From the NCBI RefSeq assembly GCF_024112395.2, contig NZ_CP078013.2, positions 5,084,001 to 5,148,000 on the forward strand: a stretch of 64,000 bases of DNA, given 5' to 3'. This stretch comes from Pseudomonas pergaminensis. GTDB lineage: Bacteria > Pseudomonadota > Gammaproteobacteria > Pseudomonadales > Pseudomonadaceae. This document shows, one piece after another, positions 1 to 64,000 of the stretch. The notes beneath the pieces were generated by a model. It saw nothing but the letters and a program-made list of their open reading frames with translations. It was not told the DNA's origin and did no database searches. Each line of letters opens with the position of its first letter. Position 1 is the stretch's first letter. Position numbers and translations under genes: made by a program.

Positions 1-1389
1 AACGGTCGCCAGCAGAGCCGTAACCGCAATGGCCGTCGCGACGAAGAGCGCAAGCCGCGCGAAGAACGTGCGCCGCGTGAAGAACGCGCCCCGCGTGAAG
101 AGCGTGCGCCCCGCGAAGCCCGTGAAGAAACCCCGACCGTAGAACGTGCACCGCGTGAAGAGCGCGCCCCACGTACGCCGCGCGCTCCACGTGAAGACCG
201 CAAGCCACGTGGCGAGCGCGAAGAACGTGTACGTGAACTGCGCGAGCCACTGGACGCTGCACCCGCCGTTGCCGGCGCTGCCGTTGTTGCTGAAGAACGT
301 CCGGCCCGCCAGCCGCGTGAAGAGCGTGCGCCACGTGAAGAACGCCAACCTCGCGCCCCGCGTGAAGAGCGTCAACCGCGTGCCGAGAACGCTGCTGCCA
401 GCGAAGAAGAAGTACTGACCGGCGAAGAGCAACTGCAGGAAGACGGTCAGGAAGGCGCCGAAGGCGATCGTCCACGCCGCCGTTCCCGTGGCCAGCGTCG
501 TCGCAGCAACCGTCGTGAGCGTCAGCGTGATGCCAACGGCAACGTGATCGAAGGCTCGGAAGAGACCGGCGAAAACGCAGAAGCCGCTACCGGCGAACCG
601 ACTGGCGCCGAACTGGCTGCCGGCCTGGCCGTGACCGCTGCCGTTGCCAGCTCGGTCATCAGCGCACCTGCTGAAGCCCAGGCACACGAGCAGGCTGAAC
701 GCGCTACCGCTGCTGTTGAAGAAACCGTCACCGTGGAAACACCTGCCGCCGAGACGCCAGTCGTTGAAGCACCTGCTGTTGAAGCGCCGGTTGCTGAAAC
801 TGCAGTCGTAGAATCGCCGGTTGTTGAAGCGCCTGTTGTCGAAGCCACCACCCCAATCGAAGCGCCGGTTGTTCCGGAAGTGGAAGTTGCCCCGGTTCAA
901 GAAGCCCAGCCAGAAGTTGAAGTGGCAACGGTTGAGCCCGCCCCAGTGGTTGAGCCTCAGCCAGTGGTTGAAGCGGTGGTTGAAGCACCGGTTGTCGAAG
1001 CAGCGCCAGAAGTACGTGAAGTCCGCGAAGTTCGTGAAGAACAGACCGCCTTCCAATGGACTGCCGAGCCTGCCGCGCCGGTTGAAGCGCCACAACCTGC
1101 CCCTGTGGTAGAAGAAGCGCCAGCCCCGGTTGCCGAAGTCGTGGTTGCCGAGCCAGCCCCAGTGGTTGAGCCTGCTCCGGTCGTTGAACCTGCGCCAGTG
1201 GTTGAAGCGCCGGTGGTTGCCGAAGTTGCCGCCCCCGTGGTTGAAGCAGCACCGGTCAGCGCGCTGACCGAAAACGGCCGTGCCCCGAACGACCCACGTG
1301 AAGTGCGTCGTCGTCGCAAGGAAGCCGAAGCCGCCGCAGCTGCTGCCGCAGCACAGGAAGCAGAGCACGAGAGCAAACCTCTCGCCTGA
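1..1389 (+). CDS. rne: Ribonuclease E, C-terminal part (5' end outside window)
   Basis: The reading frame is open from base 1 to the TGA at 1387-1389, giving 462 codons. It lacks the catalytic N-terminal half and contains only the non-catalytic scaffold. The first 130 or so codons are Arg/Glu/Pro-rich with repeated APREER-type units, as in the RNA-binding arginine-rich region. A long Ala/Val/Glu/Pro stretch of PVVEAP-like units follows (about codons 235-420), then a short basic segment (REVRRRRKEAE) near the end. RNase E is the main endonuclease of mRNA decay and rRNA maturation, and this region holds degradosome partners. The low-complexity composition limits alignment, but the arginine-rich plus acidic/proline pattern fits Pseudomonas RNase E well. 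A strong terminator follows at 1404. Confidence 0.9.
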   Translation, partial: NGRQQSRNRNGRRDEERKPREERAPREERAPREERAPREAREETPTVERAPREERAPRTPRAPREDRKPRGEREERVRELREPLDAAPAVAGAAVVAEERPARQPREERAPREERQPRAPREERQPRAENAAASEEEVLTGEEQLQEDGQEGAEGDRPRRRSRGQRRRSNRRERQRDANGNVIEGSEETGENAEAATGEPTGAELAAGLAVTAAVASSVISAPAEAQAHEQAERATAAVEETVTVETPAAETPVVEAPAVEAPVAETAVVESPVVEAPVVEATTPIEAPVVPEVEVAPVQEAQPEVEVATVEPAPVVEPQPVVEAVVEAPVVEAAPEVREVREVREEQTAFQWTAEPAAPVEAPQPAPVVEEAPAPVAEVVVAEPAPVVEPAPVVEPAPVVEAPVVAEVAAPVVEAAPVSALTENGRAPNDPREVRRRRKEAEAAAAAAAAQEAEHESKPLA

Positions 1390-1403
1390 TTCGCGCAGCG
1401 ACT

Positions 1404-1439
1404 AAAAAGCCCCGCCTGAGTGATCAGGCGGGGCTTTTT
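1404..1439. terminator. Intrinsic terminator after rne
   Basis: A GC-rich perfect stem (AAAAAGCCCCGCCTGA and its complement) with a short loop is flanked by A- and T-tracts. It can end rne on the plus strand and, read the other way, mocA on the minus strand. Confidence 0.9.
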
Positions 1440-1464
1440 ATTGACTACGGATACACATTCAACC

Positions 1465-1490
1465 GTAGGAGCCGGCTTGTCGGCGCCTAC
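1465..1490. repeat. Single REP-like hairpin
   Basis: GTAGGAGCCGGCTTGTCGGC followed by GCCTAC forms an imperfect hairpin of the Pseudomonas REP type, related to the sites at 9343 and 41921. Confidence 0.55.
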
Positions 1491-1492
1491 AA

Positions 1493-2089
1493 TTAGGGTG
1501 GGGAGTAATGTAAAGACTGTGGCAGGTCGACATCCCAGAGCACGCCCGGATCATCAACAGACACTTCACATACCTTCGCCTGCGCAAACAACGGCCTGGC
1601 ACCACGATCACCTTTCAACGCCATCAGCCCTGGCCCAGATGCCCGGCTAAACGCCACAGGGTGCCCATACTGCCCATTCTGCACCGGCACACAGATGCCA
1701 CCTGCCTCCAGCCCATCGATCACCCGCTCAACGCTGGACGAACAGATAAACGGCATATCTCCCAGCACCACCAGCCAGCCGTCCGCCGCCGCACTGGCTG
1801 CAACCGCCGCCGCAATACTGTCGCCCATGCCTGCTGAGCGCCGCAGCAAGACCTTGCAACCGTAGGCCTCTGCCAAGCGAATCACTTCAAGCCGGTCCGG
1901 TGAAGTCACCACCCAGCGCTCAACCACAGCAGCCGGCAGACTCATCAGCACCTGCTCGATCACCGGCCGTGTCACGCCATCCAGACCCACACAATCAGCC
2001 AACAACTTATCCTGGTCTACCCCCGCCACGGCACGAAAGCGACTGCCCTGCCCCGCCGCGAGCACAATTGCGGTGACAGTCACAGTCAC
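1493..2089 (-). CDS. mocA: MocA-like molybdenum cofactor nucleotidyltransferase
   Basis: This 198-residue protein opens with the nucleotidyltransferase signature LAAGQGSRFRA and has a later GDMPF motif in the position of the metal/nucleotide-binding GDxP of the MobA/MocA family. Family members transfer CMP or GMP to molybdopterin to make the dinucleotide cofactor of molybdenum hydroxylases. The start overlaps the stop of the upstream xdhC-like gene by four bases (ATGA), so the two are co-translated. Pairing with an XdhC chaperone suggests a cytidylyltransferase serving a xanthine-dehydrogenase-type or isoquinoline-oxidoreductase-type enzyme encoded elsewhere. The exact nucleotide (CTP or GTP) cannot be read from the sequence. 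Confidence 0.8.
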   Translation of the reverse strand: MTVTVTAIVLAAGQGSRFRAVAGVDQDKLLADCVGLDGVTRPVIEQVLMSLPAAVVERWVVTSPDRLEVIRLAEAYGCKVLLRRSAGMGDSIAAAVAASAAADGWLVVLGDMPFICSSSVERVIDGLEAGGICVPVQNGQYGHPVAFSRASGPGLMALKGDRGARPLFAQAKVCEVSVDDPGVLWDVDLPQSLHYSPP

Positions 2090-3072
2090 TCAGCCACCAC
2101 CGGCAATGGCTTCTTCTGCATCGGCGCCACACCGTTTTTGATCGCGACAATTTCCGCCATCAGCGACAACGCGATCTCCGACGGAGTGTGGCTGCCGATA
2201 TGCAAGCCAATCGGCCCATGCAGGCGTGCGATCGCCTCGGCGGACAGCCCCAGCGCGGCGAGGTTTTCCCGGCGCTTCTGGCTATTGACCCGCGAACCCA
2301 GTGCGCCGATATAGAACGCCGATGAATTCAGCGCTGTCAGCAAGGCCATATCATCCAGGCGCGGGTCATGGGTGAGGCACACAATGGCCGTGCGCTCATC
2401 GGTCTGGATGTTGAGCACGGCTTCATCGGGCATGCCCGGCACAAAGCGGCCATGCTGCTCTTCCCAGCCGTAGACGAACTCATCACGCGGGTCGCAGATC
2501 AATACTTCGAAATCCAGCAAACGCGCCATCTCTGCCACATAGCGTGACAGTTGCCCGGCGCCGATCAGCAGCAAGCGCCAGCGCGGGCCGTAGATGGCGC
2601 GCAGGCGTTCGCCGTCGAAGGTGACCACATCGGTCTTGCTTGCGCTGGTCAAGGTGACGTCACCACTGGCCAGGTCCAGTTCACGCGCGACGATCTGATG
2701 GTCTTCGCACCGCGCCAGCAACTCTGACACCCACGCCCAATCGCGCACACGCTCTTCGGTCAGGCGCAAGGTGCCGCCACAGGGCAGGCCAAAACGCGCG
2801 GCTTCATCGCGGGTCACGCCGTAGGTCACCGACTGGACCGGCGGCCCGTCTGCAGGCAACCGGCCATCCTGCAGGCGTGCAATCAAGTCGTCCTCGATGC
2901 AACCGCCCGACACCGAGCCGATCACCACCCCATCACCTCTCAGCGCCAGCATGGCACCCGGTGGACGCGGGGCACTGCCCCACGTCTGAACAACGCTGTA
3001 CAACACCACTTGCTGCCCGGCGCGACGCCATTCAAGCACGCTGCGCAGGACATTCAAATCAACACTGTCCAC
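2086..3072 (-). CDS. xdhC: XdhC/CoxI family molybdoenzyme maturation protein
   Basis: The GTG at 3072 is chosen as start because GGGAGG lies five bases upstream. The ORF itself extends 24 codons further with no good ribosome site. The 328-residue product has the XdhC N-terminal region (GSAPRPPGAMLALRGDG, then GSVSGGCIEDD with its conserved cysteine) and a C-terminal Rossmann-like half starting LLIGAGQLSRYVA. XdhC proteins bind molybdenum cofactor, promote its sulfuration and insert it into xanthine-dehydrogenase-type enzymes. No molybdoenzyme is encoded here, so its client is elsewhere. It forms an operon with mocA through a four-base overlap. Confidence 0.85.
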   Translation of the reverse strand: MDSVDLNVLRSVLEWRRAGQQVVLYSVVQTWGSAPRPPGAMLALRGDGVVIGSVSGGCIEDDLIARLQDGRLPADGPPVQSVTYGVTRDEAARFGLPCGGTLRLTEERVRDWAWVSELLARCEDHQIVARELDLASGDVTLTSASKTDVVTFDGERLRAIYGPRWRLLLIGAGQLSRYVAEMARLLDFEVLICDPRDEFVYGWEEQHGRFVPGMPDEAVLNIQTDERTAIVCLTHDPRLDDMALLTALNSSAFYIGALGSRVNSQKRRENLAALGLSAEAIARLHGPIGLHIGSHTPSEIALSLMAEIVAIKNGVAPMQKKPLPVVAE

Positions 3073-3267
3073 ATAACCTCCCGCACGCGCCCCGGCGCAA
3101 ATGCTCATTTGATGATCGCATGTAGATCGTGCCGCGCGGCGCAAATTTCATCCGCGAAGACCCGGTTCGCCTAAATAGGCTGTGAAGTGAAAAAGGCCTC
3201 GTCGGCTTTTGATGAAGTACTCACTTAATTTAAATCAAAACACGGCAAAAGTGACCGGCCGGAAACG

Positions 3268-3296
3268 CAAACGCCCCGAACCAGTCGGGGCGTTTG
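3268..3296 (-). terminator. Terminator downstream of dctA
   Basis: An AACGCCCCGA stem with its complement CGGGGCGTTT (loop ACCAGT-like) lies 38 bp beyond the dctA stop. The U-tract is short on the minus strand. Confidence 0.7.
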
Positions 3297-3333
3297 TGGG
3301 CAGCAGTTGGCGTCAGGTCACGCCATCAGCTGT

Positions 3334-4665
3334 TTACTTGACGACAGGTGCAGGGCCTTCGGCCACGCCCAAGTCATCCAGCTCGCGGGTTTCCGAGATA
3401 CCGGTACCGCCGGACGCCAGCTCGCTTTGCAGCTTGTCGGTGTCCAGTTCCTTGACCCACTTGGCCACAACGATGGTGGCAACGGCGTTGCCCACCAGGT
3501 TGGTCAGTGCACGGGCTTCGGACATGAAGCGGTCGATACCCAGGATCAGCGCCAGGCCGGCAACCGGCAGGTGGCCCACGGCCGACAGGGTGGCCGCCAG
3601 CACGATGAAGCCCGAACCGGTCACGCCAGCAGCGCCTTTGGAGGACAGCAGCAGCACCAGCAGCAGGGTGATCTGGTGGGTGATGTCCATGTGGGTGTCA
3701 GTCGCCTGGGCGATGAACACAGCAGCCATGGTCAGGTAGATCGAAGTACCGTCAAGGTTGAACGAGTAGCCAGTCGGGATCACCAGGCCTACTACGGACT
3801 TCTTGGCACCCAGGCGCTCCATCTTGATCAGCATGCGTGGCAGTGCGGATTCGGAAGACGAAGTACCCAGAACGATCAGCAGCTCTTCACGGATGTAGCG
3901 GATCAATTTGATCACGCTGAAACCGTGGGCGCGGCAGATACCACCCAGCACCACCAGCACGAACAGGATGCAGGTGATGTAGAAGCAGATCATCAGCTGG
4001 CCCAACTGCACCAGGGAACCCACACCGTAGGCGCCGATGGTGAACGCCATGGCACCCAGGGCACCGATTGGCGCGAGCTTCATGATCATGTTGATGATGT
4101 TGAACATCACGTGGGCGAAGCGATCGATGAAGTCCAGCACCGGCTTGCCGTAGGCACCCAGGCGGTGCAGGGCGAAACCGAAGATCACCGAGAACATCAA
4201 CACTTGCAGGATATCGCCGTTGGCGAAGGCGCCGACGATGGTGTTAGGGATCACATTGAGGATAAAGCCGACGATGCTCTGGTCTTTACCGGCAGTGACG
4301 TAGGCCGCCACTTTGGAGGCGTCCAGGGTCGCTACGTCGATGTGCATGCCGGCGCCCGGTTGCACGACGTTTACCACGATCAGGCCGATCAGCAGCGCGA
4401 TGGTCGAAACGATCTCGAAGTAGAGCAGCGCATAGCCGCCGGTCTTGCCGACCGATTTCATGCTTTGCATGCCAGCGATGCCGCTGACAACGGTGCAGAA
4501 GATGATCGGGGCGATGACCATTTTGATCAGTTTGATAAACCCGTCACCCAGTGGCTTGAGGGCCACACCGGTCTGCGGGTAGAAGTGACCGAGCAAAATA
4601 CCGATAACGATTGCAACGATCACCTGGAAGTACAGGGATTTGTAGATTGGCTGACGAGTCGTCAT
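3334..4665 (-). CDS. dctA: C4-dicarboxylate transport protein DctA
   Basis: This 443-residue inner-membrane carrier imports succinate, fumarate and malate with sodium or protons (DAACS family). The start is set at the ATG at 4665 with GAGGAAC just upstream; the longer ORF start has no ribosome site. Recognisable family segments are [12 protein letters not shown], the NLDG motif in [14 protein letters not shown], and the substrate-binding region [13 protein letters not shown]. Multiple long hydrophobic helices span the chain. A sigma54 promoter at 4801-4815 and two palindromes further upstream indicate control by a DctB/DctD- or MifR-type system. Confidence 0.95.
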
Positions 4666-4800
4666 TGCAAAGTTCCTCAATCGTCCCGTGTGGCAAATAT
4701 CCGCCATTGCCCACGACACTTGAATTGCGAACCCTCCTGCACTGGAGGGATTTGTTGTTTGCGAGACCTATAGATGCAGGCCTGCGCTGTGGTCCTTATC

Positions 4801-4815
4801 GCAAACACCGTGCCA
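4801..4815 (-). promoter_or_regulatory. Sigma54 promoter of dctA
   Basis: Read on the minus strand this is TGGCAC-N5-TTGC, with the GG and GC dinucleotides exactly ten bases apart. It predicts transcription start near 4788, giving a leader of about 120 nt before the dctA ATG. Confidence 0.85.
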
Positions 4816-4891
4816 CTTCTCTCAAAATCCCTGAAGGCCTTTAGACATCAGGCCTGGGGCTCTACAGCCATTCTTCCAAGCCCCCGATCGA

Positions 4892-4950
4892 GTGGCGGAT
4901 TTCCGCCCACCGACCCAATCCCGTCCTACAATTTGGCGGATATCCGCCTT
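4892..4950. promoter_or_regulatory. Two palindromic activator sites upstream of dctA
   Basis: GGCGGATTTCCGCC (4894-4907) and the perfect palindrome GGCGGATATCCGCC (4935-4948) are centred 41 bp apart, 80-150 bp upstream of the sigma54 core. This is the usual place for enhancer-binding-protein sites. DctD or a paralogue is the likely ligand (inference). They also lie 54-110 bp before the divergent AraC-type gene. Confidence 0.7.
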
Positions 4951-5003
4951 GTGACCCTGTCCGGGGATGCTACGATCCGCCCTTTCAGGGACGAGGCCTT
5001 CGC

Positions 5004-6002
5004 ATGCGTGAACGTACCATCGCCAGTCATTACGCCCGGGCAGCCCTCGGCGGGGCGCGTCGGGCCGGTTACGACTATACGGGCCTGTTGCAACAGGTGG
5101 GTATCACCCCAGAGCTGTTGACCGAACCCCGCGCCCGCATCGCGCCGGAGCAATTTACCCGGTTGCTGCAAATGCTCTGGCTGGCGCTGGACGACGAATA
5201 CCTGGGCTTCGCCGACGGCCCGAGTAAACGCGGGACGTTCGCCATGATGTGCCACGCGTTGATCCACTGCCGCACCCTGGAGAAGGCTCTGGAACGCGGC
5301 TTATTATTTTATAGCCTATTCCCGCAAGGCCCGCGCTGGCAGCTGACACGCGAAGGCGAAATGGCTCGTTTGAGCCTGGACGACTCGCAGCTTTGGGACC
5401 CGGATCACTTCCTGAGTGAATGCCTGCTGGTGATCTGGCATCGCCTGGGCAGTTGGCTGATCGGCCAGCGTATCCGGCTGCACCAGGCCACTTTCAGCTA
5501 CCCGCAGCCGGCTCACGCCAGCGAATATGACCTGCTGTTTCCCTGTGCCCAGGTATTCGGTGCACCGAACAGCAGCCTGGTATTTCCCGCCCGCTACCTG
5601 AGCCTGCCGCTGTTGCAGGATGAGCGCACGCTCAAGCACTTCCTGGAGCGCTCCCCCGCCGATCTGCTGTCGCGGCCGGACGAAGGCGACAGTTTGAGCA
5701 GCCAGCTACGCCGCTTGCTCAGCCGCGACCGCAGTCCCTGGCCGGACCTGGAAGCCGTCGCCCAGCACCTGCATATCAGCCCACAGACCCTGCGCCGGCA
5801 TTTGCGCGAAGAAGGCACCAGCTTTCAGGCGCTCAAGGATGAGCTGCGGCGGGACATCGCCATCTATCATTTGGGCCGGGCGGATTTGTCATTGCAGGAG
5901 ATCGCCGAGCAGTTGGGGTTTTCCGAACCGTCGGCGTTTCATCGGGCGTTCAAGAAGTGGACAGGGTTGACGCCGGGAGCGTATCGCGCGCAGGAGAGTT
6001 AG
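5004..6002 (+). CDS. AraC-family transcriptional regulator (arabinose-binding-domain type)
   Basis: This 332-residue protein has the architecture of the OruR/ArgR-like AraC subgroup. An N-terminal ligand-sensing domain covers about residues 20-205, and a C-terminal double helix-turn-helix covers about 230-330. The DNA-binding part contains VAQHLHISPQTLRRHLREEG and IAEQLGFSEPSAFHRAFKKW, both classic. It diverges from dctA, and the shared intergenic region carries the dctA activator palindromes. Its target and effector are not evident. A REP pair follows directly. Confidence 0.85.
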   Translation: MRERTIASHYARAALGGARRAGYDYTGLLQQVGITPELLTEPRARIAPEQFTRLLQMLWLALDDEYLGFADGPSKRGTFAMMCHALIHCRTLEKALERGLLFYSLFPQGPRWQLTREGEMARLSLDDSQLWDPDHFLSECLLVIWHRLGSWLIGQRIRLHQATFSYPQPAHASEYDLLFPCAQVFGAPNSSLVFPARYLSLPLLQDERTLKHFLERSPADLLSRPDEGDSLSSQLRRLLSRDRSPWPDLEAVAQHLHISPQTLRRHLREEGTSFQALKDELRRDIAIYHLGRADLSLQEIAEQLGFSEPSAFHRAFKKWTGLTPGAYRAQES

Positions 6003-6026
6003 AGGTGTATTGCCTTTGCCGACCCT

Positions 6027-6109
6027 TTCGCGAGCAAGCCCGCTCCCACATTCGACCGCATTCCTACAGGATAAACGTGGTCGAATGTGGGAGCGGGCTT
6101 GCTCGCGAA
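6027..6109. repeat. Inverted REP pair (BIME-like)
   Basis: Two 29-base arms are perfect inverted copies of the Pseudomonas REP unit (core GTGGGAGCGGGCTTGCTCGC), separated by 25 bp. The pair sits between convergent ends of the AraC-type gene and phoQ, where it may also act as a transcription end or mRNA-stabilising structure. Confidence 0.9.
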
Positions 6110-6132
6110 GAGGCCAGTGGAGTCAACAAAGA

Positions 6133-7479
6133 TCACAAGGCAGGAAAGTGAATCTTGAACGCGGCCCCGCCCAACGGCGAATCCCCCAAGGTCAGCCGCG
6201 CGCCGTAACTTTCGATGATGTCCTTGACCACCGCCAGGCCAATCCCCTGCCCCGGATGCTGGCGGTCCAGCCGCTCTCCCCTTTGCAGGATCCGCGCACG
6301 CTGATCCGGTGGCACGCCAGGGCCATCATCCTCAATGCACAACTCGGTGCCTTCCAGGCCTTCCACCAGGCTGATGCGCACCTCGCTCAGGCACAGACGG
6401 TAGGCGTTCTCCAGCAGGTTGCCGAGCAACTCCAGCAGAGCGCCCTTCTCGATCGGCACGTCGCAGTCTTGCGGCAACTCAAAAGACACCGTAACGCCTT
6501 TGTCGCGGTAGACCTTGTCCAGCGTGTCGCACAGACTTTGCAGCACCGGTTCCAGCCGCACCTGATGGCGCACCAGCCCACTTTTGCGCAGGCTGGCGCG
6601 CTGCAACTGGTAGCTGATCTGCTGGCTCATGCGCTCGATCTGCGATTGCAGTACCCAGGCCTGGTCACGGTCTTCCGGGCGCTGGGCCATGTCTTCGCTC
6701 ACGCCTTGCAACACCGCCAGCGGGGTTTTCAGGCTGTGGGCCAGGTCGTCGAGGGAGTCGCGGTAGCGCGCGCGTTGTTCACGCTCACTGTGCAGCAAGC
6801 GGTTGAGAGAGCCCGTGAGGCGCAGCAACTCGCGGGGGTGTTGTTCGGAGAGGCTTTCGCGGGTACCGCCTTCGATCTGGTCAAGTTCCTGGCTCAGCCG
6901 CCGCAGCGCTTGCAGGCCCCAGGTCAGGCCCAACCACAGCAGGGTCAGCAGCACCAGCAAGGCCGCGCCGAAGCCCAGGTAGAGGTTTTCGCGCAGGCCT
7001 TCGAGGGTCAGCTGATATTCGCGCACCGGTTGCAGCGCGACGATACTGAATGCCGCACTCTTGCCGCCCAGCAGCCTGACCTCGACGTCATACACGAAGA
7101 ATTCCTGGCCGTTGGCCTCGCGAATCCGTGCAAATTCGTTACCGCGCCCGTCGTAGCGCGGTTTGTAGTTGATGTTTTCTTCCTTGGTCGCCCGCGAACG
7201 CCACACCAGGTGGCCTTCACGGTCGTAGATATAGCCGAGCAGGCGGCTATCGGTGAGGTTGAAGCGTTCGTCGGGCAACTGCGCCGGCATCAGCAGGCGG
7301 TTGTTCTCCACGCGTGCGGCAGAGATCAGGGTGGTGACGTCCGACGCCAGGCGCTGCTCGATGGAGTCCTGCAACGCCAGGCTGAACGCGCCCTGCATGG
7401 CCGGCAACAAGCCCAGCATGAACAGCACGGCCAGGGTGGCGGCCGCCAGCATCAAGCGCACGCGTAGCGAGCGAATCAA
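6133..7479 (-). CDS. phoQ: Sensor histidine kinase PhoQ
   Basis: This 448-residue protein equals the Pseudomonas PhoQ length. A first membrane helix lies near residues 10-30, a periplasmic sensor domain follows, and a second helix lies near 168-188. The dimerisation/phospho-acceptor motif is DLAHSLKTPLAVLQ, followed by an ATPase domain with N box NLLENAYRLC and G boxes DDGPGVP and GQGIGLAVV. PhoQ senses low divalent cations and cationic peptides and phosphorylates PhoP. The start overlaps the phoP stop by four bases. Here the operon leader gene is a small exported protein rather than oprH. Confidence 0.93.
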   Translation of the reverse strand: MIRSLRVRLMLAAATLAVLFMLGLLPAMQGAFSLALQDSIEQRLASDVTTLISAARVENNRLLMPAQLPDERFNLTDSRLLGYIYDREGHLVWRSRATKEENINYKPRYDGRGNEFARIREANGQEFFVYDVEVRLLGGKSAAFSIVALQPVREYQLTLEGLRENLYLGFGAALLVLLTLLWLGLTWGLQALRRLSQELDQIEGGTRESLSEQHPRELLRLTGSLNRLLHSEREQRARYRDSLDDLAHSLKTPLAVLQGVSEDMAQRPEDRDQAWVLQSQIERMSQQISYQLQRASLRKSGLVRHQVRLEPVLQSLCDTLDKVYRDKGVTVSFELPQDCDVPIEKGALLELLGNLLENAYRLCLSEVRISLVEGLEGTELCIEDDGPGVPPDQRARILQRGERLDRQHPGQGIGLAVVKDIIESYGARLTLGDSPLGGAAFKIHFPAL

Positions 7480-8153
7480 CGGCAGCGCTCATTGAACAGG
7501 TAGCCCAGGCCACGCACGGTGTCGATCGGCTTGAACCCGCCCGGGCCTTCCAGCTTGCGGCGCAGGCGGCCGACCAGCACTTCGATGACATTCGGATCGC
7601 GCTCGTCGTCATCGGGGTAGAGCTGTTCCATCAAGCGATCCTTGGCGACCACTTGCTGGTGATGACGCATCAAGTACTCGAGGATGCGGTATTCATAAGC
7701 CGTCAGCGCCAGCGGCTGCTCATCGAGGGACGCCTGCTTGCGGTTGAGGTCCAGCAGCAAGGGGCCGGCCACGATAGTCGACTGGGTAAACCCGCTGGAG
7801 CGGCGCAGCAAGGCGTTCATCCGTGCCTCCAGCTCTTCGAACTGGAACGGTTTGACCACGTAGTCGTCGGCACCGGCCGCCAGGCCTTCGACCTTGTCCT
7901 GCCAGTTGCCGCGGGCGGTGAGGATCAGGATCGGGAAGGTCTTGGCCTGGGTACGCAATTGGCGGATCAGGTCCAGGCCGCCCATGCCGGGCAGGCCCAG
8001 GTCGATGATCGCCAGGTCGTGATTGAACTGGCCGGTCTGGTACAGGGCCTCTTCGGCATTGGCCACGGCTTCGACCACATGCCCGCTGTCGGTCAGGCGG
8101 GTCAACAGGTGATGACGCAGCAACGCCTCATCTTCCACCACCAGCAATTTCAT
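7476..8153 (-). CDS. phoP: Response regulator PhoP
   Basis: This 225-residue OmpR-type regulator has its start at the ATG 8153 (MKLLVVEDEALL), behind GGAGAG. An upstream in-frame start four codons earlier lacks a site. The receiver domain has acidic pocket residues in VVEDE, the phospho-acceptor aspartate in DLAIIDLGLPG and the lysine in VVKPF. The C-terminal winged helix contains ALTAYEYRILEYLM and VEVLVGRLRRKLE-like segments. The protein closely matches the known P. aeruginosa PhoP. It controls magnesium homeostasis, lipid A modification and polymyxin resistance in pseudomonads. It is co-transcribed with phoQ and the upstream small gene (18 bp gap). Confidence 0.95.
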   Translation of the reverse strand: MKLLVVEDEALLRHHLLTRLTDSGHVVEAVANAEEALYQTGQFNHDLAIIDLGLPGMGGLDLIRQLRTQAKTFPILILTARGNWQDKVEGLAAGADDYVVKPFQFEELEARMNALLRRSSGFTQSTIVAGPLLLDLNRKQASLDEQPLALTAYEYRILEYLMRHHQQVVAKDRLMEQLYPDDDERDPNVIEVLVGRLRRKLEGPGGFKPIDTVRGLGYLFNERCR

Positions 8154-8171
8154 AAGGCTCTCCAAGGCAAA

Positions 8172-8480
8172 TCAACTGTCCGACAGAGGGATATCATAGC
8201 GGCCCTGCAGGTCTTGCGGGCGCAGTTTAATGCCATTGTACTGTGCGGTCAGGTGTTCATAGCCGGCGCGATAGGCCGGCTGCGGGGTTGCAAGGCCCAG
8301 GGACTGTCCCCAGGGCGCGGGTTGGCTGCCAGACTCTTCGAAACTGACACGCTGGATCAAGGTGCTGGATTTCTTGGTCTTCTCACCACCGAATCCAGCA
8401 AAGGCACCGTCGGCGGCCTGCACCCCGGCAGTGGCACTGAGCATGCTTAACGCCAACATCAGCTGTTTGATCGCAGTCAT
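8172..8480 (-). CDS. Small exported protein upstream of phoPQ
   Basis: The ATG at 8480 follows AGAGGTAA and gives 102 residues. An N-terminal signal peptide (MTAIKQLMLALSMLSATAGVQA) is cleaved before ADGAF, leaving a mature chain of about 80 residues. That chain is hydrophilic, with a KTKKSSTLIQRVSFEE segment and a C-terminal YDIPLSDS, and it has no cysteine. In P. aeruginosa the corresponding position is filled by the outer-membrane protein OprH, but this protein is much shorter and does not look like a beta-barrel. I do not recognise a domain. As first gene of the operon it is probably PhoP-regulated (inference). Confidence 0.75.
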   Translation of the reverse strand: MTAIKQLMLALSMLSATAGVQAADGAFAGFGGEKTKKSSTLIQRVSFEESGSQPAPWGQSLGLATPQPAYRAGYEHLTAQYNGIKLRPQDLQGRYDIPLSDS

Positions 8481-8617
8481 GGTGTTACCTCTACGCGTTT
8501 GGCTGTGTATGCCCAAGGCTACGCATGCGCCCCTGAACTCCTCCTGAACAGGCTCTGAACCGCGCCTGAACCGCTGCGGGCTATCCTCACGCCCATCAAC
8601 TCGGCAAAATACCGCCC

Positions 8618-9334
8618 ATGAATTCCCTACCCGCATGCTGCACCCCACTCGACGCCCACTGGCCCCTGCCTGAGCCCTTGCCGGGCGCGGTGTTTCTCAG
8701 CACCCGCTTTAACCCTGCCTTATTAACGGCGGACGACTTCCAGCGCAGTGCCGTACCGCCACCGGCCAGCATCCAGCGCTCGGTGGCCAAGCGCCAAGCC
8801 GAGTTCCTGGCCGGCCGGCTGTGTGCCCGCGCAGCGTTGCAACAACTCGATCACCTCAACTGCATCCCCGCGATCGGTGAAGACCGCGCGCCGGTGTGGC
8901 CTGCGCACATCAGCGGTTCCATCACCCACAGTACCGGGCATGCCGCTGCGATTGTCGCGCACAAGGCGCAATGGCGTGGCCTGGGGATGGACCTGGAGAA
9001 CGTGCTGGACCTGGAACGGGCGGAACGGTTGGCGGGGGAAATTCTTACCGCCGATGAACTGCAGCGCATGGGCGCCCTCCCGCGCGAGCAGCACGCCCTG
9101 CTGGTGACGCTGACGTTTTCGGCCAAGGAGAGTTTGTTCAAGGCGCTCTACCCGATTGTGCAGAAGCGCTTCTATTTTGAGCATGCGCAGGTGATGGAGT
9201 GGACTGAGGCCGGCTATATAAGGCTGCGGTTGCTGACGGACTTGTCGACAGAGTGGTGCCATGGCAAGGAGTTGGTGGGGCAGTTTGCGGTGGATGGCGG
9301 ACAGCTGTTGAGCCTGGTGGCCGTCAGCGCCTGA
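8618..9334 (+). CDS. pcpS: 4'-phosphopantetheinyl transferase (PcpS/EntD type)
   Basis: This 238-residue Sfp-type enzyme moves phosphopantetheine from CoA to acyl, peptidyl or aryl carrier proteins. Family signatures are present: an SGSITHSTGHAAA motif for CoA binding, the magnesium motif GMDLENV, and FSAKESLFKALYP with its lysine. Fluorescent pseudomonads usually carry one such enzyme for both fatty-acid and siderophore carrier proteins, so this is probably the housekeeping copy that also serves pyoverdine synthesis. It is a stand-alone gene diverging from the phoPQ operon and convergent with the downstream histidine kinase. Confidence 0.9.
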   Translation: MNSLPACCTPLDAHWPLPEPLPGAVFLSTRFNPALLTADDFQRSAVPPPASIQRSVAKRQAEFLAGRLCARAALQQLDHLNCIPAIGEDRAPVWPAHISGSITHSTGHAAAIVAHKAQWRGLGMDLENVLDLERAERLAGEILTADELQRMGALPREQHALLVTLTFSAKESLFKALYPIVQKRFYFEHAQVMEWTEAGYIRLRLLTDLSTEWCHGKELVGQFAVDGGQLLSLVAVSA

Positions 9335-9342
9335 TAGGCCGC

Positions 9343-9366
9343 TATCGCCGGCAAGCCGGCTCCTAC
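9343..9366. repeat. Single REP element
   Basis: TCGCCGGCAAGCCGGCTCC followed by TACA is a lone REP hairpin between convergent genes. Confidence 0.75.
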
Positions 9367-9399
9367 ATTTGCGATGTGCCCCCTCAGCGAAGGCTGATA

Positions 9400-11010
9400 T
9401 CAAGGCTTATCCTGCTCCCTCGGCCAACTCAAACTGAAGCACGCCCCACCCAAGTTATTGCTCTTGCTGATCAACGCCCGCCCGCCGTGCCAGTAGATAA
9501 TCCGCCGCACAATCGACAGCCCCAGGCCATGCCCGCCGGACGCGCGGGTGCGGCTGTCGTCCAGGCGCAGGAACGGCGTGAAGATGCGCTCCCAGGCACT
9601 CTCCGGCACGCCGGGGCCGTCGTCTTCGACATCGATGCGGCAGCGCACCTGCCCCACTTGATAGCTGATGAGCACCTGGCCCTGTGCATGGCGCATGGCA
9701 TTGCTCACCAGATTCTGCAGTGCACGGTGCAGGTAACGCGGCTCGGCATCCACCCAGGCATCATCCCAGTGCGCCGAAGACAGGCAAATCCCCCGCGCCA
9801 CGTTGACCTGTGGACGCAGTGGCGATAATTCGCCGATCACCTGATCAAGCAGCGCATTGAGATCGACCCGCTGGAAATTCAGCTCCGGCGAGCCCTGCTC
9901 CAGGCGCGCGTAGGTGAGCATTTCGTCGACCAGGCCGTCGAGGTCCTGGATATCACTGTCCATACCTTCCAGGTATTTGCGCCGCGCCTCGGCAGTGGTG
10001 GCATCGCCGACCATTTCCAGGCCGAAACGCAAGCGTGCCACCGGCGTGCGCAGTTCGTGGGACACCGCGCGCACCAGCTCGCGCTGGATCGCCAGCAACT
10101 GCTGCAAGTGCTCGGCCATGCCATTGAACGCCGCAGCCAGGCGCCCCACCGAGTCAGCACCGCGGGCGGGCACGCGCACTTCCAGGTTGCCCTTGGCAAT
10201 GCGAGTGGCGGCGGCTTCCAGGCCGCGCAGTCGACGCTCAAGCTGGCGCACCAGCAGATACACGATCAAACCGATCAGGGTCAGGCCGATCAAGGCGATC
10301 AGGATCAGCCATTGCGGCGGGTAAGGATTCATCTGATACAGCGGCCCGAGTTCCAACACCCACGGCGTACCGACCATGCCGGCAAACACGCGGATCGAAT
10401 CGCCGCCCTTGCCCAGGGCCATCACCGTATCGCCTTCCGAGACGCGGCGGCGCTGGTCTTCGTCCATGTCGGCCTGGTCGAGGGTCATCAAATGCATATC
10501 GAAGCCAAAGCCCTTGGCTTCTTTGATATCCGCCAGGCGTTGCGGCTGTTCGGCCACGGGGAAGCGCACCAGTTCGTCTGCCAGCAGATAAATGGTAGCG
10601 CGCGCCAGCTGTTCGCTGATCTGCTGCACTTCACCGGTAAGAACAAGCTGCTCCTGATCGCTGACCAAGCGCAGTACCCGCGCGGCGTGCGGCCCGGTCT
10701 GCTCGACCAGCACCTGGCCGCGTTGCAGGCGAGTGCGCTGGCTCAGGTCCAGTTGCGCCTCGGCCAGCGGGCGCAACTCCAGCGGAATGCCCAACAGGCG
10801 TTCCCACACCGCCAAGGCGCGCTGGCGCTCAATGGTACTCATGGGTTGCAGGTTATCGCCCATCAACGCGAAGGTGCCGTGGGCCAGGCGCTCGCGGTAC
10901 TGGCCGCTGCGCACCTCGTTGAGCAGGTGCAGGGCCAGCACCCCGAGCAGCGCCACCAGGATCAGCGCCGCGCACATGCCGCCGTAGATGCGCAGGAAGA
11001 TCGAGTTCAC
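9400..11010 (-). CDS. rstB: Sensor histidine kinase, RstB-like
   Basis: This 536-residue membrane kinase has a first helix near residues 8-28 and a periplasmic domain to about residue 232. A second helix (LILIALIGLTLIGLIVYLLV) and a HAMP region follow. The phospho-acceptor motif is AVSHELRTPVARLRFGLE. The ATPase domain has N box LQNLVSNAMRHA, G1 DVEDDGPGVP and G2 GHGLGLSIVRRI. Its partner regulator overlaps by four bases. The pair sits beside nrdA as in other pseudomonads. The stimulus is unknown. The RstB name follows E. coli similarity and is less certain than the kinase call. Confidence 0.85.
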   Translation of the reverse strand: MNSIFLRIYGGMCAALILVALLGVLALHLLNEVRSGQYRERLAHGTFALMGDNLQPMSTIERQRALAVWERLLGIPLELRPLAEAQLDLSQRTRLQRGQVLVEQTGPHAARVLRLVSDQEQLVLTGEVQQISEQLARATIYLLADELVRFPVAEQPQRLADIKEAKGFGFDMHLMTLDQADMDEDQRRRVSEGDTVMALGKGGDSIRVFAGMVGTPWVLELGPLYQMNPYPPQWLILIALIGLTLIGLIVYLLVRQLERRLRGLEAAATRIAKGNLEVRVPARGADSVGRLAAAFNGMAEHLQQLLAIQRELVRAVSHELRTPVARLRFGLEMVGDATTAEARRKYLEGMDSDIQDLDGLVDEMLTYARLEQGSPELNFQRVDLNALLDQVIGELSPLRPQVNVARGICLSSAHWDDAWVDAEPRYLHRALQNLVSNAMRHAQGQVLISYQVGQVRCRIDVEDDGPGVPESAWERIFTPFLRLDDSRTRASGGHGLGLSIVRRIIYWHGGRALISKSNNLGGACFSLSWPREQDKP

Positions 11011-11732
11011 AGCGACATGTCGGCGGCGGCTTCGGGGACGAACAGGTAGCCTTTGCTGCGGATGGTCTTGATCAGGCGCGGGTGGATCGGGTCATCGCCG
11101 ATTTTCGGGCGAATACGTGAAATGCGCACATCGATGGAGCGATCCTGGCCGTCATAGCCAATGCCGCGCAGGGCGATGAAGATTTCTTCGCGGGACAAAA
11201 TGCGCCCGGCGTTCGCCACCAACAGCCACAGCAGGTCGAATTCGGCGCTGGTCAGTTCGATACCTTCATTATTCAGCCAGGCCTCGCGCAAGGCGCTGTC
11301 CACCACCAGGGGGCCGAACTGCAGGCGGCGCGGGCTCTCCGTTGTTGCCGGTTCCGCAGGCTCGCTGCGTCGCAACAGGGCCTGGATGCGTGCCAGCAAC
11401 AAGCGCGGGCGCACCGGCTTACACACGTAGTCGTCGGCGCCCATGTCCAGGCCCAGCACCTGGTCCATGTCGTCGGTGCGCGCGGTGAGCATCAGGATCA
11501 CGCCGTCATAGCGCTCGCGTACGGTGCGGCAGATGCTCAAGCCGTCTTCGCCGGGCAGCATCAGGTCGAGGATCACCAAGTCCGGCTGCTCGGCGATGAT
11601 GCGCGCCGCCGCCAAGGCGCCATCGCCTTCCACCGACACCCGCAGGCCGTTGCTCTCCAGGTAATCACGGGTCAATTCGGCCAACCGCTGGTCGTCCTCG
11701 ACTATCAATACCTGCCAGGCTTCTTGCTCCAC
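11007..11732 (-). CDS. rstA: OmpR-family response regulator, RstA-like
   Basis: This 241-residue regulator begins at a GTG at 11732, preceded by GAGG with a six-base spacer. A TTG four codons upstream is the alternative. The receiver domain shows VEDDQRLAEL, the phospho-acceptor aspartate in DLVILDLMLPGEDG, and lysine in VCKPV. The DNA-binding domain contains LTSAEFDLLWLLV and ISRIRPKIG-type segments. It acts with the overlapping RstB-like kinase. The long gap to nrdA (about 715 bp) holds the nrdA control region. Confidence 0.88.
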   Translation of the reverse strand: MEQEAWQVLIVEDDQRLAELTRDYLESNGLRVSVEGDGALAAARIIAEQPDLVILDLMLPGEDGLSICRTVRERYDGVILMLTARTDDMDQVLGLDMGADDYVCKPVRPRLLLARIQALLRRSEPAEPATTESPRRLQFGPLVVDSALREAWLNNEGIELTSAEFDLLWLLVANAGRILSREEIFIALRGIGYDGQDRSIDVRISRIRPKIGDDPIHPRLIKTIRSKGYLFVPEAAADMSL

Positions 11733-11996
11733 GGGCGACCTCAATGTCTGTCATAAAAGGAGGGCATGATCTGAACCACATCACCGCCCGTTGCGGCCGA
11801 TTGTAGCCATGGGCCAGTCCCCAAACACAAGCCGGGAAATCCATTCGGTGATCGCGATTTTTTGTGATAGGGTTCGCGCCCTCAAAAATCCAACCGGCTG
11901 TTTTTGCCTTGGAATATTCGGTGACAAACGGCCGACTCCAGCAGTAATGCGGCCTACACGGGTGTTCCACGTTTCATACACATTTTACCCACAGCG

Positions 11997-12005
11997 TTAT
12001 CCACA
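11997..12005 (+). promoter_or_regulatory. DnaA box upstream of nrdA
   Basis: TTATCCACA is an exact DnaA box, with a weaker TTTACCCACA-type match 12 bp before it. DnaA control of class Ia ribonucleotide reductase genes is known in enterobacteria. Here it is inferred from sequence. Confidence 0.65.
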
Positions 12006-12031
12006 GGTAGTGCGTTGCTAAGCCCCCCAAA

Positions 12032-12080
12032 ACGCATTATCTTGTAGGTCGGCGCTAAAAAAACCCTACATGTAGGGTTT
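12032..12080. promoter_or_regulatory. Candidate tandem NrdR boxes of nrdA
   Basis: ACGCATTATCTTGTAG (12032-12047) and the perfect 20-base palindrome AAACCCTACATGTAGGGTTT (12061-12080) are centred 31 bp apart. That is the fixed spacing known for NrdR box pairs. The boxes lie about 370 bp before the nrdA start codon, implying a long leader. Confidence 0.6.
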
Positions 12081-12399
12081 TGAGCGAAAAGACCAAACAC
12101 AGATCAGACAAGAAACTCAAGCCCTTTCTTGCTCTCGTTTGGTTGAACCAACGCATTTTTTGAAAGACCAAACCGCGCACGCGGATGGCAGCCGTTTTCA
12201 CGCTCCAACAGCGCAAAACGGTACGGGTGTTGCAGTGCTTGAACCTGGCAACTGTCACCCACCAGGAATACGGCCAAGGGCTTTGCAGCCCCGAACCGAA
12301 GACTTCGGCATGGAAGCGGCGCGAACAGCTCCCTTCCTCCTGTCCCGAAGTTGTTATGCCAGGCCCAGGCCTGCTGTAAGTGCTTCAGGACGGAACGGT

Positions 12400-12418
12400 G
12401 GGCACCTTGATGGTGCCC
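12400..12418 (+). other. Stem-loop in nrdA leader
   Basis: GGGCACC-TTGAT-GGTGCCC is a perfect 7-bp hairpin ending 31 bases before the nrdA ATG. The remaining 12081-12399 contains no convincing gene. Two AAGACCAAAC repeats (near 12090 and 12164) are visible there. Confidence 0.6.
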
Positions 12419-12449
12419 AAATAAATATAGAATGTGGAGACAACCCCCC

Positions 12450-15344
12450 ATGCAAACCGACACAACTCGCGAGAACCCGCAAGGCTCCGTGCCGCAGGCC
12501 GCTGATTCGAACCTGGATCTGTCCGCCACTGCGCCCGGCCAATTGCGCGTGATCAAGCGTAACGGCACTGTCGTTCCTTACACCGATGACAAAATCACCG
12601 TCGCCATCACCAAAGCGTTTCTTGCAGTTGAAGGCGGCACCGCTGCCGCTTCGTCGCGCATCCACGACACCGTTGCCCGCCTGACCGAACAAGTCACCGC
12701 GACCTTCAAGCGTCGCATGCCTTCGGGCGGCACCATCCACATCGAAGAAATCCAGGACCAGGTCGAACTGGCCCTGATGCGTGCCGGCGAGCAGAAAGTG
12801 GCTCGCGACTACGTGATCTACCGCGACTCGCGCGCCAAGGAACGTGCCGTACGTTCCCCGGCCGAAGAAGCCGCCGTACAGGCTCACCCGTCGATCCGCA
12901 TCACCCTGGCCGACGGTAGCTTTGCACCGCTGGACCTGGGCCGCCTGAACACCATCATCACCGAGGCCTGCGAAGGCCTGGAAGAAGTCGATGGTGACCT
13001 GATCCAGCGCGAAACCCTGAAGAACCTGTACGACGGCGTGGCCCTGACCGACGTCAACACCGCCCTGGTGATGACCGCCCGTACCCTGGTTGAGCGTGAG
13101 CCGAACTACTCGTTCGTGACCGCACGCCTGCTGATGGACACCCTGCGTGCCGAAGGCCTGGGCTTCCTGAAAGTCGCCGACAGCGCCACCCACCACGAGA
13201 TGGCCGACCTGTACGCCAAGGCTCTGCCGGCCTACATCGCCAAGGGTATCGAATACGAGTTGCTGAACCCGGTCCTGGCCACCTTCGACCTGGAAAAACT
13301 CGGCAAGGCGATCAACCACGAGCGCGACCAGCAGTTCACGTACCTGGGCCTGCAAACCCTGTACGACCGTTACTTCATCCACAAGGACGGTATCCGCTTC
13401 GAACTGCCGCAAGTGTTCTTCATGCGCGTGGCCATGGGCCTGGCGATCGAAGAGAAGCAGAAAGAAGACCGTGCCATCGAGTTCTACAACCTGCTGTCGT
13501 CCTTCGACTACATGTCGTCGACCCCGACCCTGTTCAACGCCGGCACCCTGCGTCCACAGCTGTCCAGCTGCTACCTGACCACCGTGCCGGATGACCTGTC
13601 GGGCATCTACCACGCGATCCACGACAACGCCATGTTGTCCAAATTCGCCGGCGGCCTGGGCAACGACTGGACCCCGGTGCGTGCACTGGGTTCGTATATC
13701 AAGGGCACCAACGGCAAGTCCCAGGGCGTTGTACCGTTCCTGAAAGTCGTGAACGACACCGCCGTCGCCGTGAACCAGGGTGGCAAGCGCAAAGGCGCTG
13801 TGTGCGCCTACCTGGAAACCTGGCACATGGACATTGAAGAGTTCATCGAGCTGCGCAAGAACACCGGTGATGACCGTCGTCGTACCCACGACATGAACAC
13901 CGCCAACTGGATCCCTGACCTGTTCATGAAGCGCGTCTTCGATGACGGCAAGTGGACTCTGTTCTCGCCATCCGAAGTGCCGGACCTGCACGACCTGACC
14001 GGTAAAGCCTTCGAAGAGCGCTACGAGTACTACGAAGCCCTCACCGAGTACCCAGGCAAGGTCAAGCTGTTCAAGACCATCCAGGCCAAAGACCTGTGGC
14101 GCAAAATGCTGTCCATGCTGTTTGAAACCGGCCACCCATGGCTGACCTTCAAGGACCCGTGCAACCTGCGCAGCCCGCAGCAGCACGTGGGCGTGGTCCA
14201 CAGCTCGAACCTGTGCACCGAGATCACCTTGAACACCAACAAGGACGAGATCGCCGTTTGCAACCTGGGCTCGATCAACCTGCCGAACCACATCGTCAAC
14301 GGCAAGCTGGACACCGCCAAGCTGGAGCGCACCGTCAACACCGCCGTACGCATGCTCGACAACGTGATCGACATCAACTACTACTCGGTGCCACAGGCGC
14401 AGAACTCCAACTTTAAGCACCGTCCGGTCGGCCTGGGCATCATGGGCTTCCAGGACGCGCTGTACCTGCAGCACATTCCTTACGGTTCGGATGCTGCGGT
14501 CGAGTTCGCCGACAAGTCCATGGAAGCGGTCAGCTACTACGCGATCCAGGCTTCCTGCGACCTGGCCGACGAGCGCGGCGCCTACGAGACGTTCCAGGGT
14601 TCGCTGTGGTCCAAGGGCATCCTGCCGCTGGATTCGCAACAGATCCTGATCGAAGCCCGTGGCCAGAAGTACATCGATGTCGACCTGAACGAATCCCTGG
14701 ACTGGGCGCCGGTACGTGCCCGTGTGCAGAAAGGCATTCGTAACTCCAACATCATGGCCATCGCACCGACCGCCACCATCGCCAACATCACTGGCGTGTC
14801 GCAGTCGATCGAACCGACTTACCAGAACCTGTATGTGAAATCGAACCTGTCGGGCGAATTCACCGTGATCAACCCGTACCTGGTTCGCGACCTCAAGGCT
14901 CGCGGCCTGTGGGACTCGGTCATGATCAACGACCTGAAGTACTACGACGGTTCCGTGCAGCAGATCGAGCGCATCCCGCAAGAACTCAAAGAGCTCTACG
15001 CGACGGCCTTCGAAGTGGACACCAAGTGGATCGTTGACGCTGCCAGCCGTCGCCAGAAATGGATCGACCAGGCTCAGTCGCTGAACCTGTACATCGCCGG
15101 CGCTTCGGGCAAGAAGCTGGACGTGACCTACCGCATGGCTTGGTACCGTGGCCTGAAAACCACTTACTACCTCCGCGCCCTGGCCGCGACCAGCACCGAG
15201 AAGTCGACCATCAACACCGGTAAGCTGAACGCTGTTTCCAGCGGCAACCACGGTGATGACTCGGTCCTCGCCGCTCCAGCCGGCCCGGCCCCAGTGCCAA
15301 AAGCCTGCGCGATCGACGAGCCGGATTGCGAAGCTTGCCAATAA
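12450..15344 (+). CDS. nrdA: Class Ia ribonucleoside-diphosphate reductase, alpha subunit
   Basis: The ATG at 12450 (MQTDTTRENPQ) is preferred over one six codons upstream because GTGGAGA precedes it. The 964-residue product is longer than E. coli NrdA (about 760). The extra N-terminal part fits the duplicated ATP-cone regulatory domains of pseudomonad NrdA (segments starting RVIKRNGTVVPY and RITLADGSFAPL). Active-site elements include the SSCYLTT cysteine, NLCTE, and the C-terminal redox pair DCEAC in the last residues. The enzyme makes deoxyribonucleotides with the NrdB radical subunit. nrdB is not seen immediately downstream; a terminator and a reversed gene follow instead. Confidence 0.96.
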   Translation: MQTDTTRENPQGSVPQAADSNLDLSATAPGQLRVIKRNGTVVPYTDDKITVAITKAFLAVEGGTAAASSRIHDTVARLTEQVTATFKRRMPSGGTIHIEEIQDQVELALMRAGEQKVARDYVIYRDSRAKERAVRSPAEEAAVQAHPSIRITLADGSFAPLDLGRLNTIITEACEGLEEVDGDLIQRETLKNLYDGVALTDVNTALVMTARTLVEREPNYSFVTARLLMDTLRAEGLGFLKVADSATHHEMADLYAKALPAYIAKGIEYELLNPVLATFDLEKLGKAINHERDQQFTYLGLQTLYDRYFIHKDGIRFELPQVFFMRVAMGLAIEEKQKEDRAIEFYNLLSSFDYMSSTPTLFNAGTLRPQLSSCYLTTVPDDLSGIYHAIHDNAMLSKFAGGLGNDWTPVRALGSYIKGTNGKSQGVVPFLKVVNDTAVAVNQGGKRKGAVCAYLETWHMDIEEFIELRKNTGDDRRRTHDMNTANWIPDLFMKRVFDDGKWTLFSPSEVPDLHDLTGKAFEERYEYYEALTEYPGKVKLFKTIQAKDLWRKMLSMLFETGHPWLTFKDPCNLRSPQQHVGVVHSSNLCTEITLNTNKDEIAVCNLGSINLPNHIVNGKLDTAKLERTVNTAVRMLDNVIDINYYSVPQAQNSNFKHRPVGLGIMGFQDALYLQHIPYGSDAAVEFADKSMEAVSYYAIQASCDLADERGAYETFQGSLWSKGILPLDSQQILIEARGQKYIDVDLNESLDWAPVRARVQKGIRNSNIMAIAPTATIANITGVSQSIEPTYQNLYVKSNLSGEFTVINPYLVRDLKARGLWDSVMINDLKYYDGSVQQIERIPQELKELYATAFEVDTKWIVDAASRRQKWIDQAQSLNLYIAGASGKKLDVTYRMAWYRGLKTTYYLRALAATSTEKSTINTGKLNAVSSGNHGDDSVLAAPAGPAPVPKACAIDEPDCEACQ

Positions 15345-15380
15345 GCTGAGCCCGCCTTGGGTTTAATCACCCAAGGCTGC

Positions 15381-15423
15381 AAAACCCCCGATATGCCTGC
15401 GGTGTATCGGGGGTTTTCTTTTG
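15381..15423 (+). terminator. Terminator after nrdA
   Basis: AAAACCCCCGATA pairs with TATCGGGGGTTTT and is followed by CTTTTG. A second hairpin (GCCTTGGG with CCCAAGGC, 15354-15377) precedes it. Confidence 0.85.
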
Positions 15424-15446
15424 CCTGGAAAATGCACGGGATCTGC

Positions 15447-16493
15447 CTAGAACAGCACGGTTGCGGTACCCGACTGCGGCACGCCGCCTCGCCGCCCCCA
15501 CAATTCAACGCGACCATCGATCACGGCCATCGAATGGCCGCCGTATTCCACAGTTCCCACCTTGCCGCTTCTCAATTCGGCATCCGTAGCCGACCTGTAG
15601 CGGCCCCTCAACCCAAGGCGATCCAGACCTTCACGGGAGTGTTCTCCATCATTGAGGCTGTTCATCGCGCCCATGAAACTGCGCCCTGCCGTGCCATCGT
15701 TGTCCTCCATCTGCGCCCGCTTGGCGCTCGCGGCATACATGAAGTTGGCATCCGTCATCATCGCCGGGTCATCCCCTTTGAATTGTGCATGCCGGGCCGC
15801 CTGCTTCACTTCCTCGTTGGTCAATGAAAGCTTGAAGCCATCGCGCATTGTCACGTCATAGCCGGTCGCTGTCGTCTTCACGTCTTTGAAGACATCGGTG
15901 GGCTTCTGGCCAAATTGCATCATTGCGGCTTTTATGGCGGAAACCGTGATGCAATTACCATCCGGCCCCTGGCTGAAGCCACTCCAGATATTGTCAGGCT
16001 TTTTGCCGGGGTTGCTGTTATCAGGTGTGTAGTTGAAGTGTTTTGCGCCCTCAGTAATCGGCTTGTTGCTCATGGACTCAGAGGGCCCGAAACCACTTCG
16101 GGGAACCCTAGGGCCGCCGCCACCACCACGCGGCAACGATGGAGCAGGTAACGGCGGAGCAGGTGACGGTGCATCGCCCTCATCCGGAAACCACTGCATC
16201 AACAGTTGCCTGAGAAACGCGCGAAGTGTCTCGTCAGCCTCCTCCATCATCTTTTTGAGGGCGTCCTTGAATGCCTCACCCCCCATTTTCTCGCGCAGCG
16301 CATTCAACTTGTCGCGCGTGTCCTGCATCGTTTGGTGCTTGCCGCTCTGCTGCGCATCGAACAGCTCGCCAAGCAACTGCTTGACCGCAGACACTTCAGT
16401 CACCGGCGCAACCGCAGGTGTCTCTCCACCGGCAAGGCCAGGCATATACCCCACACGACCGGTCCCCGGCCCGGACACTCCTGAATGCAACAT
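15447..16493 (-). CDS. Unrecognised protein, possible secreted papain-fold effector
   Basis: The ATG at 16493 follows AAGAGGGGCAAGGGT; a longer start is less likely. The product has 348 residues. The first 45 are rich in Gly, Pro, Ser and Val with no signal peptide, as in type III secreted proteins. Residues about 45-110 are helical (LLGELFDAQQSGKHQ, DKLNALREKMGGEAF). A Pro/Gly-rich linker leads to a C-terminal domain of about 190 residues. That domain has a cysteine in GPDGNCITVSAIKAAM and a histidine in GGHSMAVIDGRVEL, in the order Cys-His-Asp/Glu expected of papain-like proteases. Function is inferred only. It lies between nrdA and flgE, read towards nrdA. Confidence 0.5.
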   Translation of the reverse strand: MLHSGVSGPGTGRVGYMPGLAGGETPAVAPVTEVSAVKQLLGELFDAQQSGKHQTMQDTRDKLNALREKMGGEAFKDALKKMMEEADETLRAFLRQLLMQWFPDEGDAPSPAPPLPAPSLPRGGGGGPRVPRSGFGPSESMSNKPITEGAKHFNYTPDNSNPGKKPDNIWSGFSQGPDGNCITVSAIKAAMMQFGQKPTDVFKDVKTTATGYDVTMRDGFKLSLTNEEVKQAARHAQFKGDDPAMMTDANFMYAASAKRAQMEDNDGTAGRSFMGAMNSLNDGEHSREGLDRLGLRGRYRSATDAELRSGKVGTVEYGGHSMAVIDGRVELWGRRGGVPQSGTATVLF

Positions 16494-16624
16494 ACCCTTG
16501 CCCCTCTTGATTGGTGAGCCAGCCAGGCTCCGGTTCAATCAGTGGCAGAATGGCTACGCAGCGTTCCTTCCCAGGCCTCAAAGCGAGTAACCCGATGTGT
16601 CGAGGGCACTTTTCCTACGCCCAC

Positions 16625-16653
16625 AAAAAAGCCCCTCTTACGAGGGGCTTCTT
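16625..16653 (-). terminator. Terminator of flgBCDE
   Basis: On the minus strand AGCCCCTCGTAAGAGGGGCT is followed by a run of T. This shows the operon ends at flgE and does not continue into flgF. Confidence 0.92.
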
Positions 16654-16669
16654 GTGCAGCGCTACCGCA

Positions 16670-17980
16670 TCAGGTCATCTGAATGATGGTCTGCATGATG
16701 GTGCTCTGGGTGGAGATGGTCTTGGCGTTCGCCTGATAGTTGCTCTGGGCCTTGATCAGGTCCACCAGCTCGTTGGTCAGGTTGACGTTGGAGTTCTCCA
16801 GGGAGTTGGCCACGATCGAACCCAGGGTACCGGCTTGCGGGGTGTCGTAACCCGGCTGGCCGGAGGCGAAGGTCTCTCTCCAGGTAGTACCGCCGGCTGG
16901 CTGCAGGCCCTGCTCGTTGTTGAAGCTGGCCAGGGAGATCTGGCCGATGGCCTTGCTCTGCTGGTTGCTGAACGTGGCGAACAACACGCCGCTGCCGTCG
17001 ATTTTCAGGCCGGTGATCTGGCCGGTGGCGTAGCCATCGGTGACCGGTGGGTTGCGGTAGGTGGCCGAGTTGTACTGGGTGATGTTGGCCATGTTGACGG
17101 CGATCCCTGCTGGGTTCGCATCCGCACCGTTGGCCTTCCACACACCGTTGGTCACGGTGCCAGGAACCCAACCGGTAATGGTCAGGGTCTTATCAGAGAC
17201 ACCACCGGTGACCACACTGGTGAGCTTGCCGGCGCCGTCAAAGGTCAAGGCCGATGGCACAGGTGGAGTCGATGGGGTGCCGGTTGGCGCCGAACCGTTG
17301 GGGTTGCGACCATCGATCAGGGTATAGGCATTCCACTTGTTACCGTCGGTTTTCACCAGGTACTGCACCATCGGGTGCGCGTTGCCCTGGGAATCGTACA
17401 AGGTGGTGCTGTACTGGGTGGTAAAGGTGCTGGTGTCGTTCGGGTTGAACGGCTTGGCCACCTGGTCGATCACCGGCTCCGAGGAGTTCAGGTTACTGGT
17501 GGAGTCCACTTTGGTGGAGGCCTTGGGCGGCAGGTTCGACAGGTTCAGTTGCAGGTCGGTCAGGCCGCCCTTGATGATCTTGCCATCGGCATCTGCCGCG
17601 TAGCCTTGCAGGCGCGAAGTGCCGGTGTTGTTGGTGATGTAGCCGTCTTTGTCGGCACGGAAGGCACCGCTGCGGGTGTACTCCAGCGAACCGTCGCTGC
17701 CCTTCTGCACGAAGAAGCCGCCACCCTGGATCGCCATGTCCAGGATACCGCCGCTGCCGTTGACGTCACCCTGGGTGAACTGCTGCGACACAGCCGCCAG
17801 GTTCACACCGTTGCCGATGCTGTTCTGGCCGGTGCCCAGCTTGGACGCGGCGTAGATGTCGGCGAATTCCGCACGGGACGACTTGAAGCCAGTGGTCGCG
17901 ACGTTGGCGATGTTGTTGCCGGTCACGTCCAGTTGTTTGTTGGCCGCATAGAGGCCGCTAAGGCCGATGTTAAAAGACAT
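16670..17980 (-). CDS. flgE: Flagellar hook protein FlgE
   Basis: This 436-residue protein has the N-terminal flagellar rod/hook signature (SGLYAANKQLDVTGNNIANVATTGFK) and the C-terminal family motif (SNVNLTNELVDLIKAQSNYQ split over the last 50 residues, ending in STIMQTIIQMT). The middle region forms the variable hook surface domains. FlgE polymerises outside the cell as the universal joint between rod and filament. It is last in the flgB-flgC-flgD-flgE operon, 31 bp after flgD, with its own terminator. The flgFGHIJKL genes that often follow are not in the window. Confidence 0.96.
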   Translation of the reverse strand: MSFNIGLSGLYAANKQLDVTGNNIANVATTGFKSSRAEFADIYAASKLGTGQNSIGNGVNLAAVSQQFTQGDVNGSGGILDMAIQGGGFFVQKGSDGSLEYTRSGAFRADKDGYITNNTGTSRLQGYAADADGKIIKGGLTDLQLNLSNLPPKASTKVDSTSNLNSSEPVIDQVAKPFNPNDTSTFTTQYSTTLYDSQGNAHPMVQYLVKTDGNKWNAYTLIDGRNPNGSAPTGTPSTPPVPSALTFDGAGKLTSVVTGGVSDKTLTITGWVPGTVTNGVWKANGADANPAGIAVNMANITQYNSATYRNPPVTDGYATGQITGLKIDGSGVLFATFSNQQSKAIGQISLASFNNEQGLQPAGGTTWRETFASGQPGYDTPQAGTLGSIVANSLENSNVNLTNELVDLIKAQSNYQANAKTISTQSTIMQTIIQMT

Positions 17981-18011
17981 GTTTCTCTCCCTCTGCCGTA
18001 TTTAGCCGGCT

Positions 18012-18740
18012 CTATGTACCGATAGTCTGAATTTGCGACAGCTTGACGCTGCCCATGCCGCCCGCCAGGTTCAGCAGCATTTCGCCGCCGGTCTTGCTCA
18101 GGGTCACGCTCGTTACCGTCGCTGGCAGCGAAGTGGCCAGGGCAACGGAGTCGCCCTTGTCGTTCTTGGTGGTGGCGTTGAAGGTGTAGGTGCCCGCCGG
18201 GGCAACTTCGCCCTTGTCGTTCTTGCCATCCCAGATGAAGTTCTGGGTGCCGGCGCTCTGGGCCCCCATGTCGATGGTGCGCACCACGTTGCCGTCTTTG
18301 TCGGTGATCTTGACGGAGACGTTGCCCACCGCCGAGGTCACCGCCACCGAACCGGTCATGCTCTTGCTCGTATCAACCATGGCCTTGTCGGTCTGGATGA
18401 TGATCGAGCGCCCGACCAGCGACGAGGCCTGCAACGCCTGCGACGAGCTGAAGTTGCTGGAGATCGCATTCACCGAGTCGTTCAGGGTGTTGATGCCTTC
18501 CAGGCTGCTGAACTGCGCCAACTGGGCCACGAACGCGCCGTTGTCTTGTGGCGACAGCGGGTTCTGGTTTTTCAGCTGGGTGACCAGCAGTTGCAGGAAC
18601 GCATCTTTGCCCAACGCCTGCTTGCCCGTCGCAGCCTTGGAAGCGTCGCCGAGGCTACTGGCGTTGTCTGTCGCAGTCTTGACCTTCGAGTTGAAAAGGT
18701 CCTGGACCGGCGTGTTGTTTGACGTATCAACGATGGCCAT
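18012..18740 (-). CDS. flgD: Flagellar hook capping/assembly protein FlgD
   Basis: This 242-residue protein has the FlgD N-terminal region (LGKDAFLQLLVTQLKNQNPL) followed by the Tudor-like/FnIII hybrid domain (FIWDGKNDKGEVAPAGTYTF). FlgD caps the growing hook and guides FlgE assembly, then is discarded. It is third in the flgBCDE operon. The spacing to flgC is only 16 bp, so both are transcribed from the sigma54 promoter upstream of flgB. Confidence 0.95.
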   Translation of the reverse strand: MAIVDTSNNTPVQDLFNSKVKTATDNASSLGDASKAATGKQALGKDAFLQLLVTQLKNQNPLSPQDNGAFVAQLAQFSSLEGINTLNDSVNAISSNFSSSQALQASSLVGRSIIIQTDKAMVDTSKSMTGSVAVTSAVGNVSVKITDKDGNVVRTIDMGAQSAGTQNFIWDGKNDKGEVAPAGTYTFNATTKNDKGDSVALATSLPATVTSVTLSKTGGEMLLNLAGGMGSVKLSQIQTIGT

Positions 18741-18756
18741 TATTTGGCGCCCCTTA

Positions 18757-19200
18757 TCACTGACCCAGGGTCAGGACCTTCTGCATCATGGTTTTGGCGG
18801 TGTTCATCATTTCCGCATTGGTCTGGAACGAGCGGCTGGCGGAAATCATGTCAGCCATTTCCTCGACCACGTTGACGTTCGGGTAGTACACGTAGCCTTT
18901 TTCGTTCGCCGCCGGGTGGTTAGGCTCGTAGCGAGCTTCCAGATTGCTCTGGTCCTCAACCACACCGAGTACCTGCACGCCCGAGCCGGCGGCGCCTTGA
19001 TCCTGGAACAGCGAATCGCTGCCGCCGTTCTGGCCACCCTGGAACATGGTGGCGAACACCGGGTGACGGGCGCGGTAGGTCTGGTCGATGCTCGAAGACA
19101 CGGTCTCGGCGTTGGCGATGTTACTGGCGACGGTGTTCAAACGCGTGGTCTGCGCGCTCATGCCACTGCCGGCAATATTGAAAACACTGGACAGGGACAT
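18757..19200 (-). CDS. flgC: Flagellar basal-body rod protein FlgC
   Basis: This 147-residue rod protein begins MSLSSVFNIAGSGMSAQTTR and continues with the ASNIANAETV rod signature. It ends with the C-terminal helix (ADMISASRSFQTNAEMMNTA) typical of axial proteins. It forms part of the proximal rod with FlgB and FlgF. The start lies three bases after the flgB stop, so the two are translationally linked. Confidence 0.96.
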   Translation of the reverse strand: MSLSSVFNIAGSGMSAQTTRLNTVASNIANAETVSSSIDQTYRARHPVFATMFQGGQNGGSDSLFQDQGAAGSGVQVLGVVEDQSNLEARYEPNHPAANEKGYVYYPNVNVVEEMADMISASRSFQTNAEMMNTAKTMMQKVLTLGQ

Positions 19201-19203
19201 GGC

Positions 19204-19611
19204 TTACTCTCCACGCAGGGCTGACATCAGCCCTTTGAATTTGCTGTTGAGCAGGGTGAAGCTGGCTTGAAAGTTTACCGAGTTCTCGGCGTAGGCCGAT
19301 TGCTCCAGCTGGGCGTCGACGGTGTTCTGGTCGATCGACGGCTGCATCGGTGTGCGATACAGCAACGACTCGTCACCATTGCTCAGGCCTTGCGCTTCAA
19401 TATGACGGCTGTTGGTCATGTTCAAGGCGAAGGTGCCGTTCTTGGTCTTGTCCTGCTGTGCGGCGAGCACGGCGGAAAAGTCCAGGTCCCGAGCCTTGTA
19501 GTTCGGGGTGTCGGCGTTGGCAATGTTGTTGGCCAGGACTTCGGCACGCTGGGCGCGGAAGCCCAGGGCTTGTTCGTGGATACCGAGCGCTTTATCGAAG
19601 CTGATGCTCAT
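19204..19611 (-). CDS. flgB: Flagellar basal-body rod protein FlgB
   Basis: This 135-residue proximal rod protein has ALGFRAQRAEVLANNIANAD followed by TPNYKARD, the conserved axial-protein signature, and a C-terminal helix with AYAENSVNFQASFTLL. It is the first gene of flgBCDE. A well-matched sigma54 promoter lies about 45 bp upstream, and an array of CGGCAA half-sites lies further upstream. This fits FleR-dependent class III expression in the Pseudomonas flagellar hierarchy (inference). Confidence 0.96.
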   Translation of the reverse strand: MSISFDKALGIHEQALGFRAQRAEVLANNIANADTPNYKARDLDFSAVLAAQQDKTKNGTFALNMTNSRHIEAQGLSNGDESLLYRTPMQPSIDQNTVDAQLEQSAYAENSVNFQASFTLLNSKFKGLMSALRGE

Positions 19612-19657
19612 GGCGGAAACCTTTAAGGGCTGACCTGCTGTTCGTTAACAGGGTTAT

Positions 19658-19674
19658 AGCAAGGTGTGTGCCAG
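19658..19674 (-). promoter_or_regulatory. Sigma54 promoter of flgBCDE
   Basis: On the minus strand the sequence is CTGGCACACACCTTGCT. TGGCAC and TTGCT are separated by five bases, and GG and GC lie exactly ten bases apart. The predicted start is near 19645, about 35 nt before the flgB ATG. Confidence 0.9.
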
Positions 19675-19711
19675 TTTGTGGGAAGCCCGTATTTAAAGGG
19701 CTTGGGGGCGG

Positions 19712-19806
19712 ATTGCCGGGCGGCAATGCCAGAAAAGCGGCAACGGGTTTCCGCGTGGTGCCAGTAAAGCGGCAATCCGGGTTGCCGCTATTGAAAGGTT
19801 TGCCGC
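19712..19806. promoter_or_regulatory. Array of six CGGCAA/TTGCCG half-sites upstream of flgB
   Basis: Half-sites begin at 19714, 19721, 19738, 19770, 19782 and 19800. Some pair as inverted repeats (ATTGCCG-GG-CGGCAAT; GCGGCAA-N6-TTGCCGC). A longer unit GCCAG(A/T)AAAGCGGCAA is repeated at 19728 and 19760, 32 bp apart. The array sits 40-130 bp upstream of the sigma54 core, as expected for an enhancer-binding protein, plausibly FleR (inference). Confidence 0.6.
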
Positions 19807-19812
19807 AAAAAC

Positions 19813-19909
19813 AAATGTGGGAGCGAGCTTGCTCGCGAATGCAGCCTGTCAGTTGATACATGCATCGACTGACACTGCGCTTTCGCGAGCAAGCCCGCTC
19901 CCACATTTT
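19813..19909. repeat. Inverted REP pair (BIME-like)
   Basis: ATGTGGGAGCGAGCTTGCTC and its near-complement at 19882-19908 flank a 38-bp spacer, between the flgB control region and the cheR stop. Confidence 0.88.
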
Positions 19910-19923
19910 TTACCGCGTACGAC

Positions 19924-20751
19924 TTACTTAGCCTGGTAAATGATCCCAGGGCTGCACTGCACCATCTGGTAATGGTCCGGCAAACCGTTCAGCGCTTCGG
20001 AAGCACCGAGGAACAGGTAGCCACCACGCTTGAGCGTGCCGTGGATGCGCAACAGGATGTCTTTCTTCACCTCGGCCGAGAAATAGATCAGCACGTTGCG
20101 GCAGAACACCATGTCGAACTTGCCCAGGCTGGCGTAGCTGTCGAGCAGGTTGAAGGAGCGGAACTCCACACGGCTCTTGATCGGCGCCTTGACCGCCCAA
20201 CGCCCCGCCCCTTTCGGGTCGAAGTAGCGTTGCAGGCGTTCCTGGGACAAGCCACGACCCAGTGCCAGGCTGTCGTACTCGCCGGTCTTGCAGTTGGTGA
20301 GCATGGTGCCGGACAGGTCAGTGGCCACGATTTGCGCCCCAGCCTTCAACTGGCCCATGTTGGTCCGCTCGAACTCATCGATCGACATCGAAATCGAGTA
20401 CGGTTCCTGCCCCGAGGAACAGGCCGCCGACCAGATGCGCAGGCGCTGGCCCGGGCTGGCCTTGATGGCTTCCGGGAGCACTTTGCTCTTGAGCACTTCA
20501 AACGGATAGGTGTCGCGAAACCACAGGGTTTCGTTGGTGGTCATGGCATCGACCACCATTTCCTTGAGCCCGCTGCGCGGCTGCCCCTGGATGCGCTGGA
20601 CCAGCTCACCCAACGACTTGATGCCCTGCTGCTCCATCAGTTTGTTGAGACGGCTGGATACCAGGTACTGCTTGTTTTCACCGAGCAATATGCCACAGGC
20701 TTTTTCCAGGAAGACCCGGAACTGTTCGAAATCCAAATTACCCGTAGACAA
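19924..20751 (-). CDS. cheR: Chemotaxis protein methyltransferase CheR
   Basis: This 275-residue enzyme methylates glutamates of chemoreceptors with S-adenosylmethionine. The N-terminal helical domain is followed by the methyltransferase core with IWSAACSSGQEPYS (SAM motif I) and FDMVFCRNVLIYF. A TTG start at 20751 fits the expected N terminus (MSTGNLDFEQF), with AAGAGG about eight bases upstream. An ATG in frame is not available nearby. It is second in a cheV-cheR operon (44 bp gap) next to flgA, matching the cheR1 locus of P. aeruginosa. Confidence 0.95.
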   Translation of the reverse strand: MSTGNLDFEQFRVFLEKACGILLGENKQYLVSSRLNKLMEQQGIKSLGELVQRIQGQPRSGLKEMVVDAMTTNETLWFRDTYPFEVLKSKVLPEAIKASPGQRLRIWSAACSSGQEPYSISMSIDEFERTNMGQLKAGAQIVATDLSGTMLTNCKTGEYDSLALGRGLSQERLQRYFDPKGAGRWAVKAPIKSRVEFRSFNLLDSYASLGKFDMVFCRNVLIYFSAEVKKDILLRIHGTLKRGGYLFLGASEALNGLPDHYQMVQCSPGIIYQAK

Positions 20752-20795
20752 TGATACCGCCTCTTAAATCGTGTGACCGCCAGGGGGAAATCCCC

Positions 20796-21728
20796 CTAGC
20801 CGTGATCTGCTGCCTTGATCCGGTCGACAACCCGGGATGCGAGGTCATCAGGACGGAATTTGGCCAGGAAGTCATCGGCACCGACTTTCTTGACCATCGC
20901 CTGGTTGAATACACCCGACAACGAAGTATGCAGGATGATATGCAGTTTTTGCATGCGTGGATCGTTACGTATCTCGGCCGTGAGGGTGTAGCCGTCCATT
21001 TCCGGCATCTCGATGTCGGAGATCATCATCAAGAATTCTTCTTCCGGTTTCTTGCCGTCATCCACCAGCTTACGCAGGTAATCCAACGCCTGGCGACCAT
21101 CATTGAGGGCCACCACTTCCACGCCGACGGTTTGCAGGCAACGGGTCACCTGTTTACGCGCCACCGAGGAGTCGTCCACCGTCAATACACGCAGGGAGAT
21201 CGCCTTATGCGCGGTTTCGGCGTCTACCACACCCACGGAAATCGATTCCGAGGTCGGCGCCACTTCGGCAAGGATCTTCTCCACGTCGATGATTTCCACC
21301 AACTGGTTGTCGACCCGCGTCACCGCCGTGAGGTAGTGATCGCGACCGGTGCCCTTGGGCGGCGGATGGATCTCTTCCCAGTTCATGTTGACGATGCGCT
21401 CCACCGAGCGCACCAGGAAACCCTGGGTCTTGGTGTTGTATTCGGTGATGATCACGAACGGGTTCTCGCGGTCCTGCAAACCCGCGGAACCGGTGGCCAG
21501 GGCCAGGTCAAGAATCGGGATCGTCGCGCCACGGATGTTGGCAACGCCACACACCACCGGGCTGGACTTGGGCATGATCGTCAGCTTGGGGCATTGCAAC
21601 ACTTCCCGCACCTTGAACACGTTGATGCCATACAGCTGCTTGCCATCCAGGCGAAAAAGCAACAACTCCAGGCGATTCTGCCCTACCAGCTGTGTGCGCT
21701 GGTTTACTGAATCCATTACTCCTGCCAT
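20796..21728 (-). CDS. cheV: Chemotaxis coupling protein CheV
   Basis: This 310-residue protein has an N-terminal CheW-like coupling domain (about residues 15-165; YGINVFKVREVL, GVANIRGATIPILDL). A C-terminal receiver domain follows (about 178-305), with the acidic pair in LTVDDS, the phospho-acceptor aspartate in MMISDIEMPEMDG and a lysine late in the domain (KVGADDFLAKF). CheV links receptors to CheA and can act as a phosphate sink. The start MAGVMDSVN at 21728 has TAGGAG at good spacing; the internal ATG is an alternative. It diverges from flgA with 81 bp between start codons. Confidence 0.95.
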   Translation of the reverse strand: MAGVMDSVNQRTQLVGQNRLELLLFRLDGKQLYGINVFKVREVLQCPKLTIMPKSSPVVCGVANIRGATIPILDLALATGSAGLQDRENPFVIITEYNTKTQGFLVRSVERIVNMNWEEIHPPPKGTGRDHYLTAVTRVDNQLVEIIDVEKILAEVAPTSESISVGVVDAETAHKAISLRVLTVDDSSVARKQVTRCLQTVGVEVVALNDGRQALDYLRKLVDDGKKPEEEFLMMISDIEMPEMDGYTLTAEIRNDPRMQKLHIILHTSLSGVFNQAMVKKVGADDFLAKFRPDDLASRVVDRIKAADHG

Positions 21729-21782
21729 GCCCAGACTCCTACGCTAAAACCTTAAAGGGTGCGACGCGCACCCAACGCTAAA

Positions 21783-21798
21783 CGGCACGGCCTTTGCT
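21783..21798 (+). promoter_or_regulatory. Sigma54 promoter of flgA
   Basis: CGGCACGGCCTTTGCT matches the -24/-12 consensus, with GG and GC ten bases apart. Transcription would begin at about 21808-21810, essentially at the flgA ATG. Confidence 0.75.
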
Positions 21799-21809
21799 AT
21801 TTATTGGTC

Positions 21810-22574
21810 ATGGATATTAAAACGACAGTTTCCCGACGCCCCATCCTGACACGTTACCGCAGATCGCTCTGCGCAGCGTTGGCGTTGCTTGCCTTGGGCC
21901 TGGGCGCCACGGCCCGCGCAGACAACGTCACCTTGCCTGATCTACTTATCGGCGTCACCCAGGGCTTTCTTGAGTTCACTGTAGAAGATTATCTGGCGAC
22001 CACCCAGACACCGGGCCGTTACGAAATCCAGGTCAACCAGCTGGACCCGCGCCTGCGCATGCCCATGTGCGACAAGGAATTGACAGCCACCCTGGAAAGC
22101 CCCGCCCAACCGATCGGCCGCGTGACGGTCAAGGTCCGCTGCGACGGCGCCTCGCCCTGGACGGTGTTCGTGCCAGCCCAAGTCAAATTGTTCCGCGATG
22201 TGGTGGTCGTTGCCCGCCCGCTCAAGCGCACCGGCATCATCGGTTTTGAGGACGTGGTGTTGCGCGAACGCGACATCAGCATGATCAGCCAGGGTTACCT
22301 GACGTCCCTCGATCAGGCCGTGGGGCAGAAACTGACCCGACCAGTGGTCACCGACCAGGTCATCACCCTGGTGCATTTGGAACAGGCGGAGGTGATCCGC
22401 AAGGGTGATCAGGTGGTGATTTCCGCCAGCAGCGGTGCGCTGCAGGTCAAAATGCCGGGGGAAGCGCTGTCCAACGGCGGCATGAGTGAGCAGATAAGGG
22501 TGAAGAACCTCAACTCCAACCGCGTGATCAAGGCACGGGTCACGGCACCTGGCCAGGTAGAGGTGGCTTTATAG
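21810..22574 (+). CDS. flgA: Flagellar P-ring chaperone FlgA
   Basis: The ATG at 21810 ([10 protein letters not shown]) gives 254 residues. An ORF start at 21759 would lie upstream of the sigma54 promoter and is rejected. A signal peptide spans about residues 15-36 ([18 protein letters not shown]). The mature protein has the SAF-like region ([20 protein letters not shown]) and a C-terminal beta domain ending [14 protein letters not shown]. FlgA works in the periplasm, helping FlgI form the P ring. No clear Shine-Dalgarno sequence precedes the ATG. Confidence 0.9.
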
Positions 22575-22651
22575 AGCACTGGTATCGGGCGCCAGCTTTT
22601 CCTACACTGTCGACTGGATGTCGGCCTGTGCAGTTTATTGTCAATCGAGCC

Positions 22652-22678
22652 TAAAGTTTGTCCGGGTATGGCCGAAAA
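22652..22678 (+). promoter_or_regulatory. Sigma28 (FliA) promoter of flgM
   Basis: TAAAGTTT and GCCGAAAA are separated by exactly 11 bases, matching the FliA consensus TAAAGTTT-N11-GCCGATAA with one mismatch. It lies 39 bp before the flgM start. Confidence 0.85.
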
Positions 22679-22716
22679 CATGGCAAGCGTCCAAATACCC
22701 AGAGGTTTTTTCAATC

Positions 22717-23040
22717 ATGGTCATCGATTTCAGTCGTTTGAATAACACCCCGACCACGTCGGCCCCTACGCGCACCACCGGCACCAAGGACAGCGTAGAA
22801 GCCAAGGCACAGCCACTGCCCGCCAAGGCAGAACAGGCCAGCGCCAGCCAGAGCGGGGAATCCGTACACCTGAGCAATGAGGCTCAACAGTTGCAGAAGG
22901 TCACTGACTCGCTGCGCGATCAACCAGTGGTCAATAAAGCCCGTGTGGCCGAATTGAAACAGGCAATCGCCGATGGCAGCTATAAAGTCGACAGCAACCG
23001 TGTAGCCAGCAAGCTGCTTAATTTCGAAGCCGAGCGCTAG
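22717..23040 (+). CDS. flgM: Anti-sigma28 factor FlgM
   Basis: This 107-residue protein starts at the ATG 22717 ([10 protein letters not shown]), with AGAGG upstream. The N-terminal half is disordered (Ala/Thr/Ser-rich). The C-terminal sigma-binding region has [20 protein letters not shown] and ASKLLNFE. FlgM holds FliA inactive until it is exported through the completed hook-basal body. It is the first gene of flgM-flgN-flgZ and is itself behind a sigma28 promoter, giving the usual negative feedback. Confidence 0.95.
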
Positions 23041-23088
23041 GCTAAGGCCTGCGCCGGGCTTTTGGACGCTTAAACCCCAAGGCCAGCC

Positions 23089-23559
23089 ATGCATCACGAC
23101 GAAAATCTGCTTCAACTGATCATTGATGATCTCGCCCCGACCCAACAGCTGCTCGAGCTGCTCAGGGAAGAATCCCTGGCCCTCTATGGCCGGGACATGC
23201 CCCTGCTGGAAGAAATTCTGGCGCGCAAGCAGTCGCTGATTGTCCTGCTGGAACAGCACGGCAAAAAACGCAGCCAGATCCTCGTCAGCCTGGGCCTGCC
23301 CGCCGACCATGACGGATTGGCACAGCTGGCCAGCCATTCCTCGGTCGGCGATCAATTACTGGCCCAGAGCAAAGAACTCAATCAATTGCTCGCCCAGTGC
23401 CAGGAAGCCAACCTGCTCAACGGTCAGTCGATCCAGCTTCAGCAAGCTACGACCGCCAACCAGTTGCGTATACTTCACGGCGGAGAGCCTCCGGCGCTTT
23501 ACAACGCTCAGGGCTCCACCTCACGCCTGGTCAAGCCAAGCACCCGCAGCCAAGCCTGA
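23089..23559 (+). CDS. flgN: Flagellar export chaperone FlgN
   Basis: This 156-residue, mostly helical protein has the FlgN pattern (LLRLIIDDLAPTQQLLELL-like start, then EILARKQSLIVLLEQHGKKR). FlgN chaperones the hook-filament junction proteins FlgK and FlgL to the export apparatus. It lies 48 bp after flgM. The partner genes flgKL are outside the window. Confidence 0.9.
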   Translation: MHHDENLLQLIIDDLAPTQQLLELLREESLALYGRDMPLLEEILARKQSLIVLLEQHGKKRSQILVSLGLPADHDGLAQLASHSSVGDQLLAQSKELNQLLAQCQEANLLNGQSIQLQQATTANQLRILHGGEPPALYNAQGSTSRLVKPSTRSQA

Positions 23560-23655
23560 CGCCGGATCACGGCGCGGCCTATCCAAGGCGCGTCACATAC
23601 TGGCAGAATGCCTGCTCTTGCGTGTAGTCGTATTTTGTCTGGAGATGGAAGAACC

Positions 23656-24405
23656 GTGTTCAACGCCCTTAATGCGGAAGATGCCCCGCAGCCACCCAAG
23701 GTCCTCACCACCCCTCTGGAAATCGCCAGCACCTTGCGGATGCTGCAAGACAGCCATGACCCGCTGATCATTACCTTCCACGAACGTAGCCAGCGCTTCC
23801 AGAGCTACCTGGTGGACGTCAACCGGGACAGCGGCACCCTGGCCCTGGACGAAATGATCCCCCGCGACGGCGAACGCCACCTCGAAAATGGCGAACCCTT
23901 CCGCATCGAAGGCTTCCATGACGGCGTGCGCGTTGCCTGGGAAAGCAACGGCGGCATGAGCATCAGCGAAAAGGACGGCCACCGTATCTACACCGGCAGC
24001 CTGCCCGACGAAGTGGTTTACCACCAGCGCCGCAACGCCTTTCGCGCCGCCTTGAAGCTGGCCCAATTGGTCAATATCGAGCTGGGTGGCGAGAAGCTCA
24101 AGGCGCCCATCAGCGGCAAGCTGCTGGATATTTCCGCTACCGGCTGCAAATTGCGCTTTGAAGGGGACATCTCCGAGCGCCTGCAACTGGGCCAGGTGTA
24201 TGACCGCTTCATCGCCGCCCTGCCCTTTGGCAGCATGACCACCTCGGTCGAGTTGCGTTACCTGCACTTCGAAGAGAAGATCAACACCACGTTTGCCGGC
24301 GTGCGCTTCCACAATATGAGTGGCTTGGTGCAGCGCCAGGTCGAACGCTTTGTGTACCAACTGCAACGCGAAGCGCGGCGCTTCGACAAAGACGACGATT
24401 TTTAA
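23656..24405 (+). CDS. flgZ: Flagellar brake protein FlgZ/YcgR (PilZ domain)
   Basis: The GTG at 23656 ([11 protein letters not shown]) is taken as start, since the upstream in-frame ATG lies too near flgN's end and lacks a site. The 249-residue protein has an N-terminal YcgR domain (residues about 15-120). A PilZ domain follows, with both c-di-GMP motifs: RRNAFR (RxxxR) and DISATG (DxSxxG). When c-di-GMP is high it acts on the flagellar motor to slow swimming. It completes the flgMNZ operon and is followed by a shared terminator. Confidence 0.93.
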
Positions 24406-24421
24406 ACTTAAAGATCGCGGC

Positions 24422-24461
24422 AAAAAAAACGGGCAGCCCCTAAAGGGGTCTGCCCGTTTTT
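24422..24461. terminator. Bidirectional terminator between flgZ and MFS gene
   Basis: AAAACGGGCAGCCCC pairs with GGGGTCTGCCCGTTTT, with A- and T-tracts on both sides, between convergent genes. Confidence 0.92.
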
Positions 24462-24465
24462 GCTG

Positions 24466-25845
24466 TCAGGGGCGCGCCCTGCTCAGGTCATGAGGGTGGT
24501 CGTCCGGCCCCAGGGGTTCAGGCGGCCCCTCAAAGGGCGGCTCATCCACGGGCGGAGTCGGGTCCGCTTCCGGCTCCGGGACGGCGGTTTGCATCTGGTC
24601 CTGCACCACCTGCTCATCCACACGCGGGTCCAATGCGGCCACCAGCGGCGAGCTGGACATGCTGTCGGGCATCGCGACGTGATGCAGCGGTGCATCGTCC
24701 ACCTGATGCAGGTTGGTCACGGCTTTCGGCCGGATACGCCACACCAGGATCAACGCGCACAGGCTGAAAAACGCATACAGCATGTGGCTGCCGAACATCT
24801 TCATCACCACACCTGCCAGCAACGGCCCGACACTCGCGCCGACGCCATAGGTCACCAGCAGCATCGCCGTTAGCGACACGCGGCGGTCACCTTCTACATG
24901 GTCGTTGGAGAACGCCACCGCCAGTGGATACAGGCAGAATTGCACCAGCGAACACAGGAAGCCCGCCACGAACAACACTTCAAGCGGCACCTGGGTCATT
25001 ATCGCCAACGGTAAAGCAGCCACCGCCAGGCACAGGGCAAAACAACGGATCAGCAGCGCACGGTCATAACGGTCCGACAACCAGCCCAACGGCCACTGCA
25101 CCAACAGGCCGGCGAAAATGCAGCTACCCATGAACAGACCCACCTGCTCGGTGGTCAGGCCTTGCTGGGAGGCATAGAGCGGCGCCAAGCCGTAGAAAGA
25201 GCCCACGATCACACCCGCCCCAAGTACCGTACTCAACGACTGCGGTACGCGCTTGATAAAGAAGCGTGGCTCCATCGGCGCAGGGTGCAGGGGAGCCGGG
25301 TGAATACGGCGAGTCATGGCCACCGGCACCAGGCACAGCGCAAAGCACAGCGCGACCAGCATCAGCAATTCCAGGCCGAGCTGAGGGTGCATGACCAGAA
25401 TCAATTGGCCGAGGACCAAGCCCAGGTAAGACGCGATCATATAGCCGCTGAATACCACGCCGCGCTGCTTGGCGTCCGCCTGCTCATTGAGCCAGCTCTC
25501 GATGACCATGTACTGGCACATCATCCCCAGGCCCACGATCATCCGCAGCACGATCCAGGCCGGCAGCCAGTCGATCAGGCCATGGCCCAGCACGGCCGCA
25601 CCGACAATGCCGGCACAGGTTGCATAGGCCCGAATATGCCCGACCCGGGCGATCAGGCGGTGCCCGATCTTGCCACCCAGTACCAGGCCAAAATAGTTGG
25701 CCGCCATCAGCGCACCCACCCACAGGCTGTCGACATGGTCGGCCGCCAGGCGCAAGGCCAGGTAAGTACTGAGCAGGCCGGAGCCGATCAGCATCATCAA
25801 GGAGGCGAAATAAAGGGCTCGAAAAGATTTCCAGATCTGGCGCAT
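24466..25845 (-). CDS. Major facilitator superfamily transporter
   Basis: This 459-residue protein has about twelve hydrophobic helices and the MFS loop motifs GGKIGHRLIARVGHIRAY and GWLSDRYDRALLIR. The C-terminal 60 or so residues form a hydrophilic Pro/Asp/Glu-rich tail (PPVDEPPFEGPPEPLG). Its nearest recognisable type is the YcaD-like branch of sugar/drug efflux carriers. The substrate is unknown. It is the last core gene before the tRNA-Arg attachment site. Confidence 0.85.
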   Translation of the reverse strand: MRQIWKSFRALYFASLMMLIGSGLLSTYLALRLAADHVDSLWVGALMAANYFGLVLGGKIGHRLIARVGHIRAYATCAGIVGAAVLGHGLIDWLPAWIVLRMIVGLGMMCQYMVIESWLNEQADAKQRGVVFSGYMIASYLGLVLGQLILVMHPQLGLELLMLVALCFALCLVPVAMTRRIHPAPLHPAPMEPRFFIKRVPQSLSTVLGAGVIVGSFYGLAPLYASQQGLTTEQVGLFMGSCIFAGLLVQWPLGWLSDRYDRALLIRCFALCLAVAALPLAIMTQVPLEVLFVAGFLCSLVQFCLYPLAVAFSNDHVEGDRRVSLTAMLLVTYGVGASVGPLLAGVVMKMFGSHMLYAFFSLCALILVWRIRPKAVTNLHQVDDAPLHHVAMPDSMSSSPLVAALDPRVDEQVVQDQMQTAVPEPEADPTPPVDEPPFEGPPEPLGPDDHPHDLSRARP

Positions 25846-26073
25846 CGGCGTTCCGAGCGGCTCCTTGCAGTGAGAGACAGGCCTATCGGCATGATAGTCC
25901 GGGGTGACGGAGTCCGGACAGCCGGTAGGGGCTGTTTCCGGGGATTATTTTGCTTACGGACTCAGACGCTGTCCGGTGGCTTGCTGGATACACGAATTGC
26001 GAGAAATACACCACGTACGTGCTGTGAACCCTGTTCACCCTCAAGGTTCGACTCATGTTCGGAAAACGCCCAC

Positions 26074-26109
26074 AAAAAAGCCCTGCCAGAATGTTCTGTG
26101 CAGGGCTTT
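26074..26109 (-). terminator. Displaced terminator of tRNA-Arg(CCT)
   Basis: On the minus strand AAAGCCCTGCACAG and CTGGCAGGGCTTTTTT form a hairpin with a U-tract. It lies just past the left copy of the tRNA 3' end. Before integration it would have ended the tRNA transcript. It is now about 14 kb from the intact tRNA. Confidence 0.75.
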
Positions 26110-26114
26110 GTATC

Positions 26115-26161
26115 TGGTGTCCCAGGGCCGGTTCGAACGGCCAACCTTCCCCTTAGGAGGG
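26115..26161. repeat. attL: 47-bp copy of the tRNA-Arg 3' end
   Basis: These bases equal 40264-40310 exactly and diverge on both sides. They cover the CCA end, T arm and anticodon stem-loop but not the D arm, so this copy is not a functional tRNA. Confidence 0.93.
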
Positions 26162-26254
26162 TCATATCAAGCCCAGCAACCATTGAGGCGACCCAGCATT
26201 TATTGGCCTTAGCGTCCGGTTGTGTCCGTAAAAACGACCCGGTATATTTCTTTT

Positions 26255-26273
26255 TGCACCCACCATGCACCCA
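26255..26273 (+). promoter_or_regulatory. Candidate integrase arm sites, left
   Basis: TGCACCCA occurs at 26255 and again at 26266, eleven bases apart. The same pair with the same spacing occurs at 40197 and 40208. The second copy overlaps the integrase ribosome site. Confidence 0.65.
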
Positions 26274-26283
26274 TGGGAACAAA

Positions 26284-27495
26284 TTGAAAGAAAAGCTAAC
26301 AGCCAAACTGCTGGGATCACTGCAGGTCACTGGCAACGAATACGAAGTTCACGATACCACCGTCGGCGGTCTATTCGTGCGTGTTACTGCCGCGGGTGCA
26401 AAGTCTTACGTCGTCTCCTGGGCCCGTGGCCGGAAGAAGACTTTAGGCCGTGTCGGCATTCTCACGCTTGACCAAGCGCGCACTGAGGCCACTCAGTACC
26501 TCGCAGAAGCCCGAGCACATGGAGAGCCTCTGGCGGTCACTCAAGGCCGAAGGGGCGCCACCCTGCCCTCCTTGCGCGACTTCATTGATGACACCTATAT
26601 GCCGTGGTTCAAGGCTCATCACAAAGGCCACGAGAAGACCCAGCACACCCTCAGTAATAACTTCGACCCAATCATGGCCCAGCGCCTGGACGCGATCACC
26701 GGACGAGACCTGGAGCTGATCCGCACAGGATGGATGCAGGCCGGCAACAAGCCCTCCACGGTTAACCGGAAAATGGGCTCTATCAGCGGAGTATTCAGCC
26801 GGGCGGTCGAGTGGGATTACATCGACGAGCATCCTCTGGCCAAGCTGAAACAGCTCAAAGTCGACTCAAAGGGGGTGATTCGCTACCTGGCTGCTGACGA
26901 GACCAAGCGTCTGCGCGATGCCTTGGACGCTCGACAGGATGAAATGAGGGCCGAGCGCGAGAGTGCAAACGCCTGGCGGATGGACCGCCACAGAGAGCCG
27001 ATGCCAAGTCTCCTGGAATTGCCCTTCACCGATCACCTGAAGCCAATGGTGTTGGTATCGTTGAATACCGGCATGAGGCGTGGAGAGCTATTCGACCTGA
27101 GATGGTCAGCGGTGAACTTCGACACGAAGACAATCACAGTCGCCGGAGCCACCACCAAGACAAGCGATACGCGCCACATCCCGATGAACAAGGAGACTAT
27201 TGGTGTGCTGGAAGCCTGGAAGAAGCAGGGGAGCAAGTCGCCGTATGTCTTCCCAGGTCAGGGCGGCGGTCGCTTTGAGGACGTCAAAAGCGCCTGGCTC
27301 AAGTTGCTTGAGCGGGCGCAGATCGACGAATTCCGCTGGCACGATATGCGTCACGACTTTGCGTCACGCCTGGTAATGGCCGGCGTACCGCTCAACACGG
27401 TACGGGATCTGCTGGGGCACGCCGATATTAAAATGACGCTGCGCTACGCTCACCTAGCGCCAGGCACAAAGGCCGCGGCCGTGGAGCTCATTTAA
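26284..27495 (+). CDS. int: Tyrosine recombinase / phage integrase
   Basis: A TTG at 26284 behind GGGAAC is the best start (403 residues). The frame is open far upstream, but that part only shadows the MFS gene and attL. The protein has an arm-binding N-terminal domain (about residues 1-80, GLFVRVTAAGAKSY), a SAM-like core-binding domain (about 100-200) and the catalytic domain. Catalytic residues are visible as R265 (TGMRRGE), H353 and R356 (HDMRHDF), H379 (LLGHAD) and Y388 (LRYAHL). It should integrate the element into tRNA-Arg(CCT). The gene is intact. Confidence 0.92.
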   Translation: MKEKLTAKLLGSLQVTGNEYEVHDTTVGGLFVRVTAAGAKSYVVSWARGRKKTLGRVGILTLDQARTEATQYLAEARAHGEPLAVTQGRRGATLPSLRDFIDDTYMPWFKAHHKGHEKTQHTLSNNFDPIMAQRLDAITGRDLELIRTGWMQAGNKPSTVNRKMGSISGVFSRAVEWDYIDEHPLAKLKQLKVDSKGVIRYLAADETKRLRDALDARQDEMRAERESANAWRMDRHREPMPSLLELPFTDHLKPMVLVSLNTGMRRGELFDLRWSAVNFDTKTITVAGATTKTSDTRHIPMNKETIGVLEAWKKQGSKSPYVFPGQGGGRFEDVKSAWLKLLERAQIDEFRWHDMRHDFASRLVMAGVPLNTVRDLLGHADIKMTLRYAHLAPGTKAAAVELI

Positions 27496-27986
27496 AATGG
27501 GATACAGTCATCATCGCGTATGGGAACGATAGTGCTGCTTAATTTGTGTTTCTCAACGTGCGCAAGCAACGCATCCCATGCCATCCGCACAAATTCTAAA
27601 GAAATTGAAGCTCGATCAATTTCGTAGCAGCCAGCCTCATCGGTCACCCAGAAGAAGCTACTTGCTTTAACCGTCTCCCAAATCCGCAGTTCGTCATATG
27701 TGAGTGCTTGAGGCATATCAAAGCAAAGCTTGATGAAGCGCGTGGATTCGTCCGTCGACCATACCCTATCGATAACCTCTGCGAGAGAAGCGTCCATCTT
27801 GTCCGGCAAATCTATTTTTTGGTCGGCTATAGCGTTCGAAATTGCCCACTCAACGACGGCAGTTAAAGATCGCTTTTGAAGCCTGCCCATAATGTCGAGC
27901 GCGAATTTGATTTTCGGGTCAATTCTAATCCCCACGCTTACCGTAGTACTCGATTCGCCTGTCCGCTTACTCGTCTTAGTAGCCAT
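27492..27986 (-). CDS. Ribbon-helix-helix-like regulator (unrecognised)
   Basis: This 164-residue protein starts behind GGAAGGGT. Its N-terminal third (VSVGIRIDPKIKFALDIMGR then SLTAVVEWAISNAI) reads as a ribbon-helix-helix DNA-binding fold. The remainder is an acidic helical domain with VTDEAGCYEID. The gene converges with the integrase with a four-base overlap and diverges from the Xis-like gene across an intergenic region with two palindromes. A role as the element's regulator of int/xis is plausible but not shown. It could also be an antitoxin-like protein without a visible toxin. Confidence 0.6.
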   Translation of the reverse strand: MATKTSKRTGESSTTVSVGIRIDPKIKFALDIMGRLQKRSLTAVVEWAISNAIADQKIDLPDKMDASLAEVIDRVWSTDESTRFIKLCFDMPQALTYDELRIWETVKASSFFWVTDEAGCYEIDRASISLEFVRMAWDALLAHVEKHKLSSTIVPIRDDDCIPF

Positions 27987-28007
27987 ACCCTTCCATCTGC
28001 TCTGCTG

Positions 28008-28053
28008 AGGTCAGGCTTACTGACCTGATATCCACAGCTTGCGTGACACGCAA
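28008..28053. promoter_or_regulatory. Two palindromic operators in the divergent switch region
   Basis: AGGTCAG-GCTTA-CTGACCT (28008-28026) and TTGCGT-GAC-ACGCAA (28039-28053) lie between the RHH-like gene and the Xis-like gene. A further GCGTCGT/ACGACGC inverted repeat spans 28115-28141. The layout resembles a phage early-control region. Confidence 0.6.
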
Positions 28054-28172
28054 ACCGCTGTCAATCCGTGCGAGTACGAGTCTGTTTAGCATTTGCTTGC
28101 AATGAAAGCTTTATGCGTCGTAATCTAGCAACGCACGACGCCATTACTGGCTTCGTTTTTGGGGAGACAACC

Positions 28173-28376
28173 ATGGAACAAGCACGTCAACAAATGGCGC
28201 CGCTATCGGTGAGCGTCGAAGAATCTGCCCGAATTCTGGGTATCTCGCGCTCGGCCACCTACGAGCTAATCGCTCAAGGCGAAATCAAGACTTTCAAAAT
28301 CGGACGCCGGCGCCTGGCGCTGGCGTCCGAGCTGAAGGCTTTCATCGAGCGCGCAGCAAAGGTCGGGGCACGATGA
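28173..28376 (+). CDS. AlpA/excisionase-like helix-turn-helix protein
   Basis: The ATG at 28173 follows GGGGAGACAACC; the ORF extends 35 codons further without a site. The 67-residue product is a single MerR/Xis-type winged helix (SVEESARILGISRSATYELI then TFKIGRRRLALASELKAFIE). Such proteins act as excisionases or activate integrase in P4-like satellites and prophages. It is the first plus-strand gene after the divergent regulatory region. Confidence 0.8.
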   Translation: MEQARQQMAPLSVSVEESARILGISRSATYELIAQGEIKTFKIGRRRLALASELKAFIERAAKVGAR

Positions 28377-28430
28377 AGTGCGAAAAGAATGAGGAGTGGG
28401 GATTGCGCAGGGCTGCGCGAGAGATGCCAA

Positions 28431-28450
28431 GGCGGTGTTCGAGCACCGCC
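28431..28450 (+). other. Hairpin after the Xis-like gene
   Basis: GGCGGTG-TTCGAG-CACCGCC forms a perfect 7-bp stem between two small genes. It has no T-tract, so it may slow transcription or protect mRNA rather than terminate. Confidence 0.5.
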
Positions 28451-28492
28451 CTAGCGAAACACACTGGATAGCACCAACGTGAAGGTCAAACT

Positions 28493-28729
28493 ATGACACG
28501 TCATTCTTCAACTGAGCAAGACCGCAAGATGATGGAGGCCCTGCGACACGGGCCGGTATCAACCATCGAGGCCGCCAAGGACCTGGATATCGTCCAGCCA
28601 CCGAACACCATCCGACGCCTCAGGAAAAAGGGGCACGAAATCCGCACCTATTGGACGCACCAGTCTACTGAGCCGGGCCGCCCACCTCACCGCGTCGCCA
28701 AGTACATCCTCATGCGCGAAGCGTCGTAA
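28493..28729 (+). CDS. Phage-type helix-turn-helix protein (HTH_39-like)
   Basis: This 78-residue protein starts behind AAGGTCAAACT. It has a winged-helix core (RKMMEALRHGPVSTIEAAKD then NTIRRLRKKGHEIRTYW) like small prophage proteins of the HTH_39 type. These are thought to regulate phage genes, though their targets are mostly unknown. A perfect hairpin follows the stop codon. Confidence 0.7.
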   Translation: MTRHSSTEQDRKMMEALRHGPVSTIEAAKDLDIVQPPNTIRRLRKKGHEIRTYWTHQSTEPGRPPHRVAKYILMREAS

Positions 28730-28740
28730 TCCAAAGATAG

Positions 28741-28767
28741 CGGGTGTCTCCATAACGGAGACACCCG
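28741..28767 (+). terminator. Hairpin, possible terminator
   Basis: CGGGTGTCTCC-ATAAC-GGAGACACCCG is a perfect 11-bp stem just after the HTH gene. The following bases (TTCCGCC) give only a weak U-tract. Confidence 0.55.
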
Positions 28768-28790
28768 TTCCGCCTGCCTGTGAGCCGCTA

Positions 28791-29195
28791 ATGGCCAGAA
28801 AAAAATCCTACAAAGTCGATTTTGGCGGCGGCCGAGTTTTGGCGCTTCCTTATCGGCTCTTGGTCAGCGACGCCTTCGACAATCTGTCGACCAAGGCGGT
28901 AACGGTGCTGATCAAGTTGGCCAGGAACTACAACGGCCGTAATAACGGAGATCTGTCCTGCACCGCCTCAATGATGGCCAAGGGTAAGCCTATGGACGCG
29001 AAGACGCTTGCCTCAGCCCTCTCTGAGCTTATAGAGGCTGGGCTGATCGTGCGCACGAGAGAGAGCCGGAAAGGCGGCAGAGAACAGGGAATGGCCCGTT
29101 GCGCGCTGTATGCGGTCACGTGGGCAGCAATTGACGACTGCCCGGGAAAGGAGCTCGAGATTTCCCCTGGGCCACCGCGCTTCAAGTTCATCTGA
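28791..29195 (+). CDS. Winged-helix protein, possible replication initiator
   Basis: This 134-residue protein has a LALPYRLLVSDAFDNLSTKA start, then ALSELIEAGLIVRTRESRKG and a beta wing with CALYAVTWAAID. This resembles the winged-helix N-terminal domains of phage and plasmid replication proteins. It lacks a polymerase or helicase domain. Directly downstream are four TGGGAWTTTTTCC repeats that could be its binding sites. A replication role is an inference from fold-like pattern and context. A transcription regulator is the alternative. Confidence 0.5.
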   Translation: MARKKSYKVDFGGGRVLALPYRLLVSDAFDNLSTKAVTVLIKLARNYNGRNNGDLSCTASMMAKGKPMDAKTLASALSELIEAGLIVRTRESRKGGREQGMARCALYAVTWAAIDDCPGKELEISPGPPRFKFI

Positions 29196-29210
29196 GTTCG
29201 AGTTTTTCGG

Positions 29211-29377
29211 TGGGAATTTTTCCGCCTAGTACTGGGAATTTTTCCCAGTCATCACTCCCTCATTGTCCGGTTGCGTCCGGTTATTTTGCTGAAATGGTGC
29301 AGTGCTGGGATTTTTTCCCAGTACCTTTCAATGAAACCGGGGCCTCCAGAGGAGTGCGTAAACGGAAAAAATCCCAC
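29211..29377. repeat. Four TGGGA(A/T)TTTTTCC(C/G) repeats (iteron-like or operator array)
   Basis: Copies are at 29211-29224, 29232-29248 (CTGGGAATTTTTCCCAG), 29305-29321 (CTGGGATTTTTTCCCAG) and, inverted, 29363-29377. The first two are 22 bp apart. Two are full palindromes. They lie just after the winged-helix gene and before the next small gene. Confidence 0.75.
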
Positions 29378-29411
29378 CCTTTATAAATTACCACCACCAG
29401 GGGTTATTAAG

Positions 29412-29606
29412 ATGGGACCAACGACCTACCAGCAGGCCCGCTGCACTCATGGTTATGCAGGGAAATGTAAGCGCATCGGAGGCTTCACTTTCCTTGTTCT
29501 CGACTGGCGACCTTGGACGATGCTCGGAATGTGTAGACCGTGCGCCGAGGAAGTGAGGAAAGACCTTATCTACCTCACCGAGAAGGCACCAACGGCCAGC
29601 AAATGA
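29412..29606 (+). CDS. Small cysteine-containing protein, unknown
   Basis: The ATG at 29412 behind AGGGGTTATTAAG gives 64 residues. The frame is open to 29271, but that part runs through the repeat array. CTHG, a C-x-R segment and CRPC make a possible zinc-binding arrangement. No family is recognised. It lies in the early region of the element. Confidence 0.5.
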   Translation: MGPTTYQQARCTHGYAGKCKRIGGFTFLVLDWRPWTMLGMCRPCAEEVRKDLIYLTEKAPTASK

Positions 29607-29608
29607 AA

Positions 29609-29642
29609 AAAGGGCACCACCCTGTTTCGGGGTAGTGCCCTT
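29609..29642 (-). terminator. Terminator shared by convergent genes
   Basis: On the minus strand AAGGGCACTACCCC and a GGTGGTGCCCTTTTTT-type complement form a stem followed by T residues. It ends the gene at 29674-30039. Confidence 0.75.
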
Positions 29643-29673
29643 GATGCTGCGAAGGTTTCGTAGTTTGTCAGCC

Positions 29674-30039
29674 CTACTCCAACACCACCGCGCGGTATTG
29701 CTGATCGCCGCCCAGGTCATCCGAGCCGAACAGAGCCTGGTTGACGGCCTTCTTACTATCCAACAGACGGTCATGCTCATCATGAGTGCCAATGTCCGCC
29801 GCAACCCACTCAGGGAGCTCCTTACGCCGCCGCATCTCGCTCAGGTGCGTCCACCACCGAGTAGCGTAACGCCGCTCTGCGAGAATGAGCTCAACCACTA
29901 AGGTTCGTTGCTTCTCGGTGAAGAGTGGCAGGTGTAAGACGCTAGAGTCTTCCGCCTCAGTGCGTGCCGAGCCCTCCCCTTCAAATTCGGACTTATCTTG
30001 GCCTTTCAGGGCGTTACTGATATTTTGGTAAAGTTGCAT
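29674..30039 (-). CDS. Hypothetical protein of the element
   Basis: The ATG at 30039 follows TTGAGAGACACGTC and gives 121 residues; the frame extends upstream without a site. The protein has an acidic middle (KGQDKSEFEGEGSARTEAED) and a helical C-terminal part with LILAERRYATRWWTHLSEMR. No domain is recognised. It is read convergently with the small gene at 29412. Confidence 0.5.
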   Translation of the reverse strand: MQLYQNISNALKGQDKSEFEGEGSARTEAEDSSVLHLPLFTEKQRTLVVELILAERRYATRWWTHLSEMRRRKELPEWVAADIGTHDEHDRLLDSKKAVNQALFGSDDLGGDQQYRAVVLE

Positions 30040-30184
30040 GACGTGTCTCTCAAGGTTGCGTCGTGTGATCGCCAGGCCGCTGTTGACGCAGCGGCTTGGC
30101 ACCTCTTTTGAGATGGCCCAAATCTGGACCATCGATTCAATCGGCTCCGACTTAAGCCGATCGACATACGGGATTTCCCCGCAT

Positions 30185-30415
30185 CTACTGCTTACCCTTC
30201 TCGCTGATCCAACCAGCCGCCCAGCTCAAGGGGTCTTTCGACTCCATCGGCTCAAGTGGCTTTCCTGCCCGTGCTGCCCTGATCCCCTCCTTTGCCGTCT
30301 CCTCGTGAATCCAGACCGTTGTCCGTTTGTAGCCTGCTGCCTTCTGCCGTTCGGCGAAGTCCCGCTGCCGATCCGCGCCGGTCCTCTTGCCAACCGCGCT
30401 GTTCAAATCTTCCAT
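30185..30415 (-). CDS. Small RHH-type regulator or antitoxin-like protein
   Basis: This 76-residue basic protein has RDFAERQKAAGYKRTTVWIH followed by a short helix, the pattern of small ribbon-helix-helix repressors. The C terminus is PLSWAAGWISEKGKQ. Two TGTTAGTGCT(A/G)ACA palindromes lie immediately upstream and are good candidates for autoregulation. No toxin partner is evident next to it; the HEPN-like gene at 30602 is divergent and 186 bp away. Confidence 0.6.
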   Translation of the reverse strand: MEDLNSAVGKRTGADRQRDFAERQKAAGYKRTTVWIHEETAKEGIRAARAGKPLEPMESKDPLSWAAGWISEKGKQ

Positions 30416-30425
30416 TCCCTTCCCC

Positions 30426-30472
30426 TGTTAGTGCTGACACAAAGAGATAATGTCACCCTGTTAGTGCTAACA
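30426..30472. promoter_or_regulatory. Tandem palindromic operators
   Basis: TGTTAGTGCTGACA (30426-30439) and TGTTAGTGCTAACA (30459-30472) are 33 bp apart, about three helical turns. They sit 11 bp upstream of the RHH-like gene's start and within its likely promoter. Confidence 0.75.
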
Positions 30473-30601
30473 CAAGGGATAGGTGCAAAAAATAATTGCA
30501 GGTCCCCGCAGCATAGAAGCTCAGACGATCCAAAAAACATAAGCTTGATCTTATAGCGGCCTAAAGCCACTATTTCGTGATTTATACACAGGGAACTCAA
30601 A

Positions 30602-31264
30602 GTGACAGCACAGTTTGAGAAGCGCTTTGCAGAGCTAGATAAACAGTTGATTCAGCTGCTTAACGCCACCACGATGAGAGGCGACCCAAGAAGGGAGGGC
30701 CAGACAGAGTACCTAGCCCCGGATTTGATTCTGAATTGGTCAGTAAAGGTTAAGGCACTGCTTGAAAGGGTTTGCGGCAAAGAATCTAGTTACCTGCAAA
30801 GGTTTACCGAAGCTGATGAGAAGCAAATGTTCGATGTCGGCGTTGCCCGCTTTGAACGAATGCGAGCTGTTTTTCTGGCAGCAAAAGAGGATTTTGAGGG
30901 GGGGTATCTCAATTCGCTTCGAAATCTGGTGCAAGCTGACGTCTTCACAAGCGAGCTAGAACAGGCGGGTCAGCTGCTTGATGCTGGATATATTTCGGCA
31001 GCCGCTGTGATTGCCGGGGTGGTGCTTGAAACCACGATCCGCAACCTCTGTACCGATCGTGGTATCGCCCATGGGTCACTAGATAGAATGAACGCCGATC
31101 TGACAAAGGCGAGCGCTTACAACTCAATCCAGCAGAAACGTATTACCGCGATGGCTGGCATTCGCAATAGCGCTGCGCACGGCAAGACAGACGAATTTAC
31201 CTCAGGAGACGTAAAGGGGATGATTGATGACGTCGAGCGATTCTTAGCGACGATACTGCACTAA
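30602..31264 (+). CDS. HEPN-like domain protein (candidate defence RNase)
   Basis: The GTG at 30602 follows AGGGAACTCAAA and gives 220 residues. The N-terminal 110 residues are helical with no recognised domain. The C-terminal region (about 115-218) reads as a HEPN fold: AGQLLDAGYISAAAVIAGVV, then R188-x4-H193 in IRNSAAHGK and a final helix VKGMIDDVERFLATIL. R-x4-H is the catalytic motif of HEPN ribonucleases in toxins and abortive-infection systems. No nucleotidyltransferase partner is seen. DUF4145-like proteins share this layout. An RNase role is inference. Confidence 0.6.
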   Translation: MTAQFEKRFAELDKQLIQLLNATTMRGDPRREGQTEYLAPDLILNWSVKVKALLERVCGKESSYLQRFTEADEKQMFDVGVARFERMRAVFLAAKEDFEGGYLNSLRNLVQADVFTSELEQAGQLLDAGYISAAAVIAGVVLETTIRNLCTDRGIAHGSLDRMNADLTKASAYNSIQQKRITAMAGIRNSAAHGKTDEFTSGDVKGMIDDVERFLATILH

Positions 31265-31399
31265 ATTCAATTTCTAGGTGCGCTCAAATCTGAGCACTTT
31301 CGCCTTGAAACTCAACAGAGCAGTTTTTTGAAGGGCATCAACTTTGGCTAATACAATGAGTACAAGCCGCCCACAGCACCAATTCAGACGGACACTTAA

Positions 31400-32056
31400 A
31401 TGCGGCACTTAGATAAAATAAATATAACTCTTGCACTTCTTTTATCTTTTTTGATTGGCTCGTTATTTGGGCTCTCGGTCGAACTGGGATGGGGACTACC
31501 ACTTGGAACCTCTCTTACATTGGTAATAGCCACACTGGGTTTCGGGGTAACCTTATATCAATCGCATTCAACAAGACGGCACAACAGACTTTTGGTAAGA
31601 CCACATTTAATTCTTAGCCTACCCTTCTCAAGCATTGAAATAGATGGCTTCTACTCATTTTCAGTAAAAGTGAAAAACTCTGGACTGGGACCTGCTTTAA
31701 TTGAAAAATTTTCAATATCTATTGGCAAGGACGGCGATATACCGTCCGGTTCTTTGCTTGAAACCATTCAAAAACATGCCCGCGAGCAATTTAATGCCAA
31801 GGGGAACACACGCTGCGGATCGAACTACCTTCGAGAAGGTAATGCTATAGATAAAGGGGAGGAAAAGACGATACTCGAAATCAATTTCCGCAAGGAAAAA
31901 ATTATATTCAGCGAGGCTCGAGAACTAGCAAAACTTTACTCATCCACTATCGCTATAAAAATCCACTACCACTGTCATTACGGAAACAAATTCAAACTAA
32001 ATAAACTAGCATCGCAAAATAAAAATTTAAAACCTGATCTAACAGACATCACCTAA
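31400..32056 (+). CDS. Two-helix membrane protein, unknown
   Basis: This 218-residue protein has two hydrophobic segments near its N terminus (ITLALLLSFLIGSLFGLSVE and LGTSLTLVIATLGFGVTLY) separated by a very short turn. A basic SHSTRRHNRL boundary follows, then a beta-rich soluble domain (LILSLPFSSIEIDGFYSFSV). Base composition is clearly more AT-rich than the core genome. It has no recognised family. A TM-TM plus beta-domain layout next to HEPN and TIR genes suggests a defence-related membrane protein, but this rests on context only. Confidence 0.55.
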   Translation: MRHLDKINITLALLLSFLIGSLFGLSVELGWGLPLGTSLTLVIATLGFGVTLYQSHSTRRHNRLLVRPHLILSLPFSSIEIDGFYSFSVKVKNSGLGPALIEKFSISIGKDGDIPSGSLLETIQKHAREQFNAKGNTRCGSNYLREGNAIDKGEEKTILEINFRKEKIIFSEARELAKLYSSTIAIKIHYHCHYGNKFKLNKLASQNKNLKPDLTDIT

Positions 32057-32360
32057 ATCGATATAAAAACCGAATGAGACACTTGGATCTTGTAGTATAC
32101 CATAACTTAATCCAGGGAATTTAAGGCAGTCTTCGGGAATGGTAATGAGGTGCCGAAATGTGCCGCAAATTCATCTCACAGAGACGTTGTAGTCTCACTA
32201 GACTTATGTTGATCTCATCAGCAACCATTGACGCCCGATGCTAAAAGCTCGAAAGCAAGCCGGCCGGGCGTCAGCTATGCTCCTCTCGCCACTTATCCCT
32301 GAGACGCACGCCCTAGCGTGCCAACGATCACCACAGAGCTAAAGCTCAAGGAAGCGCTGG
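32057..32360. other. 304-bp gap before the TIR gene
   Basis: No convincing gene, terminator or promoter motif was identified here. The segment is locally AT-rich at its left end and could hold the TIR gene's promoter or a small RNA. Confidence 0.4.
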
Positions 32361-33272
32361 ATGTACAACCTTTTGATGACAGCTGGTGAAGATGACTGGA
32401 ATAGCCCTACGTGGTCACTATCTACGGGTAGATACCTCGAGCACACGGTTCAGATATTAAGGAATAGGTTCGAAATTCTTTCCCCCGATACGGTCCAGCA
32501 GCTCAAACAAATGCCAACCCTATTTGCATATGAGGACTTCCGCGATCAGCCTGCCACGGTAGGACGCATTACTGAAATACAACAGCTCCAACATGAGCTT
32601 CGAATCACTCTCGCCATAGATCCTGCAGTGGCTCCGATACCACAAGCCGTATTAAGGACTCTTTATCAGGACCTTGATATCAATACTAGGAACTTGGAGC
32701 ACTGCCGCACCCATTGGGCGATAAAAGATATTGATCTGGTTGGCGTTTTGGTAAGGGCCAACCTTATAAATCTTCCCCTACTACCACCTCAGCCTAGGCC
32801 TCCCAAAGTTTTCATATCCTACTCGTGGGACTCACCGGAACACCGGCAGTGGGTTGCATTGCTGGCAGGAACACTGCGCTCCAACGGAATCGATGCGACG
32901 TTAGATCAATGGCACGTTAGAGGAGGCGAAGATCTAGCGGGTTTTATGGAAAGGTCCATCCGCGAAGCAGACCGCGTGCTGGTAATTTGCACTGAAGCAT
33001 ATGTGGAAAGGGCTATTGGTAGGCAAGGAGGGGTTGGGTACGAGCATACAATGGTAACCGGCGAATTGATGAGAAACGTAGGAACCGCTAAATTCATTCC
33101 AGTAGTTCGCCAGTCCAGTCGGCCGATCACCCTGCCAACAGAACTGAACACTCGCCGATATTTCGACCTTGGCCCAGGTGCGGAATACCCGACACAGTTG
33201 CAAGCCCTCATTAGAGACTTGCATAACGTGCAGACCCCAATTCCACCACTGGGGCCAAATCCCTTTCAATGA
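32361..33272 (+). CDS. TIR/SEFIR-domain protein
   Basis: This 303-residue protein starts behind AAGGAAGCGCTGG. Residues 1-145 form an unrecognised helical/beta region. A SEFIR/TIR domain begins at about 148 with KVFISYSWDSPEHRQWV, continues through DATLDQWHVRGGEDLAGFME and ADRVLVICTEAYVERA, and has acidic EHTMVTGELM late in the fold. Bacterial TIR proteins commonly degrade NAD or make signal nucleotides in anti-phage defence. Whether this one is catalytic cannot be told. It appears as a single gene, not a Thoeris or CBASS arrangement. Confidence 0.8.
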   Translation: MYNLLMTAGEDDWNSPTWSLSTGRYLEHTVQILRNRFEILSPDTVQQLKQMPTLFAYEDFRDQPATVGRITEIQQLQHELRITLAIDPAVAPIPQAVLRTLYQDLDINTRNLEHCRTHWAIKDIDLVGVLVRANLINLPLLPPQPRPPKVFISYSWDSPEHRQWVALLAGTLRSNGIDATLDQWHVRGGEDLAGFMERSIREADRVLVICTEAYVERAIGRQGGVGYEHTMVTGELMRNVGTAKFIPVVRQSSRPITLPTELNTRRYFDLGPGAEYPTQLQALIRDLHNVQTPIPPLGPNPFQ

Positions 33273-33540
33273 GGCAGACCAAATGAGCCGAATCAGACCG
33301 TTTGGTCTGCTTGGCTCCTGCTCCTCCTGACAGCAGGCTGGAGCAGGTGTTGCGATGACAGCAACACCTTCGCTCAACCGTGCTCCTTGCTCACCCTTCA
33401 TCCATTCAGAGCGAGGTGGGATTCTCTCACCCCGCCTGGGCTGCCAACTGCCGAGGATTTCTCTGCGGTTCGCAAATCCCACCGATCAGGGGTATTTCCC
33501 CATTGGGGGAAGATGTGAGCAAACTTGCTCATATCCAATA

Positions 33541-33576
33541 CGCGCCACGTTTTAACATCTCGCAAAACGTGGCGCG
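33541..33576. repeat. Perfect 13-bp inverted repeat
   Basis: CGCGCCACGTTTT and AAAACGTGGCGCG flank a 10-base loop. There is no T-tract on either strand, so this is more likely a structural RNA, protein-binding or cruciform site than a terminator. Confidence 0.7.
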
Positions 33577-33791
33577 CAAACCTCACATACCTAAATGGTA
33601 GGTCAGCCCTCCCCTCTCCATCCTCAATCTGAGGACGGACTGAGCCGAAAACCCGGCTATGTATCACTTTGCCTACCCTCGACTTAATGCAACAAAAACA
33701 CCCTCTTCAATCCCGCCAAAACTAACTGTTTCAGTCCCGTTTAATCCGGTTATGTGTATCACCTAGAGTACACCTAAAAAGCACTGGATAA

Positions 33792-33804
33792 ATGATCAGA
33801 TCAT
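33792..33804. promoter_or_regulatory. Palindrome upstream of the DUF5681-gpI operon
   Basis: ATGATC-A-GATCAT is a perfect palindrome ending 49 bp before the operon's first ATG, a likely operator position. Confidence 0.5.
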
Positions 33805-33853
33805 GCCTAATGTGAGTTTTTGAGCCACTCAAAACTCATTCGAGACAGCACCT

Positions 33854-34030
33854 ATGAACACAGCTAAGCCCGCCCGAGGACGCCAGCACAAACCAACTCG
33901 CTCTGAAGTTGCTGCCGCCTGGGACCGCCTTCGCGAAGCCGCGGCAGACGGAAGCGTTCAAGCATCCGCGCTGCTGATAGCGCTCGCTGAAAACAAACCG
34001 GTCATCGCCATGGAATCGCCGGCCGCATGA
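33854..34030 (+). CDS. Small basic protein, first gene of phage-type operon
   Basis: A 58-residue frame runs from the ATG at 33854 to TGA at 34028-34030. It is followed by ATGA overlap with the DUF5681 gene. The product starts basic (NTAKPARGRQHKPTRSEVAA) and ends with a helical ALLIALAENKPVIAME segment. The four-base overlap and codon use match the downstream genes, which supports it as real. No family is recognised. Confidence 0.6.
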   Translation: MNTAKPARGRQHKPTRSEVAAAWDRLREAAADGSVQASALLIALAENKPVIAMESPAA

Positions 34031-34443
34031 CTGATCGCGATAAAGCCGGCAAATGGAAGCCGGGGCAATCGGGTAATCCCGGTGGTCGTTCTGGCCAAAC
34101 GCAGGAGCTGCGCGCCCGACTCGCGGAAGGTGCAGACGCCGTGACAAAGAAGGTTCTGACAGCGGCCAAGAAGGGCGATATGCAGGCTTGCCGGCTGATC
34201 CTTGAACGACTGGTACCGCCAATCAAGCCAACTGCCGAGACAGTGTGCTTCGACCTCGACGATACCGACCTACCCAGCGCAGCCAAATCAATCCTCCGCG
34301 CAGTTGCCGCCGGCGAGCTACCGCCCGACCAGGGCAAAGCATTGATCGAAGGACTAGGCGCTGTAGCCCGGGTGATCGAAGTTGCCGAGCTACAGAAGGC
34401 CGTCGAAGAACTCCGCGAACAGATGGAGGGAATGCGGCAATGA
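34027..34443 (+). CDS. DUF5681-type phage protein
   Basis: This 138-residue protein carries the DUF5681 hallmark near its start (KWKPGQSGNPGGRSG). It continues with a helical body (KKVLTAAKKGDMQACRLILE) and a coiled-coil-like C terminus (VAELQKAVEELREQMEGM). Such proteins are found in prophages, often beside small terminase genes; their function is not established. Here no terminase follows. The start overlaps the preceding gene and the stop overlaps the next by four bases. Confidence 0.75.
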   Translation: MTDRDKAGKWKPGQSGNPGGRSGQTQELRARLAEGADAVTKKVLTAAKKGDMQACRLILERLVPPIKPTAETVCFDLDDTDLPSAAKSILRAVAAGELPPDQGKALIEGLGAVARVIEVAELQKAVEELREQMEGMRQ

Positions 34444-34871
34444 GCGTTAAGTGGATGCGGGCCGAGCTCAAACGAATTGCAGAAAAGATCGGCGCCGACG
34501 ACGAAGAGACAGTTCTCGTTATGTTGACGGTGGTGGACTGCAGGGTTAACGCGGTTGAGGAGGAGATGGACTACCCCAAGACAGTGGGCCATTCGTTCAA
34601 CTATCCCGTCTTGGGCGTACAGATGGTGATGCACTTCCCACTGTGCACCATGAACAGCTATGACGCGGCCAATCTGGCAGAGGCGTTCATTCTCCACGTC
34701 CGCGCAATTGAACGCCTCCGCCGCCCCGCTCCGGTAGGTGTGATGGATATGCGGCCATTCCCAAGTTCTGGTGCCTGGATCTTCCCGCCGCTGGCTGATG
34801 GGCAAAACATCAAAGAGCACGTCGCAGAACAGTACCAACTGATCATCGAGGCCCGCCATGAACATCCGTAG
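34440..34871 (+). CDS. Hypothetical protein in phage-type operon
   Basis: The ATG at 34440 overlaps the DUF5681 stop. This 143-residue protein has acidic and hydrophobic stretches (IGADDEETVLVMLTVVDCRV, YDAANLAEAFILHVRAIERL) and no signal or membrane segment. No family is recognised. Tight coupling on both sides (14-base overlap with the next gene) shows it belongs to the operon. Confidence 0.6.
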   Translation: MSVKWMRAELKRIAEKIGADDEETVLVMLTVVDCRVNAVEEEMDYPKTVGHSFNYPVLGVQMVMHFPLCTMNSYDAANLAEAFILHVRAIERLRRPAPVGVMDMRPFPSSGAWIFPPLADGQNIKEHVAEQYQLIIEARHEHP

Positions 34872-35076
34872 CCAGGTGGCCAAGCTGCGTCAGCAATCCG
34901 GGCTCACTCAATTCAATCGTGACGTGCGAGAGATCAGCGCCCTTATGGACGAGTTGCACGCCGCAGCAACCGGTGGCGGCCCCCAAGAGAGCGTGTCCCT
35001 ATTCGAGATCCTGAGCGAAGCCTCAGACCAACAAACGGCCGAACCACGGCCAGACAATCAAAAGGTAACCCAATGA
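34858..35076 (+). CDS. Small hypothetical protein in phage-type operon
   Basis: This 72-residue protein (MNIRSQVAKLRQQSGLTQF start, FEILSEASDQQTAEPRPDN near the end) overlaps both neighbours. It is mostly helical then disordered. No family is recognised. Confidence 0.55.
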   Translation: MNIRSQVAKLRQQSGLTQFNRDVREISALMDELHAAATGGGPQESVSLFEILSEASDQQTAEPRPDNQKVTQ

Positions 35077-35906
35077 AAATCGGCAAACGATCCGTCCTCA
35101 AAGTTGGCTTGGCCAACCTCCACTACTCCGAATACGAGCACTCCCAGGTAGAGGCAAGAACCTTCAATATTCAGCGCCCCGATGGCACCAAAGGAACCTG
35201 GCAGGCCGGTGGCTTGCTGAAGTCCGTTCGCCATTTGCAGGGCTTGTCGCTGGAGGCGTTCAAGGACCTCGGAGAAGAAATCCTCTCGATTCGAGGGAAC
35301 AAGGACCTCAACGCCGCTGCCATTGAGCGCAAGGGTAAGGAGCAGATTGATGGAATCATTCCCGCCCTGATGCCGGCGATGGAGAAGGCAGCAAAAGATA
35401 TGCTCACGTTGGCCCAAACGGTGGCCAGCGGCTTTGCCGCGGTCACGCCGCGGGCTAGCTCGGACGTTGTTGGTTTCCTGGCCGATCAGGAGCTACGAGC
35501 CATCGTGCGTAGCCTCAAGCCGGAAGAGCGCCAGCGACTAGTCGCTGAGGCGCGCGCAGGCAGTCACCCCGACGTTGTAGAGGCCGTGCTCAGGGCAAAC
35601 CCAATGCTCTCCGGGCTATCGCCAGAGGCGGCTGACAGCCTGTCGCGAGCAGGCATTGCCGCGTCGCGCGCCGAAGACATCGAAGGGCTCAAGCAGATGC
35701 TAGCGATCTACGATGACGTGCTGGCCACCGCCTCCAATGCTGGTGTCGCACTGAGCGGCATGGTTGCCAATTCGAATGGGTACACCGGCCGGTTTGAGAA
35801 GTGGAGATCGGGCTGCGAAGGCTCCGAAGCGCTTCGCGAATGGCTAGCAAAAATGCCCTCTCGCACCTCCGCAAAAGCGTCTTCTGATCAATCCGAAGCG
35901 GCCTAA
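35073..35906 (+). CDS. Hypothetical protein in phage-type operon
   Basis: This 277-residue protein overlaps the previous stop by four bases. It has an N-terminal beta-like stretch (YSEYEHSQVEARTFNIQRPD) and a helical middle (LMPAMEKAAKDMLTLAQTVA). A C-terminal part rich in Ala and Ser follows (LRAIVRSLKPEERQRLVAEA). It lacks signal or membrane segments. It does not match a phage structural family that I recognise. Confidence 0.6.
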   Translation: MKIGKRSVLKVGLANLHYSEYEHSQVEARTFNIQRPDGTKGTWQAGGLLKSVRHLQGLSLEAFKDLGEEILSIRGNKDLNAAAIERKGKEQIDGIIPALMPAMEKAAKDMLTLAQTVASGFAAVTPRASSDVVGFLADQELRAIVRSLKPEERQRLVAEARAGSHPDVVEAVLRANPMLSGLSPEAADSLSRAGIAASRAEDIEGLKQMLAIYDDVLATASNAGVALSGMVANSNGYTGRFEKWRSGCEGSEALREWLAKMPSRTSAKASSDQSEAA

Positions 35907-35975
35907 CTGCCGCACCCGTGCGCTACGCAAGTATTGGTGGCGCCGATCAACGGCAGACTCTGTGAGTGTGAAGAC

Positions 35976-36320
35976 ATGACCTTTCAAGAGCGCTTTACCG
36001 AGGCGTGCAAAACGCAGAAATTCAAACCATACGAACTGATCCAAGGGCCGGACGCCGGCTACACGGTGTGGGAGGTCCAGCACGTCAGTGGTGGCCAACA
36101 GGTGACAGTCGACGGCCCCTTCTTCACCGAGGAAGAGGCCAGGGTTTCGGCCGACCTGCTGAGGGGGACATTCCGCGGTGCCCGGGCCAGCGAGGCAATC
36201 TACAACCGGGTGTGGAACTACGACCCGCGCCAGGAGCAACTGACCATCGACCAGGCGCATATGTCACGCGCTGTGCTCGCCATTCGCCTTGGGCTTCCAG
36301 CCCCTTCGACTAATCCATAG
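35976..36320 (+). CDS. Hypothetical protein upstream of gpI-like gene
   Basis: The ATG at 35976 (MTFQERFTEACKTQK) gives 114 residues; the frame opens at 35934 without a better start. The middle shows a small beta-rich pattern (TVWEVQHVSGGQQVTVDGPF) and the end a helix (HMSRAVLAIRLGLP). No family is recognised. It lies nine bases before the gpI-like start. Confidence 0.5.
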   Translation: MTFQERFTEACKTQKFKPYELIQGPDAGYTVWEVQHVSGGQQVTVDGPFFTEEEARVSADLLRGTFRGARASEAIYNRVWNYDPRQEQLTIDQAHMSRAVLAIRLGLPAPSTNP

Positions 36321-36328
36321 GAGGCCTC

Positions 36329-36925
36329 ATGGCCGCTACAGCAATCGATTACAACCCACGTACCACAATCAAGCTCTATGGCCAGCTCCGGCGGTTCGGA
36401 AAGGTCTATCACCTAGCCGTTCGCTCGCCTGCCGAAGCAATCAAAGCCTTGTGTGTACAGATCCCAGGCCTTGAGCGTTTTATCTCTAACGCCAAGTCGC
36501 GCGGCTTGGAGTTTGCAGTGTTTCGCGGCAAGAAAAATATTGGCGCAGAGGAGCTGGGATACCAGGGCACCGGCGACATCATAATCTCGCCTGTTATCGT
36601 TGGTAGTAAGCGTGCTGGAGTGTTGCAAACAGTCGTCGGGGCAATTCTTATTGCCGCGTCATTCTTCACGTTCTGGGCACCTCCAGTATCGGCAGCGCTA
36701 TTCGCATCAGGCGTGGGTATGGTCGCCGGTGGAGTTATCCAAATGCTCAGCCCCCAGGCCGGCGGTCTCAAGACAAGCGCTGCGCCAGAAAATCAACCTG
36801 GATACGCGTTCGGTTCAGCCCGAAACACCACCGCCTCAGGAAATCCCGTGCCGCTATGCATTGGCCACCGTCGTTGGGGTGGAGCAATCATCAGCGCTGC
36901 AATTTACGCTGAAGATAAAGTTTAA
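36329..36925 (+). CDS. Lambda gpI-like phage tail assembly protein
   Basis: This 198-residue protein starts behind AGGAGGCCTC. It matches the lambda tail assembly protein I family over its full length. The N-terminal domain (TTIKLYGQLRRFGKVYHLAV) is followed by a Gly/Ala-rich hydrophobic segment (VGAILIAASFFTFWAPPVSA). The conserved C-terminal SGNPVPLCIGHRRWGGAIIS ends the protein. In siphophages I acts in tail-tip assembly just before the host-specificity gene J. Here J and the other tail genes are missing and reversed accessory genes follow, so this is an orphan tail gene. Confidence 0.88.
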   Translation: MAATAIDYNPRTTIKLYGQLRRFGKVYHLAVRSPAEAIKALCVQIPGLERFISNAKSRGLEFAVFRGKKNIGAEELGYQGTGDIIISPVIVGSKRAGVLQTVVGAILIAASFFTFWAPPVSAALFASGVGMVAGGVIQMLSPQAGGLKTSAAPENQPGYAFGSARNTTASGNPVPLCIGHRRWGGAIISAAIYAEDKV

Positions 36926-36958
36926 AAAAACCTAGAAAAAATCAGATCCTAATCAGTC

Positions 36959-38143
36959 TCATTCTTCACGAGACTTTGAAAAACCAAATATTTTCTCTTG
37001 CTGATTTACAAAGTAATCATGAGTGAATGAAATGACATCCACGTAGTCCTCATAAATTATATGCAGTTGATTGCTGTAATGCTCCGAGCGTGGAAAAACT
37101 CGCCAATGGACTGGCTCTCCCGGAAATATTTCAACCTCACCATCGCTACGCAAAACTATCATGCGGTCGTCCATTTCTAGGACTGTACCAAATGGAGCAG
37201 TTCCCGTTGAAACCACATCACCATCGAATGGGAGATCCTGACCGCCTAAATATTCAAATTTTGAATTAGATTTTTTTTCTGCTTTATAAGATGAGTTGTA
37301 ATTACTGACAGATATCGCTCCGCCAGATATTTTGTACATCTTCTCTCTGCTACCCCATACGAAATCGGGCTCAGCAACACTGCTTAATCCGAAGATTTCT
37401 CGCTGATCAATTATTCGATCAAACACACGAATTTTCTTCTTAGTTCCTGGATCTTTCTCCTCTCTAAAGCTGGCCATAAATGCGTCTTCAGAGGTCCACC
37501 CCATAACGCTTTGGAACGCCCAGTCGCAAGCACTGCAGGCTTGGGTGGCGAGCTGTCTAGCATTTCCCAGCGAATCAAAACTGCTTCGTGGAACGCTGAA
37601 ATCAAAGAGCCCGTCCGTTCCCGCCGCAGTGGCCAGCGCGCTAAACCGCTCGGATGCTTTCACCTGAAATATGCTTGCGTCATGATGTTTATTTAACCGA
37701 CTCTCTCTTGAGCGAGTAGAGGCAGTTCGCGGAAATGAATAGAGGCCTTCATTACCACCTGCAAAGAACTGGTTATAGTAAACTTCTGTATCTGTAGGGA
37801 GAAAGTTAAACGGACTAGTCTGTGTCGACCAATACTCGCGAGACTGCATATTTTCCGCATGCAAATTAGCCTCAGACAGCCTTGAGAGCTGGAGCTTTAT
37901 AGGATGTTCAACGTGGGGGTCGCGCAATATTCTACGAACCTTAGTATTATAGAACAAATCACTATCTGAAAAGGCGACTCTAATCGCCGTCTGAATTTCC
38001 AAATGTTGATTTGCTATATCATCTATAAACTCCTCCCAGGCAACCTTATGAAGTTCTCCCCCATCACCCAAAAGGATAAGTTCGCCTGAGTAGATTTGAG
38101 AATCCCAATAACTTCCGGGAATACTAAGTTTCACAGAGCGCAT
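36959..38143 (-). CDS. Unrecognised 394-residue protein, second gene of an accessory module
   Basis: It starts behind AGGGGCAAAAA and overlaps the upstream gene's end by 13 bases. The sequence is beta-rich with repeated Gly/Asp turns (IYSGELILLGDGGELHKVAW, APFGTVLEMDDRMIVLRSDG). It also contains two close cysteines (QACSACDWAFQ) and a run of aromatic residues near the C terminus (HIIYEDYVDVISFTHDYFVN). It has no signal peptide or membrane segment. Composition is AT-rich compared with the core. It may fold as a propeller-like or multi-beta-domain protein. I recognise no family. Co-translation with the 128-residue gene implies a joint function. Confidence 0.6.
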   Translation of the reverse strand: MRSVKLSIPGSYWDSQIYSGELILLGDGGELHKVAWEEFIDDIANQHLEIQTAIRVAFSDSDLFYNTKVRRILRDPHVEHPIKLQLSRLSEANLHAENMQSREYWSTQTSPFNFLPTDTEVYYNQFFAGGNEGLYSFPRTASTRSRESRLNKHHDASIFQVKASERFSALATAAGTDGLFDFSVPRSSFDSLGNARQLATQACSACDWAFQSVMGWTSEDAFMASFREEKDPGTKKKIRVFDRIIDQREIFGLSSVAEPDFVWGSREKMYKISGGAISVSNYNSSYKAEKKSNSKFEYLGGQDLPFDGDVVSTGTAPFGTVLEMDDRMIVLRSDGEVEIFPGEPVHWRVFPRSEHYSNQLHIIYEDYVDVISFTHDYFVNQQEKIFGFSKSREE

Positions 38144-38517
38144 TTTTTGCCCCTATGTATCTTGGCCATCTGCGCTTTCGAGATAAACCCGAATACCTTC
38201 CAGCTAGTCAAAATTACTTCCGTAGGCCTATCCCATGGAGCTATCCAGTGCGCGACTGGGTAACCATGCCAGTTTTCATGAGAGTCACCCACAAACTTTG
38301 CAACATGGAGAGGGCAGCCAATGGGCGGTGGTGCTATCCCAATGGGCTGCACAGAGCCGCCACCAACATTAAGGCCCCAATAACAGTCATTTCCGAACCA
38401 GTCGGCTGAGGCGGCAAGATCAAAACATCCTTTTTCCTCAGGAAGTGAGATCGTCCATTGGGACTTAATTCCTGCAAAAGCTCTGCTTCGATGCTGCGGA
38501 TTTGGCGTGTAGATCAA
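38131..38517 (-). CDS. Unrecognised 128-residue protein, first gene of an accessory module
   Basis: A TTG start at 38517 follows GGGAGAGGGCC. The protein is rich in Trp, Gly and His (SADWFGNDCYWGLNVGGG, VGDSHENWHGYPVAHWI) with a basic C terminus (AKIHRGKKCAL). It contains no membrane helix or signal. The stop lies inside the start of the following gene. I know of no family for it. The pair occupies the place where lambda-like elements keep tail-fibre genes or accessory (moron) genes. Confidence 0.6.
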   Translation of the reverse strand: MIYTPNPQHRSRAFAGIKSQWTISLPEEKGCFDLAASADWFGNDCYWGLNVGGGSVQPIGIAPPPIGCPLHVAKFVGDSHENWHGYPVAHWIAPWDRPTEVILTSWKVFGFISKAQMAKIHRGKKCAL

Positions 38518-38713
38518 AGGCCCTCTCCCTGAGCGCGTACCTAGTTCCTAATAGTATCGAAGACTCCTATGCGCCTTTCTCGATGTCAAGCTCTCTAGGG
38601 TATGCCTATCCAGATACAGGCTTATTTTGCCTTTCTCGGGCTTTTCGCTTGATAAGTAACACCCAAAATGCAACATTCTTAGTAGAACGCCCTAACTGAT
38701 ACAGGCACCCATC

Positions 38714-39325
38714 ATGTTCATCCGCGCATACCTCCGAGCATCCACCGACGAACAAGACGCCGGCCGCGCCCGGGCGTCGCTCGAGCAGTTCGCCAGCGAC
38801 CACAACAAGGTCATAGCAAGCGTTTACCAGGAGAACGCCAGTGGCGCCACCGCCGATCGGCCTGAGCTGTTGCGCCTGCTCAAGGATGCCCGCAAGAGTG
38901 ACGTGTTGCTGGTGGAGTCGATAGACCGACTCTCCCGCTTGCCGGTAGAGGATTGGCAAAAGCTGAAGGCTGCTATCGACTCCAAGGGTTTGCGCATCGT
39001 CGCGCTCGACCTTCCGACCAGCCACCAGGGAATGCAGGACACCAAGGGCGACGAGTTCACCGGTCGGATGCTGGGAGCAATCAATTCCATGCTGGTAGAG
39101 ATGATGGCGGCGATTGCCCGAAAGGACTACGAACAGCGCCGCGAACGACAGGCTCAAGGTATCGAGAAGGCTAAAGCGGCTGGCAAGTACCAGGGCAGGC
39201 CTGTTGATGCCGACTTGCATAGGAGGGTCAAGGAACTGCTCGATGCCGGGCTAGGCATCCGAGCCACCGCTAGGCACGCCGATTGCTCGACCACTACCGT
39301 TCTCCGTATACGGAACTCGACTTAA
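38714..39325 (+). CDS. Serine recombinase, resolvase/invertase family
   Basis: This 203-residue protein has the catalytic serine (S10) in RAYLRASTDEQD and ESIDRLSRLPVEDWQ and GEFTGRMLGAINSML-like conserved segments. A C-terminal helix-turn-helix (GLGIRATARHADCSTTTVLR) binds DNA. Such enzymes resolve dimers or invert segments. A GATACAGGC repeat occurs at 38613 and 38698 just upstream, possibly part of its site. No inverted segment is evident. It is a second recombinase in an element already carrying a tyrosine integrase. Confidence 0.88.
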   Translation: MFIRAYLRASTDEQDAGRARASLEQFASDHNKVIASVYQENASGATADRPELLRLLKDARKSDVLLVESIDRLSRLPVEDWQKLKAAIDSKGLRIVALDLPTSHQGMQDTKGDEFTGRMLGAINSMLVEMMAAIARKDYEQRRERQAQGIEKAKAAGKYQGRPVDADLHRRVKELLDAGLGIRATARHADCSTTTVLRIRNST

Positions 39326-40216
39326 TCACCAGTTGTTGAATGGAATGTCTGAGCACGTAACGATGCTCTTGTCATATCCATACTGCTTAACTAAGAGCTC
39401 AGCAGCTTTCGCGGCACGAGCCTGATTTGGATTGGGCCCCACGATCAGTTTTTTCAGCACATCAGGCTTGGCATTGAGCAGATCAATTGAAATGTACGGT
39501 ATGACGTAGGATGGCCCGGTACGAAACCGCACTTGGTGATCGGGCTTGTTCGAAATAATTCGCCACTCCGCCTCTTCATGGAAGCCCTCGTGCTTGAACA
39601 GCGGTGCAAGCTCCAACAATAGATTGCAAATCGTATTGAGCACTCGATCTGCTTCAGGTTTTAGATCCCCATTAAGGCGGTCCTTGATCGCGAACATACA
39701 GTCTAGTTTTTCTTCGGTAGGAAGCGAAAAGAACTCCTCCACCGAGTGCGGGACCGACGGAAAGCAATCCCTACCTGCAGAAATTATGGTCGCCACTGCC
39801 CCAGCCTGATCCTCATGCTTATAAAGGCACTTCTCCAATCGAATGCCTCTCTCCTCGCAGTACTCTGCTACCAGGCGTTGATCAAAGCCGATGCAGTAAC
39901 CACTTCCACCGGGGCAATACCCCCGCCACTGGCTGAGCAAATCAGGCTTTTCACTGAAAGAAGAAACGTAGAGATCCTGCTCGTCCATTTTGTTCAAATG
40001 GCCATGGAGCATGAAACCGAATGTCTCCCAATAGTCATCTTCATAGGAATGGCTTGCCATTGCTCTGGCGAACGACAGGGCATGAACGAACTCTGTGGGA
40101 TCGTTTAGGTAATGAGTATTGGTTGCCCAAATTGACTTGCTGTCGAGGACTCCAAGCAATCCTTGCTGGCTGGTGTAGTGGTAAAGAATGCTCAATTGCA
40201 CCCATCCTGCACCCAT
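39326..40216 (-). CDS. DUF2971 protein
   Basis: The start is uncertain. The ATG at 40216 is used; GTG or TTG codons up to 30 bases downstream are possible, and this start overlaps the integrase-arm repeat. The 296-residue product shows DUF2971 features: LYHYTSQQGLLGVLDSKSIW, TNTHYLNDPTEFVHAL, SFSEKPDLLSQWRGYCPGGS and EEAEWRII. DUF2971 proteins are frequent in mobile elements and defence islands; a fold related to ADP-ribosyltransferases has been suggested. Function is unknown. It is the last gene before the intact tRNA-Arg. Confidence 0.75.
   Translation of the reverse strand: MGAGWVQLSILYHYTSQQGLLGVLDSKSIWATNTHYLNDPTEFVHALSFARAMASHSYEDDYWETFGFMLHGHLNKMDEQDLYVSSFSEKPDLLSQWRGYCPGGSGYCIGFDQRLVAEYCEERGIRLEKCLYKHEDQAGAVATIISAGRDCFPSVPHSVEEFFSLPTEEKLDCMFAIKDRLNGDLKPEADRVLNTICNLLLELAPLFKHEGFHEEAEWRIISNKPDHQVRFRTGPSYVIPYISIDLLNAKPDVLKKLIVGPNPNQARAAKAAELLVKQYGYDKSIVTCSDIPFNNW
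40197..40215 (+). promoter_or_regulatory. Candidate integrase arm sites, right
   Basis: TGCACCCA at 40197 and at 40208, with the same 11-bp spacing and orientation as the pair at 26255/26266. Confidence 0.65.
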
Positions 40217-40263
40217 GAACACAACCGCCTATCCATGGAGTGTGCGCAAGTCGTTGAATTTAA

Positions 40264-40310
40264 TGGTGTCCCAGGGCCGGTTCGAACGGCCAACCTTCCC
40301 CTTAGGAGGG
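40264..40310. repeat. attR: 47-bp repeat inside tRNA-Arg(CCT)
   Basis: It is the right boundary of the element and forms the 3' part of the intact tRNA. Confidence 0.93.
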
Positions 40311-40340
40311 GGATGCTCTATCCAATTGAGCTACTGGGAC
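40264..40340 (-). tRNA. tRNA-Arg (CCT anticodon)
   Basis: The 77 bases include an encoded CCA end. The acceptor stem GTCCCAG/CTGGGAC pairs fully. The anticodon loop CTCCTAA gives CCT, and the T arm is GGCCGTTCGAACCGGCC-like. It is the integration target of the 14.2-kb element and remains intact because the element supplies or preserves the 3' half. Confidence 0.95.
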
Positions 40341-40499
40341 AAATGACAGCCGTCGAGCCACGGGCATGGCGACGGACGGCGTGCATGTTAACGGTCAGGG
40401 TGGGTTTTGTCATGTCGTCCGTGGGCTTTTTGAGTGTAGGCCTATACCTCTGTGAATGATCCCGGTTTGGCCCTGCAAATACGGGCTCCCAAGGCCATC

Positions 40500-40543
40500 G
40501 TGCAAATTGCACTCCCCCAAAACGCCATCATTGCAAATTGCAA
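40500..40543. promoter_or_regulatory. Two palindromes upstream of a sigma54-like promoter
   Basis: GTGCAAATTGCAC (40500-40512) and TTGCAAATTGCAA (40531-40543) are perfect palindromes centred 31 bp apart, 70-110 bp upstream of the sigma54 core. They may bind an enhancer-binding protein. An AAAACGCC segment between them resembles part of the AmrZ consensus. No gene is seen in 40341-40665. Confidence 0.55.
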
Positions 40544-40597
40544 CCTTTCCACCCTTTGAAGTAGACTCAACCTGTTGATTTTATTGAATTATTAGAT

Positions 40598-40612
40598 TGG
40601 CACGACACCTGC
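40598..40612 (+). promoter_or_regulatory. Sigma54-like promoter of the small-gene pair
   Basis: TGGCACGACACCTGC has GG and GC ten bases apart, with one mismatch in the -12 element (CTGC for TTGC). It lies 54 bp before the ATG at 40666. Confidence 0.6.
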
Positions 40613-40665
40613 AATACTTCTCCTACAAACCCAATAAGCCACGGCGTTGAGCGGAGAACATAATC

Positions 40666-40893
40666 ATGAACAGTGCCCTTCTGTTAGCCCTTAACACCGT
40701 AGCCCTGGCTGCATTGGTCACGTTTCACTTCCAGTCGACAGGTGCCAACGACCCGGCGCAGATCAGCCAGGCCGTGCCGCACCACCTGCAGCAACGTCCG
40801 CAACTGGCGGTCATGACGCCGAACGCGCAGTCGCCAGTCCGTCTGGCCCAGGGCACCCAATCTGCAACTGCGTCTGAACACTGGGTTTTCTGA
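40666..40893 (+). CDS. Small protein with one hydrophobic segment
   Basis: This 75-residue product starts behind GGAGAACATAATC. An N-terminal hydrophobic stretch (ALLLALNTVALAALVTFHF) is a signal anchor or membrane helix. The rest is Gln/Pro/Ala-rich and polar. No family is recognised. It is followed after 11 bp by another small membrane gene, so both are probably co-transcribed. Confidence 0.6.
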   Translation: MNSALLLALNTVALAALVTFHFQSTGANDPAQISQAVPHHLQQRPQLAVMTPNAQSPVRLAQGTQSATASEHWVF

Positions 40894-40904
40894 GGAAGTC
40901 GTTG

Positions 40905-41084
40905 ATGAACAAATTCGCCTGGCTGTTTCTCTGCCTGACTGCATTGGCCGTCGTTGTTGGCATGGGCACCGAGTCTGCAGACAGCCAAACTACCGCATTC
41001 ATCGCCAGCGGCGTGTTTGCCAGCCTTCTAGTGCTGACCCTGATTCTAGGTCGTCGCATCAAATTCGATCCCGTCCTGCGCTAA
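40905..41084 (+). CDS. Small two-helix membrane protein (PA3371-like)
   Basis: The ATG at 40905 follows GAGGAAGTCGTTG and gives 59 residues. Two hydrophobic helices (FAWLFLCLTALAVVVGMG and TAFIASGVFASLLVLTLILG) surround a short polar loop TESADSQ, and the end is basic. The sequence resembles the conserved Pseudomonas PA3371-type proteins, whose function is unknown to me. Its location with a sigma54-like promoter suggests regulated expression. Confidence 0.65.
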   Translation: MNKFAWLFLCLTALAVVVGMGTESADSQTTAFIASGVFASLLVLTLILGRRIKFDPVLR

Positions 41085-41467
41085 CCCACCCCCCTCGCCT
41101 ACCTTATGTCGCCTCACCCTCGCTAATCGGCAAATTGCCACTAGTCTTAAAGCTAAGGGCAAAAGGCCACTTTGCGATAGGATGTGCGGCCTCAAACCCT
41201 GTGGTGGCCTGACTTGCGGGAAGTTCCCTCGCGGATTTACGCGAAGAAAAATTTTCCAACCAGTCCGCAAAAATGCAAATGAGTGCTGGCATAAAGCCTT
41301 CAGGCAGTTCAATATTTGTCACAGAATTGACGCCAAGGAAATGGCAAATCTGAGGCATGATGCGACCTCTTTGCAATTCAGGTTGAACTTTGGTCGTGAG
41401 CCTTGTCTTAACACTCATCTTGCGGCCAATTCCAAAAACCGCTCCCCTGAACTAACCGGTTAAATAT
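41085..41467. promoter_or_regulatory. 383-bp amrZ upstream region
   Basis: No gene is supported here. GGCAAATTGCC (41130-41140) is a palindrome related to the half-sites of AmrZ and to the palindromes at 40500. AmrZ is known to repress its own gene, so this is a candidate operator (inference). Confidence 0.45.
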
Positions 41468-41794
41468 ATGCGCCCATTGAAACAGGCAATTTATTCCAGC
41501 CGTACGGCTGACAAGTTCGTCGTACGTCTGCCAGACGGAATGCGGGAACGCATTGCCGAGGTGGCTCGCAATCATCACCGCAGCATGAACTCCGAAATCA
41601 TCGCGCGCCTGGAACAAAGCCTCATTCAGGAAGGTGCGCTGGGCGACGAGTTGAGCATGCGCCTGGACAGCCCCGAGCTGTCGCTGCACGAACGCGAACT
41701 GCTGCAGCGCTTTCGTCAGCTCTCCCACCGCCAGCAAAATGCTCTCGTCTCGCTTATCGCGCATGACGTTGAGGCGGCCGCAGAAGCCAATTGA
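41468..41794 (+). CDS. amrZ: Ribbon-helix-helix regulator AmrZ
   Basis: This 108-residue protein is nearly identical in layout to P. aeruginosa AmrZ (AlgZ). It has a flexible N terminus, the ribbon-helix-helix domain ([36 protein letters not shown]) and a C-terminal tetramerisation part ([15 protein letters not shown]). AmrZ controls alginate and other exopolysaccharides, c-di-GMP genes and flagella, repressing motility in P. fluorescens. It is a single gene with its own terminator. The flagellar cluster it may influence lies earlier in the window. Confidence 0.95.
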
Positions 41795-41811
41795 TTTGCA
41801 GCTGAAAGCCG

Positions 41812-41838
41812 AAGCCAGCCATGTGCTGGCTTTTTTTT
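41812..41838 (+). terminator. Terminator of amrZ
   Basis: AGCCAGCC-ATGT-GCTGGCT is followed by eight T residues. Confidence 0.93.
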
Positions 41839-41920
41839 GCCTGGGATTTGAGGGGGGTCGCGAAAGCGCCGGAGAGAACGAACGAGCTACTGGGCCTTGT
41901 GCGTTATCGTTGAGGATTTT

Positions 41921-41943
41921 TCGCTGGCAAGCCAGCTCCTACA
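41921..41943. repeat. Single REP element
   Basis: TCGCTGGCAAGCCAGCTCC followed by TACA, between convergent amrZ and mgtE. Confidence 0.7.
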
Positions 41944-41965
41944 GGGGAGCTGGCGCCAAGAGGGA

Positions 41966-43408
41966 TTAGAGCAGGAAGATGGTTGCCAGACCCAGGAAGA
42001 TGAAGAAGCCACCACTGTCGGTCATAGCCGTGATCATCACGCTGGCGCCCATGGCAGGGTCACGACCAAGGCGGGCCAAGGTCATGGGGATCAACACCCC
42101 CATCAGGGCAGCGAGCAGCAAGTTGAGCGTCATGGCGGCGGTCATCACCACACCCAGCGACCAACTGCCATACAGCAGGTAGGCCACCACGCCGATCACT
42201 CCACCCCACACAAGGCCGTTTATCAGGCCTACCGCAAGCTCCTTGCGCAACAGACGCGATGAGTTGGCCGTACTGACCTGATCCAGCGCCATCGCCCGTA
42301 CGATCATCGTAATGGTCTGGTTACCCGAGTTGCCACCGATCCCCGCCACGATCGGCATCAGCGCCGCCAGCGCCACCAGCTTCTCGATGGAGCCCTCGAA
42401 CAGCCCGATCACACGCGAGGCAATAAAGGCGGTGATCAAGTTAACGGCCAGCCAGGCCCAGCGGTTATGCAACGAACGCCAGACCGAGGCAAAAATATCT
42501 TCCTCTTCACGCAGACCCGCCATGTTGAGGACTTCGGTTTCGCTTTCCTCACGAATCAAGTCGACGATTTCATCGATGGTCAGACGCCCGATCAGCTTGC
42601 CGTTCTTGTCGACCACCGGCGCCGAGATAAGGTCATAACGCTCGAACGCCTGGGCCGCATCATAAGCATCCTCATCGGGATGAAAACTCACGGTGTCGCT
42701 GGCCATCAAGTCCGCAACTTTCTTTTCCGGATCATTCACCAGCAGGCGCTTGATCGGCAGCACACCCTTGAGAATGCCTTCGTAATCAACCACGAACAAT
42801 TTGTCGGTGTGGCCTGGCAACTCTTTGAGTCGGCGCAGATAACGCAGGACCACTTCCAGGCTGACGTCTTCGCGGATGGTGACCATCTCGAAGTCCATCA
42901 GCGCACCGACCTGATCCTCATCGTAGGACAGCGCGGAGCGCACGCGCTCACGCTGCTGAGTATCCAGCGCTTCCATGAGCTCATGGACAACATCACGGGG
43001 CAGCTCGGGAGCCAGGTCAGCCAGTTCGTCGGCGTCCATCTCCTTGGCCGCAGCCAGGAGCTCGTGATCGTCCATGTCGGCGATCAGGGTTTCACGGACC
43101 GAGTCGGAAACTTCTAGCAGGATGTCGCCGTCGCGGTCGGCCTTGACCAACTGCCAGAGGGTCAGTCGATCATCCAGCGGCAAGGCTTCGAGAATGTAGG
43201 CGACGTCGGCGGAGTGCAGGTCGTCGAGCTTGCGTTGCAGCTCGACGAGGTTTTGCCGGTGAACCAGGTTTTCGACTAGGTTGTTATTCGGGCCGTCCTG
43301 GCGATGCGTCAGGTCTTCGACCACGCGCTGGCGCTGCAGCAGCTCGATGACTTGAGCGAGGCGATCCTGCAGGCTTTCTTGTGTTTTCTTTACTTCTACT
43401 TCGGTCAT
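41966..43408 (-). CDS. mgtE: Magnesium transporter MgtE
   Basis: The ATG at 43408 (MTEVEVKKTQ) gives 480 residues; a start ten codons upstream lacks support. The N-terminal superhelical domain (about 50-150) is followed by tandem CBS domains (VSLEVVLRYLRRL through KLIGRLTIDEIVDLI). Five C-terminal membrane helices include the pore signature PIVAGIGGNSGNQT and the final TDSGGFFIFLGLA. MgtE is a channel for magnesium gated by cytoplasmic magnesium. The preceding 340 bp (43409-43748) contain only the tRNA terminator. Confidence 0.95.
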   Translation of the reverse strand: MTEVEVKKTQESLQDRLAQVIELLQRQRVVEDLTHRQDGPNNNLVENLVHRQNLVELQRKLDDLHSADVAYILEALPLDDRLTLWQLVKADRDGDILLEVSDSVRETLIADMDDHELLAAAKEMDADELADLAPELPRDVVHELMEALDTQQRERVRSALSYDEDQVGALMDFEMVTIREDVSLEVVLRYLRRLKELPGHTDKLFVVDYEGILKGVLPIKRLLVNDPEKKVADLMASDTVSFHPDEDAYDAAQAFERYDLISAPVVDKNGKLIGRLTIDEIVDLIREESETEVLNMAGLREEEDIFASVWRSLHNRWAWLAVNLITAFIASRVIGLFEGSIEKLVALAALMPIVAGIGGNSGNQTITMIVRAMALDQVSTANSSRLLRKELAVGLINGLVWGGVIGVVAYLLYGSWSLGVVMTAAMTLNLLLAALMGVLIPMTLARLGRDPAMGASVMITAMTDSGGFFIFLGLATIFLL

Positions 43409-43714
43409 AGGCGAACTCCACTCCCAGCAGCGGGGCACGCCGGAAGGATCAATCAGTCAATTCATGATTGGTAAAACGGGGTACTGAGTAACTACTGGGT
43501 AAGTCCATGGAGGTATTCCACAAGCCCCGGCGGGGCTGACGGGCGCAATGATACACCGCCCGGCCACTTTAAACGTTAAAAAACTGGAAAGAACAAGCGC
43601 TTGCGAGCCAAAGCTAAGCATTGGCTGCATCTAAGAACTGCGACGACGCAGCGGGAAAGGAAAACACATGCAGGCAGGAGAAAAAGATGAAGTCCTACAC
43701 AAACCCCAGACGGC

Positions 43715-43742
43715 AAAAAGCCCGCACTAGGCGGGCTTTTTG
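43715..43742 (-). terminator. Terminator of the tRNA-Ser/tRNA-Arg cluster
   Basis: On the minus strand AAAAAGCCCGCC-TAGT-GCGGGCTTTTT, just after the last tRNA. Confidence 0.9.
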
Positions 43743-43748
43743 TTTGTA

Positions 43749-43825
43749 TGGTGCACTCGACAGGATTCGAACCTGTGACCGCTCGGTTCGTAGCCGAGTA
43801 CTCTATCCAGCTGAGCTACGAGTGC
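43749..43825 (-). tRNA. tRNA-Arg (ACG anticodon), copy 1
   Basis: The 77 bases include encoded CCA. The acceptor GCACTCG/CGAGTGC and the loop CTACGAA give anticodon ACG. It is identical to the second copy. Confidence 0.95.
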
Positions 43826-43897
43826 AGATTGTGTTTTTAGACCAGATCACAACTGGTTGTAACCGAATCACCTGCATTGCTGCAACTGACTCTTAAA

Positions 43898-43974
43898 TGG
43901 TGCACTCGACAGGATTCGAACCTGTGACCGCTCGGTTCGTAGCCGAGTACTCTATCCAGCTGAGCTACGAGTGC
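43898..43974 (-). tRNA. tRNA-Arg (ACG anticodon), copy 2
   Basis: Identical in sequence to the copy at 43749-43825, 72 bp apart. Together with the upstream tRNA-Ser it forms a short tRNA operon on the minus strand. Confidence 0.95.
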
Positions 43975-44082
43975 ATTTGTTGCCGCGCATTATAGGCCGT
44001 TCAATCTCTATGTAAAGCTATTTTTTCGAGTAATTTCAACAACTTACCGAAAAAACCAGATTGCAACGTACTAAGCAAATAA

Positions 44083-44173
44083 TGGCGGAGAACGGGGGAT
44101 TCGAACCCCCGACACCCTTTTGAGGTGTACTCCCTTAGCAGGGGAGCGCCTTCGGCCACTCGGCCAGCTCTCC
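44083..44173 (-). tRNA. tRNA-Ser (GCT anticodon)
   Basis: A 91-base tRNA with encoded CCA, a long variable arm and the loop CTGCTAA giving anticodon GCT. It lies between rsmA and the tRNA-Arg pair, the arrangement known downstream of rsmA in pseudomonads. Confidence 0.95.
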
Positions 44174-44235
44174 GCAACACGGGGCGTATATTAACCACGT
44201 TCATCCCCGTTTGCAAACATAAAAAACGATAAAAA

Positions 44236-44424
44236 TTAAAGGCTTGGTTCTTCGTCCTTCTCTTTCTTGATCCGCAGGTAGATTTCCTCGCGGTGCACCG
44301 CTACCTCTTTCGGAGCGTTAACCCCGATACGCACTTGATTGCCTTTGACGCCGAGCACGGTCACGGTGATTTCGCCATCACCGATAATCAGGCTTTCTGC
44401 GCAACGACGAGTCAGAATCAGCAT
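44236..44424 (-). CDS. rsmA: Carbon storage regulator CsrA/RsmA
   Basis: The ATG at 44424 behind AGGAGAAAGGT gives 62 residues; an upstream in-frame start reads through the ribosome site and is rejected. The sequence is standard RsmA ([35 protein letters not shown]). The dimer binds GGA motifs in mRNA leaders and represses translation of secondary-metabolite and biofilm genes, opposed by Rsm small RNAs. It sits downstream of lysC. Confidence 0.97.
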
Positions 44425-44560
44425 ACCTTTCTCCTCACGCATTTCAGTTCAGGAACAACAGTCTGCAAAAAAAAGGCCTTCGACCTACAACCAAAAGGTC
44501 ATAGTCCTACTGCCTAAGTATTGTCGAGCGCACGCAAAAGAACATGCGCCCTACAAAAAA

Positions 44561-44589
44561 AGGAAAGGCGCGGTAAACCGCGCCTTCCT
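44561..44589 (-). terminator. Terminator after lysC
   Basis: On the minus strand GGAAGGCGCGGTTTACCGCG continues to CCTTTCC and an eight-base T-tract, separating lysC from rsmA. Confidence 0.9.
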
Positions 44590-44598
44590 GGCACTGCA

Positions 44599-45840
44599 TC
44601 ACTCGCCCTGTCGGGCCGGAGCGTCCAACTCAAAAGCGGTATGCAACGCGCGCACGGCCAGTTCCAGGTACTTCTCTTCGATCACCACCGAGACTTTGAT
44701 TTCCGACGTGGAGATCATCTGGATGTTGATGCTTTCCTTGGCCAGGGCTTCGAACATGCGGCTGGCAACGCCGGCATGGGAACGCATGCCCACCCCCACG
44801 ATCGACACCTTGGCAATCTTGGTATCGCCGACCACTTCACGGGCGCCGATTTCCTTCGCGGTGTTCTGCAGGATTCGCTCCGCCGCATCGTACTCGTTAC
44901 GGTGCACCGTAAAGGTGAAATCGGTGGTGTTATCGTGCGAAACGTTCTGCACGATCATGTCGACTTCGATGTTCGCGCCGCTGATAGGGCCCAGGATCTT
45001 GAAGGCCACGCCCGGGGTGTCTGGCACGCCACGGATAGTCAGCTTGGCTTCATCACGGTTGAATGCGATACCGGAAATGATCGGCTGTTCCATGGATTCC
45101 TCTTCATCAATAGTAATGAGGGTGCCCGGACCCTCTTTGAAGCTGTGCAGTACGCGCAGCGGAACGTTGTACTTGCCGGCGAACTCCACCGCACGGATCT
45201 GCAACACCTTGGAACCGAGGCTGGCCATTTCCAGCATCTCTTCGAAGGTGATCTTGTCCAGGCGCTGGGCCACGGACACCACACGCGGGTCGGTGGTGTA
45301 GACGCCATCCACATCGGTGTAGATCTGGCATTCATCGGCCTTGAGGGCCGCGGCCAGCGCCACGCCGGTGGTGTCCGAACCACCACGCCCGAGGGTGGTG
45401 ATGTTGCCCTGCTCGTCCACACCCTGGAAGCCTGCTACAACTACCACGCGCCCGGCTTTCAGATCCGTACGAATTTTCTGATCGTCAATCTGCAGGATCC
45501 GCGCCTTGGTATGCGCGCTGTCGGTGAGGATGCGCACCTGGCTGCCAGTGTAGGACACCGCCGGCACACCGCGTTTATTCAACGCCATGGCCAGCAAGGC
45601 GATGGTCACCTGCTCGCCGGTGGACACGATCACATCCAGCTCACGCGGCAGCGGCTGTTGATCACCACTGATTGCCTTGGCCAGATCGATCAGGCGATTG
45701 GTCTCGCCGCTCATGGCCGACAGCACCACCACCAGGTCGTCGCCGGCATCGCGGAACTTCTTAACCTTGTCGGCCACCTGCTCGATTCTTTCGACAGAGC
45801 CGACCGAGGTGCCTCCAAATTTCTGTACGATCAAAGCCAT
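44599..45840 (-). CDS. lysC: Aspartate kinase
   Basis: This 413-residue enzyme phosphorylates aspartate at the entry to lysine, methionine and threonine synthesis. It begins MALIVQKFGGTSVGSVERIE with the KFGGTSV active-site motif. The kinase domain runs to about residue 245 (GRGGSDTTGVALAAAL, TDVDGVYTTDPR). Two C-terminal ACT domains mediate feedback inhibition (LTIRGVPDTPGVAFKILGPI, KVSIVGVGMRSHAGVASRMF). It lies between alaS and rsmA in the conserved order. Confidence 0.96.
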   Translation of the reverse strand: MALIVQKFGGTSVGSVERIEQVADKVKKFRDAGDDLVVVLSAMSGETNRLIDLAKAISGDQQPLPRELDVIVSTGEQVTIALLAMALNKRGVPAVSYTGSQVRILTDSAHTKARILQIDDQKIRTDLKAGRVVVVAGFQGVDEQGNITTLGRGGSDTTGVALAAALKADECQIYTDVDGVYTTDPRVVSVAQRLDKITFEEMLEMASLGSKVLQIRAVEFAGKYNVPLRVLHSFKEGPGTLITIDEEESMEQPIISGIAFNRDEAKLTIRGVPDTPGVAFKILGPISGANIEVDMIVQNVSHDNTTDFTFTVHRNEYDAAERILQNTAKEIGAREVVGDTKIAKVSIVGVGMRSHAGVASRMFEALAKESINIQMISTSEIKVSVVIEEKYLELAVRALHTAFELDAPARQGE

Positions 45841-45934
45841 TTCTAAGCCGCCTCAGCCCGTAAAGGGGCGCCTAATATCCAATCAACCAGCACCGAGCAG
45901 CCCGTGACTAGACCACGGGCCGGTTAACGGTGCC

Positions 45935-48553
45935 TTAAATACCTGCCTCGACAAACGGCACGGTCAGGGCCAGGGCCGCGTCCAGGGCGCCAGCGTCTAC
46001 ACCACCGCCTTGCGCCATGTCCGGACGACCACCGCCCTTCCCGCCCACTGCCGCGGCGGCTTGCTTCATCAAATCACCGGCTTTGAGTTGGCCAGTCAGG
46101 TCCTTGGTTACACCAGCAACCAGAACGACCTTATCCTCATGGACACCGCCGAGCAGGATCACTGCGCGGCCGAGCTTGTTCTTCAACTGATCGACCAGGG
46201 CCAACAGCGCCTTGCCGTCCTGGCCATCCAGGCGTGCAGCCAGGACTTTCACGTCCTTGACGTCCACGGCCGAGGCCGACAGATCGTCGCCTGCAGCACT
46301 GGCCGCCTTGGCCTGCAACTGCTCCAGCTGCTTCTCCAGGGCACGGTTGCGCTCCAGCACAGCGGACAGCTTGTCGATCAGGTTGTCGCGGCTGCCCTTG
46401 ACCAGGGTGGCCGCTTCCTTGAGTTGTTCTTCAGCCGCATTCAGGTAGGCCAGGGCTGCTGCGCCAGTCACCGCTTCGATACGGCGCACACCGGAGGCCA
46501 CGCCGCCTTCACTGACGATTTTCAGCAGGGCGATGTCGCCGGTACGGTTGGCATGGATACCACCACACAGCTCCACCGAGAAGTCGCCACCCATGCTCAG
46601 TACCCGCACGCTGTCGCCGTACTTCTCGCCGAACAGCGCCATGGCGCCCTTGGCCTTGGCGGTCTCGATATCGGTCTCTTCGGTCTCTACCGGGGTGTTC
46701 TTGCGAATCTCGGCGTTGACGATTTCTTCCAGGGCCTTGATCTGCTCAGGCTTGATCGCTTCAAAGTGGCTGAAGTCGAAACGCAGGCGCTGGCTGTCGA
46801 CCAACGACCCCTTCTGCTGCACGTGCTCCCCCAGTACCTGACGCAGCGCGGCGTGCAGCAGGTGCGTGGCCGAGTGGTTCAGCGCGGTGGCGTGGCGCAC
46901 GTCGGCGTCTACCTGGGTGTCCACCGGCGAACCGACGGTCAGGTTGCCCGAAGCCAACACGCCGTGGTGCAGGAACGCACCGCCAGTCTTGGTGGTGTCG
47001 CGCACGTCAAAACGCCCGGACGCCGCCTTGAGGAAACCGCAGTCGCCAATCTGGCCACCGGATTCTGCGTAGAACGGGGTCTGGTCCAGGACCACCACGC
47101 CTTCATCGCCTTCATTCAATACGTCAACCGACTGGCCGTCTTTATAGAGGGCAACCACTTTGGCCGCACCCTGGGTGGCCTTGTAGCCGGTGAACTCGGT
47201 GGCCACGTCAACCTTGACCAGGCTGTTGTAGTCCATGCCGAAGGAGCTGGCCGAACGCGCACGCACGCGCTGGGATTCCATCTCGCGCTCGAAACCAGCT
47301 TCATCGAGGGTCAGGTTGCGCTCACGGGCGATGTCGCCGGTCAGGTCCATCGGGAAACCGTAGGTGTCATAGAGCTTGAACACCACGTCGCCCGGCACCA
47401 CGCTGCCTTGCAGGTTGGCAAGGTCTTGCTCGAGGATCTTCAGGCCCTGCTCCAGGGTCTTGGCGAACTGCTCTTCTTCTGCCTTGAGCACGCGCTCGAT
47501 GTGCGCCTGGTTCTGCTTGAGTTCCGGGAAGGCTTCGCCCATCTCGGCCACCAGTGCCGCGACGATCTGGTAGAAGAAGCTGCCGTTGGCGCCCAGCTTG
47601 TTCCCGTGGCGGCAAGCGCGACGGATGATGCGACGCAGCACGTAGCCACGGCCTTCGTTGGACGGCAGCACGCCGTCGGCAATCAGGAAGCCGCAGGAAC
47701 GGATGTGGTCAGCCACCACTTTGAGCGACGCCTGGTCTTCATTGGCGCAACCGATAGCCTTGGCGGCCGCGGCCAGCAGGCTCTGGAACAGGTCGATTTC
47801 GTAGTTGGAGTGCACATGCTGCATCACCGCACTGATCCGCTCCAGGCCCATGCCGGTGTCGACCGACGGCGCTGGCAGCGGATGCAACACGCCATCGGCG
47901 GTGCGGTTGAACTGCATGAACACGTTGTTCCAGATCTCGATGTAACGGTCGCCGTCTTCCTCTGGCGAGCCCGGTGGGCCACCCCAGATATCGGCACCGT
48001 GGTCGTAGAAGATCTCGGTGCAAGGGCCGCACGGGCCGGTATCGCCCATGGTCCAGAAGTTGTCGGAGGCGTACGGCGCGCCTTTGTTGTCGCCGATGCG
48101 CACCATGCGCTCGGCCGGTACGCCGACCTGCTTGGTCCAGATGTCGTAGGCTTCGTCATCGCTGGCGTAGACGGTGACCCAGAGTTTTTCCTTCGGCAGT
48201 TTCAGTACGCCGGTGAGGAAGGTCCAGGCGAAGTTGATCGCATCTTGCTTGAAATAATCGCCAAAGCTGAAGTTGCCGAGCATTTCGAAAAAGGTGTGGT
48301 GACGGGCGGTGTAGCCGACGTTTTCCAGGTCGTTGTGCTTACCACCGGCGCGCACGCACTTCTGGCTGCTGACAGCACGGGTGTAGGCGCGTTTTTCCTG
48401 GCCCAGGAAGCAGTCCTTGAACTGGTTCATCCCCGCGTTAGTGAACAGCAGGGTTGGGTCATTGCCTGGGATCAAGGAGCTGGAGGCGACACGGGTGTGA
48501 CCTTGCTCTTCGAAGAAGCGAAGGAAGGCTTCACGGATTTCTGCGCTTTTCAT
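45935..48553 (-). CDS. alaS: Alanyl-tRNA synthetase
   Basis: The ATG at 48553 ([10 protein letters not shown]) with GGAAG upstream is taken as start, giving 872 residues, the family norm. The class II catalytic domain holds [20 protein letters not shown]. The editing domain has zinc ligands in [11 protein letters not shown] (HxxxH) and [12 protein letters not shown] (CxxxH). The C-terminal C-Ala region ends with [12 protein letters not shown]. It charges tRNA-Ala and clears Ser and Gly mischarging. The gene heads the alaS-lysC-rsmA region. Confidence 0.97.
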
Positions 48554-48699
48554 TAGGTTCTTCCACGGAGGCTGCGGCCAAAGGCCAGTGCGCAACATCA
48601 TCAGACGAAGCGACGGCAAAGGGCCGCATTATATCGGCCCTTTGCCGGTGGTACAGCGTGTTTATGCGATAGAAACAGTCAATTAGACGGTCTGCACTG

Positions 48700-49704
48700 T
48701 CATTTCCGGGAAAAGTCGACGAATGTCTGCACGACTTGCTCGATCTGCGCCCGGCTGATGTCAAGGTGCGTGACCATGCGCAAGCGCGATGCGGCGCTCA
48801 ACTTGATCCCGCGCTCGGCGGCAAAGGCTTTCAACGCCTGGGCCTGATCACCGATTTGCACATAGACCATGTTGGTCTGCACCGGCTCGACGGTATAGCC
48901 GGCCTTGCGCAGCTCATCCCCCAGCCATTGTGCGTTGGCGTGGTCGTCCGCCAGGCGCTGCACCTGGTGATCCAGCGCGTACAGCCCCGCCGCCGCCAGC
49001 GAGCCGGCCTGGCGCATGCCACCGCCGACCATCTTGCGCAGGCGCCGTGCCTTGGCAATCAGCGCCGTGGAGCCACACAGCACCGAGCCGATCGGCGCGC
49101 CGAGGCCCTTGGACAGGCACACCGACACCGAATCGAAGTGCTGGGCAATCTCGCGCGCATCCACCCCCAGCTTGACCGCTGCGTTGTAGAGCCGCGCGCC
49201 GTCCAGGTGCAGGGCCAGGCCGTGTTCGCGGGTGAACGCGCGCGCGTTTGCCAGGTACTCCAGCGGCAGCACCTTGCCCTGCATGGTGTTTTCCAGCGCC
49301 AGCAGGCGGGTGCGGGCGAAGTGGAAGTCGTCGGGCTTGATGGCTTCGAGCACATGGTTCAGGTCCAGGGAGCCGTCCGCCTGCACTTCCAGTGGCTGGG
49401 GCTGGATCGAACCGAGCACGGCCGCCCCGCCACCTTCGTATTTGTAGGTGTGGGCCTGTTGGCCGACGATGTATTCCTCGCCGCGTTCACAGTGGGCCAT
49501 CAACGCCAGCAGGTTACTCATGGTGCCGGTGGGCACGAACAGCGCAGCGGCAAAGCCCAGGCGCTTGGCAAGTTCGGCCTCCAGGAGGTTGACGCTGGGG
49601 TCTTCGCCATACACGTCATCGCCGCTGAGGGCATTGGCCATCGCATCCCGCATGCCGGGGGTGGGTTGGGTCACGGTGTCGCTGCGCAGGTCGATCACAG
49701 ACAT
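48700..49704 (-). CDS. ltaE: Low-specificity L-threonine aldolase
   Basis: This 334-residue PLP enzyme of the beta-eliminating lyase group starts [19 protein letters not shown]. It has the PLP-lysine region [18 protein letters not shown] and [12 protein letters not shown]. It cleaves L-threonine and L-allo-threonine to glycine and acetaldehyde. It is a single gene; the riboswitch-controlled lumazine synthase gene diverges from it. Confidence 0.93.
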
Positions 49705-49898
49705 GAAGCACGCCTCTCAGGGTTGAGTAAGTTCCTTTTGTGAGTGATTACTGCGGGCAAAGCCGCGCAATATCAAGCCCCAACTGCATTCAATCGAATA
49801 CCAACCAAACAAACCGATATAGCTTATCGATACAGCGGTCGTGCAGTTTTCGAAAAACCGTGTTAAAAACTCTCCGCCGCCAGGGTTCTGGCGGCAAC

Positions 49899-50063
49899 GT
49901 TCTCAGGGCGGGGTGCAATTCCCCACCGGCGGTAATTGCACGCAATGTGCATAGCCCGCGAGCGCTTGGCGCCTCGAACTGCTCATGCAGGACGGCGCCA
50001 AGGTCAGCAGACCCGGTGTGATCCCGGGGCCGACGGTCATAGTCCGGATGAAGAGAGAACGGG
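49899..50063 (+). ncRNA. FMN riboswitch (RFN element)
   Basis: Conserved FMN aptamer blocks are present in order: TCTCAGGGCGGGGTGCAATT, CCCCACCGGCGGTAAT, AGCCCGCGAGCG, a variable GC-rich hairpin, GCAGACCCGGTGTGATCC, then GGTCATAGTCCGGATGAAGA and GAGAAC. The element precedes the lumazine synthase gene by about 100 nt, so flavin levels control that gene. Confidence 0.95.
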
Positions 50064-50130
50064 ATTGGCACCTAAGGGCCGCGCACGACGTGTGTTTGCG
50101 TACCCTTAAATCCCATTCGATTCATAACGC

Positions 50131-50151
50131 CCTGTTTTTTTCTTAAACAGG
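50131..50151 (+). promoter_or_regulatory. Hairpin masking the ribH2 ribosome site
   Basis: CCTGTTT and AAACAGG pair across a T-rich loop. The right arm contains the AGG of the AGGAG ribosome site, suggesting translational control by the riboswitch (inference). Confidence 0.55.
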
Positions 50152-50160
50152 AGTCAGAAC

Positions 50161-50673
50161 ATGCAACCCACCGCTATCGACAGCAAAAGCAAACACCACC
50201 ACGGCGAACGTATCGCGTTTATCCAGGCCTGCTGGCACAAGGATATTGTCGACCAGAGCCGTAAAGGCTTCCTCGCCGAAATCATCGCCCAGGGCTACCA
50301 GGAATCGGACATCGACTTCTTCGAAGTCGGCGGCGCCTTTGAAATGCCCCTGCACGCCAAGCTGCTGGCCAAGACCGGTCGTTATGCCGGCATTGTCGCC
50401 GCTGCGCTGGTGGTGGACGGTGGCATCTACCGCCACGAATTCGTGGCCCAATCGGTGGTCAGCGGCCTGATGCAAGTGCAGCTGGAAACCGAAGTACCGG
50501 TGTTCTCGGTGTCCCTGACCCCGCATCACTTCCACGCCGGTAGCGAGCACCACACCTTCTTCTACGAGCACTTCGTGCACAAGGGCCAGGAAGCCGCCCG
50601 TACCTGCGCTGATACCTTGAAGAAAGTCCGCGCGATCCGTCGCAGCGAAGAGCCGCAAAAACTGGCGGTCTGA
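50161..50673 (+). CDS. ribH2: 6,7-dimethyl-8-ribityllumazine synthase (type II-like)
   Basis: This 170-residue protein fits lumazine synthase: IAFIQACWHKDIVDQSRKGF at the N terminus, FEVGGAFEMPLHAKLLAKTG (the FxVPGAxExP region) and GGIYRHEFVAQSVVSGLMQV. The sequence is nearer the RibH2 type of Brucella than to the usual Pseudomonas RibH, which lies with ribBA/nusB elsewhere. It joins the pyrimidine and butanone phosphate substrates in riboflavin synthesis. It is preceded by an FMN riboswitch and AGGAGTCAGAAC, and followed by a terminator. It is monocistronic. Confidence 0.88.
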   Translation: MQPTAIDSKSKHHHGERIAFIQACWHKDIVDQSRKGFLAEIIAQGYQESDIDFFEVGGAFEMPLHAKLLAKTGRYAGIVAAALVVDGGIYRHEFVAQSVVSGLMQVQLETEVPVFSVSLTPHHFHAGSEHHTFFYEHFVHKGQEAARTCADTLKKVRAIRRSEEPQKLAV

Positions 50674-50694
50674 CGCCTCCTCAGCCCGTGATCA

Positions 50695-50731
50695 AAAATG
50701 CCCCGGCAAGCCTTTGCCGGGGCTTTTTTTT
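50695..50731 (+). terminator. Terminator after the lumazine synthase gene
   Basis: GCCCCGGCAAGCCTTTGCCG completes to GGGC and a run of T residues. Confidence 0.93.
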
Positions 50732-50816
50732 GACGCTGCATATATACCGCTTCAAGAGCGCCCCCCTGCGGTTTAGTAAGGCCTGCCCCCTTACCTCCGA
50801 CGCAAGGAACTGCGAG

Positions 50817-52292
50817 ATGCACCCCAATCAAAATGCCGAAGGCGTCTACGTCATCGATGCACGCACACTCACCCCCAAACCAAGGCGCGAACCCACCAAC
50901 GAACGTCCTGGCGGCCCGGGCTTTATCGAAATCCACGACATCCTTGAAAATGAAAATGTGCGCATCGAACGCAAGCTGTTCAGGGATGAAGAGGTCGACC
51001 AACTGTGCCTCACCACCTTCAACACCCCCGACATGGTCAATATCGTTGGCGCCCCTCCGATAGACGCCCTACTGACACTGACGGTGCAGATCAATCAGGC
51101 CCGCTATGAGATCACCCTCAACTGGCGCACCCAGACAGTGGTGCTGGACACCCGCGGCGGTAACGATCGAATTCATATTGAAGATAATGTGATTGTGCCG
51201 GTCTTTGTGTACAGCGGCGAAGGCGACGACCGCGTGGTCACCGCAGCCAAAACGGCCACCCTCTACACCGGCCCTGGCGATGACTTCATCGCTGTCGTCA
51301 ACGGCGCTTGCCATGTGGAAGCGGGCGACGGCAACGACGAGGTCCACGGTTTTCAAGATACCCACATGACCGTGTATGGCGGCCCCGGTGCTGACGAGAT
51401 CAGCGGCGGCAGCGGCTCATGCTTCCTGGATGGAGGCCCGGGTAATGATCATATTGTCGGCGGGCGCGGGTTGAACATCCTCAGCGGCGGCCCCGGTAAC
51501 GACCGGATCAAGGCCGGCCCGGCCAAAAACGTTATCTACACCGGCGATGGGCTCAACGACGTCACCCAGCTCAAGGCCGACGATGTCACGTACTACAACT
51601 TCAAGAGCAGCCTGACAGTTGACTGTGCCTTGATGATGCACCCGGACGTGCCGGATGACCTTCCTCCCGGCCAATTGGCTTCCCACGTGGTTCATTTGGA
51701 GCCCAAGCCCTTGGGCCAGAGTGGACTCGTTGTGCAAGGCAGTGCGCAATTCGTCCAGCGGGTCAATGACGATCTACGCCTGCTGCTCGGCTCACCGACC
51801 GGGCAACGCTTGCTCGCGCAACTGGAGCATGCCGCACGCGAGAACGGACACCCCATCACCATTCATGAGTTCTACCCCAGGCTCAACGGGCTATTCGTCC
51901 CGGCGCCCGGCACCGCAGATTGGCCGTTTATCGACAATGACCAGCCTGGCCGTCCCTCGTTCGGCGGAGACATTTGGTACAACACCACTGACATAATCCC
52001 CGGAACGCCCAGCATCATTAACCTGTTCCACGAGTTGTGCCACGCCTGGAACCACATCAGCGGCACGTTGTTGCGCGGTGAGAGCCCCGACGGTATTGAC
52101 GGCAACAAACCGCGCTATCCGGTGAAAAACCTCGAACTGCAAGCCGTGGGCCTGCCCACGACAGCACCGCCGTTCGACTTTGATCGCGACTCGAGCACGC
52201 CGCCCACCAACACCAACCCGAGGGAGTTCAGCGAAAACGGGCTACGCAAGGAACTCGGGTTACCGCCGCGCAAACAGTACCGGAATAATTAA
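50817..52292 (+). CDS. M91-type zinc metallopeptidase with RTX-like repeats
   Basis: The ATG at 50817 follows CAAGGAACTGCGAG and gives 491 residues; the open frame further up has no start site. Residues about 110-250 contain calcium-binding-like nonapeptides ([48 protein letters not shown]). The C-terminal half contains the zinc motif HELCH at 405-409 in [16 protein letters not shown]. This matches the M91/NleD-HopH family of effector peptidases. It has no N-terminal signal peptide. The stop overlaps the astE stop by four bases (convergent). Secretion route and target are unknown. Confidence 0.8.
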
Positions 52293-53293
52293 ACCAGGCC
52301 GTCCTCGGTGGTGGGCACAATCAAAATTCCCGCGCGCAAACCATTCTTCACCTTCGGGTTGGGGAAGATGATGCGCGCGCCCTCCTCCTCGATCACCCAG
52401 CGGGTCTTGGCCACGTCTTCGGCCAGCAGATAACCCTTGGCCAGCGGCGAAAAGTTTTCCACGTCTGCCGGCAGGTGCAGCAAGAAGGCATCGCTGTGCT
52501 TGATGACTTCGCGCGACACGGCGAACAGTTGCAAGCCATCCAGGCTGTCAGTCTCAGGCTCGGTGCCTTCGATGATCTGCTTGAGGCGTGTTTCCAGGCG
52601 CGACACATCCACGCCCTGGTTCTGCCCGAATGGCCGGGCCTTGCCCAGTTCGAGGGTGAAGGCCTCGGCGTCGAGTTGCTCGTAGGTAAAGGCCGTAAAG
52701 GTGATCGAGGTCTTGTTCTGCAGCAGCACCGCCTGCATGCCGGCCGCGCTCAAGCGCGCCAACTGCTGACGTGAATGCTGGCGACCTTCCTTCCACGGGT
52801 ACAGGGCAAACTGCTCGATCTTCGAGCCGCGAATGGCCGTGTGCAGGTCGTAATGCAGGCGTGAACGGCCCGGCAGGCTGAAGAAGCTGCGAGCCAATTG
52901 CTCCAGCTCAGCGGCGCGCATGGCTTCGGGGCCGATGTTTTTCTCATGGCGACCGTTGAACAGCCGGTTGACGTCCAGTTCGAGGTAACGCTCGCCGCGG
53001 CGCATGGCCTCGGGGTTGCCGAACAGGAACAGAATACGGGAACGGGGCTTGATCTCCCCACGGGCAATGCCATGCAACAGGCGGTCGAGCAGTTCGATCG
53101 GCGCGGTTTCGTTGCCATGGATGCCGGACGACAGCAGCACGTCGCTGCCGTTGTCCTTCGCTTCAGGCGGGCGCACTTCGAGTGCGCCCTCGCTGAGCCA
53201 GCGCATCTGCACGCCGTCGACAGTCAGTTGAATTTTTTGCGCCGGTTCGCGACCGGCGAGGGTCAGTTCAAGCAGTTTGCCGAGGGCGAGCAT
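52289..53293 (-). CDS. astE: Succinylglutamate desuccinylase
   Basis: This 334-residue zinc enzyme of the AspA/AstE family releases glutamate and succinate in the last step of the arginine succinyltransferase pathway. It starts [20 protein letters not shown]. The zinc site is in [15 protein letters not shown] (H-x2-E), with a later histidine in [14 protein letters not shown]. It is the last gene of the operon, behind the small conserved protein gene. Confidence 0.95.
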
Positions 53294-53304
53294 AAGCAGC
53301 TTCC

Positions 53305-53595
53305 TTAGTGGTTGCAGCCAGGACCGTGGACGTGATCGTCGTCATCACCTTCGACGTCGGCCGGTTCCATTTCCAGTTGCAGGCTCATCAGGTTGGTGGC
53401 CAGCGGGCGCATCAGCAGGTTCGCGTACTCGGCGTCGCCTTCTTCCACGTCCACACCGATCAGCAGTTGACCACGGCCGTCGTGCTGGATCCAGATTTCC
53501 TTGCCCTGCCAGACCACGGCGACGCGGGTGCAGGAAGTTTCCAGCTGGGTGCCGTCGGTGTCTTCAAGAATCAGTTTCAGGGTGTCGGTGGTCAT
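53305..53595 (-). CDS. Conserved small protein between astB and astE
   Basis: This 96-residue protein is beta-rich ([40 protein letters not shown]) and ends in an acidic, histidine-rich tail ([13 protein letters not shown]) that may bind metal. An equivalent small gene occupies the same place in P. aeruginosa (PA0900). Function is unknown. Its position inside the catabolic operon suggests a minor role in arginine use. Confidence 0.8.
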
Positions 53596-53633
53596 AAAGT
53601 AGCTCTCAGCATAGGGCGTAAAAGAAGGTGGCG

Positions 53634-54980
53634 TTAATTGATCTGGAAAGGATAGACCGAGCCCAGTTTAAGGATTTGCGTCAGTTCATCCAATGCCGTC
53701 CGGCACTCAAGCAGCAATTGCGGGTCCGCCAGGTCGGTTTCGCGCAGGCTGTCGCGGTAGTGCTTGTCGACCCATTGGGTCAATGTGTCGTACAACGGCG
53801 CGGTCATGATAACCCCTGGGTTCACCGCCGCCAGCTCGGTTTCGTTCAACGCCACACGCAAACGCAGGCAGGCCGGGCCGCCGCCATTCTGCATGCTTTG
53901 CTTGAGATCAAAGACGTTGACTTCGCGGATCAGCCCGCCAGAGGCCGTGAGGTTCTGCAGGTACTGCCACACGCGTTCGTTGGCGCGGCACTCCTCCGGC
54001 ACGATCAGCAGCATCGAACCATCAGGGCGGCTCAGCAACTGGCTGTTGAACAGGTAGGAACGCACCGCGTCCTCGACGCTGACCTGGGCCCGCGGTACGC
54101 AGACAGACTGGAAGTTGCCGCCCAGCTTGCCCAACTTGCCTTGCAGCTCGCCCAGCATCTGTTCGGTGTTGAGGAACGCGTCCTCGTGATAGAACAGCAC
54201 TTCGCCGTTACCCACCGCGATCACATCGTTGTGGAACACGCCGGCGTCGATCACCGCCGGATTCTGCTGGGCATAGACCACGCCCTCATCCTTCAAGCCG
54301 TGCAAGCGTGCAACGGCCTGGGACGCTTCGAGCGTCTGGCGCGCCGGGTACTTCTGCGGCGCCGGGTAACGGGTGTCGAAGGCGCTGCGCCCGTACACGA
54401 AAAACTCCACGCCCGCCTCGCCATAGTCGCGGCAGAAGCGTGTGTGGTTGGCCGCGCCCTCGTCACCGAACTGCGCCACCGCCGGTAATGCAGCGTGATG
54501 GGCGAAGTGCTTCTGGTCGGCAAACATCGCCCCCAGCACGCGGCTGGTGGTTGGGTGTTCGATGCTGCGGTGGTACTTGCAGTTGAGGTTGGCGGCGGTG
54601 AAATGCACGCGACCGTCGAAGGTGTCGGCACTCGGGCTGACGGTGGCGGCGTTGGCCACCCACATGCTCGACGCCGAGCAGCTCGCGACCAACAACGGCA
54701 TAGCGTGCTTGGCGGCCTGCTGGATGACCTGGGCGTCGGTGCCGCTGAAACCGAGGTTGCGCAAGGCCGCCACATCAGGACGTTCCTGGGGTGCCAGCAC
54801 ACCTTGCACAAAGCCCATGTCCATCAGGGCTTTCATTTTCTGCAGGCCCTGCAACGCCGCTTCCTTTGGGTTGGAAGACTGCTGGCTGTTGCTCTGGGAC
54901 GCGACGTTGCCATAGGACAAACCGCCGTAGTTATGGGTCGGCCCCACTAGACCGTCAAAATTGACTTCATAGGATTTCAT
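53634..54980 (-). CDS. astB: N-succinylarginine dihydrolase
   Basis: The ATG at 54980 ([20 protein letters not shown]) with GGAGCC upstream gives 448 residues; the longer start is rejected. The enzyme of the pentein fold converts succinylarginine to succinylornithine, CO2 and ammonia. Recognisable parts are the N terminus, [20 protein letters not shown], the histidine region [17 protein letters not shown] and the late catalytic [13 protein letters not shown]. Confidence 0.96.
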
Positions 54981-55038
54981 CGGCGAGGCTCCACGAACAT
55001 CTGTTTTTATAGGCATCAACTTGTCATCCCGATCAACT

Positions 55039-55123
55039 GTGGGAGCTGGCTTGCCTGCGATAGCATCAACTCGGTTGTACTGAAAGACCGAGTCGTCTGC
55101 CTCGCAGGCAATCCAGCTCCCAC
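55039..55123. repeat. Inverted REP pair within the ast operon
   Basis: TGTGGGAGCTGGCTTGCCTG and its imperfect complement (CAGGCAATCCAGCTCCCAC) flank about 40 bp between astD and astB. Confidence 0.85.
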
Positions 55124-55141
55124 CTTAGATCGGTGCCACCT

Positions 55142-57633
<2,492 letters not shown>

Positions 57634-57684
57634 GCTATCTCCTCGAACGGGCCGCTGTTGTCAGCCACCCGCGAAACTCTCTTT

Positions 57685-58704
57685 TTAAACCGCTACCAGG
57701 CGCACGCTCGCGCCTTCGCCAACACCCAGGGCTTCGGCCGCTGCCAGGTCCAACGTCACCGGTTTACCCGGCGCGTAGTCCAGTTCCAGCATTACCGCGC
57801 GGTAATCCTGCAACTGCGCGTTGCTCACCAGGTACTGGCGACCGACACCCTTGACCATCTCACCGATCTTCACCGGTACCACACGGCTCTGGGCGATCGA
57901 GCGAATGCCCGATACCCGTGCGTGCAGCGTCGGGCCGCCGTCGAAGATGTCGATGTAATGGTCGGTCTCGAAGCCTTCGCGCATCAGGATGTCGAAGGTG
58001 ATCTGTGCACGCGGGTGCACCTGGCCCATGGCTTCCTGGGCTTCGTCCGGCAGCAGCGGCACGTAGATCGGGTAATGCGGCATCAGCTCGGCGAGGAAGG
58101 TACGGCTTTTCAGCCCGCACAAGCGCTCGGCGGCGGCGTAGTTGAGGTCGAAGAAGTTGCGGCCGATGGCGTCCCAGAACGGCGAGTCACCGTTCTCGTC
58201 ACTGTAGCCGACGATCTCGGTCACCACCGAGTCGGCAAAGCGCTCGGGGTGGCTGGCGACAAACAGCAGCCGGCCACGGGAATTGAGTTCCGACCACGGC
58301 GAACCGACCAGCTCGGGCACCACATAGAAACTGGTGAGCAGGCTGTTGCCGGTGAGGTCGTGGCACTGGGAAAGCACGTGGATCTTGTTGTGGATCTTCA
58401 GCTCGCGAGACGCGTGCACGAAGGTCTCGTTACGAAAGCTGTAGAACGGCTCCGAGTAACCGGCCGAGGCGACGATGGCCGAGCAGCCGGCGAGCTTGCC
58501 GGTCTCGGTGTCTTCGAGCACGAAGAAATAGCTCTCTTCACCGTTGAAACTGACCTCGGCCGCGAAGGACGCTTCGCTGGCGGCGATCTTGTCGCTCAGG
58601 CGTTCCACATCATCCGGCAAGGAGGTGACACCAATCGGGCTGTCCGCAGCCAGACGCTGTACCTCGCCCAGATCAGCCATTTGCGCGGGGCGCATCACCA
58701 GCAT
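57685..58704 (-). CDS. aruF: Arginine/ornithine N-succinyltransferase, alpha subunit
   Basis: The ATG at 58704 (MLVMRPAQMADLGEVQRLAA) gives 339 residues, equal to P. aeruginosa AruF; the longer ORF start is rejected. Conserved parts include LCHDLTGNSLLTSFYV-like HDLTGNSLLTSFYVVPELVG, NSRGRLLFVASHPERFADS and the C-terminal ALGVGEGASVRLVAV. It pairs with AruG as the first catabolic step. Pseudomonads use these two genes where E. coli has one astA. Confidence 0.96.
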   Translation of the reverse strand: MLVMRPAQMADLGEVQRLAADSPIGVTSLPDDVERLSDKIAASEASFAAEVSFNGEESYFFVLEDTETGKLAGCSAIVASAGYSEPFYSFRNETFVHASRELKIHNKIHVLSQCHDLTGNSLLTSFYVVPELVGSPWSELNSRGRLLFVASHPERFADSVVTEIVGYSDENGDSPFWDAIGRNFFDLNYAAAERLCGLKSRTFLAELMPHYPIYVPLLPDEAQEAMGQVHPRAQITFDILMREGFETDHYIDIFDGGPTLHARVSGIRSIAQSRVVPVKIGEMVKGVGRQYLVSNAQLQDYRAVMLELDYAPGKPVTLDLAAAEALGVGEGASVRLVAV

Positions 58705-58793
58705 GGTGTCACTCCTTAACTCGAAAAACTCACAGAGGGAAAAATGCCGGACAGGAGAACTGCTCACACCGCTCTCACGGTGTAAACAAATCT

Positions 58794-58888
58794 ATGTGGG
58801 AGCCGGGCTTGCCCGCGATTACGGCGCGTCAGTCAGCACAGATGTTGCCTGTACCACCGTCTTCGCAGGCAAGCCAGCTCCCACATTT
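58794..58888. repeat. Inverted REP pair between astC and aruF
   Basis: ATGTGGAGCCGGGCTTGCCC and GCAGGCAAGCCAGCTCCCAC flank about 45 bp. Confidence 0.82.
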
Positions 58889-58950
58889 GATCCAGTCCGG
58901 CCTTTGGAATTTGTGTTCGGCGCCCGATTGTTCGGACGCCGAGCGGTCCA

Positions 58951-60270
<1,320 letters not shown>

Positions 60271-60461
60271 TTATAGCGCCAACCCGCGTTTTTGGCGGGT
60301 TTACGCCAATGCGACAATTACCGTCGCAAAGGCGCAGTTTAAACTGCCCAGCGGTTTTGCGGCAGGACCAAAACCAGGCGTCCACGCATATCTATCTAAG
60401 CTCATCCGTCGCCAGGCGGCTGATCTACTGGCGTTTTCACGTCCATTGGAGATCAGCGCGC

Positions 60462-63400
60462 ATGACCACCCCGTCTTCCTTATTGCCAGCAGCCCTCGGC
60501 AACCCCCAACCCGACAGCCACTACGAGGTGCTCAAGAGCGCAATCCCTCCATGGCTGGGCCAATCCTCACAGCAGGCACGCAATGCCCTAAAAACAGCCA
60601 AACTCTCACTGGGTCAGGCGCTTGGCACAGCCCCCAGCCCCTTGAAGTCGGCGTTCACAAAGGCAACGGCTGAGCATTGGACAGCACGCAACAAGGTCGA
60701 GCAAACGCTCAAGCAGCTTGAAGATGCCAAGGCGTTCGCCAAGCCCATTCTTGAAGACGCCCTGCTCAAGCGCTTCAACCTGGAGCTGAATTGCGAAACC
60801 ACTTATCTACGCCTGTACATCCCACAGACCACCCCCTGGTTTCCCGTGCGCACAGGGGCTGCGCGCACGTGGACGGTGTCATTGCTCGATGCGGCCTTGC
60901 ACAACTTCGAGAGCACGGAGACCGAGGTCGACGCCTACGAGGCGGATTCAACGTTCATCACCCGCCCGTCCGCCAGCGGCCAATTCGACACATTGCCGGC
61001 GGTCAAGAAGGTGTTGTCGATTACGGCGTTCACTCGGTTGTGCCGCGAGCTGGACATCGGCGCCCAATACGCTCGTCATGTGCGTGAGGCTTTAGGCCTG
61101 GATGAGCCCGTGGCCGCCAGCGCACTGCAACACAAAGTCATAGCCAGCCACACTGCCGCCTTGCGCAATGCCTTGCACCTGGCTCGCATCAGCGGGGACA
61201 TTGCCGAAGACATGTGGCTTGCCATTGGCGAGCTGATCGAGGGCAAGCCTGCGCGGCTCCAGGACGGTCAGCCCCTGCGCGCCTATGATTTGCACATGAT
61301 GGAGGCCCCGTTGAACGGCGTCCTGCTGTTTGCCGTTGACCTTGAACACCCCCGTTCCGTGCAGCGCGTCGTCGCCTATGTGCCTGATGACCCTCGACAC
61401 CCGATCAAGGAATACCCCTCATCACTGGCCTTCAAGCAAGCACTGACCGAAAAGCTGCGCGACGAGCAATATCAAGGTTTTTTCAGCCGCTTTGTCAACC
61501 ATGAACATCACGGGCCATTTTTTTCCGGGCTCAGCCAACGCCTGGCGCGCATTACCTGGCACCCACCGCAATCGGGAAGCGACCAGGCGCCATGGCGCAA
61601 GGAGCCCACCACGGATCCTCGGCTGAACTTCTCTGTGCAACCCATTGCCGGCGATCTCTGGCAGCACGTCTATGAACAACGACTCAACCAGATCATCAAT
61701 GATGCGCGTACACGGGCCGTCTCCACTGCCGAGGCTGACCGCAAGGCGCGCTGGGCGGCCTGGGATGCCTTCGTCAACGTGGCGTCTTCGATCGTTAATG
61801 CGGTGGTGATGGTGGTGGCGCCGTTCATTCCCGGGTTGGGCGAGTTGATGCTGGGCTACATGGCCTACCAACTGCTGGATGAGGTGTTTGAAGGCATCAT
61901 CGACTGGGCTATAGGTGAGTCCAGTGAAGCCTTCGGTCACGTGATGAGCATGCTGGAGTCGCTGGTGCAAATCGGCGCCTTTGCGGCCGGGAGCACGATT
62001 GGGGTGAAGCTGTTGCGCCAGGTCGCGCCGCCCGATGTGCTGGCGTTTATCGAGCGTTTCAAGCCAGTCACCCTCGCCAATGGCAGCGGCCGCTACTGGA
62101 ACAAGGACCTGACGGCCTACCGGCAAAAAACCACCCTGCCGCCACGCCTGGGGATCAATGAACAGGGCCTGCACACCCTGCGCGGTGAGTCAGTGTTACC
62201 TCTTGAGGGTGATCTGTATGCCGTGCAACCGCTGACCGACAGCGAACAGTATGTAATCAGACATCCAACGCGCCCAGACGCCTATACCCCGCAGCTACAG
62301 CACAACGGTGCGGGAGCCTGGCACAGCGAGCTGGAAGACCCCTTGCATTGGGACCGTCCCACCCTGTTACGCCGTCTTGGCCATAACGTCAGTGAATTGA
62401 GTGAGGCCGACCGGGAGTTGGCATTGACGCTCAGTGGCGTCGATGACGGCGCGCTGCGCAGAATGCATGTACTGGGCGAACCCGTACCGCCCCTCCTGGC
62501 TGACACCTTTGAACGTGTGCGTATTGACCGCAGTTTGCGCACCCTTATCGACCAGCTTGGCAGTGACGATCCCACCACGTACCAGCACGTCGATCCACAA
62601 GACGTGTTGCACCTGCTCACCGCCTACGGCGAATGGCCCGAGACCCGCTGCCTACAGATACTCGATGCCCACGGCAATACAGCCTGGGCGTTTGGAGACA
62701 CCAACAAACCGGTGGTGCAGATCCAAGAGGCGCAATTGAACAAGGGTCAATTGCTCAAGGAACTGCTGCAAAGGCTGACACCGGAAGAGATCCGCACGCT
62801 GTTCGGCGAACGCGCGGCCGACCCTGAGCTGAGCCTGGACAACCGCGCCTATCAGTGGCGCAAGAAACTCGCGCGAGTGGCCGAGCGGCATCGCGCCACG
62901 CTGTTCGATTCACGTTACGCCCAGCTGCAACCGACAGCGCACGCGCCTGCGCAACAATTGATACAGAGCGCCCCCGGCCTGCCAACCCAGGTCATCACTC
63001 ACGTGCTCGACCACGCCAGCGCTGAGGAGCTCACAGAGCTGGACAACCAACACACCCCGCCGCGCCTGGCCGACCTTGCCCGCAGCACGCTGGATGAACT
63101 GCGGATCAACCGTGCCTACGAAGGTCTGCATCTTGAGGCAATGCCCACTGTCGACAGCGAACGCCTGGCACTGAACACCCTGAGAACTCAACCCGGCTGG
63201 CCGGGCAACGTACGCATCGAGGCCAGGCACCTCACTGTCCAGGGTGAAATGTGGCTGCAGATTGGCGTCAAGGACGCCACGGTTGTTCGCACGCTGGTGC
63301 GTACCGCCGACGGCCGTTACGTGCCCCACGATGAAAAAGGCCCGCTGTCAGGTGAGACCGACCTGTACACCGCCATACTCAATGCCCTGCCTGACGCACA

Positions 63401-64000
63401 ACGCGACGCCCTGGGGCTCGGCGTCAATCAGGGGCCTGCGCTGCGAGAGCGACTGCGACAACGACCGCTGCCACGTGAAGAGCTGCGCCAGGTACTGGAC
63501 ACCTCCGTTATCAAACCGCCCACACTGGAAACGCTGCGCTTGCTAGGAATGGATGCCGGTTACCCGATCCAGGACGCGCCGCCTGCGCCAGTCGCGAGCT
63601 TGGAGGAACGTGCTCGCGCGATATACCCCGCGCTCGATCCGCAGCAACTCCAAGACTTGCTCACCCACTTGCACACCCAACCAGGTGGCGCAGCCAATGG
63701 CCTCGCGGCACTGGCCGAGGAATACCGACAACTGCGCAACGACCTGACAAGCTGGCAGCGCCAAATCCCCACCGCCCACCCCGAAACCGGCGCGCGGCTA
63801 TCCGTCGCCGAACGGCGCAATGAGCGCCAGAACCGTCGCATGATCGCCAGACAATTGCGCCGATGCTGGCGCCGTGAAGAAGCCGCCGATCTCTTCCTGG
63901 ACCCAAGCGTAGACGGCTACAGCCTGCGCCTGGATTACCCGATTCTCGGCGCGTTGCCGGAACTGACGGCAAATTTCGATCACGTGTCGCTGCTGACCCT
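60462..64000 (+). CDS. Very large DUF6543-type protein entering leucine-rich repeats (3' end outside window)
   Basis: The ATG at 60462 opens a frame with no stop to the window's end, 1179 codons. The start (TPSSLLPAALGNPQPDSHYE) and body resemble the large Pseudomonas DUF6543/dermonecrotic-toxin-domain proteins. A hydrophobic segment near residues 440-525 (SSIVNAVVMVVAPFIPGLGE, LMLGYMAYQLL) could insert in membranes. The last codons (LGALPELTANFDHVSLLTL) read as the start of leucine-rich repeats. In this family a C-terminal NEL-type ubiquitin ligase often follows, but it would lie beyond 64000. It diverges from astC. A toxin or effector role is inference. Confidence 0.8.
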   Translation, partial: MTTPSSLLPAALGNPQPDSHYEVLKSAIPPWLGQSSQQARNALKTAKLSLGQALGTAPSPLKSAFTKATAEHWTARNKVEQTLKQLEDAKAFAKPILEDALLKRFNLELNCETTYLRLYIPQTTPWFPVRTGAARTWTVSLLDAALHNFESTETEVDAYEADSTFITRPSASGQFDTLPAVKKVLSITAFTRLCRELDIGAQYARHVREALGLDEPVAASALQHKVIASHTAALRNALHLARISGDIAEDMWLAIGELIEGKPARLQDGQPLRAYDLHMMEAPLNGVLLFAVDLEHPRSVQRVVAYVPDDPRHPIKEYPSSLAFKQALTEKLRDEQYQGFFSRFVNHEHHGPFFSGLSQRLARITWHPPQSGSDQAPWRKEPTTDPRLNFSVQPIAGDLWQHVYEQRLNQIINDARTRAVSTAEADRKARWAAWDAFVNVASSIVNAVVMVVAPFIPGLGELMLGYMAYQLLDEVFEGIIDWAIGESSEAFGHVMSMLESLVQIGAFAAGSTIGVKLLRQVAPPDVLAFIERFKPVTLANGSGRYWNKDLTAYRQKTTLPPRLGINEQGLHTLRGESVLPLEGDLYAVQPLTDSEQYVIRHPTRPDAYTPQLQHNGAGAWHSELEDPLHWDRPTLLRRLGHNVSELSEADRELALTLSGVDDGALRRMHVLGEPVPPLLADTFERVRIDRSLRTLIDQLGSDDPTTYQHVDPQDVLHLLTAYGEWPETRCLQILDAHGNTAWAFGDTNKPVVQIQEAQLNKGQLLKELLQRLTPEEIRTLFGERAADPELSLDNRAYQWRKKLARVAERHRATLFDSRYAQLQPTAHAPAQQLIQSAPGLPTQVITHVLDHASAEELTELDNQHTPPRLADLARSTLDELRINRAYEGLHLEAMPTVDSERLALNTLRTQPGWPGNVRIEARHLTVQGEMWLQIGVKDATVVRTLVRTADGRYVPHDEKGPLSGETDLYTAILNALPDAQRDALGLGVNQGPALRERLRQRPLPREELRQVLDTSVIKPPTLETLRLLGMDAGYPIQDAPPAPVASLEERARAIYPALDPQQLQDLLTHLHTQPGGAANGLAALAEEYRQLRNDLTSWQRQIPTAHPETGARLSVAERRNERQNRRMIARQLRRCWRREEAADLFLDPSVDGYSLRLDYPILGALPELTANFDHVSLLT

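Follow-up and report, generated by a model that had tools for sequence, protein, structure and literature searches.

A satellite-like integrative element of Pseudomonas pergaminensis carrying a repeatedly replaced tail assembly gene

INTRODUCTION

Satellites are already known to redirect heads and packaging. According to a 2026 report, the first satellites seen to build chimeric tails were Vibrio PLEs, which make them from a tape measure and a baseplate hub of their own (PMC12987554), and putative tape-measure genes are present in some capsid-forming PICIs (cf-PICIs) (PMC12987554, legend of Extended Data Fig. 10). The satellite phiAH14b (KU708005) of Pseudomonas sp. ANT_H14 is mitomycin inducible, helper dependent, and packaged in phiAH14a capsids; the phiAH14a/phiAH14b particles are tail-less for a reason that was left unexplained, though the helper has tail genes, and mass spectrometry of these particles detected helper proteins only (PMC4936722). 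The satellite and helper versions of tail-I share 71 to 74% identity in phiAH14 (PMC4936722). Blocking of tail assembly is an established form of defense (PMC10884400 and PMC11364771), known from prophages, PICIs, and P4-like satellites.

Here, we describe a 14,149-bp element integrated at tRNA-Arg(CCT) of Pseudomonas pergaminensis; "window" refers to the entire 64,000-nucleotide stretch analyzed and "window copy" to the element within it. By description, the window copy resembles Vibrio PLE11 (PMC12987554) in being a satellite with tail assembly gene(s) of its own and an anti-phage function, whereas PLE11 encodes a tape measure, an assembly chaperone, and a baseplate hub for contractile tails and the window copy a siphophage-type tail tip protein I (tail-I). 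With Gram-negative PICIs and P4-like satellites it shares size, tRNA integration, an AlpA/Xis-like regulator, and defense hotspots, and it possesses the integrase at a tRNA gene, the AlpA-like regulator (here HTH_17), and the size of about 10 to 15 kb given for Gram-negative PICIs (PMC11364771). Unlike them, it has no primase family or small terminase (TerS) recognized among the ORFs scanned, a DUF5681 protein being the sole TerS candidate. A module consisting of the gene g17 and tail-I is common to the window copy and phiAH14b-type satellites: phiAH14b, likewise a small integrative element, has g17 (55%) with tail-I (70%) immediately downstream, these being the only two of the 22 ORFs of the window copy to match at E ≤ 1e-3. 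In contrast to the window copy, phiAH14b encodes its own primase and helicase and lacks g12 to g16 and the serine recombinase, and no integrase or Xis similarity was found between the two. The initial annotation had recognized no described family, a view upheld insofar as phage and plasmid collections contain nothing that substantially matches the window lineage (only approximately 1% of the query covered), but now qualified by modules shared with phiAH14b and with cf-PICI-like relatives.

RESULTS

Boundaries and attachment site. The element is flanked on both sides by an exact 47-bp repeat (positions 26115 to 26161 and 40264 to 40310, unstranded), as originally annotated, the right copy of which equals the 3' 47 nt of the intact target gene tRNA-Arg(CCT) (40264 to 40340, minus strand). 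Apart from this att pair, no direct repeat of ≥20 bp was reported within positions 25500 to 41000 (seed 14). The G+C content is 0.61 just left of the element, 0.44 to 0.59 inside it, and 0.53 to 0.59 in the right flank, and composition is weak evidence for the element because the right flank is low as well.

A search of 398 genomes yielded 33 regions with a related integrase (own included, E ≤ 1e-60), which were compared together with G349, a region without a window-type integrase that was taken as undelimited over 28 kb; ORFs of relatives were called by a length-based caller, and some are uncertain or spurious. The tRNA was not reached in three of the 33 integrase regions (G047, which ends after 2 kb, G053, and G114). 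All 30 regions with both the related integrase and the target tRNA, the window included, possess an exact direct repeat, shared between the tRNA and a point 138 to 186 bp upstream of int and measuring 44 to 51 bp in 26 regions and 19 to 32 bp in 4; the target is tRNA-Arg(CCT) in 25 cases, tRNA-Arg(CCG) in 4, and tRNA-Thr(CGT) in 1. When both flanks were joined into a 600-bp query, an empty site, seen as a single unbroken match over the joined flanks, was evident in 3 of 57 genomes, own included (G017, 84%; G031, 80%; G004, 77%). The conserved boundaries and empty sites that the initial annotation had proposed to look for are thus present, and its description of a satellite-like integrative element stands.

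Gene content of the window copy. The left part of the element encodes a tyrosine integrase (26284 to 27495, plus strand; 403 amino acids [aa]; PF00589, 1.6e-30; TTG start chosen by reading) and a Xis/AlpA-like HTH_17 protein (28068 to 28376, plus; 6.4e-12; an ATG at 28173 is also possible), both intact as first described. The latter matches AlpA at just 0.094 and was assigned to HTH_17; its one weak small-terminase match (0.0095) is taken as a shared HTH. Between them lies g2 (27492 to 27986, minus), which encodes a small conserved protein, regulator-like by reading, with no Pfam or PHROG family match and a place in a loose single-linkage cluster spanning 30 regions. Two winged-helix genes follow, wh4 (28493 to 28729, plus; HTH_39, 1e-24) and wh5 (28791 to 29195, plus), the position of the latter being taken by a different gene in some relatives. 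As the gene formerly termed replication-like, wh5 retains that label only in its weak initiator matches (best, phrog_270, 3.6e-5), its product being a short winged-helix protein. Next are g6 (29412 to 29606, plus), encoding a small conserved protein, and the backbone genes g7 (29674 to 30132, minus; phrog_38072, 1.5e-5) and g8 (30185 to 30415, minus).

Cargo slot 1 (30435 to 33434, unstranded) holds three genes: a DUF4145/HEPN-like gene (30602 to 31264), a membrane protein gene by reading (31400 to 32056), and a bSEFIR defense gene (32361 to 33272; PADLOC, 6.2e-66), the last of which bears out the earlier suggestion of carried defense genes. A presumed operon on the plus strand then comprises g12 (33854 to 34030), g13 (34027 to 34443; DUF5681 by Pfam), g14 (34440 to 34871), g15 (34858 to 35076), g16 (35073 to 35906; 277 aa, an element-specific marker), g17 (35976 to 36320; 114 aa), and, directly downstream of g17, an orphan tail assembly protein I gene of the lambda gpI family (36329 to 36925; full length; phrog_32, 4.3e-69). 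Cargo slot 2 (36959 to 38517, minus) encodes two proteins to which no function was assigned, and cargo slot 3 (39326 to 40222, minus) encodes a DUF2971 protein (PADLOC PDC-S31, 3.1e-8). The intervening serine recombinase gene (38714 to 39325, plus; PF00239, 2.1e-25) is a conserved part of the element.

Pfam and PHROGs scans, which covered 20 of the 22 ORFs, detected no capsid, portal, large-terminase, lysis, primase, or capsid-size family, and no tail assembly chaperone or tape measure PHROG. The implied absence of virion genes therefore holds for the capsid, portal, large-terminase, and lysis families but had missed the full-length tail-I. No match to g16 was found among 50,697 phage records, and its single-sequence fold model was useless (pLDDT 37). 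Distant relatives of g13, annotated as hypothetical and 37 to 39% identical over part of the protein, sit two genes upstream of the large terminase gene (TerL) in the two phages opened among 24 records matched.

Conserved backbone and variable cargo. The backbone genes keep the same order across many genomes and are under purifying selection, with a median dN/dS of 0.02 to 0.16 for eight of the nine genes tested and 0.26 for g14; the former description of the element as possibly decayed is contradicted by both observations. By contrast with the serine recombinase, covered in 17 to 18 other elements, the DNA of cargo slot 1 is covered by 0 to 2 other elements up to position 33234 and by 4 at its right edge, and, across the 34 regions, G285 alone shares cargo slot 2 (97%). 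Four of five relatives' cargo ORFs scanned (109 listed) matched defense families, that of G321 being the exception. Such comparisons show a satellite-like family that combines a fixed backbone with swappable, partly defense-like cargo. The intact tail-I, present in 23 of the 34 regions and under purifying selection, belongs to the backbone and not to the cargo slots.

A conserved non-coding block (approximately 33690 to 33853) lies directly upstream of the g12-to-tail-I operon, and its core (33754 to 33790, plus) was aligned in 16 elements. The site occurs once each in 10 of 298 genomes (≤2 mismatches), nine of which carry g16, the tenth being G086; it was not found in 157 prophage loci (≤7 mismatches), most of which do not cover a late promoter. 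It is exact in two viral-contig stretches, one (L159) being a fragment of a window-type element and the other (L158) showing none of the genes sought except g12 (65%) and the serine recombinase. A helper late promoter, sought in the genomes and prophage loci, was set aside as its identity, as was a structured RNA (z of -2.3 in one fold, with 4 of 200 shuffles equally good); an Rfam scan returned tRNA only, and a sigma-70 promoter scan found none.

The small size of the element and the prophage kinship of its tail-I in the tree could be taken to signify that deletions in a lambda-like prophage left the element behind, with int and tail-I retained. This is highly improbable and largely refuted, given the gene order and boundaries conserved in many genomes, the purifying selection, the element-specific g16 and non-coding site, and the absence of the other lambda-type tail genes sought: J, K, L, M, and tape measure were found in 0 of the 34 regions (tblastn, E ≤ 1e-5), so that the same boundaries were not encountered with full prophage modules. 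The queries were taken from prophages L051 and L055 and named by ORF size and order, in agreement with the annotated order in phiAH14a.

Relatives with head genes. Three relatives (G009, G360, and G391) are cf-PICI-like: besides tail-I, they encode capsid, protease, portal, HNH, TerS, TerL, and connectors, together a complete set of head and terminase genes. They share int (52 to 59%), the Xis-like protein, the tRNA site, and tail-I with the window copy, which differs from cf-PICIs in being devoid of head genes, terminase genes, and a tape measure; none of a relative's head genes was found in it by tblastn. Head genes are present in these three and in G186, the four elements measuring 10.8 to 11.7 kb, and some other relatives have a capsid gene alone. 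As tail-I sits inside the head set of the three, between the capsid and protease genes, a role in virion assembly is indicated. In these capsid-forming relatives, tail-I occurs without g17.

Tail-I and g17. Tail-I matches PDB 25vf_9 at 5.1e-49, and its Pfam match, PF06805, falls below the cut-off. The match to PDB 9e7m, a 90-residue chain bearing the name tail tip assembly protein I, is confined to the C-terminal part; this part may represent the form retained in the tail. In a non-random sample of 70 tail-I loci (30 fetched and 40 further in rank order among the matches listed), J is located downstream of tail-I in 55 and not in 15. Among these loci, g17 occurs only beside J-less tail-I, directly preceding it in 12 of the 15 J-less (orphan) loci and 0 of the 55 prophage loci (Fisher, 4e-11; loci not independent). 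Of the 23 regions with tail-I, five (G009, G360, G391, G160, and G268) are devoid of g17, and G190 retains g12 to g16 without g17 or tail-I; neither gene is therefore strictly essential. The g17 fold model is of low confidence (pLDDT 60), with no PDB fold match at E ≤ 0.001. A third arrangement, with a capsid gene of its own, was observed in L148.

Tail-I has been replaced repeatedly. In eight elements sharing g16 at ≥97% and having a tail-I, dS of the seven close elements versus G000 is 1.29 to 2.23 for tail-I, compared to 0.19 to 0.30 for g16 and 0.06 to 0.30 for DUF5681. In phiAH14b-type satellites, tail-I identity lies below helicase identity in 22 of 22 pairs with helicase at ≥90% (medians, 62% and 95%), the L053-L054 pair going in the opposite direction (helicase, 85%; tail-I, 97%). 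The tail-I tree requires at least six switches between J-bearing and J-less loci. Tail-I is swapped far more often than adjoining genes, the backbone staying in place.

DISCUSSION

That the window element is a phage satellite is well supported. At a probability of approximately 0.5, we favor the reading that it is mobilized by a helper and places its own tail-I into the helper's tails. Integrated at tRNA-Arg(CCT) and devoid of head, most tail, and lysis genes, the element would move in particles made by a lambda-like siphophage, and the operon from g12 to tail-I would constitute a morphogenesis module. Most likely, the satellite tail-I would take the place of the helper tail-I at the tail tip initiator, together with helper J, K, and L, such that part of the tails made would be satellite-directed chimeras; the exchange of tail-I among relatives suggests that the element reshapes the tails it steals. 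This reading is favored by phiAH14b, which bears g17 and tail-I and was packaged in helper capsids (PMC4936722), and the chimeric tails of PLE satellites set a precedent (PMC12987554). The product of g17 may be what makes the exchange one-sided, whether it interferes with the helper tail-I or acts as a dedicated chaperone, and g13 may steer packaging. For the window copy, we infer mobilization by a helper, a tail-I that enters tails, and the functions of g13, g16, and g17, as we do the travel of the element family inside other phages' particles.

A serious rival to substitution, though on balance an unlikely one, is that tail-I, together with g17, serves as an anti-phage weapon, a surplus of mismatched tail-I poisoning tail tip assembly as Tab/Tai do, with allele exchange reflecting an arms race. 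The defense genes in the cargo slots and the rapid exchange of tail-I are in keeping with a weapon, as is the established use of tail-assembly blocking for defense by prophages and satellites (PMC10884400 and PMC11364771). The phiAH14a/phiAH14b particles, tail-less despite the tail genes of the helper and yielding helper proteins only in mass spectrometry (PMC4936722), speak against substitution and fit a blocker as well or better. Poison-subunit residues were sought in an alignment of 59 phage and 39 J-less tail-I rows (two divergent G117 rows dropped): three columns differ clearly, one being the phage-conserved glutamate E49, kept in 52 of 59 phage but 16 of 39 J-less rows. This frequent change of E49 favors a weapon and, like the L053-L054 pair, G190, the five tail-I regions without g17, and the failure to find a resident helper (see below), counts against substitution. 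However, 55 of 214 columns are ≥95% conserved in both groups alike; Tab and the PLE protein Rta, by comparison, are small and dedicated, at 83 and 80 residues, respectively; and tail-I lies outside the cargo slots, in the backbone, and, in the three relatives with a full capsid-forming gene set, within the head operon, although these relatives need helper tails.

Alternatively, the element may be a mobile defense island, with tail-I a passenger that has no virion role. An unrelated phage might then move the island, as a jumbo phage does for the Pseudomonas I55 islands (PMC12595487). Orphan tail-I genes also occur in the apparent early region of a prophage (L111) and next to another integrase (L125), and G190 does without tail-I. 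In the element's own genome, neither a J match beyond the satellite tail-I nor a second tail-I was found, and hence no resident lambda-like helper; one portal-like match lies elsewhere, at 1.81 Mb. Nonetheless, tail-I is linked in relatives to capsid, protease, portal, and terminase genes and, in satellites having different integrases, to g17, which makes a passenger improbable.

Extending the substitution reading, we tentatively consider, as a possibility, that a tail tip reprogramming module is common to at least two unrelated Pseudomonas satellite backbones (the window type and the phiAH14b type) and to L148. Tail-I would be its exchangeable part and g17 would disable or exclude the helper version, helper tails becoming satellite tails or, where alleles mismatch, remaining unfinished; the latter outcome would explain the tail-less phiAH14 particles of 2016. 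If true, satellites would have a second way of arriving at chimeric tails, independent of the PLE tape measure, and an unexplained tail-less helper-satellite system would become testable. With a tail tip gene in several Pseudomonas satellite types, takeover of the tail would then be a general satellite strategy.

Boundaries and organization of the element

The element at window positions 26115 to 40310 is bounded, as the initial annotation had claimed, by an identical 47-bp direct repeat (26115-26161 and 40264-40310). The repeat corresponds to the 3' 47 nt of tRNA-Arg(CCT), and the repeat-to-repeat size is 14,149 bp. Relatives of its integrase (E<=1e-60) were present in 33 of 398 genomes of the genus Pseudomonas, its own included, and an exact direct repeat occurred at the same two places in all 30 integrase regions that include the target tRNA (44 to 51 bp in 26 regions and 19 to 32 bp in four). 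The tRNA site also exists in an empty state, since the joined flanks of the window element align without interruption in 3 of 57 genomes; both the conserved boundaries and the empty sites for which that annotation had proposed a search were thus found.

Backbone and cargo were divided according to how far other elements cover the window copy, and the split was clean. The first backbone segment (26.0-30.4 kb) encodes the integrase, g2, an Xis-like protein, two winged-helix proteins, and g6 to g8, and is followed by cargo slot 1 (30.4-33.4 kb). The second (33.4-36.9 kb) comprises a non-coding block and then g12, g13, g14, g15, g16, g17, and a gene for tail assembly protein I (tail-I), which overlap or almost abut in an operon-like manner, with the exception of a 70-bp gap before g17. 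Distal to tail-I lie, in order, cargo slot 2, a conserved serine recombinase gene, and cargo slot 3. More elements cover the non-coding block that precedes g12 (33690-33853) than cover several adjacent genes; of 298 genomes, 10 contain the core of the block, each a single time. The serine recombinase (38714-39325) is 89-96% identical between elements at the protein level despite a dS of 0.77-1.54 (16 comparisons) and is, therefore, old and strongly constrained; it may act in inversion or resolution. The window cargo includes a HEPN/DUF4145-like protein, bSEFIR (PADLOC, 6.2e-66), and a DUF2971 protein (PDC-S31, 3.1e-8). When cargo ORFs of five relatives were scanned, defence models were matched in genomes G338 (PDC-S06), G309 (PDC-S33), G190 (PDC-S31), and G220 (SIR2), and none in G321.

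A tail assembly gene in a family of elements

Although a lack of virion genes had initially been implied, ORF 36329-36925, overlooked at that stage, encodes a full-length lambda tail assembly protein I (PHROG phrog_32, 4.3e-69; PDB 25vf_9, 5.1e-49; lambda gpI, 8iyk_I, 8.8e-21). The 90-residue chains of PDB 9e7m, likewise named tail assembly protein I, align with its C-terminal part only, which suggests that this part may stay in the tail. The tail fibre J profile phrog_31 also matches within tail-I (36509-36916; 8.5e-6), and the two proteins therefore have a related segment in common.

The 34 regions mapped consisted of the 33 with the integrase (window included) and G349, in which the operon is present without this integrase. 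Tail-I is present in 23 of them, 18 of these genes being adjoined by g17, while lambda-type tape measure, M, L, K, and J genes, queried from two same-genus prophages (G132 and G260), were found in none of the 34 at E<=1e-5. Gene content ahead of tail-I differs among regions: the window type has the g12-g16 module, which g17 follows in some regions; G048, G268, and G117 have an HK97-type capsid gene; and G289 combines a capsid gene of this type with a protease-like match. The G048 capsid corresponds to phrog_10 (1.4e-49), and the other three are 37-47% identical to it. In G009, G360, and G391, the capsid gene is followed by tail-I and then by protease, portal, HNH, TerS, TerL, and two connector genes (identified by PHROG in G009, 2.7e-27 to 1.5e-122, and by tblastn in G360 and G391). 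These full-set elements target tRNA-Arg(CCG) or tRNA-Thr and, judged against the cf-PICI gene list, look like capsid-forming PICIs. Without tail-I, G186 carries the head set and G220 a capsid gene; G358 has a gene similar to a prophage ORF which presumably encodes a neck protein.

The g17/tail-I pair on unrelated backbones

A tail-I match was detected in 119 of 298 genomes. Among 70 loci examined (a rank-ordered, non-random sample), J lies downstream in 55 and is absent in 15. The gene for g17, a 114-aa protein, precedes tail-I by approximately 350 bp at 12 of the 15 loci without J but at none of the 55 J-bearing loci (Fisher p = 4e-11, relatedness of loci ignored). It has no convincing Pfam or PHROG match and at least 150 relatives in the protein database, those named among the 120 matches listed being from Pseudomonas; one of 50,697 phage records, phiAH14b, contains it. 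The same records yielded no match to g16, for which a protein search returned 52 relatives. This gene occurs in 15 of 398 genomes at 60-100% identity, with two further weak, broken matches, and in 14 named loci, all Pseudomonas (9 coinciding with loci already counted among the genomes), 13 of which have tail-I inside the fetched flank. An orphan tail-I without g17 (L125; G196:C1, 855000-870000) sits near tRNA-Met(CAT), between a tyrosine integrase and terminase-looking genes.

According to PMC4936722, phiAH14b measures 16.8 kb, resides in Pseudomonas sp. ANT_H14, was co-induced by mitomycin C, and entered phiAH14a capsids, probably in the form of trimers; its authors noted the tail-I homologues, one of which is an additional helper copy, and described the particles as tail-less "for an unknown reason". 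Eleven phiAH14b proteins were found, each 100% identical, at locus L112 of genome G030. The orphan tail-I at L111 of that genome (G030:C8, ~198785-199360), which has recombination-like genes nearby, is probably the extra helper copy described in that paper. Of the 15 loci lacking J, nine (L011, L014, L026, L112, L124, L126, L129, L142, and L144, the first three being examined as L053, L054, and L052, respectively) also have the phiAH14b primase and helicase. L052 (G242), a satellite of the phiAH14b type, lies beside tRNA-Phe(GAA) and has g17 followed by two tandem tail-I genes. As g17 and tail-I are the only genes shared by phiAH14b and the window type, the pair resides on at least two unrelated integration/replication backbones; L148, which has a capsid gene, represents a third arrangement. 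Three loci without tail-I (L086, L091, and L094, in G373, G036, and G055) carry a window-type integrase (75-87%), an Xis-like gene, and a helicase-like gene, the G036 primase and helicase being 52% and 56% identical to their phiAH14b counterparts. Judging by these loci, integration modules are exchanged between element types.

The literature retrieved on tail assembly protein I in satellites or phiAH14b comprised PMC4936722 and one skin-virome paper. No description of the module was found in the cf-PICI and satellite tail literature covered, which excluded bioRxiv and most subscription papers, or in the passages covered of PMC12846349 and PMC12595487.

Exchange and selection of tail-I

In a tree of 100 tail-I sequences, the J-less label requires nine changes, at least six of which are forced by well-supported branches. 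The sister of the clade that holds the window copy is prophage L003 (support 98/96), and two divergent G117 copies, on very long branches, are unplaced. When G000 was compared with seven close elements, DUF5681 (g13) had a dS of 0.06-0.30, g16 one of 0.19-0.30, and g17 (six elements) one of 0.22-0.49, against 1.29-2.23, near saturation, for tail-I. Every one of the 28 pairings among these eight elements gave a higher dS for tail-I than for g16, with a smaller gap in pairs without G000. Within the phiAH14b type, tail-I identity was lower in all 22 pairs with helicases at least 90% identical (medians, 62% versus 95%), and one of all 36 pairs, L053-L054, was reversed (helicase 85%, tail-I 97%); g17 identity is also variable (45-95%). 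Tail-I has a dN/dS of approximately 0.08 (four usable pairs). Conservation reaches 95% or more in the J-bearing and the J-less group alike at 55 of its 214 columns, while glutamate E49 is often altered in J-less copies. Given this low dN/dS, the shared conserved columns, and the high divergence, tail-I looks functional and repeatedly swapped for other alleles.

Proposed role of tail-I

The g13 product resembles proteins encoded two genes upstream of TerL in both phages opened, a hint that it may have a packaging role. Neither a second tail-I nor a J match beyond the satellite tail-I itself was found in the host genome, so that a lambda-like helper would need to be supplied from outside; one portal-like match lies at 1.81 Mb.

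For satellites which depend on helper tails and encode one tail-tip protein, placed within a head operon in some relatives, the simplest use of that protein would be in particles of their own. In PLE11, the tape measure and baseplate hub of the satellite take the place of those of the helper (PMC12987554); by analogy, it is proposed that tail-I would be swapped into the tail-tip initiator, a swap which g17 may favour. The tail-less phiAH14 particles fit either a substitution that failed or deliberate tail blocking, a real defence in the case of Tab and Tai, according to PMC10884400 and PMC11364771. The position of tail-I inside the head operon of some relatives, its backbone status, and its intact sequence favour substitution, which is considered somewhat more likely than blocking as the function of tail-I in these satellites.
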